Source: Saccharopolyspora gloriosae
Lineage (GTDB): Bacteria; Actinomycetota; Actinomycetes; Mycobacteriales; Pseudonocardiaceae
Length of the DNA: 64,000 bases
NCBI RefSeq assembly: GCF_014203325.1
Contig: NZ_JACHIV010000001.1
Span: 6,139,501 to 6,203,500 of the forward strand
Direction: 5' to 3'
The position numbers were made by a program, and so were the translations under genes. The notes beneath the pieces were generated by a model that was not told the origin of the DNA, ran no database searches, and saw nothing but the letters and a program-made list of their open reading frames with translations. How positions within the stretch are numbered: the stretch's first letter is position 1; every line of letters begins with the position of its first letter. Shown here piece after piece: positions 1-64,000 of this stretch.

Positions 1-248
1 CCGCGCACCAGACCGGGCAGCACGTCGTCGGGAACGGCGAGAACGACCAGATCGGCCGCGTCGGCGACCTCGTCGGGCGGGCGCACCGGCACCCCCGGCA
101 GCAGCTCCTCCGCGCGGCGCAACGACGCGTCCGACACCGCGGACACCGCCACCACCTCGTGCCCGGCGCGCGTCAGCGCCGCCCCGAGCACCGCACCGAC
201 CCGGCCCGCGGACACCACTCCGACCCGCAGCCGAGGTCCTGCAGACAT
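1..248 (-). CDS. DUF2520 Rossmann-like oxidoreductase (5' part only)
   Basis: Only the N-terminal 80 or so residues are present; the gene runs off the left edge. The protein opens with a hydrophobic strand and a glycine-rich turn (RVGVVSAGRVGAVLGAAL), then GHEV, and later ADLVVLAVPDD, which is the pattern of an NAD(P)-binding Rossmann domain with the second strand and the loop that precedes the nicotinamide site. In actinobacteria a DUF2520 protein of this type sits between the folK region and panC, which fits the folate genes to the right. The ATG at 246-248 was chosen; a GTG two codons upstream (252-254) is an alternative. The exact substrate is not known from the sequence. Confidence 0.75.
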   Translation of the reverse strand, partial: MSAGPRLRVGVVSAGRVGAVLGAALTRAGHEVVAVSAVSDASLRRAEELLPGVPVRPPDEVADAADLVVLAVPDDVLPGLVR

Positions 249-354
249 CGCCACGTCGTCCTCCCAACCGTTCCAGTCCCGCAGTCGGGTACCGGACAGC
301 AGCGCGAGACTAGCCGTCGGGTTGTGCGGGGTGCTTGGTTGGGTGGTGAGAACC

Positions 355-715
355 ACCTGGGGTCGTTTTGCTCGGGTGGCCGGGTGGCGGAACCTCAGTC
401 GGTCTCTCGCTGCGGGATCTTTTTCCCAAGTGGCTCCGCCACGAGGGAAAAGCTGTCCTCGCGAGAGACCGACTGAGAACCCGCGGGTGGTCGGCTTCCT
501 GACGTGGGCTATTCGCTTCGCGAATACAGGCACGGCCTCCGGCCGCAACGCAGACTTCGCTTCGCTCGCCCAAGGCACGGCTTCGCCGCTAGGCACGGCC
601 TACGGCCGCGAGGCAGGCGTGGCTTCGCCCGTCCAGAGCACGGCTCAGGTGGGGCTTCGTCCGCTCCAGCCGCACGGCTCGCTCGACACGGCCTTTGGCC
701 CGGGGTCTCCCGTGC
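355..715. repeat. Dispersed palindromic repeat, copy 1
   Basis: This fills the gene-free gap between the DUF2520 gene and the 3' end of the PrsW gene. The core is a nested hairpin: perfect 17-bp arms at 394-410 and 461-477 (CTCAGTCGGTCTCTCGC and its complement), an inner T-run/A-run stem (420-427 with 445-451), and an apical 5-bp stem GTGGC-TCC-GCCAC at 430-442. A second small hairpin ATTCGC-TTC-GCGAAT follows near 510-525. After it comes an array of short units beginning GGCACGGC, each forming a small GC hairpin, running to about 700. Three further copies occur in this window. No coding function is seen. Confidence 0.85.
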
Positions 716-718
716 TGG

Positions 719-2269
719 CTACTGCCTCGGGGGGTGGGGTGGGGGGTTCTGGCGGTTCGGAGGTTGTTGCGGGGGGCGGCGCGAGGTGGGCTGGCCCGGT
801 TGCTGGGGTGCCTGGTTGGGGTTCGGTTGAGGTGGGCGGTGTCCCGGGGCGGGGCGGGGCTGTTGCTGCTGCGGGGACTGCCGGGGGGTGGGCTGGCGCC
901 GCTGGTCGGGCTGGGGGGCGAGGTCCGGGCGGGAGGACTCCGCGCGAGCCGCCTGCGGGCGCTCGGGCTGGGGCTGGGCGCTCTGCGGCTCGACGGGGCG
1001 CTGCGGGCGGGAACCGGGGCGGCGAACGCTCTGCGTCAGCTCGTGGATCTTCACCCGCGCCGTCTGGAACGCCTCCTGCGACCCCACCGCCGAACGACGG
1101 GCCGCCTTCAACTCCTCGATCAGCTGCTCCCGACGCGCTCGCCGCACCGCGCTCGTCGTGCGCCCCTCCGCGGCCCGGTGCTGCAGGAACGCCAGCTCCG
1201 TCACCGCGATCTGGTAGTCCCGCACGGCCTTCGCCGGCTCCGGCCCCGCGCTCTGGCGCACCTTGCGCAACCAGCCCTGGCGGCCCGCCAGCGACGCCAG
1301 CATCTCCACCTCGCTGCGCGGGATCAGCCCGGCGCGCTGCAGCACCGGGAGCTGGTCGGCGACGATGCGCTGCTCGCGCTTGCGCTGCCAGACCACCAGC
1401 CAGCCGGTGCCCGCGAAGATCGGCAGCATGATCAGGAAGTACACGTTGAGGAAGCCCGTGCCGCCCAGCAGCGTCGACGCGTTCCACGCGGCGTGCAGCA
1501 CCACGGCCAGCACGAACCCCGCCGCCGGCCACAGCAGGCGCTTCGTCGTGTCCGTCGTCCGCGAAGCCAGCCCGATCCCGATGCCGACCATCGAAGTGAA
1601 CAGCGGATGCGAGAACGGCGCCAAGATCCCGCGCAGGATGAACACCGCGACGACCCCGCCGGTGGCGCTGCCCCAGCCGCCCTCCGAGAAGGCCTTGCCG
1701 AAGTACAGGATGTTCTCGGTGAACGCGAAACCCGCCGCCGTCAAGCCCGCGTAGACGATGCCGTCGACGAGGCCGTTGAACTCCGACCGCCGCCAGAACC
1801 ACAGCGACACCACGAACAGCGCCTTCGCGGCCTCCTCCACCAGCGGCGCCATCACGGCCCGCTCGAAGAAGACGTGCTCGCTGGGCCCGAACAGCAGCTC
1901 GCCCAACCCGATCACCGACCCGTTGAGCAGCAGCGAACAGCCGGTCGCCCCGCCCGCGCCCCACAAGAACGCGCCGAGCATCAACATCGGCGGCTCCGGT
2001 TCCCAACGGTCGATCCACACGATCGCGGCGAACACCACGCCGACCGGGATCAGCGCCGCCAGCGCGCCCACCAGCGCGGGCAGCACCCCCACCCTGGAGG
2101 TCGCGACACCCACCATGACCAGGCCGATGACGCCGAGCAGCAGCAGCCCGGCCACCGGCCAGCCGACCGCGGAGTGCTTGCGGGTCTGCAACCTGCGCGC
2201 GCCGGAGAGGTCGGGCACAGGACCGGGGAGATCAGGTGTGGACACGCCCGAAACCCTAGAACGCGACAC
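719..2269 (-). CDS. PrsW-family intramembrane metalloprotease
   Basis: The 516-residue protein has about eight hydrophobic segments in its first 280 residues and the PrsW signature: EEAAK (Glu145-Glu146), FTEN (Glu185-Asn186) and a histidine in a following segment (His221, PFSHPL). These are the metal-binding and catalytic residues of this membrane protease family, whose best-known member cleaves the RsiW anti-sigma factor. After the membrane region comes a helical stretch (about 300-400) and then a Pro/Gln-rich tail of about 110 residues that is probably disordered and cytosolic. The substrate here is unknown; no anti-sigma gene is adjacent. It ends facing repeat copy 1 and starts 42 bp from the next gene on the same strand, so cotranscription is likely. 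Confidence 0.85.
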   Translation of the reverse strand: MSRSRVSGVSTPDLPGPVPDLSGARRLQTRKHSAVGWPVAGLLLLGVIGLVMVGVATSRVGVLPALVGALAALIPVGVVFAAIVWIDRWEPEPPMLMLGAFLWGAGGATGCSLLLNGSVIGLGELLFGPSEHVFFERAVMAPLVEEAAKALFVVSLWFWRRSEFNGLVDGIVYAGLTAAGFAFTENILYFGKAFSEGGWGSATGGVVAVFILRGILAPFSHPLFTSMVGIGIGLASRTTDTTKRLLWPAAGFVLAVVLHAAWNASTLLGGTGFLNVYFLIMLPIFAGTGWLVVWQRKREQRIVADQLPVLQRAGLIPRSEVEMLASLAGRQGWLRKVRQSAGPEPAKAVRDYQIAVTELAFLQHRAAEGRTTSAVRRARREQLIEELKAARRSAVGSQEAFQTARVKIHELTQSVRRPGSRPQRPVEPQSAQPQPERPQAARAESSRPDLAPQPDQRRQPTPRQSPQQQQPRPAPGHRPPQPNPNQAPQQPGQPTSRRPPQQPPNRQNPPPHPPRQ

Positions 2270-2311
2270 TTCGCCCCCACACCGCCTGGGGCAGGATCCG
2301 CTCCCCGCGGC

Positions 2312-3412
2312 TCAGCCGCGGCGGCGGCGACGGCGCTTCGACTCGGGCGGCGCCCCGGAATCGCCGTAGGCGGCGAGCAGGTCCACGACCGACGTGCCCT
2401 CGGTGTGCGCGCCCGCCTCGACCTGCCGGGTCGGGGTGCGGCGCTCCGAATCGTCGGACGCCTCCGGCTCGGGCCGCTGCGGGGCGGCCTGCTGAGCGGG
2501 CTGCGGCGCCGCGGAATCCGGCACCGCCGGCGGCCGGGCGACCTGGGGCTGCTCCGGGCGAGGCTGCTCCGGCGGCGGAGGCCCGGCAGGCGCCGGGTGC
2601 GCCACGGGGGCCGCCTGCTCCGGCTGGACCGGACGCAATCTGTCCGAAGTGGACTCCGGCCACGCGCCCTGCGTCCCCGACTGCGCCGGGCGCTGCTTGC
2701 GCGCCTCGGCCGCCTGCCGCGGAGCGGGCCTTCCCTGCTGCGGCCGGGACTTGCGCGGTTTCGACGGGCGCGGCGGCTGCTCCACCGGAGCCCGGTGCGG
2801 CGGCTGCTCGTGCGGCTCCGGATGCTCGACCTGCCCCTGGTAACCGGCCGGCAACTGCCTGCCACGCCCCTCCGGGTGCTGGATGATCCGCGGCTGCGCG
2901 CCCGTGTCACCGGAGGCGAACCGCGGCTGCTCACCCGTCGCGGGACGCTCCGGCAACGAACGCACCCGAGTGGACTCCGCCCGCAGCGCGACGCGCTCGA
3001 ACAGCACATCCCCGCCGAGCATCTTCTCCAAGTTCTCCCGCAGCGCCCGCAATTCCGCCTTCAACGCCTGGATCTCGGCGTCCGACTCCGCCGCGGCCGT
3101 GCGACGCGCCTCCGCCTCCGCCGTCGCCTCGAACTCGCGGCGAGCGGCGATCTCCCGCTCCAACTCGATCTCGTAGACCCGCTGGCGCTCCGCCTCCCGC
3201 TCAGCGGCCTCCGACGCCTTCCCCCGCAACTTCGCGACGCCGAACGCGCCCAGCAACGCGGCCCACAACGCGGCCACCAGCCCCAGCTTGAGCACGCGGG
3301 AATCGTTGCTCAGCACCAGGATCGCGGTCGCGGCGGCGGCGAGGACCAAGGCGCCGACCCACAACACCGACGGACGCTGGTCAGCGGCTGCGGAACGGCC
3401 GGGGGCAGGCAT
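2312..3412 (-). CDS. DUF6779-like membrane protein with coiled coil and Pro-rich tail
   Basis: This 366-residue protein has two N-terminal membrane segments (about residues 16-34 and 40-60), then a highly charged Ala/Glu/Arg coiled coil (about 65-130) and a long Pro/Gln/Ala-rich tail that is probably disordered. The N-terminal pattern, with a SNDSRVLKLGLVAALWAALLGAFG-like second segment (quoted in part), resembles actinobacterial DUF6779 proteins, which lie in the folK-panC neighbourhood, as in M. tuberculosis Rv3604c. Function is not known. A transmembrane anchor plus coiled coil suggests a scaffold or envelope role, but that is inference only. Repeat copy 2 lies directly upstream of its start. 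Confidence 0.7.
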   Translation of the reverse strand: MPAPGRSAAADQRPSVLWVGALVLAAAATAILVLSNDSRVLKLGLVAALWAALLGAFGVAKLRGKASEAAEREAERQRVYEIELEREIAARREFEATAEAEARRTAAAESDAEIQALKAELRALRENLEKMLGGDVLFERVALRAESTRVRSLPERPATGEQPRFASGDTGAQPRIIQHPEGRGRQLPAGYQGQVEHPEPHEQPPHRAPVEQPPRPSKPRKSRPQQGRPAPRQAAEARKQRPAQSGTQGAWPESTSDRLRPVQPEQAAPVAHPAPAGPPPPEQPRPEQPQVARPPAVPDSAAPQPAQQAAPQRPEPEASDDSERRTPTRQVEAGAHTEGTSVVDLLAAYGDSGAPPESKRRRRRRG

Positions 3413-3454
3413 GCCCCCACGGTACCCGGCCTTTACCGGATCGAGATCCGCAGG

Positions 3455-3850
3455 ATGGTTGGGCTCCTTTTGCTCTGGTGGTCGGGTGGCGGAACCTCAG
3501 TGCCTTCCTCGCTGCGGGATCTTTTTCCCTAGTGGCTCCACCACGAGGGAAAAAGCTGTCCTCGCGAGGAAGGCACTGAGAACCCGCGGGTGGTCGGCTT
3601 TTCGACGTGGGCTATGTGCTTCGCACATACAGGCACGGCCTTTCGGCCGCGAGGCAGGCGTGGCTCTCGCCCGCCCACTGCACGGCTTCGCCGCGAAGCA
3701 CGGCCTTTCGGCCGTAATGCAGGCTTTGCTTCGCCGCCTGAGGCAGGGCTTCGCCGCACGGCGCGGCCTTTGGTCGCGAGGCTGGCGTGGCTTGCTCGCT
3801 CTACTGCACGGCTTCGGCGCGAGGCGGGGGCTTGGTTCCGGTGCTCGGGG
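3455..3850. repeat. Dispersed palindromic repeat, copy 2
   Basis: This lies in the gene-free stretch 3413-3891. Perfect 17-bp arms are at 3496-3512 and 3564-3580 (CTCAGTGCCTTCCTCGC and its complement). The inner stem TTTTTCCCT/AGGGAAAAA is intact and the apical stem is GTGG-CTCCA-CCAC. The second hairpin reads ATGTGC-TTC-GCACAT (about 3614-3628). The tail contains at least eight short units of the GGCACGGCC / GCACGGCTTCGCCGC type. Compared with copy 1 the stem bases differ but pairing is retained on both sides. Confidence 0.88.
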
Positions 3851-3891
3851 TTGGGGCGGTGGAGGTCGTTGTTCGCTTCGTGGGCGAAGGG

Positions 3892-4356
3892 TCAGTCTTC
3901 GTCTTCGTAGGGGTCTTCCGGGTCGTCGGGATTGCGGAGGCAGTGTTCTAGCCAGAGGCCTGCTGCGATCAGGGCGGCCGCGCTGATCAGGCCTATCAGG
4001 GAGGCGGTCATGTCTTCGCGGGCGGCCTGGACCGAGTCCTGGAGCGGGAGCAGGTGGCCGAGCAGGCCTGTCCACACGCCGCACATGATCGCGCCGGCCA
4101 TCGAGGACGCCTTCGCCAAGGCGACGGCGCGGGCCGCGGGCAGCGCGTCGACCGGTTCCGTGCCGGGCTTGCGCTGGATGCGGGGGCGCAAGGTCAGCGC
4201 CAGCACCACGTCGACCACCGCGATCAGCAGCAGCGTCGCGCCCGCGGGCGCGGGCAACCGGGGCAGCGCGCCGTAGGCCGACCGGGCACCGACGTACGCC
4301 AAGGCCGCCGCGATCAAGGCGGCCACGACCAACTGCCGCGCCTGCGTGAACGTCAT
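3892..4356 (-). CDS. DUF3180 membrane protein
   Basis: This protein of about 154 residues has four predicted membrane segments, in two pairs, and an acidic tail (DPEDPYEDED). It matches the actinobacterial DUF3180 family, which is encoded next to folK (M. tuberculosis Rv3605c context); no biochemical role is established. The ATG at 4354-4356, giving MTFTQARQL, was chosen because it is preceded by an AGGA-like ribosome site and because family members start at the first hydrophobic helix; a longer reading to 4422 adds a non-conserved leader. Here a MerR gene separates it from folK. Confidence 0.75.
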   Translation of the reverse strand: MTFTQARQLVVAALIAAALAYVGARSAYGALPRLPAPAGATLLLIAVVDVVLALTLRPRIQRKPGTEPVDALPAARAVALAKASSMAGAIMCGVWTGLLGHLLPLQDSVQAAREDMTASLIGLISAAALIAAGLWLEHCLRNPDDPEDPYEDED

Positions 4357-4450
4357 CCGATCCTGCTGCCGAGGTGCCACGATTCCAGCATCGCACTTCG
4401 CGGGAACCGGACGGCAAGGCACCGGCCGACGATCCGCTCGCGAAAAGGAC

Positions 4451-4488
4451 TTGAGTCTCCCCCGACTGGAAGGCCGAAGGTCTCACTC
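4451..4488 (+). promoter_or_regulatory. Putative MerR-type promoter/operator, leaderless
   Basis: A TTGAGT -35 element (4451-4456) is followed by exactly 19 nt and a weak GAAGGT -10 (4476-4481), with the GTG start 7 nt later. A long 19-nt spacer carrying a dyad (AGTC at 4454-4457, GACT at 4464-4467) is the hallmark of promoters untwisted by MerR proteins. This suggests autoregulation and a leaderless transcript. It is read by eye; the -10 is poor. Confidence 0.5.
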
Positions 4489-5436
4489 GTGGACGACACG
4501 CAGCGCTACACGATCGGAGAGCTCTCCCGGCGCACCGGGCTGAGCGTGAAGACCATCCGGTTCTACTCCGACAGCGGCGTCGTGCCGCCCACCGACCGCA
4601 CGCACTCCGGGTACCGGCTCTACGACGTGACAGCGATGGCGCGGCTGGAACTGGTGCGCACCTTGCGCGAGCTCGGAGCCGGGCTCGACGAAGTGCGCCG
4701 AGTCCTCGCCGAGGAGACCACGGTGCGGCGGCTCGCCGAAGCGCAACTGGACCTGCTGGAGGACCAGATGCGGTTGCTGCGAACCCGCCGCGCGGTGCTG
4801 CGGGCGGTCGTGCACCTGAACCGATCGACCGAAGAGGTGAAACTCATGCACAAGCTGGCGACCATGTCCGACGCGGAGCGCAACCGGATCATCGACGACT
4901 TCTGGGACGAGACCATCGGCGGGCTGGAGGTGAACGAGCAGTTCGCCGCTTGGATGCGGTCCGCGAAACCGGAGCTGCCGGACGACCCGAGCACCGAACA
5001 GGTCGAGGCGTGGATCGAACTCGCCGAACTCGTCGGCAACCCGGACTTCCGCGCCACGGTGCGGCGGCTGTGGGAGCAGCAGGCCGCGCAGCAGGGGGGC
5101 GGGGACGCCACCCCGGTGCAGACGAAGGAGGAGGCCGCGCGCTGGTGGACGCTGTTCGAAGACGTCGAGCGGGCCGAGGAGGCCGGGCACTCCCCGGATT
5201 CCGAGCGCGGCCGTGAACTGGCCGAGCACGCCGCCGAGCTCTGGGCGCGCCAGCAGGGCGCGACCGACGGTCCGGCCGCGCGCGCCGAGCTCGCGGACAG
5301 CTTCGGCGCGCCTTACGACGAGCGGCTGTCCCGGTACTGGGAACTGCTGGCGATCATCAACGAGTGGCCGCCGCACCCCACCACCGAACGGCAGGCGCAC
5401 TGGCTCGCCGACGCCGTCCGCGCCACCCTGCCCTGA
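4489..5436 (+). CDS. MerR-family transcriptional regulator
   Basis: The N-terminal 75 residues are a clear MerR DNA-binding domain: YTIGELSRRTGLSVKTIRFYSDSG, quoted only in part as TIGELSRRTGLS and KTIRFYS, then GYRLYD and a dimerisation helix (about 85-120). The C-terminal 190 residues are mostly helical and acidic and lack the cysteine clusters of metal sensors, so the effector is probably organic or unknown. The GTG at 4489 was chosen because the domain starts there and the spacing from the putative promoter suits a leaderless mRNA. It is convergent with folK, with a strong terminator between them. Its insertion between DUF3180 and folK looks like a lineage-specific addition. Confidence 0.85.
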   Translation: MDDTQRYTIGELSRRTGLSVKTIRFYSDSGVVPPTDRTHSGYRLYDVTAMARLELVRTLRELGAGLDEVRRVLAEETTVRRLAEAQLDLLEDQMRLLRTRRAVLRAVVHLNRSTEEVKLMHKLATMSDAERNRIIDDFWDETIGGLEVNEQFAAWMRSAKPELPDDPSTEQVEAWIELAELVGNPDFRATVRRLWEQQAAQQGGGDATPVQTKEEAARWWTLFEDVERAEEAGHSPDSERGRELAEHAAELWARQQGATDGPAARAELADSFGAPYDERLSRYWELLAIINEWPPHPTTERQAHWLADAVRATLP

Positions 5437-5510
5437 TCGCGGCAGGGAACACGGCACCGATCCGGCTCGGGCGGAGCGGATTCCTGGGGGTGTCCGCGCC
5501 GGCCGGGCCG

Positions 5511-5546
5511 AACGGCCCGCTCGACCGACCGGTCGAGCGGGCCGTT
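5511..5546. terminator. Bidirectional hairpin between MerR gene and folK
   Basis: A perfect 16-bp inverted repeat with a GACC loop lies between the convergent MerR and folK genes. It has no T-run, as is usual for strong stems in high-G+C actinobacteria. Confidence 0.75.
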
Positions 5547-5554
5547 GCGCCGGT

Positions 5555-6049
5555 TCAACTCAGGCGCAGGTCGTCTCGCCGGTGCACGGCGTCCAATTCC
5601 GCGGCGGGCAACGCCCGGACCAAGTCGCCCACCGGGCCGTGGCCCGGCAGCACCGCGTCAGGGTCCACCACCGACCACGGGATCAGCACCGTCGCCCGCG
5701 CGGGCGTGCCGGGATGCGGCAGCAGCAGCTCCGGGTCCTCGCTGCGCACGCCGTCCACGGTGACCACGTCCACGTCGAGCGTGCGCGGCCCCCAGCGGAG
5801 CTCCCGCACCCGCTCCGCCGCGCGCTCCAGCTCCTGGCCGCGGCGCAACCAGCCCCACTCGTCCACGTCGGCGGACGCCACGACCAGCACCGCGTTGAGG
5901 AAGTCCGGCTGGTCGGTGACGCCCCACGGCGCCGTCTCGTAGACCGGGGAGACCGCCACGACCGCGTCGCCGAACCCGTCCACCGCGGACCGCAAGTGCG
6001 CCAGCCGGTCGCCCAGGTTCGACCCCAGCGACAGCACCGCCCTGCTCAT
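5555..6049 (-). CDS. folK: 2-amino-4-hydroxy-6-hydroxymethyldihydropteridine pyrophosphokinase
   Basis: The 164-residue protein is HPPK, which transfers pyrophosphate from ATP to 6-hydroxymethyl-dihydropterin before condensation with pABA. It shows SLGSNLGDR at the N-terminus (residues 7-15) and the family signature RWGPRTLDVDVV (about 85-96), with the Mg-binding aspartates. The ATG at 6047-6049 follows the folB stop by 8 nt. It is the last gene of the folE-folP-folB-folK operon. Upstream extension of the frame is antisense or out-of-frame folB sequence and was ignored. Confidence 0.95.
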   Translation of the reverse strand: MSRAVLSLGSNLGDRLAHLRSAVDGFGDAVVAVSPVYETAPWGVTDQPDFLNAVLVVASADVDEWGWLRRGQELERAAERVRELRWGPRTLDVDVVTVDGVRSEDPELLLPHPGTPARATVLIPWSVVDPDAVLPGHGPVGDLVRALPAAELDAVHRRDDLRLS

Positions 6050-6057
6050 CGGCGCGC

Positions 6058-6435
6058 TCAGCCGTTCCGCGCCGCGCGCCGGGACCGGCGCATGGTGACC
6101 GCGACGTCCGCGAAGGTCAGCGGGATCGGCGCGGACGGCTTGTGGATCGTGACCTCGGCGGCGTGGGCGCGCTGATCGGTCATGATGCCGTCGGCGATCT
6201 CCGCGGCCACCGTCTCGATCAGGTCCCGCGACGGCCCGCTCACGACGTCCGCCGCGCGCTGGGCCAGCTCGCCGTAGTGCAGCGTCTGCGCCAAGTCGTC
6301 GTCGGCCGCCGCACCGGCCAGGTCCACCCACACCGTGATGTCGACCAGGAACTCCTGGCCGTCGCGCTTCTCGTGCTCGAACACGCCGTGGTTGCCGCGC
6401 ACCCGCAACCCGGTCAACGTGATCCGGTCAGCCAA
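6058..6435 (-). CDS. folB: Dihydroneopterin aldolase
   Basis: This 125-residue protein (DHNA; folX in some naming) converts 7,8-dihydroneopterin to 6-hydroxymethyl-dihydropterin and glycolaldehyde. The sequence shows the family pattern [19 protein letters not shown] at the start, the tunnel Glu region, and the C-terminal Lys-Pro turn IHKPSAPIP. The start appears to be a TTG (6433-6435), placed by a GGAGGG ribosome site 5 nt upstream and by homologue length. The TTG overlaps the folP stop by 8 nt, so translation is probably coupled. Confidence 0.93.
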
Positions 6436-7273
6436 CGGTCCCTCCGGTGTTCCACGCCGCGGTCACCGCGACCGCGTCCAGCGAACTGCGCACGTCGTGC
6501 ACCCGCACCGCCCACGCGCCGCGGTCCGCGGCCAGCGCCGAGACCACCGCCGTCGCCGTCTCCCGGCCCGCCGGGGCGCGCGGAGTGCCGTCGCCGTCGG
6601 CCAGCAACCTGCCGAGGAACCGCTTCCGCGAGGCGCCCACCAGCACCGGGAAGCCCAATCCGACGAACTCGCCCAGCCGGTTCAGCAGCGCCCAGTCGTG
6701 CTCCCCGGTCTTCGCGAAGCCCAAGCCCGGATCGAGCACGATCGCGTCCTCCCGGACGCCCGCCCGCAACGCCGCGTCGACCTGGGCCAGCAGCTCCGAG
6801 CGCACGTCGGCGACCACGTCGCCGTACTCGGCCAGCGAATTCATGTCGCGGCTGTGGCCGCGCCAGTGCATCAGCACCCACGGCAGCCCGGTGTCCGCGG
6901 CGACCCGCGCCATGTCCGGATCGGCCAGCCCGCCGGACACGTCGTTGATCACCGAGGCGCCCGCTCCGGCGGTGGCCGCGGCGACCTCGGCGCGGGTGGT
7001 GTCCACGCTGACCGGCACCCCGCAATCGACCAGCTCCGCCACCACCGGCAGCACCCGCTCGATCTCGATCTCGGCCAGCACCCGGTCCGCGCCCGGCCGC
7101 GTCGACTCACCGCCCACGTCGATGATGTCCGCACCCGCCTCGAACATCTCGACGCCGTGCGCCACCGCGGCCTTGCGGTCCAGGTAGCGGCCACCGTCGG
7201 AGAACGAATCGGGCGTCACGTTCAGCACGCCCATCACCGCGCACCGGCCGGGCCGGGGAAGCAGCACGCTCAT
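6428..7273 (-). CDS. folP: Dihydropteroate synthase
   Basis: The 281-residue TIM-barrel enzyme condenses 6-hydroxymethyl-dihydropterin pyrophosphate with pABA and is the sulfonamide target. Visible signatures are [15 protein letters not shown] (about 14-28), [23 protein letters not shown] and GASRKRF. The ATG at 7271-7273 shares one base with the folE TGA (TGATG), which indicates translational coupling. No sign of a second, FolP2-like divergence is seen. Confidence 0.95.
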
Positions 7274-7911
7274 CACGAACCCCTGATCAACGACAACGCC
7301 TCGGCTCGGGACGAGGCGGAGCTGCGGAAGATACCGCGCACCGCGGAGGTCGTCGTGGTCGAACCCGCCTTGCGCACCCCGCGCATGCCCATGCACAGGT
7401 GCTCGGCGTCCACCACGACGATCACGCCGCGCGGCTCCAGCTTCCGCGCCAGGGCATCGGCGACCTGCGAAGTCAGCCGCTCCTGGACCTGCGGGCGCTT
7501 GGCGTAGAGGTCCACCAGCCGCGCCAGCTTCGACAGGCCGGTGACCCGGCCCTTCTCGTTCGGGATGTAGCCGATGTGCGCCACGCCGTGGAACGGCAGC
7601 AGGTGGTGCTCGCACTGGGAGTACATCGGGATGTCGCGGACCAGCACCAGCTCTTCGTGCGCCTCGTCGAAGGTGCGGTCGAGCACCTCGTCCGGGTCGG
7701 TGTAGAGCCCGGCGAACAGCTCCTGGTAGGCGCGGGCCACCCGGGCGGGCGTGTCCCGCAAGCCCTCCCGGTCCGGGTCCTCCCCCGCCGCGAGCAGCAG
7801 TTCGCGGACCGCCGCCGCCGCTCGTTCCTGGTCGAAAGCCGGTCGATCGAAACCGGTATCACCCGGCCGGGACTCGTCCCGTCCGGACTGCTCACCGAGA
7901 TTGCTGATCAC
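7273..7911 (-). CDS. folE: GTP cyclohydrolase I
   Basis: The protein of 212 residues opens the GTP ring to give dihydroneopterin triphosphate, the first step of folate synthesis. The zinc and active-site segment [12 protein letters not shown], the [10 protein letters not shown] segment, and the EHLCMGMRG motif are all present. The GTG at 7909-7911 was chosen because GGAGGA lies 7 nt upstream. It is the first gene of the folate operon and is separated from ftsH by a strong hairpin, though read-through from ftsH, as in related genomes, is possible. Confidence 0.95.
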
Positions 7912-7939
7912 GTGTCGCTCCTCCACCGGCTCACACCGA

Positions 7940-7984
7940 ACCGAGAAAGGGCACCGTCGACGTGCGACGGTGCCCCTTCTCGGT
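7940..7984 (-). terminator. Hairpin between ftsH and folE
   Basis: A 20-bp inverted repeat with one mismatch and a 5-nt loop lies 24 bp after the ftsH stop. It probably ends or attenuates ftsH transcription before folE. Confidence 0.7.
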
Positions 7985-8008
7985 CTTGTCGCTCTCGGCG
8001 CGAGGCGG

Positions 8009-10510
8009 TCAGCGCCCGCCTTCGCCCTTGTCGTCTCCCCGCTGCTCCGATTCCGGAGCCTGCTGGGACTGCTGCGCGTCGGGCTGCTGGGCGCCGGACT
8101 GCTGGTCGGCACCCGCGTCCTGCCCCGACTGCGGCGTGCCCGGTGCCGCGGTGCCCGCTTGCGGGGCCTGCTGCGCACCGGCCGCGGGGTTCTGCTCCGC
8201 GGGCTGCTGCTGCGACCGCTCCCAGGACGGGACCCACTGCTGGTACGGCTGCTGACCGGCACCGCCCGGCGCCGTCGCCGGCGTCCAGCCGGGCGGGGCG
8301 CCGTAGTTCGGCGGCACGGCCTGCGGCTGGCCGTACTGGCCCTGCGGCTGGCCGTACTGCTGCTGGCCCTGCGGGTACTGCTGGCCCTGCTGCGGGTACT
8401 GGCCCTGCGGAGCCTGCTGCTGCCCCTGCGGGTGCGGGAACTGGACCGTGCCCTGCCCGCCCTGGGGCTGCTGGCCCTGGTTGTACTGACCCGCCGGGAC
8501 GGCGCCCGCGGGCACCGAACCGTTCGGACCGGGAGCAGGGGCCTGCGGTGCCTGCGCCGGTTCGGGCGCGGGCGGGGGCCACGGCTCGCCGCGCTCGATG
8601 GCCAGCTCGCCCGGAGTCTTGATCGGCGGCTTCTCCGACGGGGTGCGCCCGCCGAAGTCGTTGAACGCCGTGATCCGGGGCCGCTTCTCGACCCTGGCGA
8701 AGATCCGCTCCAGGTCCTTGCGGACCAGCGTCTCCTTCTCCAGGACCTCCATCACGAGATCGTCGAGCACGTCGCGGTAGGTGTTGAGCACCTCCCACGC
8801 CTCGGTGTGCGCGGCCTCGATGAGCTTGCGCACCTCTTCGTCGATCTCGTGCGCGACCTCGTGCGAGTAGCTCGCCTGCTGCCCGGCGGAGCGGCCCAGG
8901 AACGGGTCGCCCTCCTCCTTGCCGTACTTGACGGCGCCGAGCCGAGCGGTCATGCCGTACTCGGTGACCATCGCGCGGGCGATCTTCGTGGCCTGCTCGA
9001 TGTCGCTGGAGGCACCGGTGGTGGGCTCGTGGAACACGAGCTCCTCCGCGGACCGGCCGCCGAGCGCGAACACCAGGCGCCCGATCATCTCCGAGCGGGT
9101 CATCATGTCCTTGTCGTCCTCGGGGACGACGAGCGCGTGCCCACCGGTGCGGCCGCGCGGCAGGATCGTGAGCTTGTAGACGGGATCGACGTCCGGCATC
9201 GCCCAAGCGGCCAGCGCGTGCCCGCCCTCGTGATACGCGGTGATCTTCTTGTCCCGCTCCGAAATGATCTTGCTCTTGCGGCGCGGGCCGCCGACCACGC
9301 GGTCCACCGACTCCTCCAGAGCCGCACCCGTGATCAACTGACCGTTCTCGCGGGCCGTGAGCAGCGCGGCCTCGTTGACCACGTTCTCCAGGTCCGCGCC
9401 GGAGAACCCGACGGTCCGCTTGGCCAAACCGTCCATGTCGGCGTCCTGCGCCAACGGCTTGCCCTTCGAGTGCACGTCCAGGATCGCCTTGCGGCCGCGG
9501 ATGTCCGGCGCCGACACGGGGATCTGCCGGTCGAAGCGGCCCGGGCGCAGCAGCGCCGGGTCCAGGATGTCCGGGCGGTTCGTCGCGGCGATCAGGATGA
9601 TGCCGCCGCGCGAGTCGAACCCGTCCATCTCGACCAGCAGCTGGTTCAGCGTCTGCTCGCGCTCGTCGTGCCCGCCGCCGAGGCCGGCACCGCGCTGGCG
9701 GCCCACCGCGTCGATCTCGTCGACGAAGATGATGCACGGCGCGTTCTGCTTGGCCTGCTCGAACAGGTCGCGGACGCGGGAGGCGCCGACACCGACGAAC
9801 ATCTCCACGAAGTCCGAACCGGAGATCGAGTAGAACGGGACGCCGGCCTCACCGGCGACCGCGCGGGCCAGCAGCGTCTTGCCCGTACCGGGCGGACCGT
9901 AGAGCAGCACGCCCTTCGGGATCTTCGCGCCCAGCGCCTGGTAGCGGCCGGGGCTCTGCAGGAAGTCCTTGATCTCGTGGAGTTCCTCGACGGCCTCGTC
10001 GGCGCCGGCGACGTCGTTGAACAACGTCTTGGGCATGTCCTTGGTGAGTTGCTTCGCCTTGGACTTGCCGAAGTTCATCACCCGGTTCCCGCCGCCCTGG
10101 ACGTTGTTCATCATCCACATGAGCAGCAGCACCAGCAGACCGATCGGCAGCAGATAGATCAACATCTGCGTCCAGAACGAGTCCTGGGTGACCTCGGTGT
10201 TCCACTTGTCGACGTTCGCCTGCCGGATGTCGTTGACCACCGCGTCGGTGGCGCCGGCAGGGTACTGCGCCATCAGCTGATTGCTGTTGGCGAAGCTCTG
10301 ACCCTGTTTCAGGTTCAGCAGGACGCGTTGCTCTTTGTCCTGGATGGTCGCCTCGGCTACCTTGCCCTCGGAAATCTGCCGGAGAGCTTCGGAGGTCGAG
10401 ACCTGCTGATAGGCCTTGGTCTCATCGAAGAGCACGCTGAGGCTCATTATCAGCGCTAACACCGCCAGGATCCAAAGCAGCGGGTTACGGAGCAGGCGCT
10501 TGAGGTCCAT
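8009..10510 (-). CDS. ftsH: ATP-dependent zinc metalloprotease FtsH
   Basis: This 833-residue membrane protease degrades misfolded and regulatory membrane proteins. Two membrane segments (about 11-28 and 112-134) flank an extracytoplasmic domain. The AAA module has Walker A GPPGTGKT (205-212), Walker B IIFVDEID (260-267), and the zinc site HEGGH (427-431). The core ends near residue 640. The last 190 residues are a Gln/Pro/Gly-rich, probably disordered tail, which makes the protein longer than E. coli FtsH (644) and M. tuberculosis FtsH (about 760). The ATG at 10508-10510 gives [10 protein letters not shown], typical of the family. Confidence 0.97.
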
Positions 10511-10726
10511 TCACTTGCGGCCGGCGGTCGGCCTCGACCCTCCCTGACTTCACTTCGGGCAACGGCACCGGTGAACGGCGCACGAACCGTCGCCGCCGTC
10601 AACCCCCTCGGACCAGCGTACCGGCCGCCGCGAGCGCGCCACCACGCCGAGCGTTGTGCAGGTCGACAAGCCTACCCCCGAACGGAACCGGACCTTTCCC
10701 ACACCTGCTCCCAGCAGGCGCGCTCC

Positions 10727-11284
10727 TCACCGGCCGGAGGTGTACACCTTCGGATCGAGGGTGCCGATGTAGGGCAGATCACGGTAGCGCTCCGCGTAGT
10801 CGAGCCCGTAGCCCACGACGAACTCGTTCGGGATGTCGAACCCGACGTAGCGGACGGGCACGTCCACCTGCACGGCGTCCGGCTTGCGCAGCAGCGTGCA
10901 CACCTCCAGCGAGGCGGGGTTGCGCGAAGCCAGGTTCTTCAGCAGCCAGGACAGCGTCAGGCCGGAGTCGATGATGTCCTCGACGATCAGCACGTGCCTG
11001 CCCGCGATGTCCCGGTCCAGGTCCTTGAGGATCCGCACCACTCCGGAGGACGAGGTCGACGAGCCGTACGAGCTCACCGCCATGAACTCGAGCTGCGTCG
11101 GTCGCGGCAACTCCCTGGCGAGGTCGGTCATGAACATGACCGCGCCCTTGAGCACGCCCACCAGCAGCAGATCGCCGCCTCTGGCGTCCTGGAAGTCCTC
11201 GGCGACCTGCTTGGCCAACTCGGCCGTCTTGTCCTGGATCTGCTGCTCGGTGATGAGCACTGAAGCGATGTCGCCGTCGTACAC
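10727..11284 (-). CDS. hpt: Hypoxanthine phosphoribosyltransferase
   Basis: The protein of 185 residues salvages hypoxanthine or guanine with PRPP. The PRPP-binding motif [13 protein letters not shown] is at about 98-110, and the base-specificity region near the C-terminus reads [22 protein letters not shown] at 11282-11284 is used, with an AGGGGA ribosome site upstream. It follows tilS by 34 bp on the same strand, a pairing conserved widely in bacteria together with ftsH. Confidence 0.95.
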
Positions 11285-11318
11285 GGACCGGCTTCCCCTC
11301 TCGCTGTTGGGTGCACGT

Positions 11319-12344
11319 TCACCCGCCGCTCACCGGCCCGGCGGTTCCCCGTCCACCACGTTCCACCTGAAGCCTGCCATGCGCCCGGCGCAGCACAAAG
11401 CCGCCCGGCAGCGCACGAGGGCCCTGACCGCGCCACGCACCGGCCAGCGCGTCCGCCGCGCGGAGGTGGGCGTCGGAGAGCTCGGCGACCCCGCGCTCCA
11501 GCAACCACCCGCGCAGCACCCTGCGGCGCACCGCGGGCGGGTGCGCGGCCAAGGCCGCCGCATCCAGCTCCGCACCCCGTTCCACCTGCGCGCGAACGGT
11601 CGCGGCGACCTCGTCGAGGGCGTCGGCGTCCTCCCGCAGCTGGCGCGCGGTGCGGGCCAGCGCGCTCGCCACGCCGCCCTGCAGCACGTCCTCCAGCAGC
11701 GGCAGCACCTCTGTGCGCAACCGCACACGGGTGAACCGGCTCTCGCCGTTGTGCGGGTCCTGCCACGGACGCAGGCCGGCCTCGGCGCAGGCCCGCACCG
11801 TCGTGTCCCGCGAGACGCCGAGCAGCGGGCGCGCCCACGGCCGGTCCCACGGGCGCATGCCAGCGATGGAGCGGGCGCCGGAGCCGCGCCCGAGGCCGAG
11901 CAGCACGGTCTCCGCCTGGTCGTCGAGGGTGTGCCCGAGCAGCACGGCCGCCCCGGCGGGCCGGGCCCGGTCGAGCTCGGCGTACCGGGCTCGCCGCGCC
12001 GCCGCTTCCGGGCCGCCGGGGCCGGTCACCCGCGCCGCCAGCACCGCGACGTCGGCGAACCCGAGCCGCGCGAGCTGATCGGCGGCGCGCGCGGCGACCT
12101 CGGCGGAACCGTCCTGCAAGCCGTGGTCGACGACCCGGGCGCGGACCCGCAGCTCCTGCTTGCGGGCGCAGTGGGCGGTCGCGGCGGCGAGCGCGAGGGA
12201 ATCCGCTCCGCCCGAGCAAGCCACCACCAGCGGCGCGTCCCGCACCTCGGCGGTGGCGGCGAGGAAACCCCGCACCGCGGAACGGACCTCGAGCATCGCG
12301 GGCCCCGCCTCGACGGGCGCGCGACGATCAGAAGCGGAGGTCAC
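11319..12344 (-). CDS. tilS: tRNA(Ile)-lysidine synthetase
   Basis: The 341-residue N-type ATP pyrophosphatase modifies C34 of the tRNA-Ile(CAU) anticodon to lysidine. The PP-loop SGGADS is at 44-49, followed by VDHGLQ and [12 protein letters not shown], which are the expected ATP and tRNA contacts. A GTG start at 12342-12344 is listed; an ATG at 12296 (MLEVRSAV) is a credible alternative. It lies in an operon with hpt and probably with the upstream metalloprotease gene. Confidence 0.93.
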
Positions 12345-12417
12345 CGCCCCATTGTGGTCCCCGGCGGACGCGCACCGGGCGCTCGGTCCGCCGCTCGCCC
12401 CGAAGCGGAGCGGGCTT

Positions 12418-13524
12418 TCACCCGTGGACGCGGCGCAGCCAGGCGGCGGGGTCGGTGGTCTCGGCGCGGGTCGGCAGGTGCTCCGGTGAGGTCCACACCG
12501 CGTTGAACCCGTCCATGCCGACCTCCCGCACCACGTGCCGGGTGAACGCGGCGCCCTGCGCGTACTGGCGCATCTTCGCGTCCACGCCGAGCACGCTGCG
12601 CAGCAGCCGGTCCAGCAGGCCGCCGCCTTGGCGGCGTTCGGTGAACCGGCGGCGGATGGTCGCCACGCTGGGCACCACCTCCGGGCCCACCGCGTCCATC
12701 ACGTGATCGGCGTGGCCTTCCAGCAGGGTCGACAGCGCCAGGATCCGATCGAGCGCGGCGCGCTGCCGGGGACCTTGCAGCAGCTCCACCAGGCCGAGCA
12801 CGCCAGGACTGGACTGGGCGTCGGGCCCCGCCCGCACCCCGCGCACCGCGCCGGGCAGCCTGCTCAGCAGCTCACCGGGCGAGGAGTCCAGGTCGGACAG
12901 CAGCATGCCGAGGCTGTCGGCGAAGTGGTCCCGCAACCACGGCACCGCGTTGAACTGCAACCGGTGCGTCGACTCGTGCAGGCACACCCACATGGTGAAG
13001 TCGTCCGCGGGCACGTCCAGCGCCTGGCGGGCCGCGACGATGTTCGGCGCCACCAGCAGCAGCCGCCCCGGCCGGGTGCCCTGGTCGCTGGGCAGGAACG
13101 GGTCGTACTGCCCGAGGACCTTGGTGCCCAGGTACGACAGCACCAGCCCCGCTTGCACGCCCGCGCCGCGCACGCCGAGCCCGCCGAGCAGGTCGCTGCC
13201 GGTGGAACGGGAGTTCAGCGCGATACCGGTGAGCTCGGAGAGCCCGCGCGCCGCGGCCCGCACCCACTCGGTGCGGTCCACCACGTCGCCTTCGAGCACC
13301 GGCAGGTCCAAGCCGAGCCCGGTCAGCTCCCGCACGTGGGTCTCAGCGGCGACGCTCGCCCTGCGGAGCTCGCGCACCGCGTGCGCCGCCTCCGACCGGG
13401 AGACCTCGGGGCCGGTCTGCATCAACCGGCCCGCGGTGGCCGCGGCGAGGTCCCAGTCGAGCGTCCGCCGCGCTCCGTCCCGGCTGTTCGGTCGGGGCGG
13501 CAGCGTGGCGGATCGCGAAGTCAC
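12418..13524 (-). CDS. DUF2342 zinc-dependent metalloprotease-like protein
   Basis: The protein of 368 residues belongs to the actinobacterial DUF2342 / 'F420 biosynthesis-associated' family (M. tuberculosis Rv3626c position, between tilS and dacB). A HExxH-type zinc motif, HESTH, is at 183-187 in CLHESTHRLQFNAVPW. No signal peptide is seen, so it is probably cytosolic. Its natural substrate is not established. The GTG at 13522-13524 has no ribosome site but has TACGGT 7 nt upstream, which suits a leaderless mRNA. Confidence 0.85.
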   Translation of the reverse strand: MTSRSATLPPRPNSRDGARRTLDWDLAAATAGRLMQTGPEVSRSEAAHAVRELRRASVAAETHVRELTGLGLDLPVLEGDVVDRTEWVRAAARGLSELTGIALNSRSTGSDLLGGLGVRGAGVQAGLVLSYLGTKVLGQYDPFLPSDQGTRPGRLLLVAPNIVAARQALDVPADDFTMWVCLHESTHRLQFNAVPWLRDHFADSLGMLLSDLDSSPGELLSRLPGAVRGVRAGPDAQSSPGVLGLVELLQGPRQRAALDRILALSTLLEGHADHVMDAVGPEVVPSVATIRRRFTERRQGGGLLDRLLRSVLGVDAKMRQYAQGAAFTRHVVREVGMDGFNAVWTSPEHLPTRAETTDPAAWLRRVHG

Positions 13525-13582
13525 GAAACCGACCGTACTCCGGGTGAGCTGGGCCGCGACACCGCTGCGGCGGCGCGTCCGG

Positions 13583-16500
13583 TCAGCGGCATCCGCACTG
13601 CTGGATCGCGCCCGCGACCTCGTCGAGGGCGGGCCGGACCGAGTCCGGGGCGGCCGTGCTGTTGGACATCAGCGCGAACACGAGCAGCCTGCCGTCCTGG
13701 GTGAGGATCGTGCCGGAGAGGCTGTTCGCCCCGTCCAGCGTGCCCGTCTTCGCCCGGACCCAGCCGCGCCCGTCGCCATCGCCGTAGCGGTCGGCGAGGC
13801 TGCCCGAACCGCCCGCGACGGGCAGCCCGGTCAGCAGCGCCCGCAGCTTCGAGCTCCGCTGCGAGAGCCCGCCGTCGCGCTCGGGCGCGGTCGCGGTGGC
13901 CATCAGGTCCGCCAGCACCTTCGCCGGGATCCGGTCCTGGGTGGACAGGCCGCTGCCGTCGGACATCTGCACGCCGGTGAGGTCGACGTCGTTGCGCTGC
14001 AGCACTTCGCGCACGGCCTTCACCGAACCGGCGAAGGACGGCTCGTTGCCGGTCTTGATCGCGACCTCGCGGGCCAGCGCTTCGGCGAGCACGTTGTCCG
14101 AGTGGATCAGCGTGGTCTCCATCAGCTTGCGCATGGTCGGCGAGTCGACGGAACCCAGCGCCTGCGCGTTGTTCGGCGCCGTTCCCTCCGAGACCGCCGA
14201 CGACGGCACCCCGAGCCGGGAGGCGAGCTCCTCGCCCGCCTTCGCCGCCGGCGAGAGGGTGCGCGTTCCGTAGTCGTCGGTCGGGTCCGCGCGACCTCCG
14301 TCGGCCATCACCGACTCCATCGGCGCCATGATCCCGGCCGGGATGTCCTCAGGCAGCCAGCCGGGAGCAGTCGACTCGCCCCGGTAGCGGCTGGTGTCGA
14401 CCTGGATCGACGTGACCTGGCCGCCCGTCGCGGCCCGCACCTGCGCGGCGAGGTCGTCGAAGCGCGCCGCTCCCGGGTACACCGACTCCTCGCCCGCGGG
14501 CAGCGTCGTGAGGGTCGGGTCGCCGCCGCCGACGAGCACCACGCTGCCGGGCTCGGATCCGCGCACCACCTTGGTGGTGAACCGCGCGTCGTGGTCGAGC
14601 TCCAGCATCGCCGCGCTCATCGTGAGCAGCTTGCCGGTGGAGGCGGGCATCATCGGCCGGTTCTGGTCGCGTTCCCACAGGGTGCGCCCGGACTGCACGT
14701 CGACCACGGCGCCCGTGACGGGGGCGAGCACGGGGTTCGCCAGCGGCTCGCTCACTGCGGCCTCCACCCCGGACCGGCCGGGCTCGGGCGCGCTGGTGCC
14801 CACCGGGCGGATCGACGGGGCGAGCCGCACCGGCGCGGGAGCGTCGGCGAGCCGCGCGGCGTTGAGCCCGCTGATCAGCGCGGGCACCCCCACCGCGAGC
14901 CCCGCTCCGAGCACGACCACGGTCAGCACCGCCAGCAGCACCGTCGCCGGCTTGCGGCGCGGCGCGGGAGCGGCCGGGCGCTCGTCCTGGTGGTCGTGCT
15001 CGTCGTGGTCCTGCTCGGGTTCGGGCTGCGGTTCGATGCGCTGCGGCGTCGCCCGGTGCGCGTCCTGGTGCGGCTGCTGCTGGAAGGAAGCGGGCGCGGC
15101 GAAGTCCTGCGGCTGCGCGGGCGGCGGCGGGCTCGGCTGCTGCGGCGGCGCCGGTCGGGGCGGCGCGGGCCGGGCCTGGGCGGACTGCCGGGCCTGCGGC
15201 GCGGGAGGCGGGCCGGTGAAGTCGGGGCGGCGGAACTGCTGCGTCCGCTCCGCGTCCGACGGTCCCGGCACCGGAGGCCGCGCGGGCTGCGGCGGCGCCG
15301 GCGGGACGATCGGAATCCGGGTGGTCGGCGGGCCCGGGTCGAACGCCTGCGGTCGCTGCGGCCCGGGAGTCTGCGGGCCGGGCCGGTCGTCGGTGGCGGG
15401 GCCGTCGCCTTCGCGGAACGCCTGCGGCGACTCCGCGCGGCCGTCGGTCCGGCGGGAGTCCTCCGGCTGGCCCGCCTGCTCGCGGCGCCGGGTCTCCTGT
15501 TCGAGGTCGGCGAGGCTGAACCGCTGGGTGTCCTCGATCCGCCGGAACTGCTGGGTCTGCTCGACGGGCGCGGGGCCGATCGGGGTGCCGGCGTCCGCGG
15601 TGAACGCCGAGTCCACGGCGGGCGGCGGCTCGACGCGCGGCCGGGAATCGGTGGACGAGGGCGGCGACGCGGCGGCGTCCGCGGTGAACGCGGAGTCGTC
15701 GCCGTCGGACTCGGGTTCTTCGGGTTCCGCTTCGACGCGCGCCTGCTCGGCGGTGGGCCACTCGTCGCGGTCCGCGCGGCCGGTCTCGGCGGCGGTGTCC
15801 GGCGCCGGGCGGTCCCGCGGCGCGTCCTCGCGCTGGTCCTCGCGCCGCAGGTCGACGCGGGCGGTCGCGTCGGTGGCGGTGCCGAAGCGGCCGGTGGCGA
15901 CGTCCGCGGTGGCGTCCCGCGACTCCTCGTCCGCGTCCCGGCGGTCGTCGACGTCCCGGCGGTCGTCGACGTCCCGGCGGTCGTCGACGTCGCGGCGGTC
16001 GTCGACGTCGGCGGTCGCGTCCCGCTCGGTCTCGACATCGTCGGTCGCGTCCCGGTCAGCCTCGGCGTCGGCGGGCGCATCGCGGTCGTCGACGTCAGCG
16101 GGGGCGTCCTGGTCGGCGTCGGAGGGCGCGTCCTGAGCCGCCTCGGTGGTGGTGCCGGTCGCCGAGTCCGCGGCCTCCGGCTCGGCGGCGGGCGCCGCCT
16201 CCTGCGCCGCGGTGTCGTCGCGGCGCTCGGTGTCCGGCCGGTGCTCCGCGATCGCCCGCCGGTCGAGGCGCTCGGTCGCGGGTCCCGCGTCACCGCGCGA
16301 CTCGGTCTCGGTGACCGGCTCGGTCCGGGAGTCGCCGGTGGTCCGGGGCTCGTCCGGGGACACCGCCCGCTGCGGGCCGGTCGTCTCGACGTCGTCGGTC
16401 GGCTCGGCCTGCGCTGCCGTCGCGGTGTCCACGGCGGAAGCGCCGGGCGCCTCCGGTTCGGCGGCCGGTACCGGCCGCTGCGGCCCCGTGACCTCGACGT

Positions 16501-18754
16501 CCTCGACGCGATCGGCCGGGACCGCGGGCTGCGGGCCGGTGACTTCGGCGTCATCGAGGGCTTCCGGTGCTGCGCCGGTCCCATCGGCGGGAGCCTGCTC
16601 GGCGGGCTCAGCCACCGCGCTCTCGTCCGCAGCGGTCCCGAAGGTCGCGGTCCCGGAGGTCGCAGGCTCGGGTGCCGCGGTCTCAGAGGTCGCGATCTCA
16701 GGGGCTGGGGGCTCGGGTGCCGCGGTCCCGGACGCCGTGTCCTCGGTCTCGGGCGCCGCCGTCGCGGCGGACCCAGCGGCCGGAGTCTCGGCGGGCGTGG
16801 TCCCGGTCGACGTGGTCTGGGCGGCCGTGGTCTCGGTCGACGTGGTCTCGGTCGACGTGGTCCCGGTCGACGTGGTCCCGGTCGACGTGGTCTGGGCGGC
16901 CGTGGTCTCGGTCGCGGTGGTCTCTGGCCAGGCGCCCGCGCCGATCCAGCTCGGTCGGCCGGAGCCGCCGGGCCGCTCCGAATCGCCCTGGTCCGGCTCC
17001 TGCTCCGCCGCTTCCGGTGCGGGTGGCTCGTCCTGCGCGGCCGTCTCCGGCCGGGACGAGTCGTCGCCGACCTCCGACGAGGCCGCCGGTCGCTGATCAT
17101 CGTGCGTCCGCCCGGGTTCCTGCTGGCCGGCGGAGCTCGCGTCCTCCGAGTCGCCGGTGGGCGCGGGCTCGTCCGAGTCCGTCGTCGACTCGGCTTCCGC
17201 CTCGGCGGGACGCTCCGCCTGCGCCGGTGCACCGGTCGCGTCGGTTCGGGTGCCGTCCTGGGCGGAGGCCTGGTCCTCCCCGGCGTCCGAGCCGGTGGTG
17301 GACGAGGTGTCGTCCGGGCCGGTCGTGCCCGAGTCCGCCGCGGTGGATGCCGCGCTCCCCGATTCCGAAGTCCCGGAGTCGGCAGCGGTCGCGTCCGAGG
17401 ACTCCGCCTTCGAAGTCCCGTCCTCCCCAGCCGTCGAGTCCGCGTTCTCCGGCTCACCGGCAGCGGAATCGGACTTCTCGGATGCGGAGGAATCGGTGGC
17501 AGCGGCGTCGGAGGTCTCCGATTCGTCCTTCGAACCCCCGGTGCCCTGCCCTGCCGAATCCCGGGTCTCCGCGGTCTCCGCGCCCGAGATCATTCCCGTG
17601 ACCCGGGACCCCGTGGTCTGCCAGCCGGAGAAGTCGTGCGCGGCGGCCTGCCGCCCGGCGTTCGGCTCGACCGAGCCGACGAAGCCCACCGCTCGGGCCA
17701 CCGGCGCGGTGCCCGGCGTGCTCGGCGCGTCCTCGTCGAGGGTGCCGCGCACCGTCGACCCGCTGCTCATCGCCGCAGCCGTGTCCGAGCTCGCGTCCGA
17801 CGAGTCGTCGCGCTGCTCGGCCACGCTCGACGAGCCCTGCTCAGCGGATTCCCCACCTGACGCGGCGTCCTCGTCCTGCGCCCGCGCGGCGCCCTCGGCC
17901 GCCACCGAGTACGCAGGCCGTCCGTCCGGCTCCGCGGAACCGCCCTCGGTCGTGCTCTCATCCGGCCGTTCCTCGGGCTCGGCGTCACCGCTGCCGACCG
18001 CACCCGCGGCCCCAGCCTCCGAATCGCCCTCGGCCTGGTCGTCGTCCGGAGTCGCGGAACGACTCGTCCCGGACTCGGCCGCGGAACCACCGGCCGTCGA
18101 TCCGCCGGAACCGGCACCGCTCGCACCGGAATCGCCGGGCGAACCGGCCCGCTCGACACCAACGGGCTCGGCTTCCTCAGCGCCGGAACCACCGTCCCCG
18201 GATCCAGCCGCCCCGGTCTCAGCATCCCCAGCTCGCGATTCGTCCGCGGAATTCGACGGTTCCACCGCGGTCTCGTCGGCCTGCTTCGAAGACGACCGCC
18301 CGGAATCCCGATCGCCGTCCGCCCGATCGGCCTTCTCGTCCTGGTCGATCCGGACCGTGCCCGTGATCGAGGCCCGCGCGGACGCCTTCTCGGTGTTCCC
18401 GCCGGTCGACGTGGTCTCGGCACCGGACGCTTCAGTGTTCACCGGCTGTTCATCGCCGGAAGAGGCCGACTCGTTCCGCTCGCCCCCGGCGGAAGCACCC
18501 GCCGCCTCAGCGGTCGTCCCCTGGTCCTCCACCGGAAAGCCGGGATCGTCGCCCGCGGACTCCTCCGCCTGGTGCTCCGTCGGCCAAGGCTGCTCATCAG
18601 CACGCGCGCGATCCCGCTCGGGATGCTCGGCGTCCGCGCTCCGCCCCTGCTCATCGCCCTGCGAACCCGCCGTTGAGGCGGCCGCTTCCGTGGCGGGCTG
18701 CTCGGTGGCGTCGGGCTCGGACACCTCACCCCTGAGGCTGTGGGGTTCGGGCAC
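13583..18754 (-). CDS. dacB: D-alanyl-D-alanine carboxypeptidase (S13/PBP4) with giant disordered N-terminus
   Basis: The predicted protein has 1,723 residues. The last 430 form a complete S13 penicillin-binding domain: STGK with catalytic Ser1372 and Lys1375, SDN at about 1552-1554, and KTG at about 1669-1671. One membrane helix (about 1269-1295) precedes it. Everything before the helix is low-complexity, rich in Thr, Ser, Glu, Asp, Ala and Pro, with tandem TTST/TETT-like units and four RRDVDD-like units (18-nt DNA repeats near 15940-16020). Topology suggests the long tail is cytosolic and the enzyme external. Usual family length is about 450-550 residues. A GTG at 18752-18754 with GGAGGAA upstream supports one continuous gene; no stop or frameshift interrupts it. 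It is divergent from ppa. Confidence 0.9.
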
Positions 18755-19051
18755 GGGCTTCCTCCTCGACGGTTCGCAAGACTGCCAGATGCGAGCTGCC
18801 GCACTGCGGTGGGGCTCGGCGCGCGGCCGTGGTCCACACTAGACGTGGTCGTGCCGCATCACGGGCGGCCACTCCGACGTGTGAGCCTGCCGCTCGACCT
18901 CGGGTGACGCCGTGCGGTGAACGACGAAATCATCGCAGGTCAGGACACTGACGATGTACGGGACCGGGATGCGGGACCGGCCTGGCAACGGCGGCCGGAC
19001 GGTCGGGCACAGTCTCGACGAGCAAGCTGGCGAGAACGAGTGAGGAACCGC
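18755..19051. other. Divergent dacB-ppa intergenic region
   Basis: This gap of about 300 bp holds the promoters of both genes. An in-frame extension of ppa into it is possible but not supported, because homologues begin at the GTG at 19052. No repeat or RNA gene is recognised. Confidence 0.5.
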
Positions 19052-19540
19052 GTGGACTTCGACGTCACCATCGAGATCCCCAAGGGGAACCGGAACAAGT
19101 ACGAGGTGGACCACAAATCCGGCCGGATCCGGCTGGACCGGACGTTGTTCACCGCCACCCAGTACCCCGCCGACTACGGCTTCGTCGAGGACACCCTCGG
19201 CGAAGACGGCGACCCGCTGGACGCCCTGGTGCTGGTGCAGGAGCCCACCTTCCCGGGATGCCTGATCACCGCGCGCGCGGTCGGCATGTTCCGGATGCGC
19301 GACGAGAAGGGCGGCGACGACAAGGTCATCTGCGTCCCGTCGGACGACCCGCGCCAGGAGCACCTGCGCGACATCCACCACCTGGCGGAGTTCTACCGCC
19401 TGGAGATCCAGCACTTCTTCGAGGTGTACAAGGACCTGGAGCCCGGCAAGAGCGTCGAAGGCGCCACCTGGGTCGGTCGCACCGAAGCCGAGGCGGAGAT
19501 CAAGCGCTCCTACGAACGAGCCAAGGAACAGGGCCACTGA
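19052..19540 (+). CDS. ppa: Inorganic pyrophosphatase
   Basis: The 162-residue type I enzyme hydrolyses pyrophosphate to phosphate and pulls biosynthetic reactions forward. It begins [20 protein letters not shown] (quoted to 20 residues), contains the metal-binding DYGFVEDT and GDPLDALVL segments (the GDPxD motif), and matches the usual actinobacterial length exactly. The GTG at 19052 follows AGGA by 6 nt; an in-frame GTG at 19040 is less likely. The membrane pyrophosphatase hppA is also encoded in this window. Confidence 0.95.
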
Positions 19541-19569
19541 GACCCGGATCTTCCTTGGAACGGCCTGCT

Positions 19570-19745
19570 TAGCGGGTCGCTCAGCGGAACCTCAGCGGCT
19601 TCCTCGCTGCGGGATCTTTTTTCCAAGTGGCTCCGCCACGAGGAAAAAAGCTGTCCTCGCGAGGAACCCGCTGAGAACCCGCCGGTGGTCGGCTTGCTCT
19701 AGCCGGTCACTGCTCAGCGGCTTCGCCGCTGACAGGACGAGGATC
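19570..19745. repeat. Dispersed palindromic repeat, copy 3
   Basis: Arms CTCAGCGGCTTCCTCGC (19591-19607) and its near-complement (19659-19675, one mismatch) enclose a CTTTTTTCC/GGAAAAAAG stem and the GTGGC-TCC-GCCAC apex. The second hairpin TCAGCGGC-TTC-GCCGCTGA lies at about 19713-19731. The tail array seen in copies 1 and 2 is absent. It sits between the convergent ppa and IclR genes. Confidence 0.85.
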
Positions 19746-19757
19746 AGAAGATTGCAC

Positions 19758-19790
19758 CGAAGGCCCTTCCCGGATCGGGGAGGGCCTTCG
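19758..19790. terminator. Terminator between ppa and IclR gene
   Basis: CGAAGGCCCT and its exact complement (19781-19790) form a stem extended by C/G pairs, 8 bp from the IclR stop codon. It probably serves both converging transcripts. Confidence 0.7.
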
Positions 19791-19798
19791 TCGTGGGG

Positions 19799-20557
19799 TC
19801 AGCGGGGTTGGTGGCCGAGGGCGGTGGAGACGTCCATGGCGGCGGCGCGGACTCGGTCGCCGAACTCGCGCAACCGGGTCATGTCGTGCTCCAGGGCGAG
19901 CGTCGAGACGCTTACTCCGCCGACGACGGCACCGGAGTGGTCGCGCACGCAGGCGCCGGTGCAGCGCACGCCGAGCTCGTTCTCCCCGTCGTCGAGCGCG
20001 TACCCGGCGGCCCGGACCTCGTCGAGCTGCGCGTGCAGCTCGCGCTGGGTGGTCAGCGAGTTCGCGGTGCGCGCGGGCAGGTCACCGGCACCGATGAGCT
20101 CCCCGACGGCGTCGGCGGGCAGTTCCGCCAGCACCGCTTTGCCGATGGCGCTGGTGTGCCACGGCAAGTGCATGCCGATCCGCGAGCCCATCCGGTACGG
20201 CTTGTCCGGCTCGACCTTGTGCACGTACAGCAGCTCACCGCCGAAACGCATCGCGAAGTGCACGGTGCAGCCGGTGTCGTCGCGCAGCCGCACCAGCGCC
20301 GGATCGGCCTGCGCGGCCGGATCGAAGCGGTAGAGCACCTTTCCCGCCAGCGCGAGCACCCGGTCCCCGGTGCGGTAGCCGGTGTCGTCGCTGTGCGCGA
20401 AACCGGTCTCCACCAGCACCTGCAGCAGCCGGTGCACGGTCGACTTGGGCAGGCCGGTGGCGGCGGCGAGCTCGGTGACGCGGCCGTGGTCGGCGAGCGC
20501 TTCGAGCACGCGCAGCGCCTTGCGGACCGCGCCCGGCCCTTCGGTGGTGCTGGTCAC
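19799..20557 (-). CDS. IclR-family transcriptional regulator (probable kdu regulator)
   Basis: The 252-residue protein has an N-terminal winged helix-turn-helix (VTELAAATGLPKSTVHRLL, about 27-45) and the C-terminal IclR effector domain (about 80-250, with SAIGKAVLAELP and the terminal GVSVSTL strand). The GTG start overlaps the kduD stop by four bases (GTGA), so it is translated with kduD and kduI. IclR proteins such as KdgR respond to uronate breakdown products; control of this operon and of the divergent permease is the likely role, by inference from context. Confidence 0.88.
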   Translation of the reverse strand: MTSTTEGPGAVRKALRVLEALADHGRVTELAAATGLPKSTVHRLLQVLVETGFAHSDDTGYRTGDRVLALAGKVLYRFDPAAQADPALVRLRDDTGCTVHFAMRFGGELLYVHKVEPDKPYRMGSRIGMHLPWHTSAIGKAVLAELPADAVGELIGAGDLPARTANSLTTQRELHAQLDEVRAAGYALDDGENELGVRCTGACVRDHSGAVVGGVSVSTLALEHDMTRLREFGDRVRAAAMDVSTALGHQPR

Positions 20558-21312
20558 CGGGCCATCCAACCACCGTCGACGACGAGGACGTGCCCGTTGA
20601 CGTAGTTCGACGCGTCCGAGGCCAGGAACACCGCGGCCCCGGTGAGGTCGTCCGGTTCGCCCCAGCGCCCGGCGGGGATGCGTCCGCGCAGCTCCGGCTC
20701 GCGCTGCTCGTCGGCCTGCAGCACGGCGGTCTGATCGGTCCGGATGTAGCCGGGCGCGATGGCGTTGACCTGCACCCCGCTCGACGCCCACTCGTTGGCG
20801 AGCGCCTTGGTGAGCCCGGTGACCGCGTGCTTGGCCGCCGCGTACGCGGGCACCCGGACGCCGCCTTGGAACGACAGCAGCGAAGCGATGTTGATGATCT
20901 TCCCGTGCCCGCGGGCCAGCATCCGCTCCCCGGCGAGCCTGCTGAGCAGGAACACCGCGTCGAGGTCCACGTCGAGCACTCGCCGCCAATCCGCGTAGGA
21001 CACCTCGGCGGCGGGTTCCCGGTGGATGATCCCGGCGTTGTTGACCAGCACGTCGACCTGCCGCTCGGCGAACGCCGCGCGCAGCCGCTGCTCGGCCGCC
21101 GCCGGGTCCGCGAGGTCGACGCCGACGGCCTCGGCCTCGGCACCGCGCCGGCGCACCTGCTCGGTCACCTCGTCGAGCGTGCCCTCGCGCCCCAGCAGGA
21201 CCAGACCGGCACCGGCTCCGGCGAGTCCTAGGGCGATCGCCCGGCCGATCCCGGTGCGCGCACCCGTGACGAGCGCGGTCCGCCCGCGCAGCGAGAACAG
21301 TTCAGCGCTCAT
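20554..21312 (-). CDS. kduD: 2-dehydro-3-deoxy-D-gluconate 5-dehydrogenase-like SDR
   Basis: This 252-residue classical short-chain dehydrogenase has TGARTGIG (16-23), NNAG (91-94), and the catalytic Ser144, Tyr157 and Lys161. It is placed with kduI in the pathway that converts 4-deoxy-L-threo-5-hexosulose-uronate to 2-keto-3-deoxygluconate. KduD identity rests on the neighbour and overall resemblance; SDR substrate calls from sequence alone are weak. The kinase (kdgK) and aldolase for the next steps are not in the window. Confidence 0.82.
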   Translation of the reverse strand: MSAELFSLRGRTALVTGARTGIGRAIALGLAGAGAGLVLLGREGTLDEVTEQVRRRGAEAEAVGVDLADPAAAEQRLRAAFAERQVDVLVNNAGIIHREPAAEVSYADWRRVLDVDLDAVFLLSRLAGERMLARGHGKIINIASLLSFQGGVRVPAYAAAKHAVTGLTKALANEWASSGVQVNAIAPGYIRTDQTAVLQADEQREPELRGRIPAGRWGEPDDLTGAAVFLASDASNYVNGHVLVVDGGWMAR

Positions 21313-21320
21313 GCCCACCC

Positions 21321-22142
21321 CTACCGCAGTTCCGCGACGGCCACGTGGTCCATGTCGTCGAACGACTGGTTCTCCCCGGCCATCGCCCACACGAAACCGT
21401 ACCGGTGCGTACCGGCTCCACTGTGGACGGACCAGCTGGGCGAGATCACCGCCTGCTCGTCGCCCACCACCAGGTGCCGGGTCTCGCCGGGCTCGCCCAG
21501 CAGGTGCAGCACCCGGTGCTCGGCGGGCAGGTCGAAGTACAGGTAGCACTCGGTGCGCCGGTCGTGGGTGTGGGCGGGCATGGTGTTCCAGACGCTGCCC
21601 TCGGCGAGTTCGGTGACGCCCATGACCAGCTGGTCCGAGGCGATTCCCGCCGGGTGCACGTACTTGCGCAGCTCGCGCACGTTCGCGGTGACCTGCGCGC
21701 CGAGCCGCGCGGGTTCGGTGTCGGCGTGCCGCGCGACCCGCGTCGGATGCGCCGCGTGCGCGGGAGCGGAGACCAGGTAGAACCGCGTGCCGTCGCCGCG
21801 GAACGCCACCTCGCGGGTGCCTGCTCCGACGTACAGGCAGTCGCGGTGCTCCAGGCGGTGCTCGGTGCCGTCGGCGATGACGGTGCCCGGCCCGCCGAGC
21901 GCGATCACGCCGAGTTCGCGGCGCTCGCAGAAGAACTCGCCGCGCAGCGCGGGTTCCGCGGTCAGCTCCAGCACCTGCCCCGGCCCGGGAACGGCACCGC
22001 CGAGCACCACCCGGTCCTGGTGCGAGTGCACGGTGCGGATCTCGCCGGGCGCGAACAGGTCGGGCACCAGGTAGTGGGCGCGCAGCGCGTCGGTGTCGAA
22101 GCCGGGCACCTGGTCGGGGTGCGTGGCGTGCCGGTTCTCCAT
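21321..22142 (-). CDS. kduI: 5-dehydro-4-deoxy-D-glucuronate isomerase
   Basis: The 273-residue cupin isomerises 5-keto-4-deoxyuronate to 2,5-diketo-3-deoxygluconate in pectin or glycosaminoglycan breakdown. The zinc ligands line up with E. coli KduI at a constant offset of five: His191, His193, Glu198 (PAHTHDRRTECYLYFDL) and His240. The C-terminal GFVWAMAGENQ segment is also typical. It is first in the kduI-kduD-iclR operon and is divergent from the permease gene. Confidence 0.93.
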   Translation of the reverse strand: MENRHATHPDQVPGFDTDALRAHYLVPDLFAPGEIRTVHSHQDRVVLGGAVPGPGQVLELTAEPALRGEFFCERRELGVIALGGPGTVIADGTEHRLEHRDCLYVGAGTREVAFRGDGTRFYLVSAPAHAAHPTRVARHADTEPARLGAQVTANVRELRKYVHPAGIASDQLVMGVTELAEGSVWNTMPAHTHDRRTECYLYFDLPAEHRVLHLLGEPGETRHLVVGDEQAVISPSWSVHSGAGTHRYGFVWAMAGENQSFDDMDHVAVAELR

Positions 22143-22248
22143 GCGGAGCCTCCTCGTTCAGGACCGGGCGGACCGGCCGTTCGCCGGGAATTGGGCCGGG
22201 CGGCCGATAGCCAGTCGACGGTGATCGGGGTCACCATGGCCGTCACCG

Positions 22249-22296
22249 AATATGGAACCCCGTTCTGCTTTTCGGAACAACCCGCCGTTCGGCGGG
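22249..22296. promoter_or_regulatory. Putative IclR operator and leader hairpin upstream of permease
   Basis: GAAC-CCC-GTTC (22255-22265) followed by CGGAAC (22274-22279) has the GAAC/GTTC dyad style of IclR-family operators. A CCCGCC-GTTC-GGCGGG hairpin (22281-22296) lies just before the permease ribosome site. Assigning the operator to the neighbouring IclR protein is inference. Confidence 0.35.
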
Positions 22297-22311
22297 TCTG
22301 TGGAGGTCACC

Positions 22312-23997
22312 GTGCCGCCCTACCACCAGAGCCCCGATCCCACCGGCTCCCTGCTGCTGTCCGCGCTGCTCGCGCTGCTGCCCCTGGTCACGCTGCTGTT
22401 CCTGCTCGGCGGACTGCGTTGGAAAGCGCACTGGGCCGGGCTGGCGACCCTCGGCGTGGCGCTCGTCGTCGCCGTCGCGGGCTACGACATGCCACCGCTG
22501 CTCGCGCTCGACGCCGGGCTGTACGGCATGGCGCAGAGCCTGCTGCTCATCCTCTGGCTCACCTTCAACGCCATCTGGATCTACAACCTGACCGTGCACA
22601 GTGGACACTTCGCGGTGCTGCGCCGGGCGTTCGGCACGCTCGGCGAGGACATCCGGGTGCAGTCCATCGTCATCGCCTTCTGCTTCGGCGCACTGCTCGA
22701 AGCGCTCGCCGGCGGCGGCGGACCGGTCGCGATCTGCGCGGTCATGCTCATCGCGCTCGGCGTCTCCCCGCTCAAGGCCGCCGCGCTGGCGCTGGTCGCC
22801 GACACCGCGCCCGTCGCGTTCGGCGGCATGGGCAACCCGATCACCGTGCTCGGCGAGGTCACCGGCCTGCCCGCCGCGGAATTCGGCGCGGTCGCCGGGC
22901 GCCAGGTATCGGTGCTCGCCGTCGTCGTCCCGTTCGTGCTGCTGCTCGTCGCCGACGGGCGCCGCGGCGTGCGGCAGGCGTGGCCCGCCGCGCTGGTCGG
23001 CGGGATCTCGTTCGCCGCAGCGCAATTCCTCACCTCGAACTACCTGTCGTACCAGCTCGCGGACATCGTGGCGGCGATCGTGTCCGCCGGTGCGATCCTG
23101 CTGCTGCTCCGGGTGTGGCGCCCCGGCGAACCGGTCACGGCGGCGCTGCTCCCCGACGACCGGGACGCAGACGCGTCCGGCGCTCCGGCGCCCACCGAAC
23201 CCGCGGCGCTCACCACGACCGCCCGCCCGCAGGCCGAAACGTCCGCGCCCGCAACGGATTCCCGCGCCGAAACGCTGCGCGCCTTCGCCCCCTACGCGAT
23301 CATCGTGCTGGTCTTCGCGCTCGCGCAGTTCGACTCCGTGAAAGCACCGCTGAAAACGCTGACCTGGAGCTTCGACTGGCCCGGTCTCACCGTGCTCACG
23401 GCCGCCGGCACTCCCGTGGACACCGAGTACGAGTTCGCCATCGGCTCCGCCACCGGGACCCTGCTCCTGCTGTCCGGCCTGCTGGCGCTGCCGTTCCTGC
23501 GGGTGCGCCCGAAGGACGCCGTGCTCGTCTACGGCCGGACGCTGCGGCAGTTCGGCTGGGCCATCCTCGCGATCCTCGCCGTGTTCGCGCTGTCCTACGT
23601 GATGAACCTGTCCGGGCAGATCACCACGCTCGGCGTCTGGCTCGCGGGCACCGGGGCGTTCTTCGCGTTCCTCTCGCCCGTCGTGGGCTGGTTCGGCGTC
23701 ACCATCACCGGCACCGACGCGGGTGCGAACGCGCTGTTCGGCGGCCTGCAGACCACCGCCGCCCAGCAGATCGGCGCGGACCCGGTGCTGCTGGGCGCGG
23801 CGAACTCCTCCGGCGGCGTGATGGCGAAGATGATCTCGCCGCAGAACCTGGCGATCGGCACCGCGGCGGTGGGACTGGTCGGACGCGAAGGCGAGCTGTT
23901 CCGCCGCGTCTTCGGCTGGAGCCTCCTGCTCCTGCTCCTCATGTGCACCCTGGTCTACCTGCAGTCGACCCCGGTACTGAGCTGGATGCTCCCTTGA
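22312..23997 (+). CDS. L-lactate permease (LctP)-family transporter
   Basis: This is a 561-residue integral membrane protein with 12 or more hydrophobic segments. It contains the LctP-family stretch GALLEALAGGGGPVAI, GGMGNPITVLG and the C-terminal SPVVGWFGVTITGTDAGAN region, in which glycine-rich re-entrant segments bind small hydroxycarboxylates. A GTG at 22312 was chosen because GGAGGT lies 4 nt upstream; a longer frame from 22252 lacks a site. Being divergent from kduI, it may import an acidic sugar derivative or lactate; the true substrate is open. Confidence 0.82.
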   Translation: MPPYHQSPDPTGSLLLSALLALLPLVTLLFLLGGLRWKAHWAGLATLGVALVVAVAGYDMPPLLALDAGLYGMAQSLLLILWLTFNAIWIYNLTVHSGHFAVLRRAFGTLGEDIRVQSIVIAFCFGALLEALAGGGGPVAICAVMLIALGVSPLKAAALALVADTAPVAFGGMGNPITVLGEVTGLPAAEFGAVAGRQVSVLAVVVPFVLLLVADGRRGVRQAWPAALVGGISFAAAQFLTSNYLSYQLADIVAAIVSAGAILLLLRVWRPGEPVTAALLPDDRDADASGAPAPTEPAALTTTARPQAETSAPATDSRAETLRAFAPYAIIVLVFALAQFDSVKAPLKTLTWSFDWPGLTVLTAAGTPVDTEYEFAIGSATGTLLLLSGLLALPFLRVRPKDAVLVYGRTLRQFGWAILAILAVFALSYVMNLSGQITTLGVWLAGTGAFFAFLSPVVGWFGVTITGTDAGANALFGGLQTTAAQQIGADPVLLGAANSSGGVMAKMISPQNLAIGTAAVGLVGREGELFRRVFGWSLLLLLLMCTLVYLQSTPVLSWMLP

Positions 23998-24028
23998 GCG
24001 CCTGCCCTTGATCTCGACCTGCGCAGGG

Positions 24029-24080
24029 GGCGGGTGGCGGGTTCTCAGTGGCTTCGCCGCTGACAAGACAACGACAAATA
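24029..24080. repeat. Dispersed repeat, partial copy 4
   Basis: GCGGGTTCTCAG here is the exact complement of the outer right border of the other copies, and it is followed by the second-hairpin module TCAGTGGC-TTC-GCCGCTGA and ACAAGAC. The long three-tier hairpin is missing, so this is a solo or deleted copy. Confidence 0.65.
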
Positions 24081-24127
24081 CCCCCGCTCACCTGGAAAAG
24101 ACACGGGCGCCGAGAACGAGCCTGAGG

Positions 24128-24180
24128 GGAGTGAACGGACTGTTCGTCCGGTCTGATCGGACGAACGGTCCGTTCACTCC
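24128..24180. terminator. 23-bp inverted repeat between permease and exported-protein genes
   Basis: Arms 24128-24150 and 24158-24180 pair with one mismatch around a 7-nt loop. It sits between two converging genes, so a bidirectional terminator is the simplest reading; the GTGAACGGACNGTTCGTC-like internal symmetry could also bind a dimeric protein. Confidence 0.65.
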
Positions 24181-24281
24181 GCGCTCCACCCTGCCGTCGG
24201 CGGCGTCCTCCCCCAATTCGGGGTAGGGGGACGACACCGCCGCACCGCAGATCATCGTCGCCGCGCGGTGATCTCGCCGGA

Positions 24282-25799
24282 TCACTGCTGCCGGCGCGGC
24301 ACCGCGGCGACGAGCACGCCGCCGAGCAGCAGCAGACCGGTTCCGGTCCAGAACAGCGGAATCGTGTAGTACGCGCCGCTCGTCTTCGCCAGCGGCGGGG
24401 CGGCGGCACCCTGCGCGGGCGGCGCCGGTGCGGGCTGCTGCTGCGCGGGAACCTCGCACACCACGCCGCCTTCCGGCGCTCCCGCCCGAGCCGTCTGCTC
24501 GCCGAAGGTCACGTGGGCCAGCGCCGCGTCGGGCATGCCGAGCGCGGTCCCGGGCAGCAGCTTCAGGTCGAACAACCGCGCACCCGCCCGCATTTCGGTG
24601 CCCTGCGCCTCCTCGGTGAGTTCACCGATGCTCAGCCGCAGCACGCCGATGTCGAGCACGCGCTCGTTGAGCGCGGGCCCCACGACCGGCAGCTCGCCGG
24701 GCGCGCCCGGCAGCCCGATCGGCAGGTCCGCCGTCGGATTCGCCGCGTCGATCACCACGAGCTCCCGGCCGCCCTGCGACACCCGCAGCACCGGAGCCTC
24801 GTAATCCACAGTGGACGTTTCGGGGTCGCCCGTGGCGGTGACCGTCAACTTCGGCTCGCTCACCACGTCCACGCGCAGTTCCTGCGGAGTGCCCGACAGC
24901 AGCCGCACGCTCGCCAGCTGCATCGCCGACGTCGCCCGCACCGCCTTGCCCGCCGAACCCGGCACGTCGACGAGTTCGATGCGGGACTGCGCGCGCACCG
25001 CGTCCGGCACGTTCAGCAACGATCCCGCGCCCGATTCCGTCGGCGCACCACCGGAAAGCAGCCCGCCGAGCCGCGCGAGCGACCCCGGCATCTCCCCGGC
25101 GAGCGCCGCCTCCGGGGCGTCCCGCTGCTCCGCGGGCAGCAGCTCGGAGACCTGTTGCGGCCCGTCCGGCAACGCGGGCAGCACGTTCACCGCGGACAGG
25201 CTCCCCAGCGAACTGCTCGCCTCCGAGATCGGCGACACGCACGGACCGAGCCGGTCGTCCCACCGCGCGTGCGCGCTCCCCTCCAGCAGACCGAGCTTCA
25301 CCAGCGCATCAGCGGGCGACGCGGGCGGCCGCACCCCGGTCACCGTCGGCTCCGCGTGGTCCGGCACCGCCGTCTGCACCACCGACGCACCCGGAACCTG
25401 CGGCGAATACCCGCCGATCGCGGCACCGAACGGCGCGGCCTCGGCGGTCGCCCGCTCGTGCGCCAGGTACGCGCCGGAGTCGGCCTTCGACTTCGCCAAC
25501 CCCAGGCCGAGCTCGATCAGCGACTGCTTGCGCAACGCGTCCTCGTAGGCCGGATCGTCGAAGATGCTCTCCCCCGGAACCGTTCCCGGCAGCACCCGCA
25601 CCACGCCGATCCCGGTGCCCACCTCCGCGGAGATCGGCCCCGGCTGCACCGGCACCTCCAGCGCGGGTGGCTGATCCGGGTCCACCGGCGTCGGCACCGG
25701 GGTGGTCTGCGCGAACGCGGCGGGCATCCCCAACCCTGCGACGGCCAGCGACACCGTCGTCACCGCGGTGAAACGACGCAGCGGTCGAACTGATCGCAT
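24282..25799 (-). CDS. Exported, C-terminally membrane-anchored protein of unknown function
   Basis: The 505-residue protein starts MRSVRPLRRF with a signal peptide ending near AAFAQT. It has a C-terminal Pro/Ala spacer, a membrane helix (PLFWTGTGLLLLGGVLVAAV) and a short basic tail, so it is displayed on the outer face. The body is acidic and rich in Leu, Pro and Ala, with two cysteines far apart. The ATG at 25797-25799 has GGAGGG 7 nt upstream. I do not recognise a catalytic motif. Actinobacteria often have one such choice-of-anchor-like protein beside this tRNA, but I cannot name it. Confidence 0.7.
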   Translation of the reverse strand: MRSVRPLRRFTAVTTVSLAVAGLGMPAAFAQTTPVPTPVDPDQPPALEVPVQPGPISAEVGTGIGVVRVLPGTVPGESIFDDPAYEDALRKQSLIELGLGLAKSKADSGAYLAHERATAEAAPFGAAIGGYSPQVPGASVVQTAVPDHAEPTVTGVRPPASPADALVKLGLLEGSAHARWDDRLGPCVSPISEASSSLGSLSAVNVLPALPDGPQQVSELLPAEQRDAPEAALAGEMPGSLARLGGLLSGGAPTESGAGSLLNVPDAVRAQSRIELVDVPGSAGKAVRATSAMQLASVRLLSGTPQELRVDVVSEPKLTVTATGDPETSTVDYEAPVLRVSQGGRELVVIDAANPTADLPIGLPGAPGELPVVGPALNERVLDIGVLRLSIGELTEEAQGTEMRAGARLFDLKLLPGTALGMPDAALAHVTFGEQTARAGAPEGGVVCEVPAQQQPAPAPPAQGAAAPPLAKTSGAYYTIPLFWTGTGLLLLGGVLVAAVPRRQQ

Positions 25800-25962
25800 C
25801 CGTATGCCCTCCATCGGCACATCGGTGACGAGCGTCACCGCACATATCAACGACGGCCCCCCGTCCAGGTGACGCTGATCTTCGCCGCAACCGGTGACGC
25901 CGCACACCGGCAACCCCTCCGCCGGACGCCCCCACCGGACCCGCTACACTCGTCCCCGCAAC

Positions 25963-26036
25963 GCCGCCTTAGCTCAGTCGGCCAGAGCGACGCACTCGTA
26001 ATGCGTAGGTCAAGGGTTCGATTCCCTTAGGCGGCT
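25963..26036 (+). tRNA. tRNA-Thr (anticodon CGT)
   Basis: A complete 74-nt cloverleaf: acceptor GCCGCCT/AGGCGGC with discriminator T, a D-arm with AGCTCAGTCGG, anticodon loop CTCGTAA (anticodon CGT, Thr ACG), and a T-arm with GGGTTCGATTCCC. The 3' CCA is not encoded. It stands alone, without neighbouring tRNA genes. Confidence 0.96.
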
Positions 26037-26043
26037 CGCTGAG

Positions 26044-26078
26044 AAGACCGCAGGTTCACTCCGGTGACCTGCGGTCTT
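26044..26078 (+). terminator. Terminator of tRNA-Thr
   Basis: AAGACCGCAGGT and its exact complement form a 12-bp stem ending in TTTCTCG, 8 bp downstream of the tRNA. Confidence 0.8.
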
Positions 26079-26849
26079 TCTCGTTCGGCACCCGCATCCG
26101 CGGTGAGGGCCGCTCGCCGCCGGGCCCATCCGAACATCATCCGCGCACCGGGCCGCGCTCGATTCCGGAGAACCCGAATCACACCCGGAACCACTCGGGG
26201 AATTTCGAACGCCTTCCCGCGGGGCGACCGGCCACTACCGCGCGCGCAACCACCCGACGATTTCCGGAACGACACCGAAGTACCGAACTGAACTGCTGCA
26301 ACGCCGTTCTGACCCGAAAATCGCGACACCTCGGAACCAGCCGGAGACCACAATTTTCCCGAGTTTCGAACTCCGCCGTCCGATCGCCCATCCACGCATT
26401 TCGAAAATCGATTCGCGGCACCGTTCGCACACCGAACCGGCGGACCGGATCGACGAATCCCACCTCCACGGCCGAGCCGTTCGCGACCGCTCGCGGCACC
26501 ACCACCCCCACCGGACATCCCTCTCCCCACCCGGCCCACTGCACCCCGGACGCCCCTATAGCAGAGGGATCGCTGGGCTGATCGTGGCCCACGTGATTGG
26601 GCCGGACGGACGCGCTGCCACAGTGGAGAACCCCGATCCGGGGCGAGTAGTCGCGGCGACTGAGCACTTGCGCCATCGACTGTTATCACTGGCAGGTTTC
26701 GACGAAGATGCCTCGCGGTCGACCTGCGGTGATCACAAGGCGTAACAGGGTGTAGGCCGAACAGCCCATTCAGCTATCACCCGACCGGTCGATTGTCGTC
26801 GTACTTGGGGAACTACTTCGATCACAGTGACGCCGGAAGGATCGATGTG
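26079..26849. other. Gene-poor stretch downstream of tRNA-Thr
   Basis: About 770 bp with no convincing gene. G+C looks lower than in the flanks, with many TTTCGAA-like and AATTTTCC-like patches. Open frames of 165-220 residues on the minus strand lack ribosome sites and actinobacterial codon bias and are rejected. It may hold promoter or regulatory sequence for the DUF4231-like gene, or be the remnant of an integrated element at the tRNA 3' end; no duplicated tRNA 3' end was found. Confidence 0.45.
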
Positions 26850-27683
26850 ATGGAGCGTTGGGACGCGGGCACGGGCATCATTGGGGGCGGGGTCATCGCC
26901 GGGGAAACCCAACCGCAGGACTGGGAGCGCCGAATCAGCGAGCTGTCCGAACAGCTCTACCGAGCGCGACTGCTGCAACGACTTCTACTGATCTGGGCCT
27001 ATCCGGGGAACGTGGCCCTCACCGGGCTCTCGATCTCCGGGATCGTGCTGCTCACGCCCCCGATAGCGGTATCGGTGGCGGCGGTGGCGATACCCGTCGG
27101 CTCGGTCGCGGTATCGGCGCGCACCGCCTACCGGCACCACTTCGCGGTGCGCTCGGTGGCCGCGGAGCTGCGCGAGTTCGAGCGAGCGCACCGCGAGCAC
27201 CAGCTCGACGAGTGGAACGCCGGCGACCTGCTCGGCATGCGCAAGCGCTACCGGGCCGAGCTGCCGGACGTGATCGAGCGGTACCGCACCGAAGCAGGCA
27301 GCCACCGCTGGAAGGACCAGCTGCTGCAGACGGTGGTCATCTCCGGATCCATCATCAGCGCCACCGTCACCGCGGCCTCGGCCGCCGTCGTCGGCGCGCG
27401 CTGGGCCGCGGTGGCCATGAGCCTGCTGGTGGCGGTCGCGGCGGCGTTCGGCGGCTACTCGAAGTACCGGGAACGCGCCGCGAGCCTGCAGCAGACGGCC
27501 GATGTGCTGGAACGCGAATACCATTCGGTCGAATTACGGGCCGGGCGCTACAGCCGGTTCGACGACGAGAGCGACGCGTACGCCGAATTCGCCGACACCG
27601 TCGAGTCGTTGCGCGAAGAACAAGCCAAGCGCCAACAACACCTCAACCAGTCCGTGGACGTCACTTCCATCGTCGGACAGTAA
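26850..27683 (+). CDS. DUF4231-like membrane protein
   Basis: The protein of about 277 residues has two pairs of membrane helices (about 53-85 and 163-200) separated by a charged helical segment, then a terminal amphipathic helix. The second half, with HRWKDQLLQ, SATVTAAS, and a GGYSKYRERAASLQQTADVLE stretch (quoted in part as YSKYRERAASLQQTAD) followed by EREYHSVELRAGRY, resembles DUF4231 proteins. These have been grouped with SLATT-type two-helix effectors predicted to form pores in conflict systems. ATG 26850 has GGAAGG upstream; GTG 26847 is possible. No partner nucleotidyl-transferase or sensor gene lies nearby, so a defence role is unproven. Confidence 0.7.
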   Translation: MERWDAGTGIIGGGVIAGETQPQDWERRISELSEQLYRARLLQRLLLIWAYPGNVALTGLSISGIVLLTPPIAVSVAAVAIPVGSVAVSARTAYRHHFAVRSVAAELREFERAHREHQLDEWNAGDLLGMRKRYRAELPDVIERYRTEAGSHRWKDQLLQTVVISGSIISATVTAASAAVVGARWAAVAMSLLVAVAAAFGGYSKYRERAASLQQTADVLEREYHSVELRAGRYSRFDDESDAYAEFADTVESLREEQAKRQQHLNQSVDVTSIVGQ

Positions 27684-27849
27684 TTCCAAGATCACCCCAC
27701 TCACACGAACGTGTCGCCCGCCGGTCACTCCGCACACTGCCAGTCGATAATCCGCGGCTGTCGTGATCGCTGATTAGTGGCCGGTCCCGGCTCCGTACGC
27801 TGCGACCTCTGGCGCACAGGTGAGCGCCTGTGCAGAGAGGAGCAAGGCG

Positions 27850-28593
27850 ATGAAACGCAGCCTCACCACGGTCGCCGCAGTGCTGGCGGGCGCCGGTGCC
27901 GTCGGATTCTCCGGTACCGCCCAGGCAGCCCCGCAGTTCCCGGCCGAGCTGCCCGTGGACAACGGAATCGCGCAGACCGCCTTCCACGGCGCCGGAACCC
28001 TGCACGGCGTGCAGCGCACCGTCGGCGACGTGGTGCGCGCACCGCAGGCGCTGGCCGCGCAAGCCGGCGAGGCCTCCGGCCGCACCGGCGAGGGCAACGT
28101 CATCGGCGACACGCTGCACGACCTGTCCCAGGCGCACACCCACCCGGTCAACACCCAGGGCGCCACCATCCCGCTCGGCGGCGTCATCCCCGCCTCGAAG
28201 GCGCGCGCCGGTGCCACGCCGATCGACGGTGTCACCCAGGCCCCCGCCACGCGCGGCATCACCGACTTCGTCGACACCACCGGCAACGCCATGCTCGATC
28301 TGATCAACCAGATCCCGCCGGAGCAGCTCAACGCGAACAACAACATCTCCGCCGAGAACGGCGAGCCCGGCGCGGCGGGCACCGCCGGCCAGGACGGTGC
28401 CGACGGGAAGCCCGGCGGCACCTCGTCCGCCGTGAACACCCCCACCACCAAGCCGACGACGGCGGGCACCCCCAAGGGCGGACTGCTCGACCTGAGCAAC
28501 GCCGGCGGCGCGGTCGGCAAGCCGCTGGCCGACGGCCTCACCGGCACCCCGCTCGCCGGGCTCGCGGGGCTGCCGCAGGGCGGCGGCGCCTGA
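27850..28593 (+). CDS. Secreted protein with short collagen-like tract
   Basis: This 247-residue protein has a basic start (MKRSLTT), a hydrophobic signal segment and a likely cleavage after AQA. The mature part is small and polar. Around residues 178-198 it contains seven Gly-X-Y triplets (GEPGAAGTAGQDGADGKPGG), a collagen-like signature. The C-terminus is Gly/Leu-rich (GTPLAGLAGLPQGGGA) without an LPXTG sorting signal. ATG 27850 has a GGAG ribosome site. The function is unknown; a cell-surface or exported matrix role is inference. Confidence 0.75.
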   Translation: MKRSLTTVAAVLAGAGAVGFSGTAQAAPQFPAELPVDNGIAQTAFHGAGTLHGVQRTVGDVVRAPQALAAQAGEASGRTGEGNVIGDTLHDLSQAHTHPVNTQGATIPLGGVIPASKARAGATPIDGVTQAPATRGITDFVDTTGNAMLDLINQIPPEQLNANNNISAENGEPGAAGTAGQDGADGKPGGTSSAVNTPTTKPTTAGTPKGGLLDLSNAGGAVGKPLADGLTGTPLAGLAGLPQGGGA

Positions 28594-28612
28594 GACGGCC
28601 CGAAACAGCCAC

Positions 28613-28649
28613 GGCCCCCGTGCTCTGGGAGGAGAGCGCGGGGGCCTTT
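28613..28649 (+). terminator. Rho-independent-like terminator
   Basis: GGCCCCCG...CGGGGGCC with an inner GCTCT/AGAGC stem and a following TTTC lies just after the secreted-protein gene and before the convergent holB end. Confidence 0.8.
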
Positions 28650-28678
28650 CCCGTTCCAGGGCGGCCGAACGAACCCGC

Positions 28679-29920
28679 TCAGCCGTGGTGCAGGGTCGCG
28701 ACCATCGCCTCCACCGCGATGATCGGCTTCACGTTCTGGGTGAGCGCGGTGCGGCACTCCAGCACCGCCTCCAACCTCCGCAGCGCCGACTCCGAGGTCC
28801 ACTGCGCCGCGGCCCTCGACACGTCCGAGGCGTAATCGGGGTGGTTCAACGGAGCTCCCGAACCCGACCGGGAGACCAGCACGTCGCGGTAGAAACCGGC
28901 CAGGTCCACCAGCGCCAGGTCCAGCGCGTCCCGCTGCGAGCGGGTGGCGCGGGACTTCTGCCGCTTCTCCAGCTCCTTGAGCGCGGCGTTCGCGCCGCGG
29001 GTCGCCGACGCGGTGCCCTTGCCGGTGCCGCCCGCACCCATCGCGGTGCGCAGCTCGTCCTTCTCGGCTTCGTTGCGGTCCTCGTTCGCCGCGACCGCCT
29101 CCGACTCGGAGGACTTCACCAGGCCGCTCGCGGCCGTGAACACGTCGGAGAACCGGCGCAGACCAGCCGGAATGCTCAGCACCTTGTCCCGCCGCTCGCG
29201 CGCGGCCGGGTCCGTCGCCAGCCGCCGCGCCCGCCCGATGTGCCCACCGCACACCGACGCGGCCCACTGCGCCATCCCGTCGTCGACGTCGTCGCGTTCC
29301 CGCAGCACCTCGGCGATGGACGCGGCGAGCGGAGTGCGCAGCTGCATCGCCCGGCACCGCGACCGGATCGTCACCGGCACGTCCTCCGGGTGATCAGAAG
29401 GCGCGCACAGCAGGAAGACCGTGCGGTCCGGTGGTTCCTCCACCGCCTTGAGCAGCGCGTTCGCCGCGCCCTCGGTGAGGCGGTCGGAATCCTCGATCAG
29501 CACCACCCGCCACTGCCCGGTGGTGGGGCGCCGCGCCGCGGCCTGCACCAGGGCCCGCATCTCGCGCACCGAGATCGTCAACCCCTCCGGCACGACCACC
29601 CGGACGTCGGCGTGCGTGCCCGACATGACGGTGCGGCAGGCGGAGCACCGGCCGCAGCCCGGCATGGCGTCCGCCTCCGTGCACTGCAGCGCGGCGGCGA
29701 ACGCGCGAGCGGCCACCGATCGCCCCGAACCGGGCGGGCCGGTGAACAGCCACGCGTGCGTCATGGCTCCGGCGGGCGCGGGCTCACCGCGCACCTGCAG
29801 ATGCGCGGCCTGCGCCGCGGCGAACAGCGTGCGCACGGCGACGGGCTGGCCGACGATGTCCGCCCACACCCCGGTGGCCGGTGGCACGGTGCCTTCGACC
29901 GGGTCAGGGGACTGCGTCAT
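28679..29920 (-). CDS. holB: DNA polymerase III, delta' subunit
   Basis: The 413-residue clamp-loader subunit has the P-loop GPPGSGRS (about 61-68), the four-cysteine zinc module beginning CGRCSAC, and the IEDSDRLTEGAANALLK segment of sensor and DEAD-like positions altered as in delta'. The ATG at 29918-29920 follows GGAGGTG; an adjacent GTG is an alternative. Position next to topA matches other actinobacteria (Rv3644c/Rv3646c), although the adenylate cyclase gene found between them in M. tuberculosis is absent here. Confidence 0.92.
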   Translation of the reverse strand: MTQSPDPVEGTVPPATGVWADIVGQPVAVRTLFAAAQAAHLQVRGEPAPAGAMTHAWLFTGPPGSGRSVAARAFAAALQCTEADAMPGCGRCSACRTVMSGTHADVRVVVPEGLTISVREMRALVQAAARRPTTGQWRVVLIEDSDRLTEGAANALLKAVEEPPDRTVFLLCAPSDHPEDVPVTIRSRCRAMQLRTPLAASIAEVLRERDDVDDGMAQWAASVCGGHIGRARRLATDPAARERRDKVLSIPAGLRRFSDVFTAASGLVKSSESEAVAANEDRNEAEKDELRTAMGAGGTGKGTASATRGANAALKELEKRQKSRATRSQRDALDLALVDLAGFYRDVLVSRSGSGAPLNHPDYASDVSRAAAQWTSESALRRLEAVLECRTALTQNVKPIIAVEAMVATLHHG

Positions 29921-30057
29921 CACGTCACCTCCGGGCAGCGTCGACTCGCACTGTACGAGGCCGCACCGACACGAGATCAGCGGGTCGCGGCCCGTCCTCG
30001 GGAGAGGATCGGAGCAGCGGCGGCGCCGAGCCGCGGCTCAGCAGGCAGGGGCTCGGC

Positions 30058-33042
<2,985 letters not shown>

Positions 33043-33232
33043 GCTTACCTGCTCTCTTCTCGCGGAGGCGTCCGATCCGCCAGTGTGCACCGCATGCCGT
33101 CCCAGGTACCGCACCCAGGGAGGCACAGCGTGGCACACAACACGCCTGCACTCGCGTCTTCCGTCCCGTACGAACGTATCGGGTAGCGCTCATGTTCCGT
33201 TGTGTGACCTGCCGTGACCTGTGGGGTGATCC

Positions 33233-33817
33233 TCAGGACACCAGCGGCCACGTTCGCTCGATCGCACCATCGGGTGTCGGGCCGACGAGCTCGGCGAGGC
33301 GTTCGATCCGCCGCCTGCCGGTGACCCGCAACGCCGGCCCGCCCGCTCGTGGCCCCATGCACCGCGCGGGCAGCCCGGCCTTGGCCAGCGCCGCCGCCAG
33401 CGGCTCGTACGTCTCCGGGGCGTGCGGGTCCAACCCGAGCAGATAACCCCCCGGCACCGGCCGGCCGGCGGTCAGCGCCCACAACCGCAGCGCGGCGCCG
33501 TCCGGGGCGAAGCCGGCGGGCACCGACTTCACCGCCCCGCGCAGCCACTGACCGGCGAGTCCGGTCAGGTCGGAGCGGAACGCGGTGCGGACCAGCGGAT
33601 GGCCCTCCTCGGAACGTCCCAGCTCGGCGGCCACCCCGCGCTCACCGCACGCGCGCACCAGCGACCGGGCCCGCCAGTCGTCGACGACGACCACGGACAA
33701 CCGGGCGGCGGTACCGCGCCCGAAACCGACCGCTTGTCCCGGGCCGCACAGCAACCCCGCGAGGTCGGCCACCCGGGGGTGGCGAGCCTCGGCGGAGTAG
33801 AAGGACAGCTGGTCCAC
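33233..33817 (-). CDS. Conserved hypothetical protein upstream of topA (Rv3647c-like position)
   Basis: The protein of 194 residues has no signal or membrane segment. Two halves each show an LxxLLxGxG...GR or AALRLWALTAGR...GYLLGLD pattern, and the end reads LRVTGRRRIERLAELVG; this recalls the LAGLIDADG/WhiA-type fold, but the resemblance is weak and unverified. Conserved actinobacterial genes of similar size occupy this place next to topA. The GTG at 33815-33817 is exactly where a leaderless transcript from the upstream promoter would begin. The promoter carries an SOS-box-like site, so DNA-damage control is a specific prediction. Confidence 0.7.
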   Translation of the reverse strand: MDQLSFYSAEARHPRVADLAGLLCGPGQAVGFGRGTAARLSVVVVDDWRARSLVRACGERGVAAELGRSEEGHPLVRTAFRSDLTGLAGQWLRGAVKSVPAGFAPDGAALRLWALTAGRPVPGGYLLGLDPHAPETYEPLAAALAKAGLPARCMGPRAGGPALRVTGRRRIERLAELVGPTPDGAIERTWPLVS

Positions 33818-33825
33818 GATCCGTG

Positions 33826-33854
33826 ATCGTAGAACGTCCGTTCGAGCTTGACCA
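33826..33854 (-). promoter_or_regulatory. Promoter with LexA/SOS-box-like operator
   Basis: On the minus strand, TGGTCA (-35), 17 nt, and TACGAT (-10) end 8 nt before the GTG start. The spacer holds TCGAAC-N4-GTTCTA (33830-33845), which matches 11 of 12 defined positions of the mycobacterial LexA box TCGAAC-N4-GTTCGA. Confidence 0.6.
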
Positions 33855-33975
33855 GGGCCTCCGCCCGGACGAGCGATCGATCGACCTCGTCCGGGCGATC
33901 TTCGCGACTCGACGACCGGCGCCGGGCCGGAGCGGATCACCGGTGCTCAGCACCGGTCCCGCGCCGCCCGATCGA

Positions 33976-34653
33976 TCAGCCCGGAGGCTGCTGCTGAGGC
34001 TGTTGCTGCTGCTGTTGCTGCTGCATCTGCTGCTGCTCGACCGCCGACTTCGTCAGCTCCTGGCACTCCGGGGCCTTCATGGCGGCGTCGTTGAGCTGCT
34101 GGTTCTTGGAGAACTCGGCGAACTGGGCGCTGAAGTCGAGCTGCTGGCCCTTCTTCAGCTCGTCCTGCACCCCGGTCATCCCGGCGGTGAACGCCTGCTC
34201 GTTCGAGGTGTCGACCTGCTCGGCCTTGCCCTTCGCGGTCGTCAGGATGTCGCGCACCTGGGTGAACCCGTCCTTGAAGGTGCCCGCCACCTGGTCGGCG
34301 CCCTCGATGGGCGAAGGGCCGATCTGCTCCAGGCCCGTCACCGTCTTGTCCGCGGCGTCGTACGCGGCGGTCATCTGCGCGACCGACGTGGTCTTGAAGG
34401 TGTCGGTGTTGGTCTTGTCCACCTGCGGCGCCTGCTGCTGCGACGCGGAGAAACCACCGACGAGACCGCACAGCTTGCCGGTCCAGGCCACGCCGTCCGC
34501 ACCGGCCTGCGCCCCCTGGGGCTGCTGCTGTTGCTGTTGCTCCTGCTGCGGCGGGGGCGGCTGGGCGGGCTGCTGCGGCTGCTCGTTGGAGCAACCGGCC
34601 AGCGCCAGCGGGACGGCGGCGAGCACCGCGACGGACGTCGAACGGATATTCAT
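33976..34653 (-). CDS. Gln-rich lipoprotein of unknown function
   Basis: This 225-residue precursor has a lipobox (LALAGCS, modified Cys about residue 21), followed by a Gln/Pro-rich linker, a compact acidic domain (about 55-200) and a poly-Gln tail. The domain carries Cys pairs (GKLCGLVGG and APECQEL) that could form a disulfide outside the cell. The second of two close ATGs (34651-34653) was chosen for its distance from GAGGGA. I do not recognise the family. It is preceded on the same strand by hppA but 210 bp away, so it is probably separate. Confidence 0.75.
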   Translation of the reverse strand: MNIRSTSVAVLAAVPLALAGCSNEQPQQPAQPPPPQQEQQQQQQPQGAQAGADGVAWTGKLCGLVGGFSASQQQAPQVDKTNTDTFKTTSVAQMTAAYDAADKTVTGLEQIGPSPIEGADQVAGTFKDGFTQVRDILTTAKGKAEQVDTSNEQAFTAGMTGVQDELKKGQQLDFSAQFAEFSKNQQLNDAAMKAPECQELTKSAVEQQQMQQQQQQQQPQQQPPG

Positions 34654-34864
34654 GCGCATTCCCTCAGGTTGTTTCACCGTGCTCCCCGACTGTCCCGCAT
34701 CCGCGGGGCCGCCTCCGGAACCGGGGGCCCTCCGGCTCCCGTTCGCGCTGCACAACCGGGATGAATTCGCATTCCGCGAAATTTCCCGGAATGCGGGAAA
34801 ACGGTCGTGAGAACCGAAATGGGGCGCCCGGCGATTCGCCGGGCGCCCCATCAGCGGGTCGCAC

Positions 34865-37246
34865 CTAGGCCGCGCCGTTGACGATCTTGTCGTCGTCCGC
34901 GGGAGCGTCCGAGATCGCCGTGCTGCGGCGCTTGGACACCACGATGGCGCCCACGATCACCGCGGTCGCCAGGACCGCGATGGTGATCCGCACCGGCACC
35001 GAGGCCGAATCGCCCACGGTCAGCGTGACCACCGCCGGAGCGATCAGCACCGACACCAGGTTCATCACCTTCAGCAGCGGGTTGATCGCCGGACCGGCGG
35101 TGTCCTTGAACGGGTCGCCGACCGTGTCACCGATGACCGTCGCCGCGTGCGCCTCGGAGCCCTTGCCGCCGTGGTGACCGTCCTCGACCAGCTTCTTCGA
35201 GTTGTCCCAGGCACCACCGGAGTTGGCCAGGAAGATCGCCATCAAGGTGCCCGTGGCGATCGCACCCGCCAGGTACCCGGCCAGCGGACCGACCCCGAGG
35301 CCGAAGCCCACCGCGATCGGCGCCAGCACCGCCAGCAGGCCCGGCGTCGCCAGCTCGCGCAGCGAATCGCGGGTGCAGATGTCGACGACCCGGTGGTACT
35401 CCGGCCGGGTCGAACCGTCCATGATCCCCGGGTTCTGCTTGAACTGCCGCCGGACCTCGTAGACCACGGCGCCCGCGGCACGGGACACGGCGTTGATCGC
35501 CAGCCCGGAGAACAGGAACACCACGGCCGCGCCGATCACGATGCCGACCAGGATGTTCGGCGCGAACACCTGGTAGGACGCCGCCGTGATCTCCGCGCCG
35601 ACCTCGCGGGCCGCCTGCGTGATCGCGTCCTGGTAGGAGCCGAACAGCGCCGTCGCCGCCAGCACCGCCGTGGCGATGGCGATGCCCTTCGTGATGGCCT
35701 TCGTCGTGTTCCCGACCGCGTCCAGCTCGGTCAGGATCTTCGCGCCGTCGCCCTCGAACTCGCCGGACATCTCCGCGATGCCCTGCGCGTTGTCGGCCAC
35801 CGGACCGAAGGTGTCCATCGCGACGATCACGCCGACCGTGGTCAGCAGACCGCACCCGGCCAGCGCGATCGCGAACAACGCCACCGTCAGCGTGCTGGAG
35901 AGCAGGAAGGCGCCGAACACGGCGACCCCGATCACCAGCGCCGTGTAGACGGCGGACTCGAACCCGACCGACAGGCCGGTGAGGATCACCGTGGCCGCAC
36001 CGGTCTGGGAGGACCTGCCGACGTCCTGCACCGGGCGGTGCTCGGTGGCGGTGAAGTAGCCGGTCAGCTTCAGGATCACCGCGGCGAGCAGGATGCCGAT
36101 GACCACCGCCACGAGCGCGATCAGCGCCGGGCTCCCGGAGCTGGCGCGGACCTCCTCGGACACGCCCGTCAGGGCCGAGAACGAGGACGGCAGGTACAGC
36201 AGCGCCGCCGCGGCGCACAGCACCGCCGAGATCGCGGCCGAGATGAAGAAGGACCGGTTGATCGCGGTCAGCGCGCTCTCCGTCGCCTTGGCCTTCGTGA
36301 TGTACACGCCGATCACGGCGGTCACCACGCCGATCGCGGGCACGATCAGCGGGAACAGCAGGCCCTTGAGCCCGAACGCGGCGGTGCCCAGGATCAGCGA
36401 GGCCACCAGCGTCACCGCGTAGGACTCGAACAGGTCGGCCGCCATGCCCGCGCAGTCCCCGACGTTGTCGCCCACGTTGTCGGCGATGGTCGCCGCGTTG
36501 CGCGGATCGTCCTCCGGGATGTCCTGCTCGACCTTGCCGACGAGGTCGGCGCCCACGTCGGCCGCCTTGGTGAAGATGCCGCCGCCGACACGCATGAACA
36601 TCGCCAGCAGCGCGGCCCCGAAGCCGAAGCCCTCCAGCACCCTGGGCGCCTCACCGGCGTAGACCAGCACGACCAGGGAAGCGCCGAACAGGCCGAGGCC
36701 GACGGTGGTCATGCCGACGACGCCACCGGTGCGGAACGCGACGCGCATCGCCTTCTCCCGGCCCTCGCCGGGATCGTTGGACGCCGCCGCGACCCGCACG
36801 TTCGCGCGGGTGGACAGCCACATGCCGAGGTAGCCGATGGCCGCGGAGAACGCCGCGCCGAACAGGAAGAAGATCGAACGCCCGATGCGTTCACCGGTGC
36901 TGTTGGCGGGTAGTACGAACAGCACCAGGAACACGATCACGGCGAAGCCGCTCAGCGTCCGGAACTGCCGGTTGAGGTACGCGGCGGCACCTTCCTGCAC
37001 CGCCTGCGAGATCTGCTGCATCTTGGCCGAACCCTGGCCGGCCGCCAGCACTTCCTTGATCAGCACGTAGCCGAAGGCGAGCGCCGCCAACGCGATGATC
37101 ATGACCACGCCGACGATGGCGTAGTCGGAGCCGCTGAGTTCGAGTGCTCCGGGGGCGTTCTGAGCGAGGTCCATCCGGTGCGTCGAGCTCGGTGGTGCAG
37201 CGCCCTGGGCGACCCAGCCGGGCTGGACCGGGGACAGCAGGGACAT
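34865..37246 (-). CDS. hppA: K+-independent proton-translocating pyrophosphatase
   Basis: This 793-residue membrane protein couples pyrophosphate hydrolysis to proton export. It shows the cytosolic active-site motifs DVGADLVGKVEQDIPEDDPRN (quoted in part as DVGADLVGK and EDDPRN), DNVGDNVGD and the C-terminal DTVGDPFKDT. GNTTKAITKG carries Lys at the position where K+-dependent enzymes have Ala, which marks the K+-independent class. The ATG at 37244-37246 (MSLLSPVQPG) has GAGGAGGA upstream. The soluble ppa is encoded 15 kb away. Confidence 0.95.
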   Translation of the reverse strand: MSLLSPVQPGWVAQGAAPPSSTHRMDLAQNAPGALELSGSDYAIVGVVMIIALAALAFGYVLIKEVLAAGQGSAKMQQISQAVQEGAAAYLNRQFRTLSGFAVIVFLVLFVLPANSTGERIGRSIFFLFGAAFSAAIGYLGMWLSTRANVRVAAASNDPGEGREKAMRVAFRTGGVVGMTTVGLGLFGASLVVLVYAGEAPRVLEGFGFGAALLAMFMRVGGGIFTKAADVGADLVGKVEQDIPEDDPRNAATIADNVGDNVGDCAGMAADLFESYAVTLVASLILGTAAFGLKGLLFPLIVPAIGVVTAVIGVYITKAKATESALTAINRSFFISAAISAVLCAAAALLYLPSSFSALTGVSEEVRASSGSPALIALVAVVIGILLAAVILKLTGYFTATEHRPVQDVGRSSQTGAATVILTGLSVGFESAVYTALVIGVAVFGAFLLSSTLTVALFAIALAGCGLLTTVGVIVAMDTFGPVADNAQGIAEMSGEFEGDGAKILTELDAVGNTTKAITKGIAIATAVLAATALFGSYQDAITQAAREVGAEITAASYQVFAPNILVGIVIGAAVVFLFSGLAINAVSRAAGAVVYEVRRQFKQNPGIMDGSTRPEYHRVVDICTRDSLRELATPGLLAVLAPIAVGFGLGVGPLAGYLAGAIATGTLMAIFLANSGGAWDNSKKLVEDGHHGGKGSEAHAATVIGDTVGDPFKDTAGPAINPLLKVMNLVSVLIAPAVVTLTVGDSASVPVRITIAVLATAVIVGAIVVSKRRSTAISDAPADDDKIVNGAA

Positions 37247-37773
37247 CCGTCCTCCTCGGGTGTGGCTCGGTGGCACGCCGGAGGGGCGGTAGTGCGTCCA
37301 CTCCGACGCTCGGTACGGCCTCGCCCGCGGCGCGGTCCAGCAAGGTCCGCCCGCGAGCGCTGTCGTGGCCGCGAAGTCTATTCAGGCCTGACGTGTCTTA
37401 CTTCACGATGTGATACGCGCCTCTCCACGACGTGCTGCTTTGTTATCTGCGAATCGATCCAGTTTGGACTTGATCACCCGTTCAGCCACACTTCTATGTG
37501 GACCGAACGGGTTACTTCGTGTATCGCGTGTCGCTGGCCGGATCGATTCGGCGTGTCGCCTCATCGGCGGTTCCGCGACGAGCGATCGGCGCGGAGCCCG
37601 CCCGCGCGCACGGGCGGGCTCCGCGCGTCCGGTGGACACCTCACACCCGAACGGCCCCCGCACGAGCCCAATGCCAGCGCGTCGGCGGCCGAGTCCACCC
37701 GAACGAGATCATCGAGCGCCGTCCGCACCGAGCGCGTGCAGTGCGGGAACAGCGTTGTGCGACGCTCGACGGT
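37247..37773. other. Divergent hppA-helicase intergenic region with two strong hairpins
   Basis: About 525 bp without a gene. It contains an interrupted stem (CCCGTTC at 37477-37483 with GAACGGG at 37505-37511, plus CCACA/TGTGG inside) and a perfect 14-bp stem with a 6-nt loop (37591-37624). The cold-shock gene found between topA and the helicase in mycobacteria is not present: no KWFN- or GFGFI-type frame can be read. Confidence 0.55.
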
Positions 37774-40137
37774 GTGAACTCGGCGCACCGGAACGCGGGC
37801 AGGACGAGCCGCGGGAAGCGGCTGCTGGACCGGGTGCTGGCCGGGGTGCCCGCCGACGAGTCGCCGCTGCGTCACGTCGAACAGCTCCCCGACCGCCCCG
37901 CGCGGCACGCGGACTGGCCCGGTTGGGCTCCCGACGAGCTGATCAGCGCGCTGCGCGCCCGCGGCGCCGAACGTCCCTGGACGCACCAGGCCGAAGGCGC
38001 CGAAGCGGCGTGGGGCGGCGAGCACCTGGTGGTCGCGACCGGCACCGCCTCCGGCAAGTCGATGATCTACCAGCTGCCGGTGCTGTCCCGGCTGCTCACC
38101 GACGAGCGGGCCACCGCGCTCTACCTGTCCCCGACGAAGGCGTTGGGGGCCGATCAGCTCCGGACCATCACCGAACTCGGCCTGGACGGGATCCGCGCCG
38201 CCGCCTACGACGGCGACACCCCGCACGTCGAGCGGGATTGGGTGCGGGCCCACGGGCGCTGGGCGTTCACGAACCCGGACATGCTGCACCACGGCGTGCT
38301 CGCCCGGCATTCCCGCTGGGCGCGGTTCTTCCGGAACCTCGCGTACGTGGTCGTCGACGAGTGCCACACCTACCGGGGCGTGTTCGGCTCGCACGTGGCG
38401 CTGCTGCTGCGGCGGTTGCGGCGGATCGCCCGGTACTACGGATCGGAGCCGGTGTTCGTGCTCGCCTCCGCGACGGTGTCCGATCCGGCCTCGCTCGGGG
38501 AGCGGCTGATCGGCAGCGCGTGCCGCGCGGTCACCGAGGACGGATCGCCGCGCGGCGCCCGGACCGTCGTGCTGTGGGAGCCGCCGCTGCTGGAGCACGT
38601 CGCGGGCGAGAACGACGCCCCGGTCCGGCGGTCGGCTGGTGCGGAGACGGCCCGGATCTTGACCGAGCTGGTCGTCGAGGGTGCTCGCACGCTGGCGTTC
38701 ATCCGGTCCCGGCGCGGTACCGAACTGGCCGCGCTGGCCGCGAGGCGCGCGCTGGCCGAGGTGGACGACGAGCTGGTGGGCAAGGTCGCCGCTTACCGGG
38801 GCGGTTACCTCCCGGAGGACCGGCGGAAGCTGGAGCGGTCGCTGCTGACCGGGGAACTGCTCGCGGTCGCCGCGACGAACGCGCTGGAGCTCGGCGTGGA
38901 CATCGCGGGCCTGGACGCGGTGGTCGTCGCCGGTTATCCCGGCACGCTGGCCTCGTTCTGGCAGCAGGCGGGCCGGGCCGGGCGGGACGGCGACGATGCG
39001 CTGGTGATCTTCGTGGCCCGGGACGATCCGCTGGACACCTACCTGGTGCACCACCCTCCCGCCGTGCTGGACCGGCCGGTGGAGTCGACGGTGCTGGACC
39101 CGGCCAACCCATACGTCCTCGAACCGCACCTGGCGTGCGCGGCGGCGGAGTTACCGCTCGACGAGGCGGCGTTCGAGATCTTCGGCGGTGCGCCCGCGCG
39201 CGCCGCGACCGAGGCGCTGACCGAGGCGGGCGTGCTGCGGCGCCGGCCGCACGGCTGGTACTGGACCTCGCGGGAACGTCCGCACCGGGAGGTGGAGCTG
39301 CGCGGGTCCGGCGGGCAGCAGATCGCCGTGGTCGAAGGCGACTCCGGGCGGATGCTCGGCACCGTCGACCCGGAATCGGCGTGCGCGACGGTGCATCCCG
39401 GAGCGGTGTACCTGCACCAAGGGCAGTCGTTCGTCGTCGACGAGCTCGACCTCGACGACGGGCTGGCGCTGGTGCACGGGGAGAACCCGGACTGGACGAC
39501 CTCGCCGCGCGATCTGGTGGACATCTCGGTGCTCACCACGGTGCAGGAGCGGCATCCGGCGCCGGGGGTGACGGTCTGCCTCGGCGATGTCGAGGTCACC
39601 TCGCAGGTCGTCGGCTACCTGCGCACGCTGCCGTCCGGCCAGGTCCTCGACCAGGTTCCGCTGGAGCTGCCCGCGCGCAAGCTGGTGACCCGCGCCGTCT
39701 GGTACACGATCTCCGACGAGTTGCTGACCGACAACGCGCCGGGGGGCGCCGGGCTGGACCCGGCGCGCATCCCCGGCGCGCTGCACGCCGCCGAGCACGC
39801 GGCGATCGGCCTGCTGCCGCTGTTCGCGACCTGTGACCGGTGGGACATCGGTGGTGTCTCCACTGCCCTGCACGAACACACGGGGCAAGCCACTGTGTTC
39901 GTGCACGACGGTCACCCCGGGGGAGCCGGCTTCGCCGACCGCGGCTTCGCCGCGTTGTTCCCCTGGTTGGCCGCGACGCGGGAGGCGATCGTCTCCTGCG
40001 ACTGCCCGGCGGGTTGCCCGTCCTGTGTTCAATCGCCGAAGTGCGGGAACGGCAACGAACCATTGGACAAGGCGGGGGCGGTGGCTGTTCTCGACGTGCT
40101 CTCGACCGCGCACGGGGGAGTCGCCGGGCAGGGCTGA
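37774..40137 (+). CDS. DUF1998-type superfamily 2 helicase (MrfA/YprA-like)
   Basis: The 787-residue protein has the helicase core in its first 480 residues: ATGTASGKS (88-96), SPTKALGADQ, DECH (195-198), ASATVSDP, and motif VI QQAGRAGRDGD. The C-terminal DUF1998 region ends in a cysteine cluster (Cys742, 744, 748, 751, 757; CDCPAGCPSC...KCGNGN) that probably binds zinc. Bacillus MrfA with this architecture acts in repair of mitomycin C damage; a similar role is inference. M. tuberculosis Rv3649 occupies the same place. A GTG at 37774 gives the family length; in-frame upstream sequence is not conserved-looking. Confidence 0.88.
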   Translation: MNSAHRNAGRTSRGKRLLDRVLAGVPADESPLRHVEQLPDRPARHADWPGWAPDELISALRARGAERPWTHQAEGAEAAWGGEHLVVATGTASGKSMIYQLPVLSRLLTDERATALYLSPTKALGADQLRTITELGLDGIRAAAYDGDTPHVERDWVRAHGRWAFTNPDMLHHGVLARHSRWARFFRNLAYVVVDECHTYRGVFGSHVALLLRRLRRIARYYGSEPVFVLASATVSDPASLGERLIGSACRAVTEDGSPRGARTVVLWEPPLLEHVAGENDAPVRRSAGAETARILTELVVEGARTLAFIRSRRGTELAALAARRALAEVDDELVGKVAAYRGGYLPEDRRKLERSLLTGELLAVAATNALELGVDIAGLDAVVVAGYPGTLASFWQQAGRAGRDGDDALVIFVARDDPLDTYLVHHPPAVLDRPVESTVLDPANPYVLEPHLACAAAELPLDEAAFEIFGGAPARAATEALTEAGVLRRRPHGWYWTSRERPHREVELRGSGGQQIAVVEGDSGRMLGTVDPESACATVHPGAVYLHQGQSFVVDELDLDDGLALVHGENPDWTTSPRDLVDISVLTTVQERHPAPGVTVCLGDVEVTSQVVGYLRTLPSGQVLDQVPLELPARKLVTRAVWYTISDELLTDNAPGGAGLDPARIPGALHAAEHAAIGLLPLFATCDRWDIGGVSTALHEHTGQATVFVHDGHPGGAGFADRGFAALFPWLAATREAIVSCDCPAGCPSCVQSPKCGNGNEPLDKAGAVAVLDVLSTAHGGVAGQG

Positions 40138-40272
40138 GGGCCGACGGCGGATCGGGTGAGCGAGGGGGTTCGCCGGTCCCACTCGCTCCCGCCGCCGGCC
40201 CCTATCGGGGGTGCCCCTGGACGGGTCGGGCGTCCAGTGCCTTGCGACTCGGTTCGCGGTCGTCGCGGGGTA

Positions 40273-40986
40273 TCAGCCCGCCACGACGAGTTCTGCCACG
40301 TCTGGGACGGCGTCCGCACCGGCGCGCAGGGCGTCACCGATGATCTCGGGCGACGGCAACCGCCACCCGCAGACCTCCGGCTTGACCCTCCAGTGCACGA
40401 CGCCGTGGTGGAAAGTGCTCGGGGGAACCGGCAGCCAGCTGCCGGTGCTGTGCCTGCGAACCGCTCCCGCCGCCACGAGCTCGGGGCACGCCGCGGTAGC
40501 GGAACCACCGGCGGCGAGGAAGTACCAGCGGGCGTCGGGGGTGGCCACGATCGGGACCGGAACGCCCAGCGAGCGCAGTGCCCGCGCGGCGCGCCTGCCC
40601 AGCTCGGGGCCGGTTTCGAGCGCTTCGACCTGCTCACCGGTCGCGACGAGCAGGCTGTAGGGCTCCTCGGACCACCAGTTCGCGACCTGGCGCACGTCGG
40701 CGCCGAGCCGCTCCTGCCAGTCCGCGTGGACGGGAACGGGGTGGGTCGCTCCGCTCGGCCGCGCAGCCTCGGAACCGGACCAGACGGGAACACCCGCCTC
40801 GTAGCCGGCCGGGTACGTACCGGGCAGCACCGACCAGCCGCGGGATGCCAGCTCGATGGCCTGCACCCGCAACTCGATCCGGAAGGCGCTCGCCCATCCG
40901 GAGACACTGGCCTCCACAGCAGCACCGGCCCCTCCGGAAGCGTTCGCTCCGGAAGCACTGGGCCGCCTGTCCGCTGACCAGTCCAT
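40273..40986 (-). CDS. Small Prim-Pol-like (bifunctional primase/polymerase N-domain) protein
   Basis: The protein of 237 residues resembles the stand-alone N-terminal domain annotated as bifunctional DNA primase/polymerase in many actinobacteria: ALELASRGWSVLPGTY-like start (here AIELASRGWSVLPGTY), NWWSEEPYSLLVATG, a WYFLAAGG strand, and GSWLPVPPS...HWRVKPEVCGWRLP near the end. The paired acidic catalytic motif of active archaeo-eukaryotic primases is not clear, so activity is doubtful. ATG 40984-40986 has GGAGAGG upstream. It stands between the helicase and the tad operon with no phage genes nearby. Confidence 0.75.
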   Translation of the reverse strand: MDWSADRRPSASGANASGGAGAAVEASVSGWASAFRIELRVQAIELASRGWSVLPGTYPAGYEAGVPVWSGSEAARPSGATHPVPVHADWQERLGADVRQVANWWSEEPYSLLVATGEQVEALETGPELGRRAARALRSLGVPVPIVATPDARWYFLAAGGSATAACPELVAAGAVRRHSTGSWLPVPPSTFHHGVVHWRVKPEVCGWRLPSPEIIGDALRAGADAVPDVAELVVAG

Positions 40987-41284
40987 TACCTCTCCTCACC
41001 TGACCGTGGCGGATGCTTTCGCACCGGCGGGTCGCTGCACCGCGACCGTTCACCTGAGACCGACCACGATGTCGGGATCTCCTGCTCGCTTCCGCACCAT
41101 CAATCAACGTCATCCCACCCACCCCCGTACACCCCCCATGTCGACGACCGGTCGCTCAGCGGCGACGAGCGTGCGGGTGCTGAGAGGGGCGCTGATATGC
41201 CGGAGTGTCGGTTCCCGGCCGCTCGTTCGCGATCATCGGTCGCTGGACCGGGAAGCGGGACCGCTCAACGCCGTCCCGCGACCG

Positions 41285-41737
41285 TCAGCGACGCACGGGA
41301 CCTGCCCTCGATCGCGCCGTGACCTGCGTCGATAGCAGCTCCGCCCCGAGTCCCGCGCGGGTTGCGACGACGATCCGGGCGTCCGGCCCGTCGAGCGCGC
41401 AGTCGAGCAGCCGCACCCGCATCGCGTCCGCGACCGCACCCGCCGCCGCGCAGGCGTGCTCGGAACCGCGCGGAGCACGCGCCGCCGCCCCGAGCGCCGC
41501 GAGATCCGCGGCTCCTTCGGCCCGATGCCGCGCCAGCATGGCTGATCCGAGCACCAGACCGAAACCCGCGATCGCGACCAGCCCGAGGGTGAGCACCGCC
41601 GCGAGCACGGTGGCGACTCCGCCCTCCCGCCGCTCCCGCCGCTCCCGCCGCTCGGTCCGCTCGTGCCGCTCTCGCCGCTCGGCCCGGCGGTGGACGGCGG
41701 GCGCGCGTCGCGCCGCGCCCGCCGCACCGCTGGTCAC
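41285..41737 (-). CDS. TadE-like / helicase-secretion neighbourhood protein
   Basis: This 150-residue protein has an arginine-rich start followed by one membrane helix (GGVATVLAAVLTLGLVAIAGF, quoted in part) and ARHRAEGAADLAALGAAAR, which is typical of the Rv3654c-like pseudopilin family found at the end of actinobacterial tad loci. The GTG start overlaps the previous stop by four bases (GTGA). It is probably a minor component of the Tad pilus. The Arg/Glu repeats (RRERRERRE) before the helix are unusually long. Confidence 0.82.
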   Translation of the reverse strand: MTSGAAGAARRAPAVHRRAERRERHERTERRERRERREGGVATVLAAVLTLGLVAIAGFGLVLGSAMLARHRAEGAADLAALGAAARAPRGSEHACAAAGAVADAMRVRLLDCALDGPDARIVVATRAGLGAELLSTQVTARSRAGPVRR

Positions 41738-42204
41738 GGCACCGCCTCCGGCCGCACGGGTTCGACGCTCCCGGATGCCTCCACCCCCGGTTCGACGACC
41801 GCCGACGCACGGCTGCGACGCCAGCCCTCCGGAAGCAGTCCCGTGCCGGGCGGCGCGGTGACCTCCGCCGTGGCCAGCTCGGGCCCGGTGGAGATCGTCA
41901 GCGTCGTGCCCGCCGGGGCGAGTCGCGCCACCGCGGCACGAGCTCCGTCCCGGTCGCCGCGAGCCGCCAGCCGGGCCGCTTCGACGGAGGCGTCGATGCA
42001 GCGCAACTGTCCCAGCAGCGCGCTCATCGCGGACACCGCGAGCAGGAACACCGCGACCACCGCACCGATGCCCAGCGCCGCTTCGACGGTCACCGCACCA
42101 CCGTCCCGAGCGAGCCACGCTGATCCGCGGACCGTTCGGCCGGGCCGATCAGGGGCGGCCGTCGGACCGCGCGCGCTGCGGGACGAGGTCGCCGGGGCAG
42201 TCAC
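41734..42204 (-). CDS. TadE-family pilus assembly protein
   Basis: This 156-residue protein has the TadE motif DGGAVTVEAALGIGAVV, in which Glu follows the cleavage region at the start of a membrane helix, and a short exported C-terminal domain with one cysteine. It overlaps the pilin gene upstream and the next TadE-like gene downstream by four bases each, so the three are translationally coupled. Rv3655c is the positional match. Confidence 0.85.
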   Translation of the reverse strand: MTAPATSSRSARGPTAAPDRPGRTVRGSAWLARDGGAVTVEAALGIGAVVAVFLLAVSAMSALLGQLRCIDASVEAARLAARGDRDGARAAVARLAPAGTTLTISTGPELATAEVTAPPGTGLLPEGWRRSRASAVVEPGVEASGSVEPVRPEAVP

Positions 42205-42473
42205 TCGACACCGCTCTGCAGTGCGCGCTCGACGAGCGAGGTGAGCGCCGCGGTCACCGAATCCCCGGTCACCACGGTGTAGAGCAACCCGGCGAACGCG
42301 GCCGCGGCGACGGTCCCGATCGCGTACTCCGCCGTGCTCATCCCTCCGTCGCCGCACAGCAGCGCTCGCCAGCGCCGTCGAGCGAACTCGTTGCCGAACG
42401 CCACCCAGGCCAGCGGCCCACCGCCGCGTGCTCGGACCACCCTCACCGTCGATTCGGCCGTTCGAATCGCCAT
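42201..42473 (-). CDS. DUF4244 Flp-type pilin
   Basis: The 90-residue protein has a basic leader, then GGMSTAEYAIGTVAAAAFAG: a prepilin-like cleavage site after Gly, the conserved Glu at +5, Tyr at +6, and one membrane helix. It is the likely major subunit of the Tad pilus. ATG 42471-42473 has a strong AAGGAG site. It is separated from tadC by 137 bp, the only sizeable gap in the operon, which could allow stronger independent expression. No prepilin peptidase gene is in the window. Confidence 0.85.
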   Translation of the reverse strand: MAIRTAESTVRVVRARGGGPLAWVAFGNEFARRRWRALLCGDGGMSTAEYAIGTVAAAAFAGLLYTVVTGDSVTAALTSLVERALQSGVE

Positions 42474-42610
42474 CGCACTCTCCTTGCTCCCACCGGCCGG
42501 TGCGGCCGGTCGTCCGTCGCCGAATTCCTTCGGCCTCGCCGCTGTTCCCGGACGCGCACGACCGGGTCCAGCAATCCAACAGTCCACAATGGACGAACTG
42601 CGGGCATTCA

Positions 42611-43375
42611 TCACCAGGACATCGGCAGTCGTTGCACCATGCCCACCACCACCGGAAGCACGCCCAAGCACAGGAAAGCGGGCAGGAAGCACAGCCCCAG
42701 CGGGGCGGCGACCCACACGGCCGCCCGCTGCGCCCGCGCCTGCGCGCGGTCGGCCAACGCCGTCCGGGCTTCGGCCGCGAGATCGGTCGCGACCTCGGCC
42801 AGCGCACTGCCGGTGCGTGCGGTCCGCCGAGCCGCACGCCCCAGTTCCGCGGTGCCGGGATGGCGCAACGCCGGTTCCCACGCAGCGACCGGGTCGGCCC
42901 CGAGTTCGAGCAGCCCCGCCACTTCCCGCAGGGCCGCGCTCGCGGCACCGGTGAATTCCGCCGCCACCGCGCGGACCAGCACCACCGGCGGCAGGCCCGC
43001 GCGCATGCCGGCGGCGAGCAGGTCCCAACCGGCCGCCAGCACCAGCGGATCCACCGGGTCCGGCCGGACCCGACGCGCGGCGCGGCGCAGCCACCAGAAC
43101 ACTGCGGTCGCGACCGCGAGGCCCACCACCGGCCCGCCGGCCAGCGCACCGAGCACGCCGCCGGCGACTGCCGCGGAAACCACCGCCTGCCGCTCGCCGA
43201 GCCATCTGCCGGGGAACTGCAACCGGTTCGCCCTTCCGGGGCTCGGCGGCAATCGCGCCCGAGCTCGACGACGCGGAACCGCGAGCAGCGCGACCCCGCA
43301 CAACGCCATCGCCCACGGCAGCAACGGCCCGGCGAGCGGGAACGCCGCGAACGGCAGTCCCGGGTGTGCGCTCAT
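42611..43375 (-). CDS. tadC: Type II secretion F-domain protein TadC
   Basis: The 254-residue inner-membrane platform protein has helices at the N-terminus, a cytosolic T2SF helical domain (about 95-205, with [21 protein letters not shown]) and two closing membrane helices. Its ATG overlaps the tadB stop (ATGA). Together with TadB it forms the assembly platform for the TadA motor. Confidence 0.85.
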
Positions 43376-44187
43376 GGCCGCACCACCGACTCGGTCAGCC
43401 GCACGGTCCACACCACACCGGCGCACAGCAACGAGACCCCGGCGACCAGCAGCGCCTGCCCGAGCAACCCGTTCGCCAGAACGGCGAGCGGATCCGCCCC
43501 GGACGCCTGCCCGAGCGCCAGGCCGAGCAGCGGCAACCCGGCCAGCACCGCGGCCGTCGAGCGCGGGCCGGCCAGCTTCGCCTCGACGTCGTGCGCGAAC
43601 GCCACCCGGTGCTCAAGATCGCGCCGCACCGAGTCGAGCAGTTCCGCCAGCGCGACGCCGTGGCGATCGGCCAAGGCCCACGCCCGGCCCGCTCGTGCCA
43701 GCGGCTCCCCGTCCCGCTCGGCCGGGGCGGATCCGGCGGCCGTGATGAGCACCGCCGCCGCGTCACCCCCGAGCCGCGCGGTCGCGGCCAGGTCCCGGAA
43801 CACCCCGCCCACCGCGGGATCCGCTTCCGCAGCGGCGCCTTCCGCGGCGGCGGCCGGATGCGATCCGGCGCGCAGTTCCGCGACGAGCAGCCGGAGCCCG
43901 GCGGCGAGCGCAGCCGCGCGGGCCAGGCGTCGTCGATCGGCGCCGCGCCCCCGCCACCACCACAGCCCGACCGCGGCCGCGGCTCCGGACGCCAGCAGGC
44001 CGCCGACCCCGGCGAGCAGCGCCGCGACCACGATCCCGCACGGCACGACGATCGGTACCGCGCGGACGCGCGACGAACCGCGTCCCTCCCCTGGCGCGTT
44101 CGCGGGCCGCATCGCGGCGAGCCGAGTTCGGGCTCGTTGATCCGGCCAGCTCAACAAGGCCGCCGCGGGCACCAGCAAGCTCAGCAC
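43372..44187 (-). CDS. tadB: Type II secretion F-domain protein TadB
   Basis: This 271-residue membrane protein has the T2SF domain in the centre ([15 protein letters not shown] through [23 protein letters not shown]) between pairs of membrane helices. A GTG at 44185-44187, inside the end of tadA (7-nt overlap), was chosen because [12 protein letters not shown] begins with the first helix; a reading to 44247 is possible. Confidence 0.85.
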
Positions 44188-45350
44188 GGCACCGCACCTC
44201 CCCGGGACCGCAGCAGTGCCAGCAGGTCCGGGCGCCCGTCGCCCCATCCGGCGGCGTGGTCCCAGGCGGGCACCACCCGCACCAGGTCGTCCTCGCGGCG
44301 CAGCACGCCGACCGCAGCGAGGTACCTGCCGCGGCCGGTGGAACGCCGAACGTGCAGCACGACCTGCACGGCCGCCGCCAGCTGGCTGTGCAGCGCCTGG
44401 CGGGACAGCCCGCCCAACGCGGCCAGCGCCTCCAGCCGGGCCGGGACCTCGGCCGGGGAGTTCGCGTGCACAGTGCCGCCACCCCCGTCGTGTCCGGTGT
44501 TCAAGGCCGCCAGCAGCTCGCAGACCTCGGCGCCACGCACCTCGCCGACGATCAGCCGGTCCGGCCGCATCCGCAGGGCTTGGCGGACCAAGTCGCGCAC
44601 CCGGATCTCACCCGCGCCCTCGACGTTCGGCGGCCTGGTGAGCAGCCGGACGACGTGCGGGTGTTCGGGCCGCAGTTCCCCCGCCTCCTCGACGCAGACG
44701 ATCCGTTCGTCCTGGGGCACCTCGCCCAGCAGCGCGGCGAGCAACGTCGTCTTGCCCGCGCCGGTGCCACCGGTGACCAGGAACGCCAGCCGGTGGCGCA
44801 CGATCTCCCGCAGCACCCCGGCGAGCTCCTCGTCGAACGCTCCGAGCCGGCGCAGCGCGGCGACGTCGTGCGAGGCCGGTCGCAGCACGCGCAGCGACAG
44901 GCAGGTGCCGCCCGCGGCGATCGGCGGCAGCACCGCGTGCAGGCGCACCGCCTCACCCGCCTCCGCGCCGGGCAACCACGCGTCGACCCAGGGTTGCGCC
45001 TCGTCCAGCCGCCTGCCGGTGGCGACCGCGAGCCGCTGGGCGAGCCTGCGCACCCCGTCGTCGTCGGGGAACGTGACCGGGCAGCGGCGCAGGCCGTCGC
45101 CTCGATCGACCCACACCTGGTCGGGCGCGGTCACCAGCACGTCGGTGACCCGCGGATCCCGCAGCAGCGGTTCGAGGACCCCGGCACCGAGGAATTCCTG
45201 TTGCAGCGCGCGAAGAGCGGTGAGCAGATCGGTGTCGGCGACCAGCCCGCCGGATTCCTCGCGCACCGCCGCGGCGACCGCGGACGGGCTCACCGGCGCA
45301 CCGCTGCCCGCGAGGCGGCGCCGCACCCGCTCGATCAGCTCGGTGTGCAC
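44181..45350 (-). CDS. tadA: Tad secretion ATPase
   Basis: The 389-residue CpaF-type ATPase powers pilus assembly. Walker [10 protein letters not shown] is at 194-202; an Asp box ([18 protein letters not shown]), Walker B region [12 protein letters not shown] and His box GTVHANSP follow. The GTG at 45348-45350 overlaps the ssd stop by 16 nt. It is shorter than proteobacterial CpaF because the N-terminal domain is reduced, as in M. tuberculosis Rv3659c. Confidence 0.93.
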
Positions 45351-46453
45351 GACGCCACCGCCCGTCCGGACGCGAGCTCGTCGAGCGCGCGGAGGAGGTC
45401 GCCGGCGGTGCGCACGATCGGACCGCGGCTGCCGGACCTCGTCGCGCACAACCCGCCCCGGTCGACGGCGGACGCCAGGCTCGGCTGCGCCCGCAGCACC
45501 GACAGCACGTCGACGCCCACGGCCCGCTCGATGTCCTCGACCAGCAGGCCGCCGGGCGCCGGGCCGCGCACCACGGCGCACACCGGTCCGGCGGAGTGCT
45601 CGCGCACCAGCTCCGCGGTGCTCGCGGCGGCGGCGCACGCGCGGACCTCCGCCGGTACCACCATGATCGTGAGATCCGCCCGCCGCAGCACCGCCGCGGC
45701 CGGTTCGGACGGCGCTCGCGGTAGGTCGCACACCACGGTCTCCCCCGCTCGGCGTCCCGCGTCCAGCACGGCGCGGACCGAGGTCGCGGTCAACCCGTCC
45801 GACGAGCCGTCCCGGTCGCAGGACAGCACGGTGAGCCGGCCCGATCCCAGGCGCCGACCGGGCAGCGCCTCGTGCAGCGCACCGGACGGGACCCGGCCGC
45901 CGCTGATGGTCAGCCCGGACCAGCGCAGGCCGCAGGTGCGTTCGACGCCCACGGTCAGGTCCAGCCCGCCGCCCGCCGGGTCGCAGTCCAGCAACAGCGA
46001 GCGGGCACCACCGCGAGCGGCGGCCACCGCGGTCGCCGCGGCGAGGGTGGAAGCACCGGCGCCACCGGTTCCGCCGAGCACGGCCAGCACCCGCCCGGCA
46101 CTCGATGACCGGACGCCGTCGACGAGGTCGGTGAAAAGGTCGACGAGGCGGAATTCCTGACCTGGCAGGTCGAGCAGCGCGTCGGCTCCGACTTCGAACG
46201 CCGGTCGCCACAGGGATTCCACCTGTCCTCTGGTCAGCAGCACGACGCCCGTTCTTCGCGGAAATCCCGCGGCCAACGCCTCCTCCGCGGCGGGCCCGTC
46301 GAGCAGGATGAGCGCGGCGTCCCGCCAGTGGCCGCCCGCCCCGTTGGCGCCGTCCCGTCTGCGCAGCTCACAGCCCGCCACGGCGGCGAGGCGGGTGACG
46401 TCCTCGGCGAGCGCGTCGTCCTGGGTGATGAGCATGGGAGTGGTCGTGGACAT
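45335..46453 (-). CDS. ssd: CpaE/MinD-like ATPase, septum-site determining Ssd-type
   Basis: The 372-residue protein joins a degenerate receiver-like N-domain (1-115) to a MinD/ParA-type ATPase. The P-loop reads [10 protein letters not shown] (127-136), lacking the usual lysine after glycine, as is known for Ssd proteins. [14 protein letters not shown] is the Switch I region. It opens the tad operon and probably localises the Tad machine; the M. tuberculosis Ssd has also been linked to septum control. ATG 46451-46453. Confidence 0.87.
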
Positions 46454-46572
46454 GCGCGGACCCCGTTCGAATCACGATGATCGCGGGGCCGGAAGTGTGC
46501 ATCCGGTGAATTCCCGCTCGCCTTCAACGGTGACCCAGCCGGAACGCGTCGTCGATCCCCAATTCGCAAATC

Positions 46573-46600
46573 TGTGGATGAATCGAAGGCCTGTGGATAA
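46573..46600 (+). promoter_or_regulatory. Pair of DnaA-box-like sequences upstream of ssd
   Basis: TGTGGATGA (46573-46581) and TGTGGATAA (46592-46600) lie in the same orientation 19 nt apart. The second equals the complement of TTATCCACA. Both are in the ssd-6C RNA intergenic region. Confidence 0.45.
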
Positions 46601-46839
46601 CCCGTCCCCCGGTCCAGTGAAGCCGAAGGTGAAGAGTTGTCGAAAACGAACCCCTGGTCAGCGAAAATCGCACATGCACACCTGTCGGACAATGTCATGC
46701 GCAGCACGAGGAGACCGGTGACGAACGAAAAGAGAAGCGCCCGCGGCACACTTCGGGCAAAGTCGCGAAGCGGTTCGGGCGAAGCCCGCCAGGGGCCGGA
46801 GCGGCAGAGCCGTCGAATGCGCCGAGCCGGTCGGCGGGA

Positions 46840-46940
46840 CGGGGAGAATAAGGACGACCCCCGTCAGGGGGGAGGGACGGGGGTCGTCGAGAGTTCAGCT
46901 CCGGGGGGTCGAGCTGAACTCATCCGGGGCTCCCGGACTC
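46840..46940 (-). ncRNA. 6C small RNA
   Basis: On the minus strand there are two consecutive perfect hairpins: a 10-bp stem (46921-46912 with 46900-46891) whose loop is CGACCCCCCGG, and a 13-bp stem (46888-46876 with 46865-46853) whose loop is CCTCCCCCCT. Each loop holds a run of six C, the defining trait of the actinobacterial 6C RNA (B11 in M. tuberculosis, encoded between Rv3660c and Rv3661, the same context as here). A TACAGT -10 (46950-46945) places the 5' end near 46938. The second stem, followed by CTTATTCT, is probably the terminator. Stem and loop identity are seen; ends are estimated. Confidence 0.88.
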
Positions 46941-47160
46941 CCTAACTGTAGCGCCCCGCGACCCCCACACGCGCCCCGTCCATTAGGAGGAACGTCGGAC
47001 TCCGGTCGCACCCCCGAAAACTCCGCGTGCAGGGCATCGGAACCACGCGCACGCCTGACTCACCCCACCCGGGAACCCCGTTCGACACCCAGGGTGACTG
47101 ATGCATTCGGCGGAACGTGCAGCCGTCCGGACACCCCCGGGGTTTCGTATGCTGTGCGGC

Positions 47161-47988
47161 GTGACAGCGCCCGCGAACCCTCCGGCCGCCACCGAGCCTC
47201 GGGCGGCAGCGTTCTTCGACCTGGACAAAACGGTCATCGCGAAATCGAGCACGCTCGCATTCAGCAGGCCGTTCTTCCAAGAAGGCCTCATCAACCGCAG
47301 GGCGGTGCTCAAAAGCGCCTACGCGCAATTCGTCTTCATGCTGGCCGGTGCCGACGCCGATCAGATGGACCGGATGCGCGCGCACATCACCTCGCTGTGC
47401 GCCGGATGGGACGTCGAACAGGTCAACGCCATCGTCGAGGAAACCCTCCACGACATCGTCGATCCGCTGGTCTACAAGGAAGCCACCCAGCTGATCACCG
47501 AGCACAAAGAGCAGGGCCACGACATTGTCGTGCTCTCCGCTTCCGGGCAAGAAGTCGTAGCTCCGATCGCCACCCTGCTCGGGGCGAACCATTCCGCCGG
47601 CACCCGGATGGTGGTCACCGACGGCAGGTACACGGGCGAAGTGGAGTTCTACTGCTCGGCGGAGAACAAGGCCGCGGCGGCCCGCGAACTCGCCGAGGCG
47701 CACGGCTACGACCTCACCGCCAGCCACGCCTACTCGGACTCGGTGACCGACCTGCCGCTGCTGGAGGCCGTCGGCCACCCGACCGCCGTCAACCCGGACC
47801 GCGGCCTGCGCAAGGAGGCCGCGCAGCGCGGCTGGCCGTCCCTCGCGTTCGAGCAGCCGATCTCGCTGCGCGCCCGCTTCCCCACCCCGTCCCGCGCCGC
47901 GGTCACCGCCGCCGGGGTCGGCGTCGGAGCCGTCGCCGCCGCCGGTGCGGCCTGGTGGGGACTGCGGCGCTTCCGCCGAGGTCGCTGA
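47161..47988 (+). CDS. HAD-superfamily SerB-like hydrolase
   Basis: The 275-residue protein has HAD motif I FFDLDKTVI (Asp20, Asp22), motif II VVLSASGQE, and motif IV YSDSVTDLPLL, with a helical cap, as in the HAD-IB/SerB-like subfamily. A hydrophobic helix near the C-terminus (AGVGVGAVAAAGAAWWGL) suggests membrane attachment. The GTG at 47161 lies 7 nt after a TATGCT -10, so the mRNA is probably leaderless; ATG 47149 is less likely. M. tuberculosis Rv3661 is the positional counterpart. The substrate is unknown. Confidence 0.88.
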   Translation: MTAPANPPAATEPRAAAFFDLDKTVIAKSSTLAFSRPFFQEGLINRRAVLKSAYAQFVFMLAGADADQMDRMRAHITSLCAGWDVEQVNAIVEETLHDIVDPLVYKEATQLITEHKEQGHDIVVLSASGQEVVAPIATLLGANHSAGTRMVVTDGRYTGEVEFYCSAENKAAAARELAEAHGYDLTASHAYSDSVTDLPLLEAVGHPTAVNPDRGLRKEAAQRGWPSLAFEQPISLRARFPTPSRAAVTAAGVGVGAVAAAGAAWWGLRRFRRGR

Positions 47989-47994
47989 GCAGCG

Positions 47995-48292
47995 GGAACA
48001 ACACCCGAAACGACCACGGGCCAGGGATTGCCGCGGTCCGCGCCTAGGGCTACAAAGGAGGTGCGGACCCTGGCTCGGCCAGGGACGGTGCGGAGGAGAA
48101 GCACCGTCCACCCCGGACCGGGCTCCGTGCGTAGAGACGGAGCACCCACGCGCTGCCGCCACGTGAGGCCGGTCGTCGACGGGGTTGCGTACCGGGACGC
48201 CGGACGCCTAGCCCGGAAGTTACGACATTCGTGCACGCTTGGTAACCCGTCCACCACGCGAAAGGCGGCGCTCGCCGAGGCGGGCGCCGCCG
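47995..48292 (+). ncRNA. Structured RNA candidate, Ms1/MTS2823-like position
   Basis: About 300 nt directly after the HAD gene contain successive perfect stems: GGTCCGC/GCGGACC (48035-48069), CCCTGGC-TCG-GCCAGGG (48068-48084), GGACGGTGC/GCACCGTCC (48083-48109), GCTCCGT/ACGGAGC (48122-48143), then GTTAC/GTAAC and a final GGCGGCGC/GCGCCGCC terminator-like stem (48264-48291). CGACC near 48011 can pair with GGTCG near 48172 to close the structure. In mycobacteria the roughly 300-nt RNA polymerase-binding RNA MTS2823/Ms1 lies downstream of Rv3661. Position and size fit; sequence homology was not tested. Confidence 0.45.
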
Positions 48293-48505
48293 TTCATGCG
48301 CCAGGCCCGGCGCGGACCCTCGCTCCGATGAGCTGATCAGGGATTTTCCCCGCCACCGCCGCCGAATGGCGTTGACCGGGCAAAGGCATGTGGGTAGCTT
48401 CCGGATTCCACCCGCGTTGTGGTGGACGACTTTCCGCCCTCGCCCGCCGACCCCGAACCGGCGCCCCGCCACGGGACTGTGGGCAACAGCCCCAGGAGGT
48501 CCCCC

Positions 48506-50311
48506 GTGGGCTCGAAGCAGTCCCGCCGGATCACGGCGGTCCTCGGCAGCGCGGTCGCCGTGCTCGCCGTCGGCGGCGGCCTGTCCGCCGCGGGCGCCCA
48601 GGAACCGGCCGCCCCCACCGTGCACAGCGAGGTGGACCCCTCCGTCAAGGCCAAGGTGCAGGCCATGACGCTGGAGCAGAAGGTCGGCCAGCTGTTCACC
48701 ACCTACGCCTACGGGCGCTCCGCCGACTCCCCGCACCCGGAGAACAAGGCCGAGTTCGGCGTGGACACCCCGGCTCAAGTGGTGCAGCGCTACCACCTGG
48801 GCGGGCTGATCCACTTCAACTGGACCGACAGCCTCCACGACCCGGAGCAGATCGCGGAGCACTCCAACGGCGTGCAGCGGGCCGCGCTGTCCTCCGGGGC
48901 CGAGGTGCCGCTGCTGATCTCCACCGATCAGGAGCAGGGCCAGGTGACCCGGATCGGGGAGCCCGCGACGCAGCTGCCCGGCAACATGGCGCTGGGCGCG
49001 GGCCGCAGTCCGCAGGACGCCGCGGCGTCCGCCCGGATCACCGGTGGGGAACTGCGCGCGATGGGGCTGAACCAGGACTTCGCGCCGAGCGGGGACGTGA
49101 ACGTGAACCCGGCGAACCCGGTGATCGGGGTGCGCTCCTTCTCGTCCGATCCGGCGCTGGCCGCGCAGCTGTCGGCGGCGGCGGTGCGCGGCTACCAGGA
49201 ACCGGGCGCGGAAGGCGTCTCCGCGGCGATCAAGCACTTCCCCGGCCACGGCGACACGAACCAGGACAGCCACACCTCGTTGCCGGTCATCGAGCACACC
49301 CGCGAGCAGTGGGAGCAGCTCGACGCGCCCCCGTTCCGCGAGGCGATCGCCGCGGGCGCCGACGTCGTGATGAGCGGGCACATCGTGGTGCCGAAGCTGG
49401 ACGACTCGGGTGAGCCCTCGACGCTGTCGCCGACGGTGCTCACCGGGATGCTGCGGGACGAGCTGGGCTTCCGGGGCGTGATCTCCACCGATTCGCTGCA
49501 GATGGACGGGGTGCGCCAGCAGCACTCGGACGCGGAGATCCCGGTGCTGGCGCTGCAGGCGGGCGCCGATCAGCTGCTGATGCCGCAGAACCTGCCGGTG
49601 GCGATCGACGGCGTGCTGGGCGCGGTGCGCTCGGGCGCGTTGACCGAGGACCGCATCGACGCCAGCGTCGAGCGGATCTTGGAGATGAAGCGGGTGCGCG
49701 GCGTGCTCGACGCGCCGTTCGTCGACCCGGCGAAGGTGGACGAACTCGTCGGCAGCGCCGAGCACCGCGAACAGGCGCAGCGGATCACCGACCGCACGAC
49801 GACGGTGCTGCGCAATGACGCGAACGAGCTGCCGCTGCGGGATCCGGGCCGAGTGCTGGTCACCGGCGCGGGGGACGAGGCGACCAAGTCGCTCGCCGAG
49901 CGGATCGGGGCGCGCGGGCCGCGGACGACCGCGCTGCCCACCGGCATGGCGCCGACGCCCGAGCAGATCGCGCAGGCCGTGGACGCGGCCAAGGGCCACG
50001 ACACCGCCGTGGTGCTCACCAACGCGGCGTGGAACGAGGACAACGCACCGCAACGCGTGCTGGTGCGCGAGTTGCAGGCCTCCGGCGTGCGGGTGATCGC
50101 GGTCCCGGTGCGGGACCCGTACGACGCCGCCTACGTGGAGTCGGTGCCGACCTGGGTGGCGACGTACTCGGACAAGCCGGTGGCGATGGAGTCGCTGGCG
50201 CGGGTGCTGCTCGGCGAGATCGGCCCCACCGGGAGGCTGCCGGTGCCGGTGCCCGATCCGGACGCCCCCGGGACGGAGCGCTTCCCGTTCGGCCACGGAT
50301 TGAGCTGGTGA
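48506..50311 (+). CDS. nagZ: Glycoside hydrolase family 3 beta-N-acetylglucosaminidase (NagZ-like), exported
   Basis: The 601-residue enzyme removes terminal GlcNAc from peptidoglycan fragments. A signal peptide (about 1-31, ending AGAQE) precedes a GH3 barrel with the NagZ loop KHFPGHGDTNQDSH (243-256, with the catalytic His) and the nucleophile Asp329 in VISTDS. A C-terminal GH3_C-like alpha/beta domain (about 430-601) follows, making it longer than the single-domain E. coli NagZ, as in Bacillus NagZ. GTG 48506 has AGGAGGT upstream. It leads an operon with the NamZ and hydrolase genes. Confidence 0.93.
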   Translation: MGSKQSRRITAVLGSAVAVLAVGGGLSAAGAQEPAAPTVHSEVDPSVKAKVQAMTLEQKVGQLFTTYAYGRSADSPHPENKAEFGVDTPAQVVQRYHLGGLIHFNWTDSLHDPEQIAEHSNGVQRAALSSGAEVPLLISTDQEQGQVTRIGEPATQLPGNMALGAGRSPQDAAASARITGGELRAMGLNQDFAPSGDVNVNPANPVIGVRSFSSDPALAAQLSAAAVRGYQEPGAEGVSAAIKHFPGHGDTNQDSHTSLPVIEHTREQWEQLDAPPFREAIAAGADVVMSGHIVVPKLDDSGEPSTLSPTVLTGMLRDELGFRGVISTDSLQMDGVRQQHSDAEIPVLALQAGADQLLMPQNLPVAIDGVLGAVRSGALTEDRIDASVERILEMKRVRGVLDAPFVDPAKVDELVGSAEHREQAQRITDRTTTVLRNDANELPLRDPGRVLVTGAGDEATKSLAERIGARGPRTTALPTGMAPTPEQIAQAVDAAKGHDTAVVLTNAAWNEDNAPQRVLVRELQASGVRVIAVPVRDPYDAAYVESVPTWVATYSDKPVAMESLARVLLGEIGPTGRLPVPVPDPDAPGTERFPFGHGLSW

Positions 50312-50315
50312 CCCG

Positions 50316-51563
50316 ATGCCGCTGAACAGGCGGGGATTCCTGACGACGACCGCGCTGACCGCCCCGCTGCTGGGTGCGGGCACCGCGTGCGCGGCGGCGC
50401 CGGACGATCCGGCGACCGGGCCGGTGCGCACGGGCGCGGACGTGCTGGCCGCGGAGGGCTGGCAGCGGCTGGCCGGACGCAGGCTCGGGGTCGTCACCAA
50501 CCCCACCGGGGTGCTGGCGTCGCTGGAGCACGTGGTGGACGCGATGCACGGCACCGAGGGGGTGGACATCGCGGCGGTGTTCGGCCCCGAGCACGGTTTC
50601 CGGGGAACGTCGCAGGCCGGCGGTTCGGAGGGCGACGTCACCGATCCGCGCACCGGCATCCCGGTGTACGACGCGTACGGCGCGGACGTGGCGACGCTGG
50701 CGGGCATGTTCCGCAAGGCCGGGGTGCAGCGGGTCGTGTTCGACATCGCCGACGTCGGCGCCCGCTTCTACACCTACATCTGGACGATGTACGAGGCGAT
50801 GCGGGCGGCCTCCCAGGTCGGCGCGGAGTTCGTGGTGCTGGACCGGCCGAACCCGATCGGCGGGCACCAGGTGGCGGGCCCGGTCCTGGACCCGCGGTTC
50901 GCCTCCGGGGTGGGACTGCTGCCGATCGCGCAGCAGCACGGCATGACGATCGGCGAGCTGGCGAAGATGTTCGACGCCCAGTTCCTCGACGCACCGCTGG
51001 GCGACCGGTTGCAGGTGGTGCGGGTCGAGGGCTGGCGCGGTCGCGGCGCGCAGCCCGCGGTGCCGTGGGTGCCGCCGAGCCCGAACATGCCGACGCCGGA
51101 CACCGCGATGGTGTACCCGGGAACCGGGTTGTTCGAGGGCACGGTGCTGTCCGAAGGCCGGGGCACGACGCGCCCCTTCGAGATCATCGGCGCTCCCGGC
51201 ATCGACTGGCGGTGGGCCGAGGAGTTGAACGCCGCCGGGCTGGAGGGCGTTCGGTTCCGCGAGACCTACTTCGTACCGACGTTCTCCAAGCACGCGGAGG
51301 CGACCTGCGGCGGTGTGCAGCTGTACCGGCACGGCGAGCTCGACGCGGTGCGGGTCGCGATCACCATGCTGGTCTCGGTGAAGCGGCTGTACCCGCAGGT
51401 GTTCGGCTGGCGCCCGGACGGCATGTTCGACAAGTTGGCCGGTACCGACCGGGTTCGCACCATGATCGACGCGGGCGCGGGCGTGGACGAGATCGTCGGC
51501 TCGTGGAACGCCGAGCTGGCCGGGTTCCGCCGGTCGCGGACACGGTATTCGCTGTACCGGTGA
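50316..51563 (+). CDS. namZ: Exo-beta-N-acetylmuramidase NamZ (DUF1343), Tat-exported
   Basis: The 415-residue DUF1343 protein releases MurNAc from non-reducing ends of peptidoglycan fragments. A twin-arginine leader (NRRGFLTTTALTAPLLGAG) ends near ACAAAP. Conserved DUF1343 segments include GVVTNPTGV, FGPEHGFRG, FDIADVGARFYTY, DRPNPIGG and the late GGVQLYRH. It begins 4 nt after the nagZ stop, with translation probably coupled, which fits the known NagZ-NamZ-amidase sequential digestion. Confidence 0.92.
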   Translation: MPLNRRGFLTTTALTAPLLGAGTACAAAPDDPATGPVRTGADVLAAEGWQRLAGRRLGVVTNPTGVLASLEHVVDAMHGTEGVDIAAVFGPEHGFRGTSQAGGSEGDVTDPRTGIPVYDAYGADVATLAGMFRKAGVQRVVFDIADVGARFYTYIWTMYEAMRAASQVGAEFVVLDRPNPIGGHQVAGPVLDPRFASGVGLLPIAQQHGMTIGELAKMFDAQFLDAPLGDRLQVVRVEGWRGRGAQPAVPWVPPSPNMPTPDTAMVYPGTGLFEGTVLSEGRGTTRPFEIIGAPGIDWRWAEELNAAGLEGVRFRETYFVPTFSKHAEATCGGVQLYRHGELDAVRVAITMLVSVKRLYPQVFGWRPDGMFDKLAGTDRVRTMIDAGAGVDEIVGSWNAELAGFRRSRTRYSLYR

Positions 51564-51584
51564 CGTTCGAGGGGTGAGGTCGTG

Positions 51585-53333
51585 ATGCGCAGAACGCTGT
51601 CGGCGCTGGTCTTGGCATCGGTCGCCGCGGCCACCGCGAGTCCCGCGTGCGCTTCGGCACCGGAGGGCCCGGGAGGCCGGTTCGACCGCCCGCAGGAGGG
51701 CTTCGCGTCCTCGGACACCGTGCTGCGGCCCGGTTCCGCGCAGGAGGCGGGTCTCGACGCGAGGCCGATCGACGCGGCCATGCGGCGCATCGCGGCGTGG
51801 ACGGAGGTGACTCCGGGGCGGCAGCACCCGATGTACGCGGGAGCGGTCGCGCTGCTGGCGCACGACGGCGTGGTGGTCCGCCAGGACGCGTTCGGCCGGG
51901 AGATCCGCTACGCCGACGGCCGGGGCACCGAACTGCCGCCGCAGCAGCAGGAGCCGATGCGCCCGGACACGATCTTCGACGTCGCCTCGATCACGAAGCT
52001 GTTCACCTCGATCGCCGCGTTGCAGCAGGTCGAGGACGGCGGGGTGGAGCTGGACGCACCGGTCGCACGGTACCTGTCGGAGTTCGGCGTCAACGGCAAG
52101 GAAGCGATCACCGTGCGCCAGCTGCTCACGCACACCTCCGGTCTGCAGGCCGAGGTGCAGCTGTGGAAGCTGCCGCCGCACGAGCGGATTCCGCACGTCA
52201 TGAACCTGACGCCGCAGCACCCGCCGGGGTCGGGGTACGAGTACTCCGACCCGAACATGATCACGCTGGGCTTGCTGGTGGCGCGCGTGGCGGGTGAGCC
52301 GCTCGACGAGGTGGTGCGCCACCGCATCACCGAACCGCTGGGCATGGTCGACACGGGGTACAACCCGCCCGCGGACAAGCGGGACCGCATCGCGGCCACC
52401 GAGTTCCAGGCGGACCCGCCGCGCGGCATGGTCCGCGGCCAGGTGCACGACGAGAACGCGTGGTCGCTGGGCGGTGTCGCCGGGGAGGCGGGGATCTTCT
52501 CCACCGCGCACGACCTGGCGATCCTGGGGCAGGCGCTGCTCAACGGCGGCACCTACGGCGAGGCCGAGGTGCTCGACGAGGACTCGGTGGATCGGATGCT
52601 CACCGACTTCAACGGCGGTTTCCCCGGCAACTCGCACGGCTTGGGGTTCGAGCTGGACCAGCGCTGGTACATGGCCGGGCTCAGCAGTCCCCGGACCGCG
52701 GGGCACACGGGCTACACCGGGACGTCGCTGGTGCTGGACCCGCTGTCGCGTTCGGTGGTGGTGCTGCTGACGAACCGGGTGCACCCGTCGCGCGAGTGGG
52801 GTTCGAACAACGAGGCCCGGCAGGCGCTCGCGCAGGGCATGGCGGAGTCGCTGGCGGTGCGCCCGACGCGCGGTTCGCGGGAGTGGGCGGCTCCGGCGGC
52901 GGCGCCGGCGACGTTGACGACGCGCGAGCTGGGGCCGGTCGCCGGTCCCGCGGAGGTGACCTTCGATTCGTTCGTGGACACCCAGCGGGACGGCGACGGG
53001 GTCGACGCGCTCACCGTCGAGTCCAGCGCGGACGGCGGCAGGTCGTGGCGCCGCGTGCCGGTGACGGCGGCGGGCGCGGGTGCGCCGGACGGCCCGCAGC
53101 AGGAGCTGGCGGGGTCCGGGCACCGCGCGTGGTGGCAGGTGCGCGGCACGGTGGACGCGCAGCCGGGGCAGCGGGTGCAGCTGCGCTGGCGCTACTCCCC
53201 GGACGACCAGTACGTCGGGCGCGGAGTGCTGCTGGACGGCATCTCCGTCGCCGACCAGCGGCGCACGCTGCTCGACGGCGAGCGCGAACCCGGTGGACTC
53301 GTCGCCCAGGGCTGGCGGCAGGTGGACCGCTGA
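51585..53333 (+). CDS. Exported serine hydrolase, beta-lactamase/AmpC fold
   Basis: The protein of about 582 residues has a signal peptide, then a class C beta-lactamase-type domain: SITK (Ser135, Lys138), YSDPN in place of YxN, and HTGYTG as the third box. A C-terminal beta-rich domain of about 150 residues (from about 430, with FDSFVDTQRDGDGVDALTVES) may bind a substrate. In the NagZ-NamZ operon the expected third activity is removal of peptides, as by the AmiE-type partner in Bacillus; a peptidase or esterase role is inference. ATG 51585 follows GAGGT; GTG 51582 is adjacent. Confidence 0.85.
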   Translation: MRRTLSALVLASVAAATASPACASAPEGPGGRFDRPQEGFASSDTVLRPGSAQEAGLDARPIDAAMRRIAAWTEVTPGRQHPMYAGAVALLAHDGVVVRQDAFGREIRYADGRGTELPPQQQEPMRPDTIFDVASITKLFTSIAALQQVEDGGVELDAPVARYLSEFGVNGKEAITVRQLLTHTSGLQAEVQLWKLPPHERIPHVMNLTPQHPPGSGYEYSDPNMITLGLLVARVAGEPLDEVVRHRITEPLGMVDTGYNPPADKRDRIAATEFQADPPRGMVRGQVHDENAWSLGGVAGEAGIFSTAHDLAILGQALLNGGTYGEAEVLDEDSVDRMLTDFNGGFPGNSHGLGFELDQRWYMAGLSSPRTAGHTGYTGTSLVLDPLSRSVVVLLTNRVHPSREWGSNNEARQALAQGMAESLAVRPTRGSREWAAPAAAPATLTTRELGPVAGPAEVTFDSFVDTQRDGDGVDALTVESSADGGRSWRRVPVTAAGAGAPDGPQQELAGSGHRAWWQVRGTVDAQPGQRVQLRWRYSPDDQYVGRGVLLDGISVADQRRTLLDGEREPGGLVAQGWRQVDR

Positions 53334-53435
53334 CGCCGCTTTCCCGAACGGGGGAACCGCGCCGCGACGCGGAATAGCCGTCGCGAGCGCGGTGTCGTTC
53401 CTGGTGTTCGCAGTCGAGCGTCGGGAGGCAGTGCC

Positions 53436-53825
53436 ATGTCCGTGATTCCCCGGGAACTGGAAGAGATCCTCGGCAAGCGCGCCTTCGCGCACGTCGCCAC
53501 GCTCGGTCCGCGCGGCGAGCCGCAGTCCAGCCCGGTGTGGATCGACTGGGACGGCACGTACCTGAAGTTCAGCCAGACCACGACCCGGCAGAAGTTCCGG
53601 AACCTGCAACGGGATCCGCGCATCGCGCTGTCCGCGCACGACCCGGACGACCCGTACCGCTACGTCGAGATCCGCGGCCGGGTCGTCGGAGCGGAACCGG
53701 ATCCGGAGAACGCGTTCATCAACAAGATGGCGAAGAAGTACACCGGCGAGGACGTCTACCAGTGGGGGCAGCCCGGAGATGAGCGCGTGGTCGTGCTGGT
53801 CGAACCGGAGCACGTACCGGGCTGA
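53436..53825 (+). CDS. PPOX-class F420/flavin-dependent oxidoreductase
   Basis: The 129-residue split-barrel protein matches the PPOX class F420-dependent family: FAHVATLGPRGEPQSSPVWIDWDG, quoted as HVATLGPRGEPQSSPVW, then SAHDPDDPYRYVEIRGRV. Such enzymes reduce diverse small molecules using F420H2 or flavin. ATG 53436 has GGGAGG upstream. It is the first of the genes that separate the two halves of the peptidoglycan-salvage locus. Confidence 0.88.
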   Translation: MSVIPRELEEILGKRAFAHVATLGPRGEPQSSPVWIDWDGTYLKFSQTTTRQKFRNLQRDPRIALSAHDPDDPYRYVEIRGRVVGAEPDPENAFINKMAKKYTGEDVYQWGQPGDERVVVLVEPEHVPG

Positions 53826-53828
53826 CGG

Positions 53829-55655
53829 TCAGTTGGATTCCGGACTGGGCAGGTGCGGGCCGAGGTAGCCGATGTGGACGGCGGCGGTGGGGCCGCGGGT
53901 GTCGTCGAAGTAGTGCAGCCGGGGCGCGACGCCGCCACTGCGGTCGATCTTGACGTGGGCGCCGAAGAACGCGTGACCGGAGGCGTCGACCTCGGGCGGC
54001 ACCGGGAAGGTGCGGGCGTTGCGGAACCGCGGGGTGTTGACCACCATCTCGGTCTCCCCCGAGGCGACGGAGGTCGCGCTGATCCCCCGCTCGCCCCCGT
54101 GCACCCGCACGTAGTGCGCGAAGCCGCGCAGGTCGAGACGGCCGTGATCAGTGGCGGCGGCCCGGTCACGCGCGTAGGAGTCCAGCAGGACCAGCACGTT
54201 CCAGGTGCGCCGCAACCACTGCGCGCTGCGGCGGTGTCCGTCCAGTTCGGACGGTTCGACCTGGGGGCCGACGCGCAGCGCGGGCAGGTCGCGGCGGACG
54301 GCGGTGAGCAGATCGGCGAAGTCCGCGGGGTCGGGTGCCCCGGTCGGCGGGGCGTCGCCGGGGTCCCCGTCCTCGACGGAACTCCCGCCGTCGCTGGAAG
54401 TTCCGCCCGCACCGGGGTCCTCGTCCGCGACGCGTTCCCGCTCGGCGATCCGGTGGCGCAGCCGGAGCAGCTCGTCCTCGACGTCGTCCAGCTCGGCCGC
54501 GTACAGCTCCGCCTCAAGTTCGGCGTCGCGCGCCGCCCGCCACGCCGCCGGGACCGAACCGGACCGCAACGCCTCGTCCGCCTCGTCGCGTTCCCGGCGC
54601 AACCGGACCGCCAGCTCCGCCAGCCGCCGCCGGGAACGCTGTGCGCGCTGCTCCCGCCCCCGCAGCCGTTGCGCGCGGGCACGCCGTTCGGCGAGCGCTT
54701 CGGCGGCGGAATCCGCCTGGTCGCGGGCGACGTCCTCCTGCTCGGCGGCGGCGCTGAGCCGGTTGCGCAGCACCCGCGCACCGCCGTCGTCCGCGGCGGG
54801 CAGCCAGTGCAGCATCCCGCCGCGGGCGTCCGCGGTGACGCGCCGGTCGTGCATCGGATCGAACAGCAGCGCCTGCCACGCCTCACCGGTCATGCGGATG
54901 GCGCCGCCCGCGCGCCACGTGCTCACCCGCAGCACCGCGTCCACCAGTTTCCGCCAGTCACCGGGCCGGGCGAACCGGTCCTGCGGGATCACCGGATCCG
55001 GTTCGTGCGCCACCCACCACGGCGGCAGGTACAGGCGCGCGGCGCGGGCCGGGATGCGGCGGTCCGCGGGCAGCAAGGCGTTCACCCGGTCGCGGACGGA
55101 ATCGTCGGCGGGCAGCAGCCCGCACAGTCCGCGGGTGGCGTTGCGGAAGCGCACCAGCTCCGAGGGCAGCGACCGGCCGAAGTCGTCGTTGTAGACGAGC
55201 ACCGGCGAGTCCCGCATGCCCTCGGCGAACGTGTGCACCAGGAACTCGACGTCGTCCAAGCCCACCAGCGGGTTCTGCTCGGTCAGCGAGTACACCCCGC
55301 GTGAATCCCGCAGCCCGCCTTCGAGCAGGCCCAGCTTCTGCACCGGGGTGACCTGGTCCCTGATCGACCAGGGCCGGGCGGCCTCCGCGTACACCCAGAA
55401 CGCGTTCCCGCCGTCCGCGCCGCGGGACACCACGAGCGACGCGCGCACCGCGGCGGAGCCCTGCCCCCAGCTCACCCGCCAGCGCCGCGGCAGGTCACCG
55501 CCGGGTTCGCGACCCGCGTCGATCAGCCGCAGCTCCCCGGATTCGTGCGACCGGACGAGCCACCGCTCGGCGTCGCGCAGCGAAGCGTCGGCGTGCCCCG
55601 CCGCGCAGAACGCGGTGCGGCGCAGCGGTGCCGGACCACCGGCGTCCCCGTTCAC
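53829..55655 (-). CDS. Tandem paralog A: large coiled-coil protein of unknown function
   Basis: The 608-residue protein has three parts. The N-domain (about 1-290) is alpha/beta with FCAAGHADASLRDAERWLVRS near the start and LYLPPWWVAHEPDP in the middle. A charged Arg/Glu/Ala coiled coil (about 300-412) and an acidic Gly/Ser linker (412-445) follow. The C-domain (about 445-608) ends FPVPPEVDASGHAFFGAHV...LHYFDDTRGP...IGYLGPHLP. No signal peptide, membrane helix or nucleotide-binding motif is seen. Its GTG overlaps paralog B's stop by four bases (GTGA). I do not recognise the family; presence in a two-gene unit between housekeeping genes suggests an accessory or defence role, by inference only. 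Confidence 0.75.
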   Translation of the reverse strand: MNGDAGGPAPLRRTAFCAAGHADASLRDAERWLVRSHESGELRLIDAGREPGGDLPRRWRVSWGQGSAAVRASLVVSRGADGGNAFWVYAEAARPWSIRDQVTPVQKLGLLEGGLRDSRGVYSLTEQNPLVGLDDVEFLVHTFAEGMRDSPVLVYNDDFGRSLPSELVRFRNATRGLCGLLPADDSVRDRVNALLPADRRIPARAARLYLPPWWVAHEPDPVIPQDRFARPGDWRKLVDAVLRVSTWRAGGAIRMTGEAWQALLFDPMHDRRVTADARGGMLHWLPAADDGGARVLRNRLSAAAEQEDVARDQADSAAEALAERRARAQRLRGREQRAQRSRRRLAELAVRLRRERDEADEALRSGSVPAAWRAARDAELEAELYAAELDDVEDELLRLRHRIAERERVADEDPGAGGTSSDGGSSVEDGDPGDAPPTGAPDPADFADLLTAVRRDLPALRVGPQVEPSELDGHRRSAQWLRRTWNVLVLLDSYARDRAAATDHGRLDLRGFAHYVRVHGGERGISATSVASGETEMVVNTPRFRNARTFPVPPEVDASGHAFFGAHVKIDRSGGVAPRLHYFDDTRGPTAAVHIGYLGPHLPSPESN

Positions 55656-57289
55656 GGCGCACCGGCCGCGAGTTCGGGTCCGACGTGGCCGACGTGCACC
55701 ACGCCGGTGGGCCCGGCGGTGTCGTCCAGGTAGTGCAGCACGCACCGCGGATCACCGGCGTGGTCCAGCCGCGCGAACTCGGGGAACGGCGCCCACCCGG
55801 ACGGATCGACTTCGGACGGCACCCGGAAGGTGACGGCGGCGTGCTCGACCGGCGACGGCACCCCCGGCGCGATCCCTTCGGCGCGCAACCGCTCGGCGAG
55901 CGAAGGGCCGGGTGCGGCGGCGTGCGCGGCGAGCAGGTCGAGCACCTGCCGGCACCGCCGCGCCCGCGCGTCGTCGAGGCGCTCGATCTCCGCGCCGACC
56001 CCCGGGCCGAAGCGCACCCCGGCGGGTTCCACCGGCCGGATCGGCTCGGGCACCGCGGCGCGTCCGAGCGCGGTGTGCGACCGATCCTCCGCGCCCCGCA
56101 ACCGTTCCAGCTCCTGCTCCCGGTCGGCCAGCCGCCGCGCAGCGGCCCGCGCCGAGCGCACCGCCGCGTCCTGCCTGCCGCGAGCGACGCCGAGGGAGGT
56201 GCCCGCGAGCCGTTCTCGCGCGACGTCGCGTTCGGCGCGCAGCCGCAGTGCGGCGCTCGCCAGCCTGCGCCGGGACCGCTCCAGCCCGGCGAGCCTGGCG
56301 GTGGCCTGGTCGATCTCCGCGTTCAGCCCGCTCACCGCGTCCGCGCGCCGGGCCGCGGCCTCCTTCGATTCCGCTTGCCGCGCACCGGCTCCCTGGATGC
56401 GCTGGCGCAGGTCGGACTTGTCCGCGCCACCGGCGACCGCGAACCACCGCTCCCCCGGCCCGGCCGGGGTGTCGGCGACCCGCTCGTCGTGCCAGGCGGT
56501 GGTGAACAGCATCGACCACAGTTCGGCGTCCGCCGTGCCGGTCTCCCTGCGCCGCGACACCCGCAGCGCGAGGTCGACCGCCTCCGGCCACGCCCCGGCG
56601 CCTTCGGCGTCCACTTCGGACATCCGGGGGTCGTCGCGCTCGGCGGACCAGGCGCTCGGGAGGAACAACCTGCCGCCACGCCACGGGATCCGCAGCCGCT
56701 CCGGCAGTTCCGCGGCGAGCCGCCGCGCCACGGCGTCGCCGATGAACACCATCGACGCGCAGCCCATCGTCGCCTTCCGGAACTCCGCCGACCGGCGCGG
56801 CACCACCAGCGGGCTCCCCGGTTCCCGGTCGACGTGGCGCACCAGCACCGCCGTCTCCCCGCGCCGATCCCGCGTGGCCGCGAGCAATCCCGCCACGTCC
56901 TCCGGGTCGTCGCGCAGCGTGGAACCGGTGACGGCGAGACCGCTGCGCGGATCGGCCAGGGGGAACCGCGCCAGACCTGCCCGGATCAGCGGCGACGGCA
57001 CGCCGTGCCCCCATCCGGCGGGACAGCGGGCGGCGAACCACAACCGCACCTGCTCGTCCCGCGCGAGCAGCACCAGCACCGCCGAGACCGGGTCGCCGTC
57101 GCGCTGCCACGTCATCCGGTGGCGCAGCGGGGCCGCCGGGTCCGCGGGGTCCAGCGCACCGCGGTCGTAGAGCCGCAGGGCACCGGCCTCGTGCTGCTGG
57201 AGCAGGAACTCGGCGTGCTCGGCGACGGACGTCGAGACCGACCCGGTCGCGCAGAACAACTCGGAGCCGAGGTCCGCTGGCCCGCTCAT
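55652..57289 (-). CDS. Tandem paralog B: large coiled-coil protein of unknown function
   Basis: The 545-residue protein has the same order of parts as paralog A: an N-domain with ELFCATGSVSTSVAEHAEFLLQ, FRKATMGC aligned with A's FRNATRGLC, and LFLPSAWSAERDDP aligned with A's LYLPPWWVAHEPDP; a coiled coil (about 290-400); and a C-terminal domain ending FRVPSEVDPSGWAPF...LHYLDDTAGP...VGHVGPELA. The long acidic linker and part of the C-domain of A are missing. ATG 57287-57289 follows GGGGTG. It is the first gene of the unit, divergent from the MurR regulator gene. Confidence 0.75.
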   Translation of the reverse strand: MSGPADLGSELFCATGSVSTSVAEHAEFLLQQHEAGALRLYDRGALDPADPAAPLRHRMTWQRDGDPVSAVLVLLARDEQVRLWFAARCPAGWGHGVPSPLIRAGLARFPLADPRSGLAVTGSTLRDDPEDVAGLLAATRDRRGETAVLVRHVDREPGSPLVVPRRSAEFRKATMGCASMVFIGDAVARRLAAELPERLRIPWRGGRLFLPSAWSAERDDPRMSEVDAEGAGAWPEAVDLALRVSRRRETGTADAELWSMLFTTAWHDERVADTPAGPGERWFAVAGGADKSDLRQRIQGAGARQAESKEAAARRADAVSGLNAEIDQATARLAGLERSRRRLASAALRLRAERDVARERLAGTSLGVARGRQDAAVRSARAAARRLADREQELERLRGAEDRSHTALGRAAVPEPIRPVEPAGVRFGPGVGAEIERLDDARARRCRQVLDLLAAHAAAPGPSLAERLRAEGIAPGVPSPVEHAAVTFRVPSEVDPSGWAPFPEFARLDHAGDPRCVLHYLDDTAGPTGVVHVGHVGPELAAGAP

Positions 57290-57434
57290 GTCACCCCGCT
57301 TCGCACCGTCGGCGCCTCTGCGCAGGGTAGCGAATCCGCGGTGCAACCCGGCGGGCGCCGAACACCGTCCCCCCGATGACAGGGCTCCACGCGCCCAAAC
57401 CGGCAAGATCCCGAACATCACGGAGATACCCGCA

Positions 57435-57470
57435 TTGACCTGCGCAGATCGACGTTAGTAAGTTTCCCAC
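57435..57470 (+). promoter_or_regulatory. murR promoter
   Basis: TTGACC (57435-57440), an 18-nt spacer and TAAGTT (57459-57464) place the start of transcription within about six bases of the ATG at 57471. GTAAGTTTCCCAC near the -10 could be an RpiR-type operator half-site. Confidence 0.5.
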
Positions 57471-58397
57471 ATGGCCATTGACGACGCCCCCGCCGAAGCC
57501 GGTGCGACCAGCCCCCTGGTCCGCATCCGCTCCCTGCTCCCCGGTCTGGCCAAAGCCGAGCAGCGGGTGGCCAACATCGTGCTGTCCGCGCCCGCCTCCA
57601 TCGCGCGGCGCAGCATCACCGACGTGGCCGAGGCCGCCGGCACCAGCGAGACCACCGTGACCCGGTTCTGCAAGGCCATCGGCGTCGGCGGCTACCCGGA
57701 CCTGCGCATCGCCCTCGCCGCCGACACCGCGCGCACCTCCAGCCGGGACCGCGACCTGGGCGGTGACATCGAGCCGGACGACCGGCTGGACCAGATCATC
57801 GACAAGGTCGCCTACGCCGACGCGAAAGCGGTGGAGGAGACCGCGGGCCAGCTCGACGCGGACGCCCTGTCCGCGGTGGTCGACGCCGTCGCGCAGGCCC
57901 GCCGCATCGACGTCTACGGCGTCGGCGCCAGCGCCTTCGTCGCCCTCGACCTGCAGCAGAAGCTGCACCGCATCGGCTTGACCTGCTTCGCCTGGTCGGA
58001 CACGCACGCGGCGTTGACCTCGGCGGCGCTGCTGCGCGACGGCGACGTGGCGCTCGGCATCTCGCACACCGGCGCCACCACCGAGACCATCGAGGCGCTG
58101 CGCGAAGCGGGCCACCGCGGCGCGGTCACGGCGGCGCTCACCAACTTCAGCCGCTCCCCCATCACCGAGATCGCCGACCACGTGCTCACCACGGCGGTGC
58201 GCGAGACGACCTACCGTTCCGGGGCGATGGCCAGCCGCATCGGCCAGCTCACCGTGATCGACTGCCTGTTCATCGGCGTGGCGCAACGACGGATCGACGA
58301 CACGAAGGCAGCGCTGGAAGTCACCTACGAGGCGGTCGGCGCGCACCGGCTCGGTGCCCGCCCCGATCGCCGCAGGCACAAGGAGGACGGTCGATGA
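57471..58397 (+). CDS. murR: MurR/RpiR-family regulator
   Basis: The 308-residue protein has an N-terminal RpiR helix-turn-helix (about 15-90; TDVAEAAGTSETTVTRFCKAIG) and a SIS sugar-isomerase-fold domain (about 125-275; DVYGVGASAFVALDLQQKL, SHTGATTETIEAL) that binds phosphosugars. Its TGA overlaps the murQ ATG (ATGA), so it is coupled to murQ and probably senses MurNAc-6-phosphate. Name assigned from this coupling. Confidence 0.9.
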   Translation: MAIDDAPAEAGATSPLVRIRSLLPGLAKAEQRVANIVLSAPASIARRSITDVAEAAGTSETTVTRFCKAIGVGGYPDLRIALAADTARTSSRDRDLGGDIEPDDRLDQIIDKVAYADAKAVEETAGQLDADALSAVVDAVAQARRIDVYGVGASAFVALDLQQKLHRIGLTCFAWSDTHAALTSAALLRDGDVALGISHTGATTETIEALREAGHRGAVTAALTNFSRSPITEIADHVLTTAVRETTYRSGAMASRIGQLTVIDCLFIGVAQRRIDDTKAALEVTYEAVGAHRLGARPDRRRHKEDGR

Positions 58398-59323
58398 GCC
58401 GCAACACACCGGCGGACGAGCCCGCCGTGCGAGTGAACGCGCCGACGGAGCGCACCAACGACCGGACCAGGGACATCGACCTGCTGCCGACGCTGGACAT
58501 CCTGCAGGTGCTCAACGCCGAGGACCGCACCGTGCCGGAGGCCGTGGGCCGGGCGCTGCCCGAACTGGCGCGGGCGGTGGACATGGCCGTCACCGCGCTG
58601 CGCGGCGGCGGGCGGGTGCACTACGTCGGCGCGGGCACCTCGGGGCGGCTCGCGGTGCTCGACGCGGCGGAGCTCATCCCCACCTACAACGTGCCCGCGG
58701 ACTGGGTCGTGGCGCACCAGGCCGGTGGCAGCGGCGCGTTCCAGAAGCCGGTGGAGAACGCCGAGGACGACACCGAATCGGGCGCGGCGGCGATGCGCTC
58801 GGCGGTGACGAGCTCGGACTTCGTGCTCGGGCTGACCGCGTCCGGCCGCACGCCGTACGTGCTGGGCGCGTTGCGCGCGGCCCGCGAGATCGGGGCGGGC
58901 ACGGCGTTGATGTCGGCCAATCCCGAATCGGCCGCCGACGCCCCCGCCGACCTGGCGATCGCGGTGGACACCGGCCCCGAACCCATCGCGGGATCCACCC
59001 GGATGAAGGCGGGCACCGCGCAGAAACTGGTGCTCACGTCGTTCTCCACGGCCGTGATGGTCCGGATGGGACGTACCTACTCCAACCTGATGGTCAGCCT
59101 GCTCGCGACGAACGCGAAGCTGCGCGGACGCACCGTGGGCATCCTGCGGGAGGCCACGAACGCCTCCGAGGACGACTGCGCGGACGCGCTCGGCGCCGCG
59201 GGCGGCGACCTCAAGACCGCGCTGGTGCACCTGCTCACCGGCGCCGACGTGGAACGCGCCGCCGCCGCCCTCGCGGTCTCCGACGGCCAGGTCCGCGAAG
59301 CCCTCCGCTCCCTGTCCGGCTGA
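58394..59323 (+). CDS. murQ: N-acetylmuramic acid 6-phosphate etherase
   Basis: The 309-residue SIS-fold lyase splits D-lactate from MurNAc-6-phosphate to give GlcNAc-6-phosphate. Motifs are TERTN at the start, HYVGAGTSGRLAVLDAAELIPTY (quoted in part as GAGTSGRL and AELIPTY, with the catalytic Glu), LTASGRTPYV, and STRMKAGTAQK. It completes the inside half of the peptidoglycan-salvage pathway begun by nagZ/namZ. A MurNAc kinase and transporter are not in the window. It ends 14 bp from the convergent nucleoside hydrolase gene. Confidence 0.95.
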   Translation: MSRNTPADEPAVRVNAPTERTNDRTRDIDLLPTLDILQVLNAEDRTVPEAVGRALPELARAVDMAVTALRGGGRVHYVGAGTSGRLAVLDAAELIPTYNVPADWVVAHQAGGSGAFQKPVENAEDDTESGAAAMRSAVTSSDFVLGLTASGRTPYVLGALRAAREIGAGTALMSANPESAADAPADLAIAVDTGPEPIAGSTRMKAGTAQKLVLTSFSTAVMVRMGRTYSNLMVSLLATNAKLRGRTVGILREATNASEDDCADALGAAGGDLKTALVHLLTGADVERAAAALAVSDGQVREALRSLSG

Positions 59324-59337
59324 AGATCCAGCGTGGG

Positions 59338-60270
59338 TCAGGACATTCCGGTGGCGACGTGGCTGAAGGCTTCGAGCAGGCGGTCCCAGAAGCGCTCGGT
59401 GTCGAGGACCGTCGCCACCTCGGCGTTGTGCCGCGCGGCCGGGGCGGCGAAGTCCGTGACGGTCATGCCCGAGGTGAACCGGCCGTGGATCTCCACGTCG
59501 ACCCGCGCGGGCACCGTGGTGAACAGGCCCGGATCGAGCGCGTAGGCGACCGCGCAGGCGTCGTGCACCGCCGGTCCGTGCTCCCGGTAGTGCGGGTGCC
59601 GCCCGTAGAAGTCCAAGATCGGCGAGAGCAGCTCCGACTCCAACCGGCCCAGCACGGCGAACCGGTCGCGCACGTCGGCGGTGGCGCGGGCCTGGGCGGT
59701 CAGGTCGAGGCCGATCATCGTGGTGCGCCAGCCCGCGTCGAACACGACCGCGGCGGCCTCGGGGTCGGCGAGGACGTTGAACTCCGCGGCCGGGGTGCGG
59801 TTGCCGCGCGTGTACGAGCCGCCCATGATCACGAACTCGCGCGCCCACTCGACTATCCGGGGTTCCTTGCGCACCGCCAGCGCGATGTTCGTCAGCGGCC
59901 CCACCGCGAGCAGGCTGATCTGCCCGGGCGCGGCGGCCAGCTCGTCGATGAGGAAGTCGACCGCGTGCCGGTCGACCACCGGGGTCGCGGCGGCGGGCAG
60001 CACGACGCCGCCGAGCCCGTTGCCGCCGTGCACCTGGTCGGCGAGCACGCCCTCCCGCACCAGCGGCCGGTCGGCGCCCGCCGCGATCGGCACGTCCATG
60101 CCGTAGAACTCGGCGAGGCACCGCGCGTTGTTCGTGGTGTGCGCCAGGCCCACGTTGCCCGCGACGGTGGTGAGCCCGACGAGTTCGAGCTCCGGGCGGC
60201 CGTGCGCGAACGCGATGGCCAGCGCGTCGTCGATACCCGGATCGCAGTCGATCAGGACTTTCTTGGGCAC
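59338..60270 (-). CDS. Inosine-uridine preferring nucleoside hydrolase
   Basis: The 310-residue enzyme cleaves the N-glycosidic bond of ribonucleosides. The N-terminal Ca2+-binding DCDPGIDDA (Asp8, Asp10, Asp14-15) is intact, as are GPLTNIALA, the FNVLADPEAA segment with Asn and Asp, and the HDACAVAY segment with the late calcium ligand. GTG 60268-60270 has GGAGCGGAC upstream. It is a single gene with no transporter beside it. Confidence 0.92.
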   Translation of the reverse strand: MPKKVLIDCDPGIDDALAIAFAHGRPELELVGLTTVAGNVGLAHTTNNARCLAEFYGMDVPIAAGADRPLVREGVLADQVHGGNGLGGVVLPAAATPVVDRHAVDFLIDELAAAPGQISLLAVGPLTNIALAVRKEPRIVEWAREFVIMGGSYTRGNRTPAAEFNVLADPEAAAVVFDAGWRTTMIGLDLTAQARATADVRDRFAVLGRLESELLSPILDFYGRHPHYREHGPAVHDACAVAYALDPGLFTTVPARVDVEIHGRFTSGMTVTDFAAPAARHNAEVATVLDTERFWDRLLEAFSHVATGMS

Positions 60271-60386
60271 GTCCGCTCCTCGGCGTTTCCAGCACGATGC
60301 GCGCGGCGCAGCTCCCGGCTGCGCCGCCGCTGACGACACGACGATCGGGGAAGCGCCCTGCGCGGGCTCCTCGCACCGACCTCGGA

Positions 60387-61142
60387 TCAGGCTTCGACGG
60401 CGTCGGCGATGGACTTCGCCTCGCGCGCGCCGGTCTCCAGCGCCGTGCAGCAGTGCACGATCCACCGCGCGACCCCGTCGGGTTCGCCGGTGGCGAACGC
60501 CGCCGCCGCGGCCTCGTAGTCGGCCTGCCGCCGGAAGTACGCGACCTCCGGGACGACCAGGCCCTTCGGGTCGAGTCCGCTGCCGATCACGCTGAGCCGC
60601 GCGGCGGCCCGCGCCACGATGCCGTCGACCTCGCCGAACGGGGCCAGCGCGAGCAGCTCTCCGTGCACGACGGCCGCCTGCACGGGGCCCGGCACGACGC
60701 CTTGGGATTTGCCGCCCGCGTCCGCGACCACCTGGGAGAGCAGGTCGAGCCTGCCCGACACGGCCTCGTCGGCCCGCGGCCTGCCCAGCCGCTCCGGGTC
60801 ACCGGGGAGGTCCGCGGCGGCCAGCACGTGCAGCCGCGCCAGCGCCTGCAGCGGCGCGCGCTGCCAGGTGGGCAGCAACGGCCCCAGCGCCTCCGCCACG
60901 CGCAGCGCGCCCGCCAGCAGCGGGTCGCTGACCTCGCCGCTGTCCGGGATCTCGGTGGCGCCACCGGCGACGGCGGCCGAGGCGCGCGCGGCTCGCACCG
61001 AGGCCTCGGCGCTGGTCGCGGGCCAGCCGCGGCGGTTCGCCGGGTGCCGGTGGATCTCGTCGATCGCCGTCCGCGCGGCGGCGACCGCGTCGGTGACACC
61101 GGGCAGCTCCAGCAGCGGGAGCAACGACTCTTGGGCACTCAC
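60387..61142 (-). CDS. Degenerate Fic-like protein ('oxidoreductase' family beside acs)
   Basis: This 251-residue helical protein starts with SAEASVRAARASAAVAG, like the alpha-inhibitory and early helices of Fic proteins, and contains HGELLALAPFGEVDGIVARAAARL. This aligns with the Fic active site HPFxDGNGRxAR, but His is Ala and the NGR triplet is replaced, so AMP transfer is unlikely. Streptomyces relatives are often misnamed oxidoreductases. M. tuberculosis Rv3662c is probably related. GTG 61140-61142 has TAGCGT 8 nt upstream, suggesting a leaderless mRNA. Function unknown. Confidence 0.65.
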   Translation of the reverse strand: MSAQESLLPLLELPGVTDAVAAARTAIDEIHRHPANRRGWPATSAEASVRAARASAAVAGGATEIPDSGEVSDPLLAGALRVAEALGPLLPTWQRAPLQALARLHVLAAADLPGDPERLGRPRADEAVSGRLDLLSQVVADAGGKSQGVVPGPVQAAVVHGELLALAPFGEVDGIVARAAARLSVIGSGLDPKGLVVPEVAYFRRQADYEAAAAAFATGEPDGVARWIVHCCTALETGAREAKSIADAVEA

Positions 61143-61412
61143 GGGGCTGGACGCTACCTGCCGGTCGGTGCGGCGAGCGGACAACCCGTGTTCGGACGGC
61201 GCTCGACCCCTCGTCACGGCGGGTCGCCCGATCGTTTGGCAACTCGATTGCAACGTTTTCGGCTTGAGACTGACTCCCTGGTGCGGGGCTCGGGGGAACA
61301 CCTCCTCCGGCCGAATTGGTCCACACCGATTTTTCCGGCTCTGTCGGAGTGAGCCCCATCGCATTACGGTCTAGAAGACATCAGCCGTCCGCCAGCAGGG
61401 AGGTTCCCCGCA

Positions 61413-63392
61413 ATGAGCCAGCCCGACGGGCCGAGCAAGACCCTGGACAACCTGCTCACCGAGAGCAGGACGTTCCCGCCGCCGGCGGAGTTCGCCGCAT
61501 CGGCCAACGCAACGTCGGAGATGTACGACAGGGCGGCGGCCGACCGGGAGGGGTTCTGGGCCGACCAAGCCGAACACCTGCACTGGGACACCAAGTGGGA
61601 GCAGGTCCTCGACTGGTCCGACGCGCCGTTCGCGAAGTGGTTCGTCGGCGGCAAGCTCAACGTCGCCTACAACTGCGTGGACCGCCACGTCGACGACGGC
61701 AACGGCGACCGGGTCGCGATCCACTGGGAAGGCGAGCCCGGCGACAGCCGCGAGATCACCTACGCCGAGCTGCAGCGCGAAGTCAGCCGCACCGCGAACG
61801 CGCTCGCCTCGCTCGGCGTCGGCGCCGGCGACCGCGTCGCCATCTACCTGCCGATGCTGCCCGAAGCCGTGTTCTCGATGCTCGCCTGCGCGCGCCTCGG
61901 CGCGCTGCACAGCGTCGTGTTCGGCGGCTTCTCCTCGGAAGCGCTGCGCGCCCGGATCAACGACGCCGAGGCGAAGGTCGTCATCACCTGCGACGGCCAG
62001 TACCGCCGCGGCAAGGCCGCGCCGCTGAAGGCCAACGTCGACGAGGCCGTGCAGCACACCCCGAGCGTCGAGCACGTGCTCGTGGTCAAGCGCACCGCCA
62101 CCGACGTGCAGTGGAACGAGCGGGACAAGTGGTGGCACGACGTCGTCGAGCCGCAGTCCGACCAGCACACCCCGGAGGTGTTCGACTCCGAGCACCCGCT
62201 GTTCATCCTCTACACCTCCGGCACCACCGGGAGCCCGAAGGGCATCCTGCACACCTCCGGCGGCTACCTCACCCAGGCCGCCTACACGCACCGCAACGTC
62301 TTCGACCTGAAGCCGGAGTCGGACGTGTACTGGTGCACCGCCGACATCGGCTGGGTCACCGGGCACACCTACATCGTGTACGGGCCGCTGGCCAACGGGT
62401 CGTCGCAGGTCATCTACGAGGGAACGCCGAACAGCCCGCACGAGGGCAGGCACTGGGAGATCGTGCAGAAGTACGGCGTGACGCTGTACTACACGGCGCC
62501 GACGACGATCCGCACGTTCATGAAGTGGGGCGCGGAGATCCCGGCGAAGTACGACCTGTCCTCGCTGCGCGTGCTCGGCTCCGTCGGCGAACCGATCAAC
62601 CCCGAGGCCTGGATCTGGTACCGGGACAACATCGGCGGCGGCAAGGCCCCGATCGTGGACACCTGGTGGCAGACCGAGACCGGGGCGATCATGATCTCGC
62701 CGCTGCCCGGCGTCACCGCGACCAAGCCCGGTTCGGCGCAGGTCGCGCTGCCGGGCATCTCCGCGAAGGTCGTCGACGAGACCGGTGAGGACGTCGGCCC
62801 CGGCGGGGGCGGACTGCTGGTCCTGGACAAGCCGTGGCCGGCGATGCTGCGCGGCATCTGGGGCGACGATCAGCGCTTCAAGGACACCTACTGGTCGAAG
62901 TTCGCCGACCTCGGGTACTACTTCGCCGGTGACGGCGCGAAGTACGACGAGGACGGCGACGTGTGGCTGCTGGGCCGGGTGGACGACGTCATGAACGTCT
63001 CCGGGCACCGCATCTCCACCACCGAGGTCGAATCGGCGCTGGTGTCGCACCCGACGGTCGCGGAGGCCGCGGTCGTCGGCGCGAGCGACCCGACCACCGG
63101 GCAGGGCATCGTCGCGTTCGTGATCCTGCGCGGCAACGCCGCCGACGGCTCGGGCGGGGAGGCGGCGCTGAAGGCGCTGCGCGACCACGTGTCGCACGAG
63201 ATCGGCCCGATCGCGAAGCCGCGGCAGATCATGGTCGTGCAGGAGCTGCCGAAGACGCGCTCCGGCAAGATCATGCGCAGGCTGCTGCGGGACGTCGCGG
63301 AGAACCGCGAGGTCGGCGACGTCTCGACGCTGGCGGACTCCTCGGTCATGGACCTCATCTCGAAGGGCCTGAACAAGTCCTCCGACGAGTGA
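61413..63392 (+). CDS. acs: Acetyl-CoA synthetase
   Basis: The 659-residue AMP-forming ligase makes acetyl-CoA from acetate. It shows [11 protein letters not shown] (P-loop), [33 protein letters not shown] (quoted in part as [11 protein letters not shown]), and the C-terminal [11 protein letters not shown], whose Lys is the target of protein acetylation in this family. ATG 61413 has GGGAGG upstream, and TACGGT near 61365 is a possible -10. M. tuberculosis Rv3667 is the counterpart. Confidence 0.96.
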
Positions 63393-63407
63393 CATCGCAC
63401 CGCGCTG

Positions 63408-63445
63408 AGAAGGCCCGGTCTCCTGCGCGGGACCGGGCCTTCTCG
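63408..63445 (+). terminator. acs terminator
   Basis: A perfect 14-bp stem (GAGAAGGCCCGGTC and complement) with a 10-nt loop lies 15 bp after the acs stop. Confidence 0.85.
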
Positions 63446-63511
63446 CGCGCGTCGCCGCCTCCCCGTGAAGCATCGAGATGTTCGACACGGCGGTGGGCCG
63501 CGCCGTGGCTG

Positions 63512-63587
63512 TTAGGGTCGCTCGCAGGGTGTGCCGGGAAGTCTGGTCGGCGAGGCGTCAACGTGCTCGCGACCGGAAGGCTTACCG
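63512..63587 (+). promoter_or_regulatory. nhaA promoter and structured leader
   Basis: TAGGGT (63512-63517) is a good -10. The leader of about 60 nt contains GTGTGCCGGGAAGTCTGGTC, a GCCG...CGGC stem, and GGTCGGCGAG pairing with CTCGCGACC, ending in GGAAGG before the ATG at 63588. A short, folded 5' leader in front of a Na+/H+ antiporter suggests a cation-sensing element; identity not proven. Confidence 0.45.
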
Positions 63588-64000
63588 ATGACCGAACCCG
63601 AATCCGAATCCGCCCCCGACGGCGCGCGCTCCAAGGTCTTCGACTTCGCCGAGTACCTGCGCACCGAAACCGTCGGCGGCATGGTCCTGCTGGTCGCGAC
63701 GGCCCTCGCGCTGATCGCGGCGAACTCCCCGGTCAGCGGCCTCTACGAAGGCGTGCGGGACTTCTCCGTCGGACCGCACGCGCTGCACCTCGACCTCACC
63801 GTCGGCGAATGGGTCAAGGACGGGCTGCTGGCGATCTTCTTCTTCGTCGCCGGGCTGGAGCTCAAGCGGGAACTCGTCGTCGGGGAACTCGCCGACCGCA
63901 AGACCGCGACGCTGCCCGTGCTGGCCGCGTTCGGCGGCATGGTCGTGCCCGCCGCGATGGCCTTCGCCATCGGGTACGGCGCCCCGGGCGCCGGCCAGGC
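63588..64000 (+). CDS. nhaA: Na+/H+ antiporter NhaA (5' part)
   Basis: The first 137 residues are present; the gene runs off the right edge. After a short acidic cytosolic leader comes the NhaA pattern LRTETVGGMVLLVATALALIAANSP, quoted as TETVGGMVLL and ALIAANSP, then WVKDGLLAIFFFVAGLELKRELVVGEL, quoted as DGLLAIFFFVAGLELKREL, and PVLAAFGGMVVPAAM. These are membrane segments I to III of NhaA. The catalytic aspartate pair lies beyond the window. Confidence 0.93.
   Translation, partial: MTEPESESAPDGARSKVFDFAEYLRTETVGGMVLLVATALALIAANSPVSGLYEGVRDFSVGPHALHLDLTVGEWVKDGLLAIFFFVAGLELKRELVVGELADRKTATLPVLAAFGGMVVPAAMAFAIGYGAPGAGQ

Follow-up and report, generated by a model that had tools for sequence, protein, structure and literature searches.

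We identified a dispersed family of long hairpins in Saccharopolyspora gloriosae that is likely to be mobile but non-autonomous, belonging with the small dispersed palindromes and working like a REPIN or a MITE. This interpretation is based on the position of the copies between genes, their number of several hundred and their presence or absence at orthologous sites. A preliminary description had noted three copies in a 64-kb stretch of the genome (hereafter the window). The repeat it described is real and far larger, as a search of 1.664 Mb of the genome that contains the window (G000, 6.83 Mb in all) recovered 100 full copies.

The element within the window

Three full hairpins of 98–99 nt, including their feet GCGGAAC and AACCCGC, lie on the plus strand at 387–484, 3489–3587 and 19584–19682. 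Each is embedded in a larger element, of Form I at copies 1 and 2 and Form II at copy 3, with the following parts and neighbours:

341–357: small hairpin immediately before the left flank of copy 1; a similar form is present in the element-free G004
360–386, plus strand: Form I flank to the left of copy 1, GGGTCGTTTTGCTCGGGTGGCCGGGTG, from a consensus of 27 Form I copies and ortholog comparison
387–484, plus strand: full hairpin of copy 1, with foot GCGG/CCGC, AAC/AAC loop and outer arm CTCAGTCGGTCTCTCGC
within 387–484, plus strand: interior of copy 1, with loop TGCGGGATC/GCTGTCC, then the inner T/A stem and an apical hairpin
510–526, plus strand: Form I second hairpin belonging to copy 1, TATTCGC-TTC-GCGAATA
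527–690 (limits approximate), plus strand: array of short G+C-rich hairpins of the kind trailing Form I copies
3455–3488, plus strand: Form I flank to the left of copy 2, starting where the element-free G003 and G004 diverge
3489–3587, plus strand: full hairpin of copy 2, arm CTCAGTGCCTTCCTCGC
3613–3629, plus strand: Form I second hairpin belonging to copy 2, TATGTGC-TTC-GCACATA
19541–19583 (left end approximate), plus strand: Form II module to the left of copy 3, after the stop codon at 19538–19540
19584–19682, plus strand: full hairpin of copy 3, with inner stem TTTTTTCC/GGAAAAAA and arm CTCAGCGGCTTCCTCGC, whose pairing has a single C.C mismatch
19715–19731, plus strand: small 3′ hairpin of Form II, CAGCGGC-TTC-GCCGCTG
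19757–19793, plus strand: terminator-like hairpin, similar in G002–G005, also where G002 and G004 lack the element
23998–24074, plus strand: shortened derivative following a called gene that ends at 23997, with a Form II-like left module, GCGGGTTCTCAG foot (24037–24048) and small hairpin CAGTGGC-TTC-GCCGCTG, without the large hairpin

The second hairpin of Form I also reads TATGTGC-TTC-GCACATA in other copies. Since the terminator-like hairpin is found at element-free sites as well, copy 3 is located between a stop codon and a terminator. The genes on either side of copy 2 are both on the minus strand, and the 3′ end of one is 304 nt away; to the left of copy 1, the window contains no called gene. 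The feature near 24040 was rejected as a full copy, the big hairpin being absent from this short derivative, and comparable short forms of the element were found elsewhere.

Conserved fold and covarying stems

Each window hairpin folds better than 200 of 200 dinucleotide shuffles, with z-scores of −5.9 to −9.3 on both strands. As first described, the outer arms differ between the three copies yet face their own complements, apart from the single C.C mismatch in copy 3. The inner T/A stem was said to change length in step, which does not quite hold in copy 1, where five T stand opposite four A. Covariation, suggested from three copies, extends to further ones: two-sided changes in the outer and inner stems of 70 aligned copies numbered 284, compared with 88 in shuffled and 28–74 in slid controls, and the covariation score reached 0.330 (68 distinct sequences; 0.096 shuffled, 0.06–0.11 slid). 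Among the matches listed for each half-frame (100 of 305 left, 100 of 299 right), 89 pairs comprise 28 arm types, and 95.3% of their arm cells are complementary as opposed to 51.3% after shuffling (maximum 60.4%). The two internal loops are nearly fixed across the aligned copies while both stems vary with pairing kept, and 215 of the 216 distinct hairpins compared keep the mismatched AAC/AAC loop, although some of these sequences were retrieved by the AAC/AAC motif itself.

Family size and presence at orthologous sites

The hairpin family is far beyond chance. Exact left and right half-frames have 305 and 299 matches in the whole genome, with none for a reversed-pattern control, and extrapolation from the 1.664 Mb gives a genome-wide copy number of ~410. 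The half-frame matches listed all show plus orientation, which results from truncation and was disregarded. Of 200 genomes sampled from the bacterial family, 37 contain matches to the hairpin, representing 12 of 46 genera, and copy-rich genomes within the genus include G000, G003, G004 and G005. Plasmid and phage records, in collections that may omit near records, gave no match at E 1e-5.

Orthologs could be read at 19 loci, and at 15 of these the element is absent from one or more relatives when judged by eye; eight loci have a same-orientation copy in a relative (two damaged). Empty sites, which the preliminary description had proposed to look for, are therefore seen alongside filled ones between species, supporting the conclusion that species differ through movement or loss of the element.

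Mismatches and decay

Unpaired arm changes, on whose absence the preliminary description had staked its structural reading, do occur in a minority of copies: 28 of 95 parsed copies from the own genome carry at least one mismatch over 17 pairs. A sample among the matches listed contains two copies with five mismatches in seven pairs and one with three in seven, and strongly mismatched copies look as if two arm types were combined. Divergence from consensus in G000 is 0.035 per site in the fixed frame and 0.031 in the 30-nt right module, and the seven variable pairs show 0.065 mismatches per pair, about twice the per-site rate. These values fit neutral decay after insertion, a fit that also takes in subfamily differences and chimeric copies, so that host selection on each single copy is not needed. 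Copies seem to be born paired and then to decay. Of the original proposal of structural selection or a self-copying palindrome, what stands is that structure is held as sequence varies and that the element changes place or is lost; selection on every copy can be dispensed with.

Folding of the minus strand was considered from an excess of A.C over G.T mismatches (105 vs 16) in a mixed set that was treated as a genus group and also contained L205–L244. This idea was dropped as the asymmetry is absent from the own-genome sets (9 vs 6, and 6 vs 10 among the matches listed); the inner stem gave 20 vs 15.

Position relative to genes

None of the 100 copies in the 1.664 Mb lies inside a called gene, and a larger mixed set has one such case in 207 matches. 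At least one gene 3′ end adjoins 92 of the 98 copies with both neighbours called, so the claim that all copies lie in gaps at gene ends is best restated as a strong bias, copy 2 not being directly behind a sense gene. Sense copies follow the stop codon by 25–50 nt in 57 of 72 cases. In convergent gaps holding Form II the sense stop is 31–46 nt away in 22 of 26 cases, and the opposite stop 30–335 nt. The sense bias alone is modest in tandem gaps of G000 (35 vs 20, p=0.058), with p=5e-5 in the larger mixed set, which overlaps the G000 set. Given its location between stop codon and terminator, the element is probably transcribed as 3′ UTR.

This placement bears on the possibility that the hairpin is a host-serving 3′ UTR RNA, which folds and then protects, cuts or terminates the mRNA, with selection keeping each copy paired. 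Both the sense bias and the tight spacing after stop codons would agree with such a role, as would terminator-like stems of at least 12 bp beyond 15 of 46 sense Form II copies (by the same criterion, 276 of 1187 for native 3′ ends and 59 of 887 for coding controls). ERIC sequences are also reported to change upstream transcript stability (PMC2229807). However, the arm mismatch level matches neutral decay, close relatives have empty sites, and the window hairpins returned nothing from Rfam at gathering score (E 0.08–0.9 at a lax threshold around copies 2 and 3). We consider a host RNA function unlikely.

Paired arms could also be maintained passively if fold-back (template-switch) copying and recombination between copies re-paired them without structural selection. 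In contiguous DNA the AAC/AAC loop is intact in 109 copies and has turned into a perfect GTT/AAC palindrome in three (two in G000, one in G003), as such copying might produce. Two to three of 89 copies among the matches listed resemble arm chimeras, and by eye the arms differ from those of G000 at all eight loci with a same-orientation copy in a relative. The same process should erase AAC/AAC and the second internal loop, yet both nearly always persist across an alignment of 11 genera (rows selected for intact feet), making passive upkeep quite improbable.

Ends and candidate movers

The 30 loci retrieved by a 17-nt pattern include 18 inverted terminal-repeat pairs, 69–229 bp apart, whereas terminal inverted repeats over all copies show no excess (46 of 100, controls 41 and 42). 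A 5-bp direct repeat with at most one mismatch occurs at one register in 6 of the 18, a count that the best register reaches in 12 of 300 shuffles; target-site duplications in this subset are marginal. No autonomous element with the same ends was found among 41 terminal-repeat matches, the sole wider pairing (3660418 to 3663861) joining two elements whose own mates both lie within 217 bp. For spacings of up to 4 kb in the 1.664 Mb there was likewise no candidate, apart from one putative 2661-bp pair, and a more diverged partner may exist. A coding long form was rejected, with no lone left and right half-frames 110–8000 nt apart among the matches listed (100 of 305 and 100 of 299); a fuzzy search for lone half-frames was discarded because it picked up chance sequence. 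The 42 genes between close copy pairs look like ordinary host genes, judged from their first 60 residues only.

The IS701-like DDE_5 family, whose target is YTNAR, was rejected as the mover. PF13546 has a single weak match in G000 and none in G001, G005, G018 and G019, and its presence is unrelated to that of the hairpin (24 of 37 carriers, 109 of 163 others).

If the hairpins were instead a true REP/REPIN family, mobilised by a RAYT (TnpA_REP) Y1 transposase that is now lost or unrecognised in some carriers, this would agree with the conserved ends, covarying hairpin, high copy number and extragenic location that they share with REPINs (PMC3116915). Most copies have a GTAG or GTGG foot (four bases followed by GCGG: GGTG in 88 and GGTA in 60 of 189, GTAG thus in about a third), and PF01797 (RAYT, Y1_Tnp) turns up somewhat more often among carriers (13 of 37) than among the remaining genomes (29 of 163; Fisher p=0.026, kinship uncorrected). 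Nevertheless, PF01797 is undetected in 24 of the 37 carriers, with no match in the copy-rich G000, G003, G004 and G005 nor in G018 and G019, the 98–99 nt hairpin lies inside a larger element, and terminal repeats occur in a subset. RAYT was rejected as the mover, and we retain it as a rival of very low probability.

Discussion

For the non-autonomous mobile element that we favour, the folded strand is the probable substrate of a trans-acting enzyme, which would recognise this single strand via the fixed feet and loops. If the enzyme reads the folded strand, only copies with paired stems would spread. Every insertion would then start paired and later decay at an about neutral rate, and copies may swap hairpins with one another by conversion. 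The position of the element suggests that it is probably transcribed within the 3′ UTR. A further, very unlikely reading, in which the element is recognised as RNA, with fixed loops in the 3′ UTR transcript binding a dedicated protein and the transcript re-entering the genome, would explain sense insertion right after stop codons and, if true, would represent a short mobile element moved through its own RNA without a known partner.

The host's group includes antibiotic producers. With ~400 copies, mostly behind genes, and close relatives differing in the genes that carry it, the element would, if mobile, be a source of 3′ UTR variation that has gone unnoticed. The nearly constant loops and freely covarying stems make it candidate bait for a hairpin-recognising enzyme, and its stop-codon spacing offers a testable case of target choice.

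Our literature searches, judged by titles and abstract openings, returned no description of this hairpin family, a result that holds for those searches only. Bacterial MITEs (RUP, Correia/NEMIS and others) are similarly short, intergenic and numerous, with inverted terminal repeats and short direct repeats such as those seen in a subset of copies here. Unlike in MITEs, terminal repeats are undetectable in most copies, the central hairpin is the most constrained part and no matching transposase was found. ERIC/IRU sequences resemble the element as palindromic repeats with a long stem-loop, which in ERIC is co-transcribed and depends on orientation (PMC2229807). By its description, ERIC differs in being enterobacterial and 127 bp long, with a 7-bp terminal repeat and TA at the termini. 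REPINs combine conserved inverted ends with a variable, hairpin-keeping middle in which compensatory arm changes are common, have many extragenic copies, and are proposed to be mobilised in the form of a single strand that has folded (PMC3116915). Here, in contrast, PF01797 is undetected in the host, one long hairpin contains two internal loops that hardly vary, larger carrier modules flank it on either side and the spacing to stop codons is tight. The initial statement that no named family has such a form was too strong, as REPINs share the plan of conserved ends and a covarying hairpin. On that account of REPINs, where compensatory arm changes are known, the element is a variation on an already described REPIN-like plan (PMC3116915).

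Architecture and abundance of the hairpin family

Direct inspection of the sequence bore out the three hairpin copies of the preliminary description, and their fold beat 200 of 200 shuffles on both strands. Two details of that description have to be amended. The inner T/A stem, said to change length in step, does not quite do so in copy 1 (5 T against 4 A). Near 24040 there is, rather than a full copy, a short derivative lacking the big hairpin, likewise located after a called gene end (23997).

Copies in the window
387-484, + strand: copy 1, full hairpin
3489-3587, + strand: copy 2, full hairpin
19584-19682, + strand: copy 3, full hairpin
near 24040: short derivative without the big hairpin

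Layers of the hairpin, from the outside inward (the rows were picked because their feet are intact, which accounts in part for how fixed the feet look)
Foot: outermost layer, GCGG/CCGC
3x3 loop: inward of the foot, AAC/AAC
Outer stem: inward of the AAC/AAC loop, CTCAG-7 variable pairs-CTCGC
Second loop, nearly invariant: inward of the outer stem, TGCGGGATC/GCTGTCC
Inner stem: inward of the second loop, variable
Apical hairpin: innermost, variable

The hairpin is carried in two main forms, with Form II accounting for 70, Form I for 27 and others for 3 of 100 full copies in the window's own genome (G000). On its left the hairpin of Form II has a module of about 36-46 nt, and on its right one that contains a small hairpin. 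Form I is followed downstream by a second hairpin, also altered on both sides, and then by an array of G+C-rich hairpins. These arrays of short hairpins (GGCACGGCTTCGCCGC type; window 527-690 and 3630-3830) differ between copies and species. In some copies (G000 5588861-5588974 and 5556751-5556864) an extra CCCCTGGCCGGTGTGGCAG block replaces GGGATC on the 5′ side of the inner loop, and similar blocks were found in further copies. In a set of 188 copies the hairpin stands between short direct repeats that resemble CGGTGCG or GTGGTCG; these match within a copy in 120, against 74 when shuffled (maximum 88, clade structure still included), which exceeds between-copy matching.

G000 is a single contig of 6.83 Mb, in which a first-look search gave 407 candidates; the 40 that were scored yielded 76 matches, the palindrome often being matched on both strands. 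Exact left and right halves of the shared frame sequence (half-frames) occur 305 and 299 times (control, 0). Using nhmmer on 1.664 Mb of own DNA (the window and 80 fetched 20-kb stretches), we obtained 110 matches. Full hairpins make up 100 of these, a density that corresponds by extrapolation to ~410 in G000. The element is present in all six examined genomes of the genus. Sampling 200 genomes of the bacterial family, with four candidates scored in each, gave matches in 37 (12 of 46 genera). A scan of named genomes returned at least 120 stretches, and the 80 listed by name include Saccharopolyspora, Amycolatopsis, Halopolyspora and Saccharomonospora, names that suggest the window may lie in or near Saccharopolyspora. 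The plasmid and phage records searched gave no match.

Covariation and probable decay of the arms

Covariation was assessed on 70 aligned copies, 68 of them distinct, combining a single representative of each arm pair in G000 with foreign fetched loci and some of the loci from named genomes (70 of the 92 listed references plus copy 1, with repeats removed). Paired cells made up 95.0%, and two-sided changes numbered 284 cells compared with 88.3 in shuffles and 28-74 in slid controls; when the structure was predicted afresh, such changes fell at 14 of 29 pairs. Taking from the G000 list the first 100 half-frames of each side gave 89 pairs and left 11 of each side single. Across the seven arm pairs, 71 of these were perfect, 14 had one mismatch and four had two to five; they represent 28 arm types, with 95.3% complementary cells versus 51.3% shuffled. 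Over 17 pairs in the contiguous set, where five of the 100 full copies could not be parsed into arms, 67 of 95 were perfect, 17 had one mismatch and 11 had two to six.

Departure from consensus in G000 was 0.035 per site in the fixed frame and 0.031 in a 30-nt right module (68 copies). Mismatch at the seven variable pairs was 0.065 per pair, about the expectation for independent neutral change on two sides, a match that is approximate, since differences between subfamilies and chimeric copies also enter the rates. This agreement leads us to propose that copies are born paired and then decay, and that pairing is enforced in those lineages which spread. Complementary arms could also arise by purely passive fold-back correction, and conversion to a perfect palindrome does happen, as seen in three copies in contiguous DNA. 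However, the AAC/AAC loop, itself a mismatch, persists in the other 109 copies there and in 215 of 216 distinct hairpins (a set partly fetched by this motif), which argues against such correction as the sole cause. In the converted copies the left frame reads GCGGGTTCTCAG, producing a perfect GTT/AAC palindrome.

Converted copies
L109, in relative G003, orthologous to G000 5549071: GTT/AAC palindrome
G000 block 3200001-3400000, offsets 1558 and 67861 (two copies): GTT/AAC palindrome

Orthologous sites in relatives and probable movement

Own copies were set beside orthologous segments of the relatives G003, G004 and G005, and of G002 at one site, and judged by eye. Empty sites, which the preliminary description had marked for checking, were indeed seen, with at least one relative lacking the element at 15 of the 19 loci with a readable ortholog. 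A relative carries the element in reverse orientation at two loci (G003 at 5549071, G005 at 4190000) and in the same orientation at eight, where the arms are unlike those of G000 in all eight and two copies are damaged (4157998, 4185968). At the site of window 19584 the inner type is a different one in G003, a shrunken remnant is present in G005, and the element is missing from G004 and G002; a similar terminator-like hairpin follows this site in all four.

Terminal repeats near GRGTCCTTTCAGAATGAYCT occur in one Form II subset. A 17-nt terminal pattern had 41 matches, and 30 loci fetched from these contained 18 inverted pairs spaced 69-229 bp apart, five of them less than 100 bp, with the big hairpin absent where shown. 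At G000 5928823, 3850594, 5207823 and 2443798, these terminal repeats enclose elements of 69-94 bp that lack the big hairpin; they could have arisen by deletion or be a minimal form that moves. Around some inverted pairs there are direct repeats (for example CTCACAG, CTTCGG and CTCAG). At the register 3 nt outside, six of 18 pairs have a direct repeat with at most one mismatch (equalled by 12 of 300 shuffles at their best register), and a YTNAR-like motif occurs in five of 18 left and eight of 18 right flanks, compared with once across the other six registers. When all 100 copies were taken together, terminal repeats in general did not rise above controls.

Genomic location

With genes called by a simple codon-usage caller, none of the 100 full copies of the contiguous set lies within a called gene. 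The 98 with both neighbours called fall in 37 convergent, 35 tandem sense, 20 tandem antisense and 6 divergent gaps, against a background of 181 convergent, 605 tandem and 226 divergent among all called gaps of at least 20 nt. Among 72 sense copies, 57 have the hairpin 25-50 nt from the stop (12 of 17 in Form I and 45 of 54 in Form II). A larger mixed set that overlaps the contiguous one, from which 35 of 207 matches were dropped (in a gene or without a neighbour), places 95 of 139 at 30-50 nt from the stop and has 65 tandem sense versus 26 antisense copies. A long terminator-like stem was present past the element in 15 of 46 cases and between stop codon and hairpin in 2 of 46, the intervals searched in the second case being shorter. 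Near G000 5588975 the upstream gene apparently stops at a TAG within the element, and the G003 ortholog uses its own TGA. Elsewhere in the window, Rfam matches mark a 6C RNA (46849-46922, - strand) and a tRNA gene (25963-26036, + strand).

Comparison with known systems

As to which strand folds, A.C mismatches exceed G.T in a mixed set of copies, an excess absent from the own-genome sets. Among possible movers, PF13546 (DDE_5) showed no association with the element, and PF01797 (Y1_Tnp, the RAYT family of REP transposases) occurs in 13 of 37 carriers versus 29 of 163 other genomes (p=0.026, uncorrected for kinship). Published studies describe REPINs as conserved ends around a spacer in which compensatory changes are common (PMC3116915), list small mobile repeats of bacteria, of which ERIC affects upstream transcripts (PMC2229807), and report that a stop codon is often provided by the ends of REP sequences (PMC3733652). 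The word "Saccharopolyspora" is absent from the main text of PMC10969869, PMC12306157, PMC3733652 and PMC2267715. PF01797 was looked for and not detected in G003, G004, G005 or the window's own genome G000, which sets the element apart from REP and REPIN sequences with a RAYT. Although no autonomous partner is in sight, the element probably works like a REPIN or a MITE.
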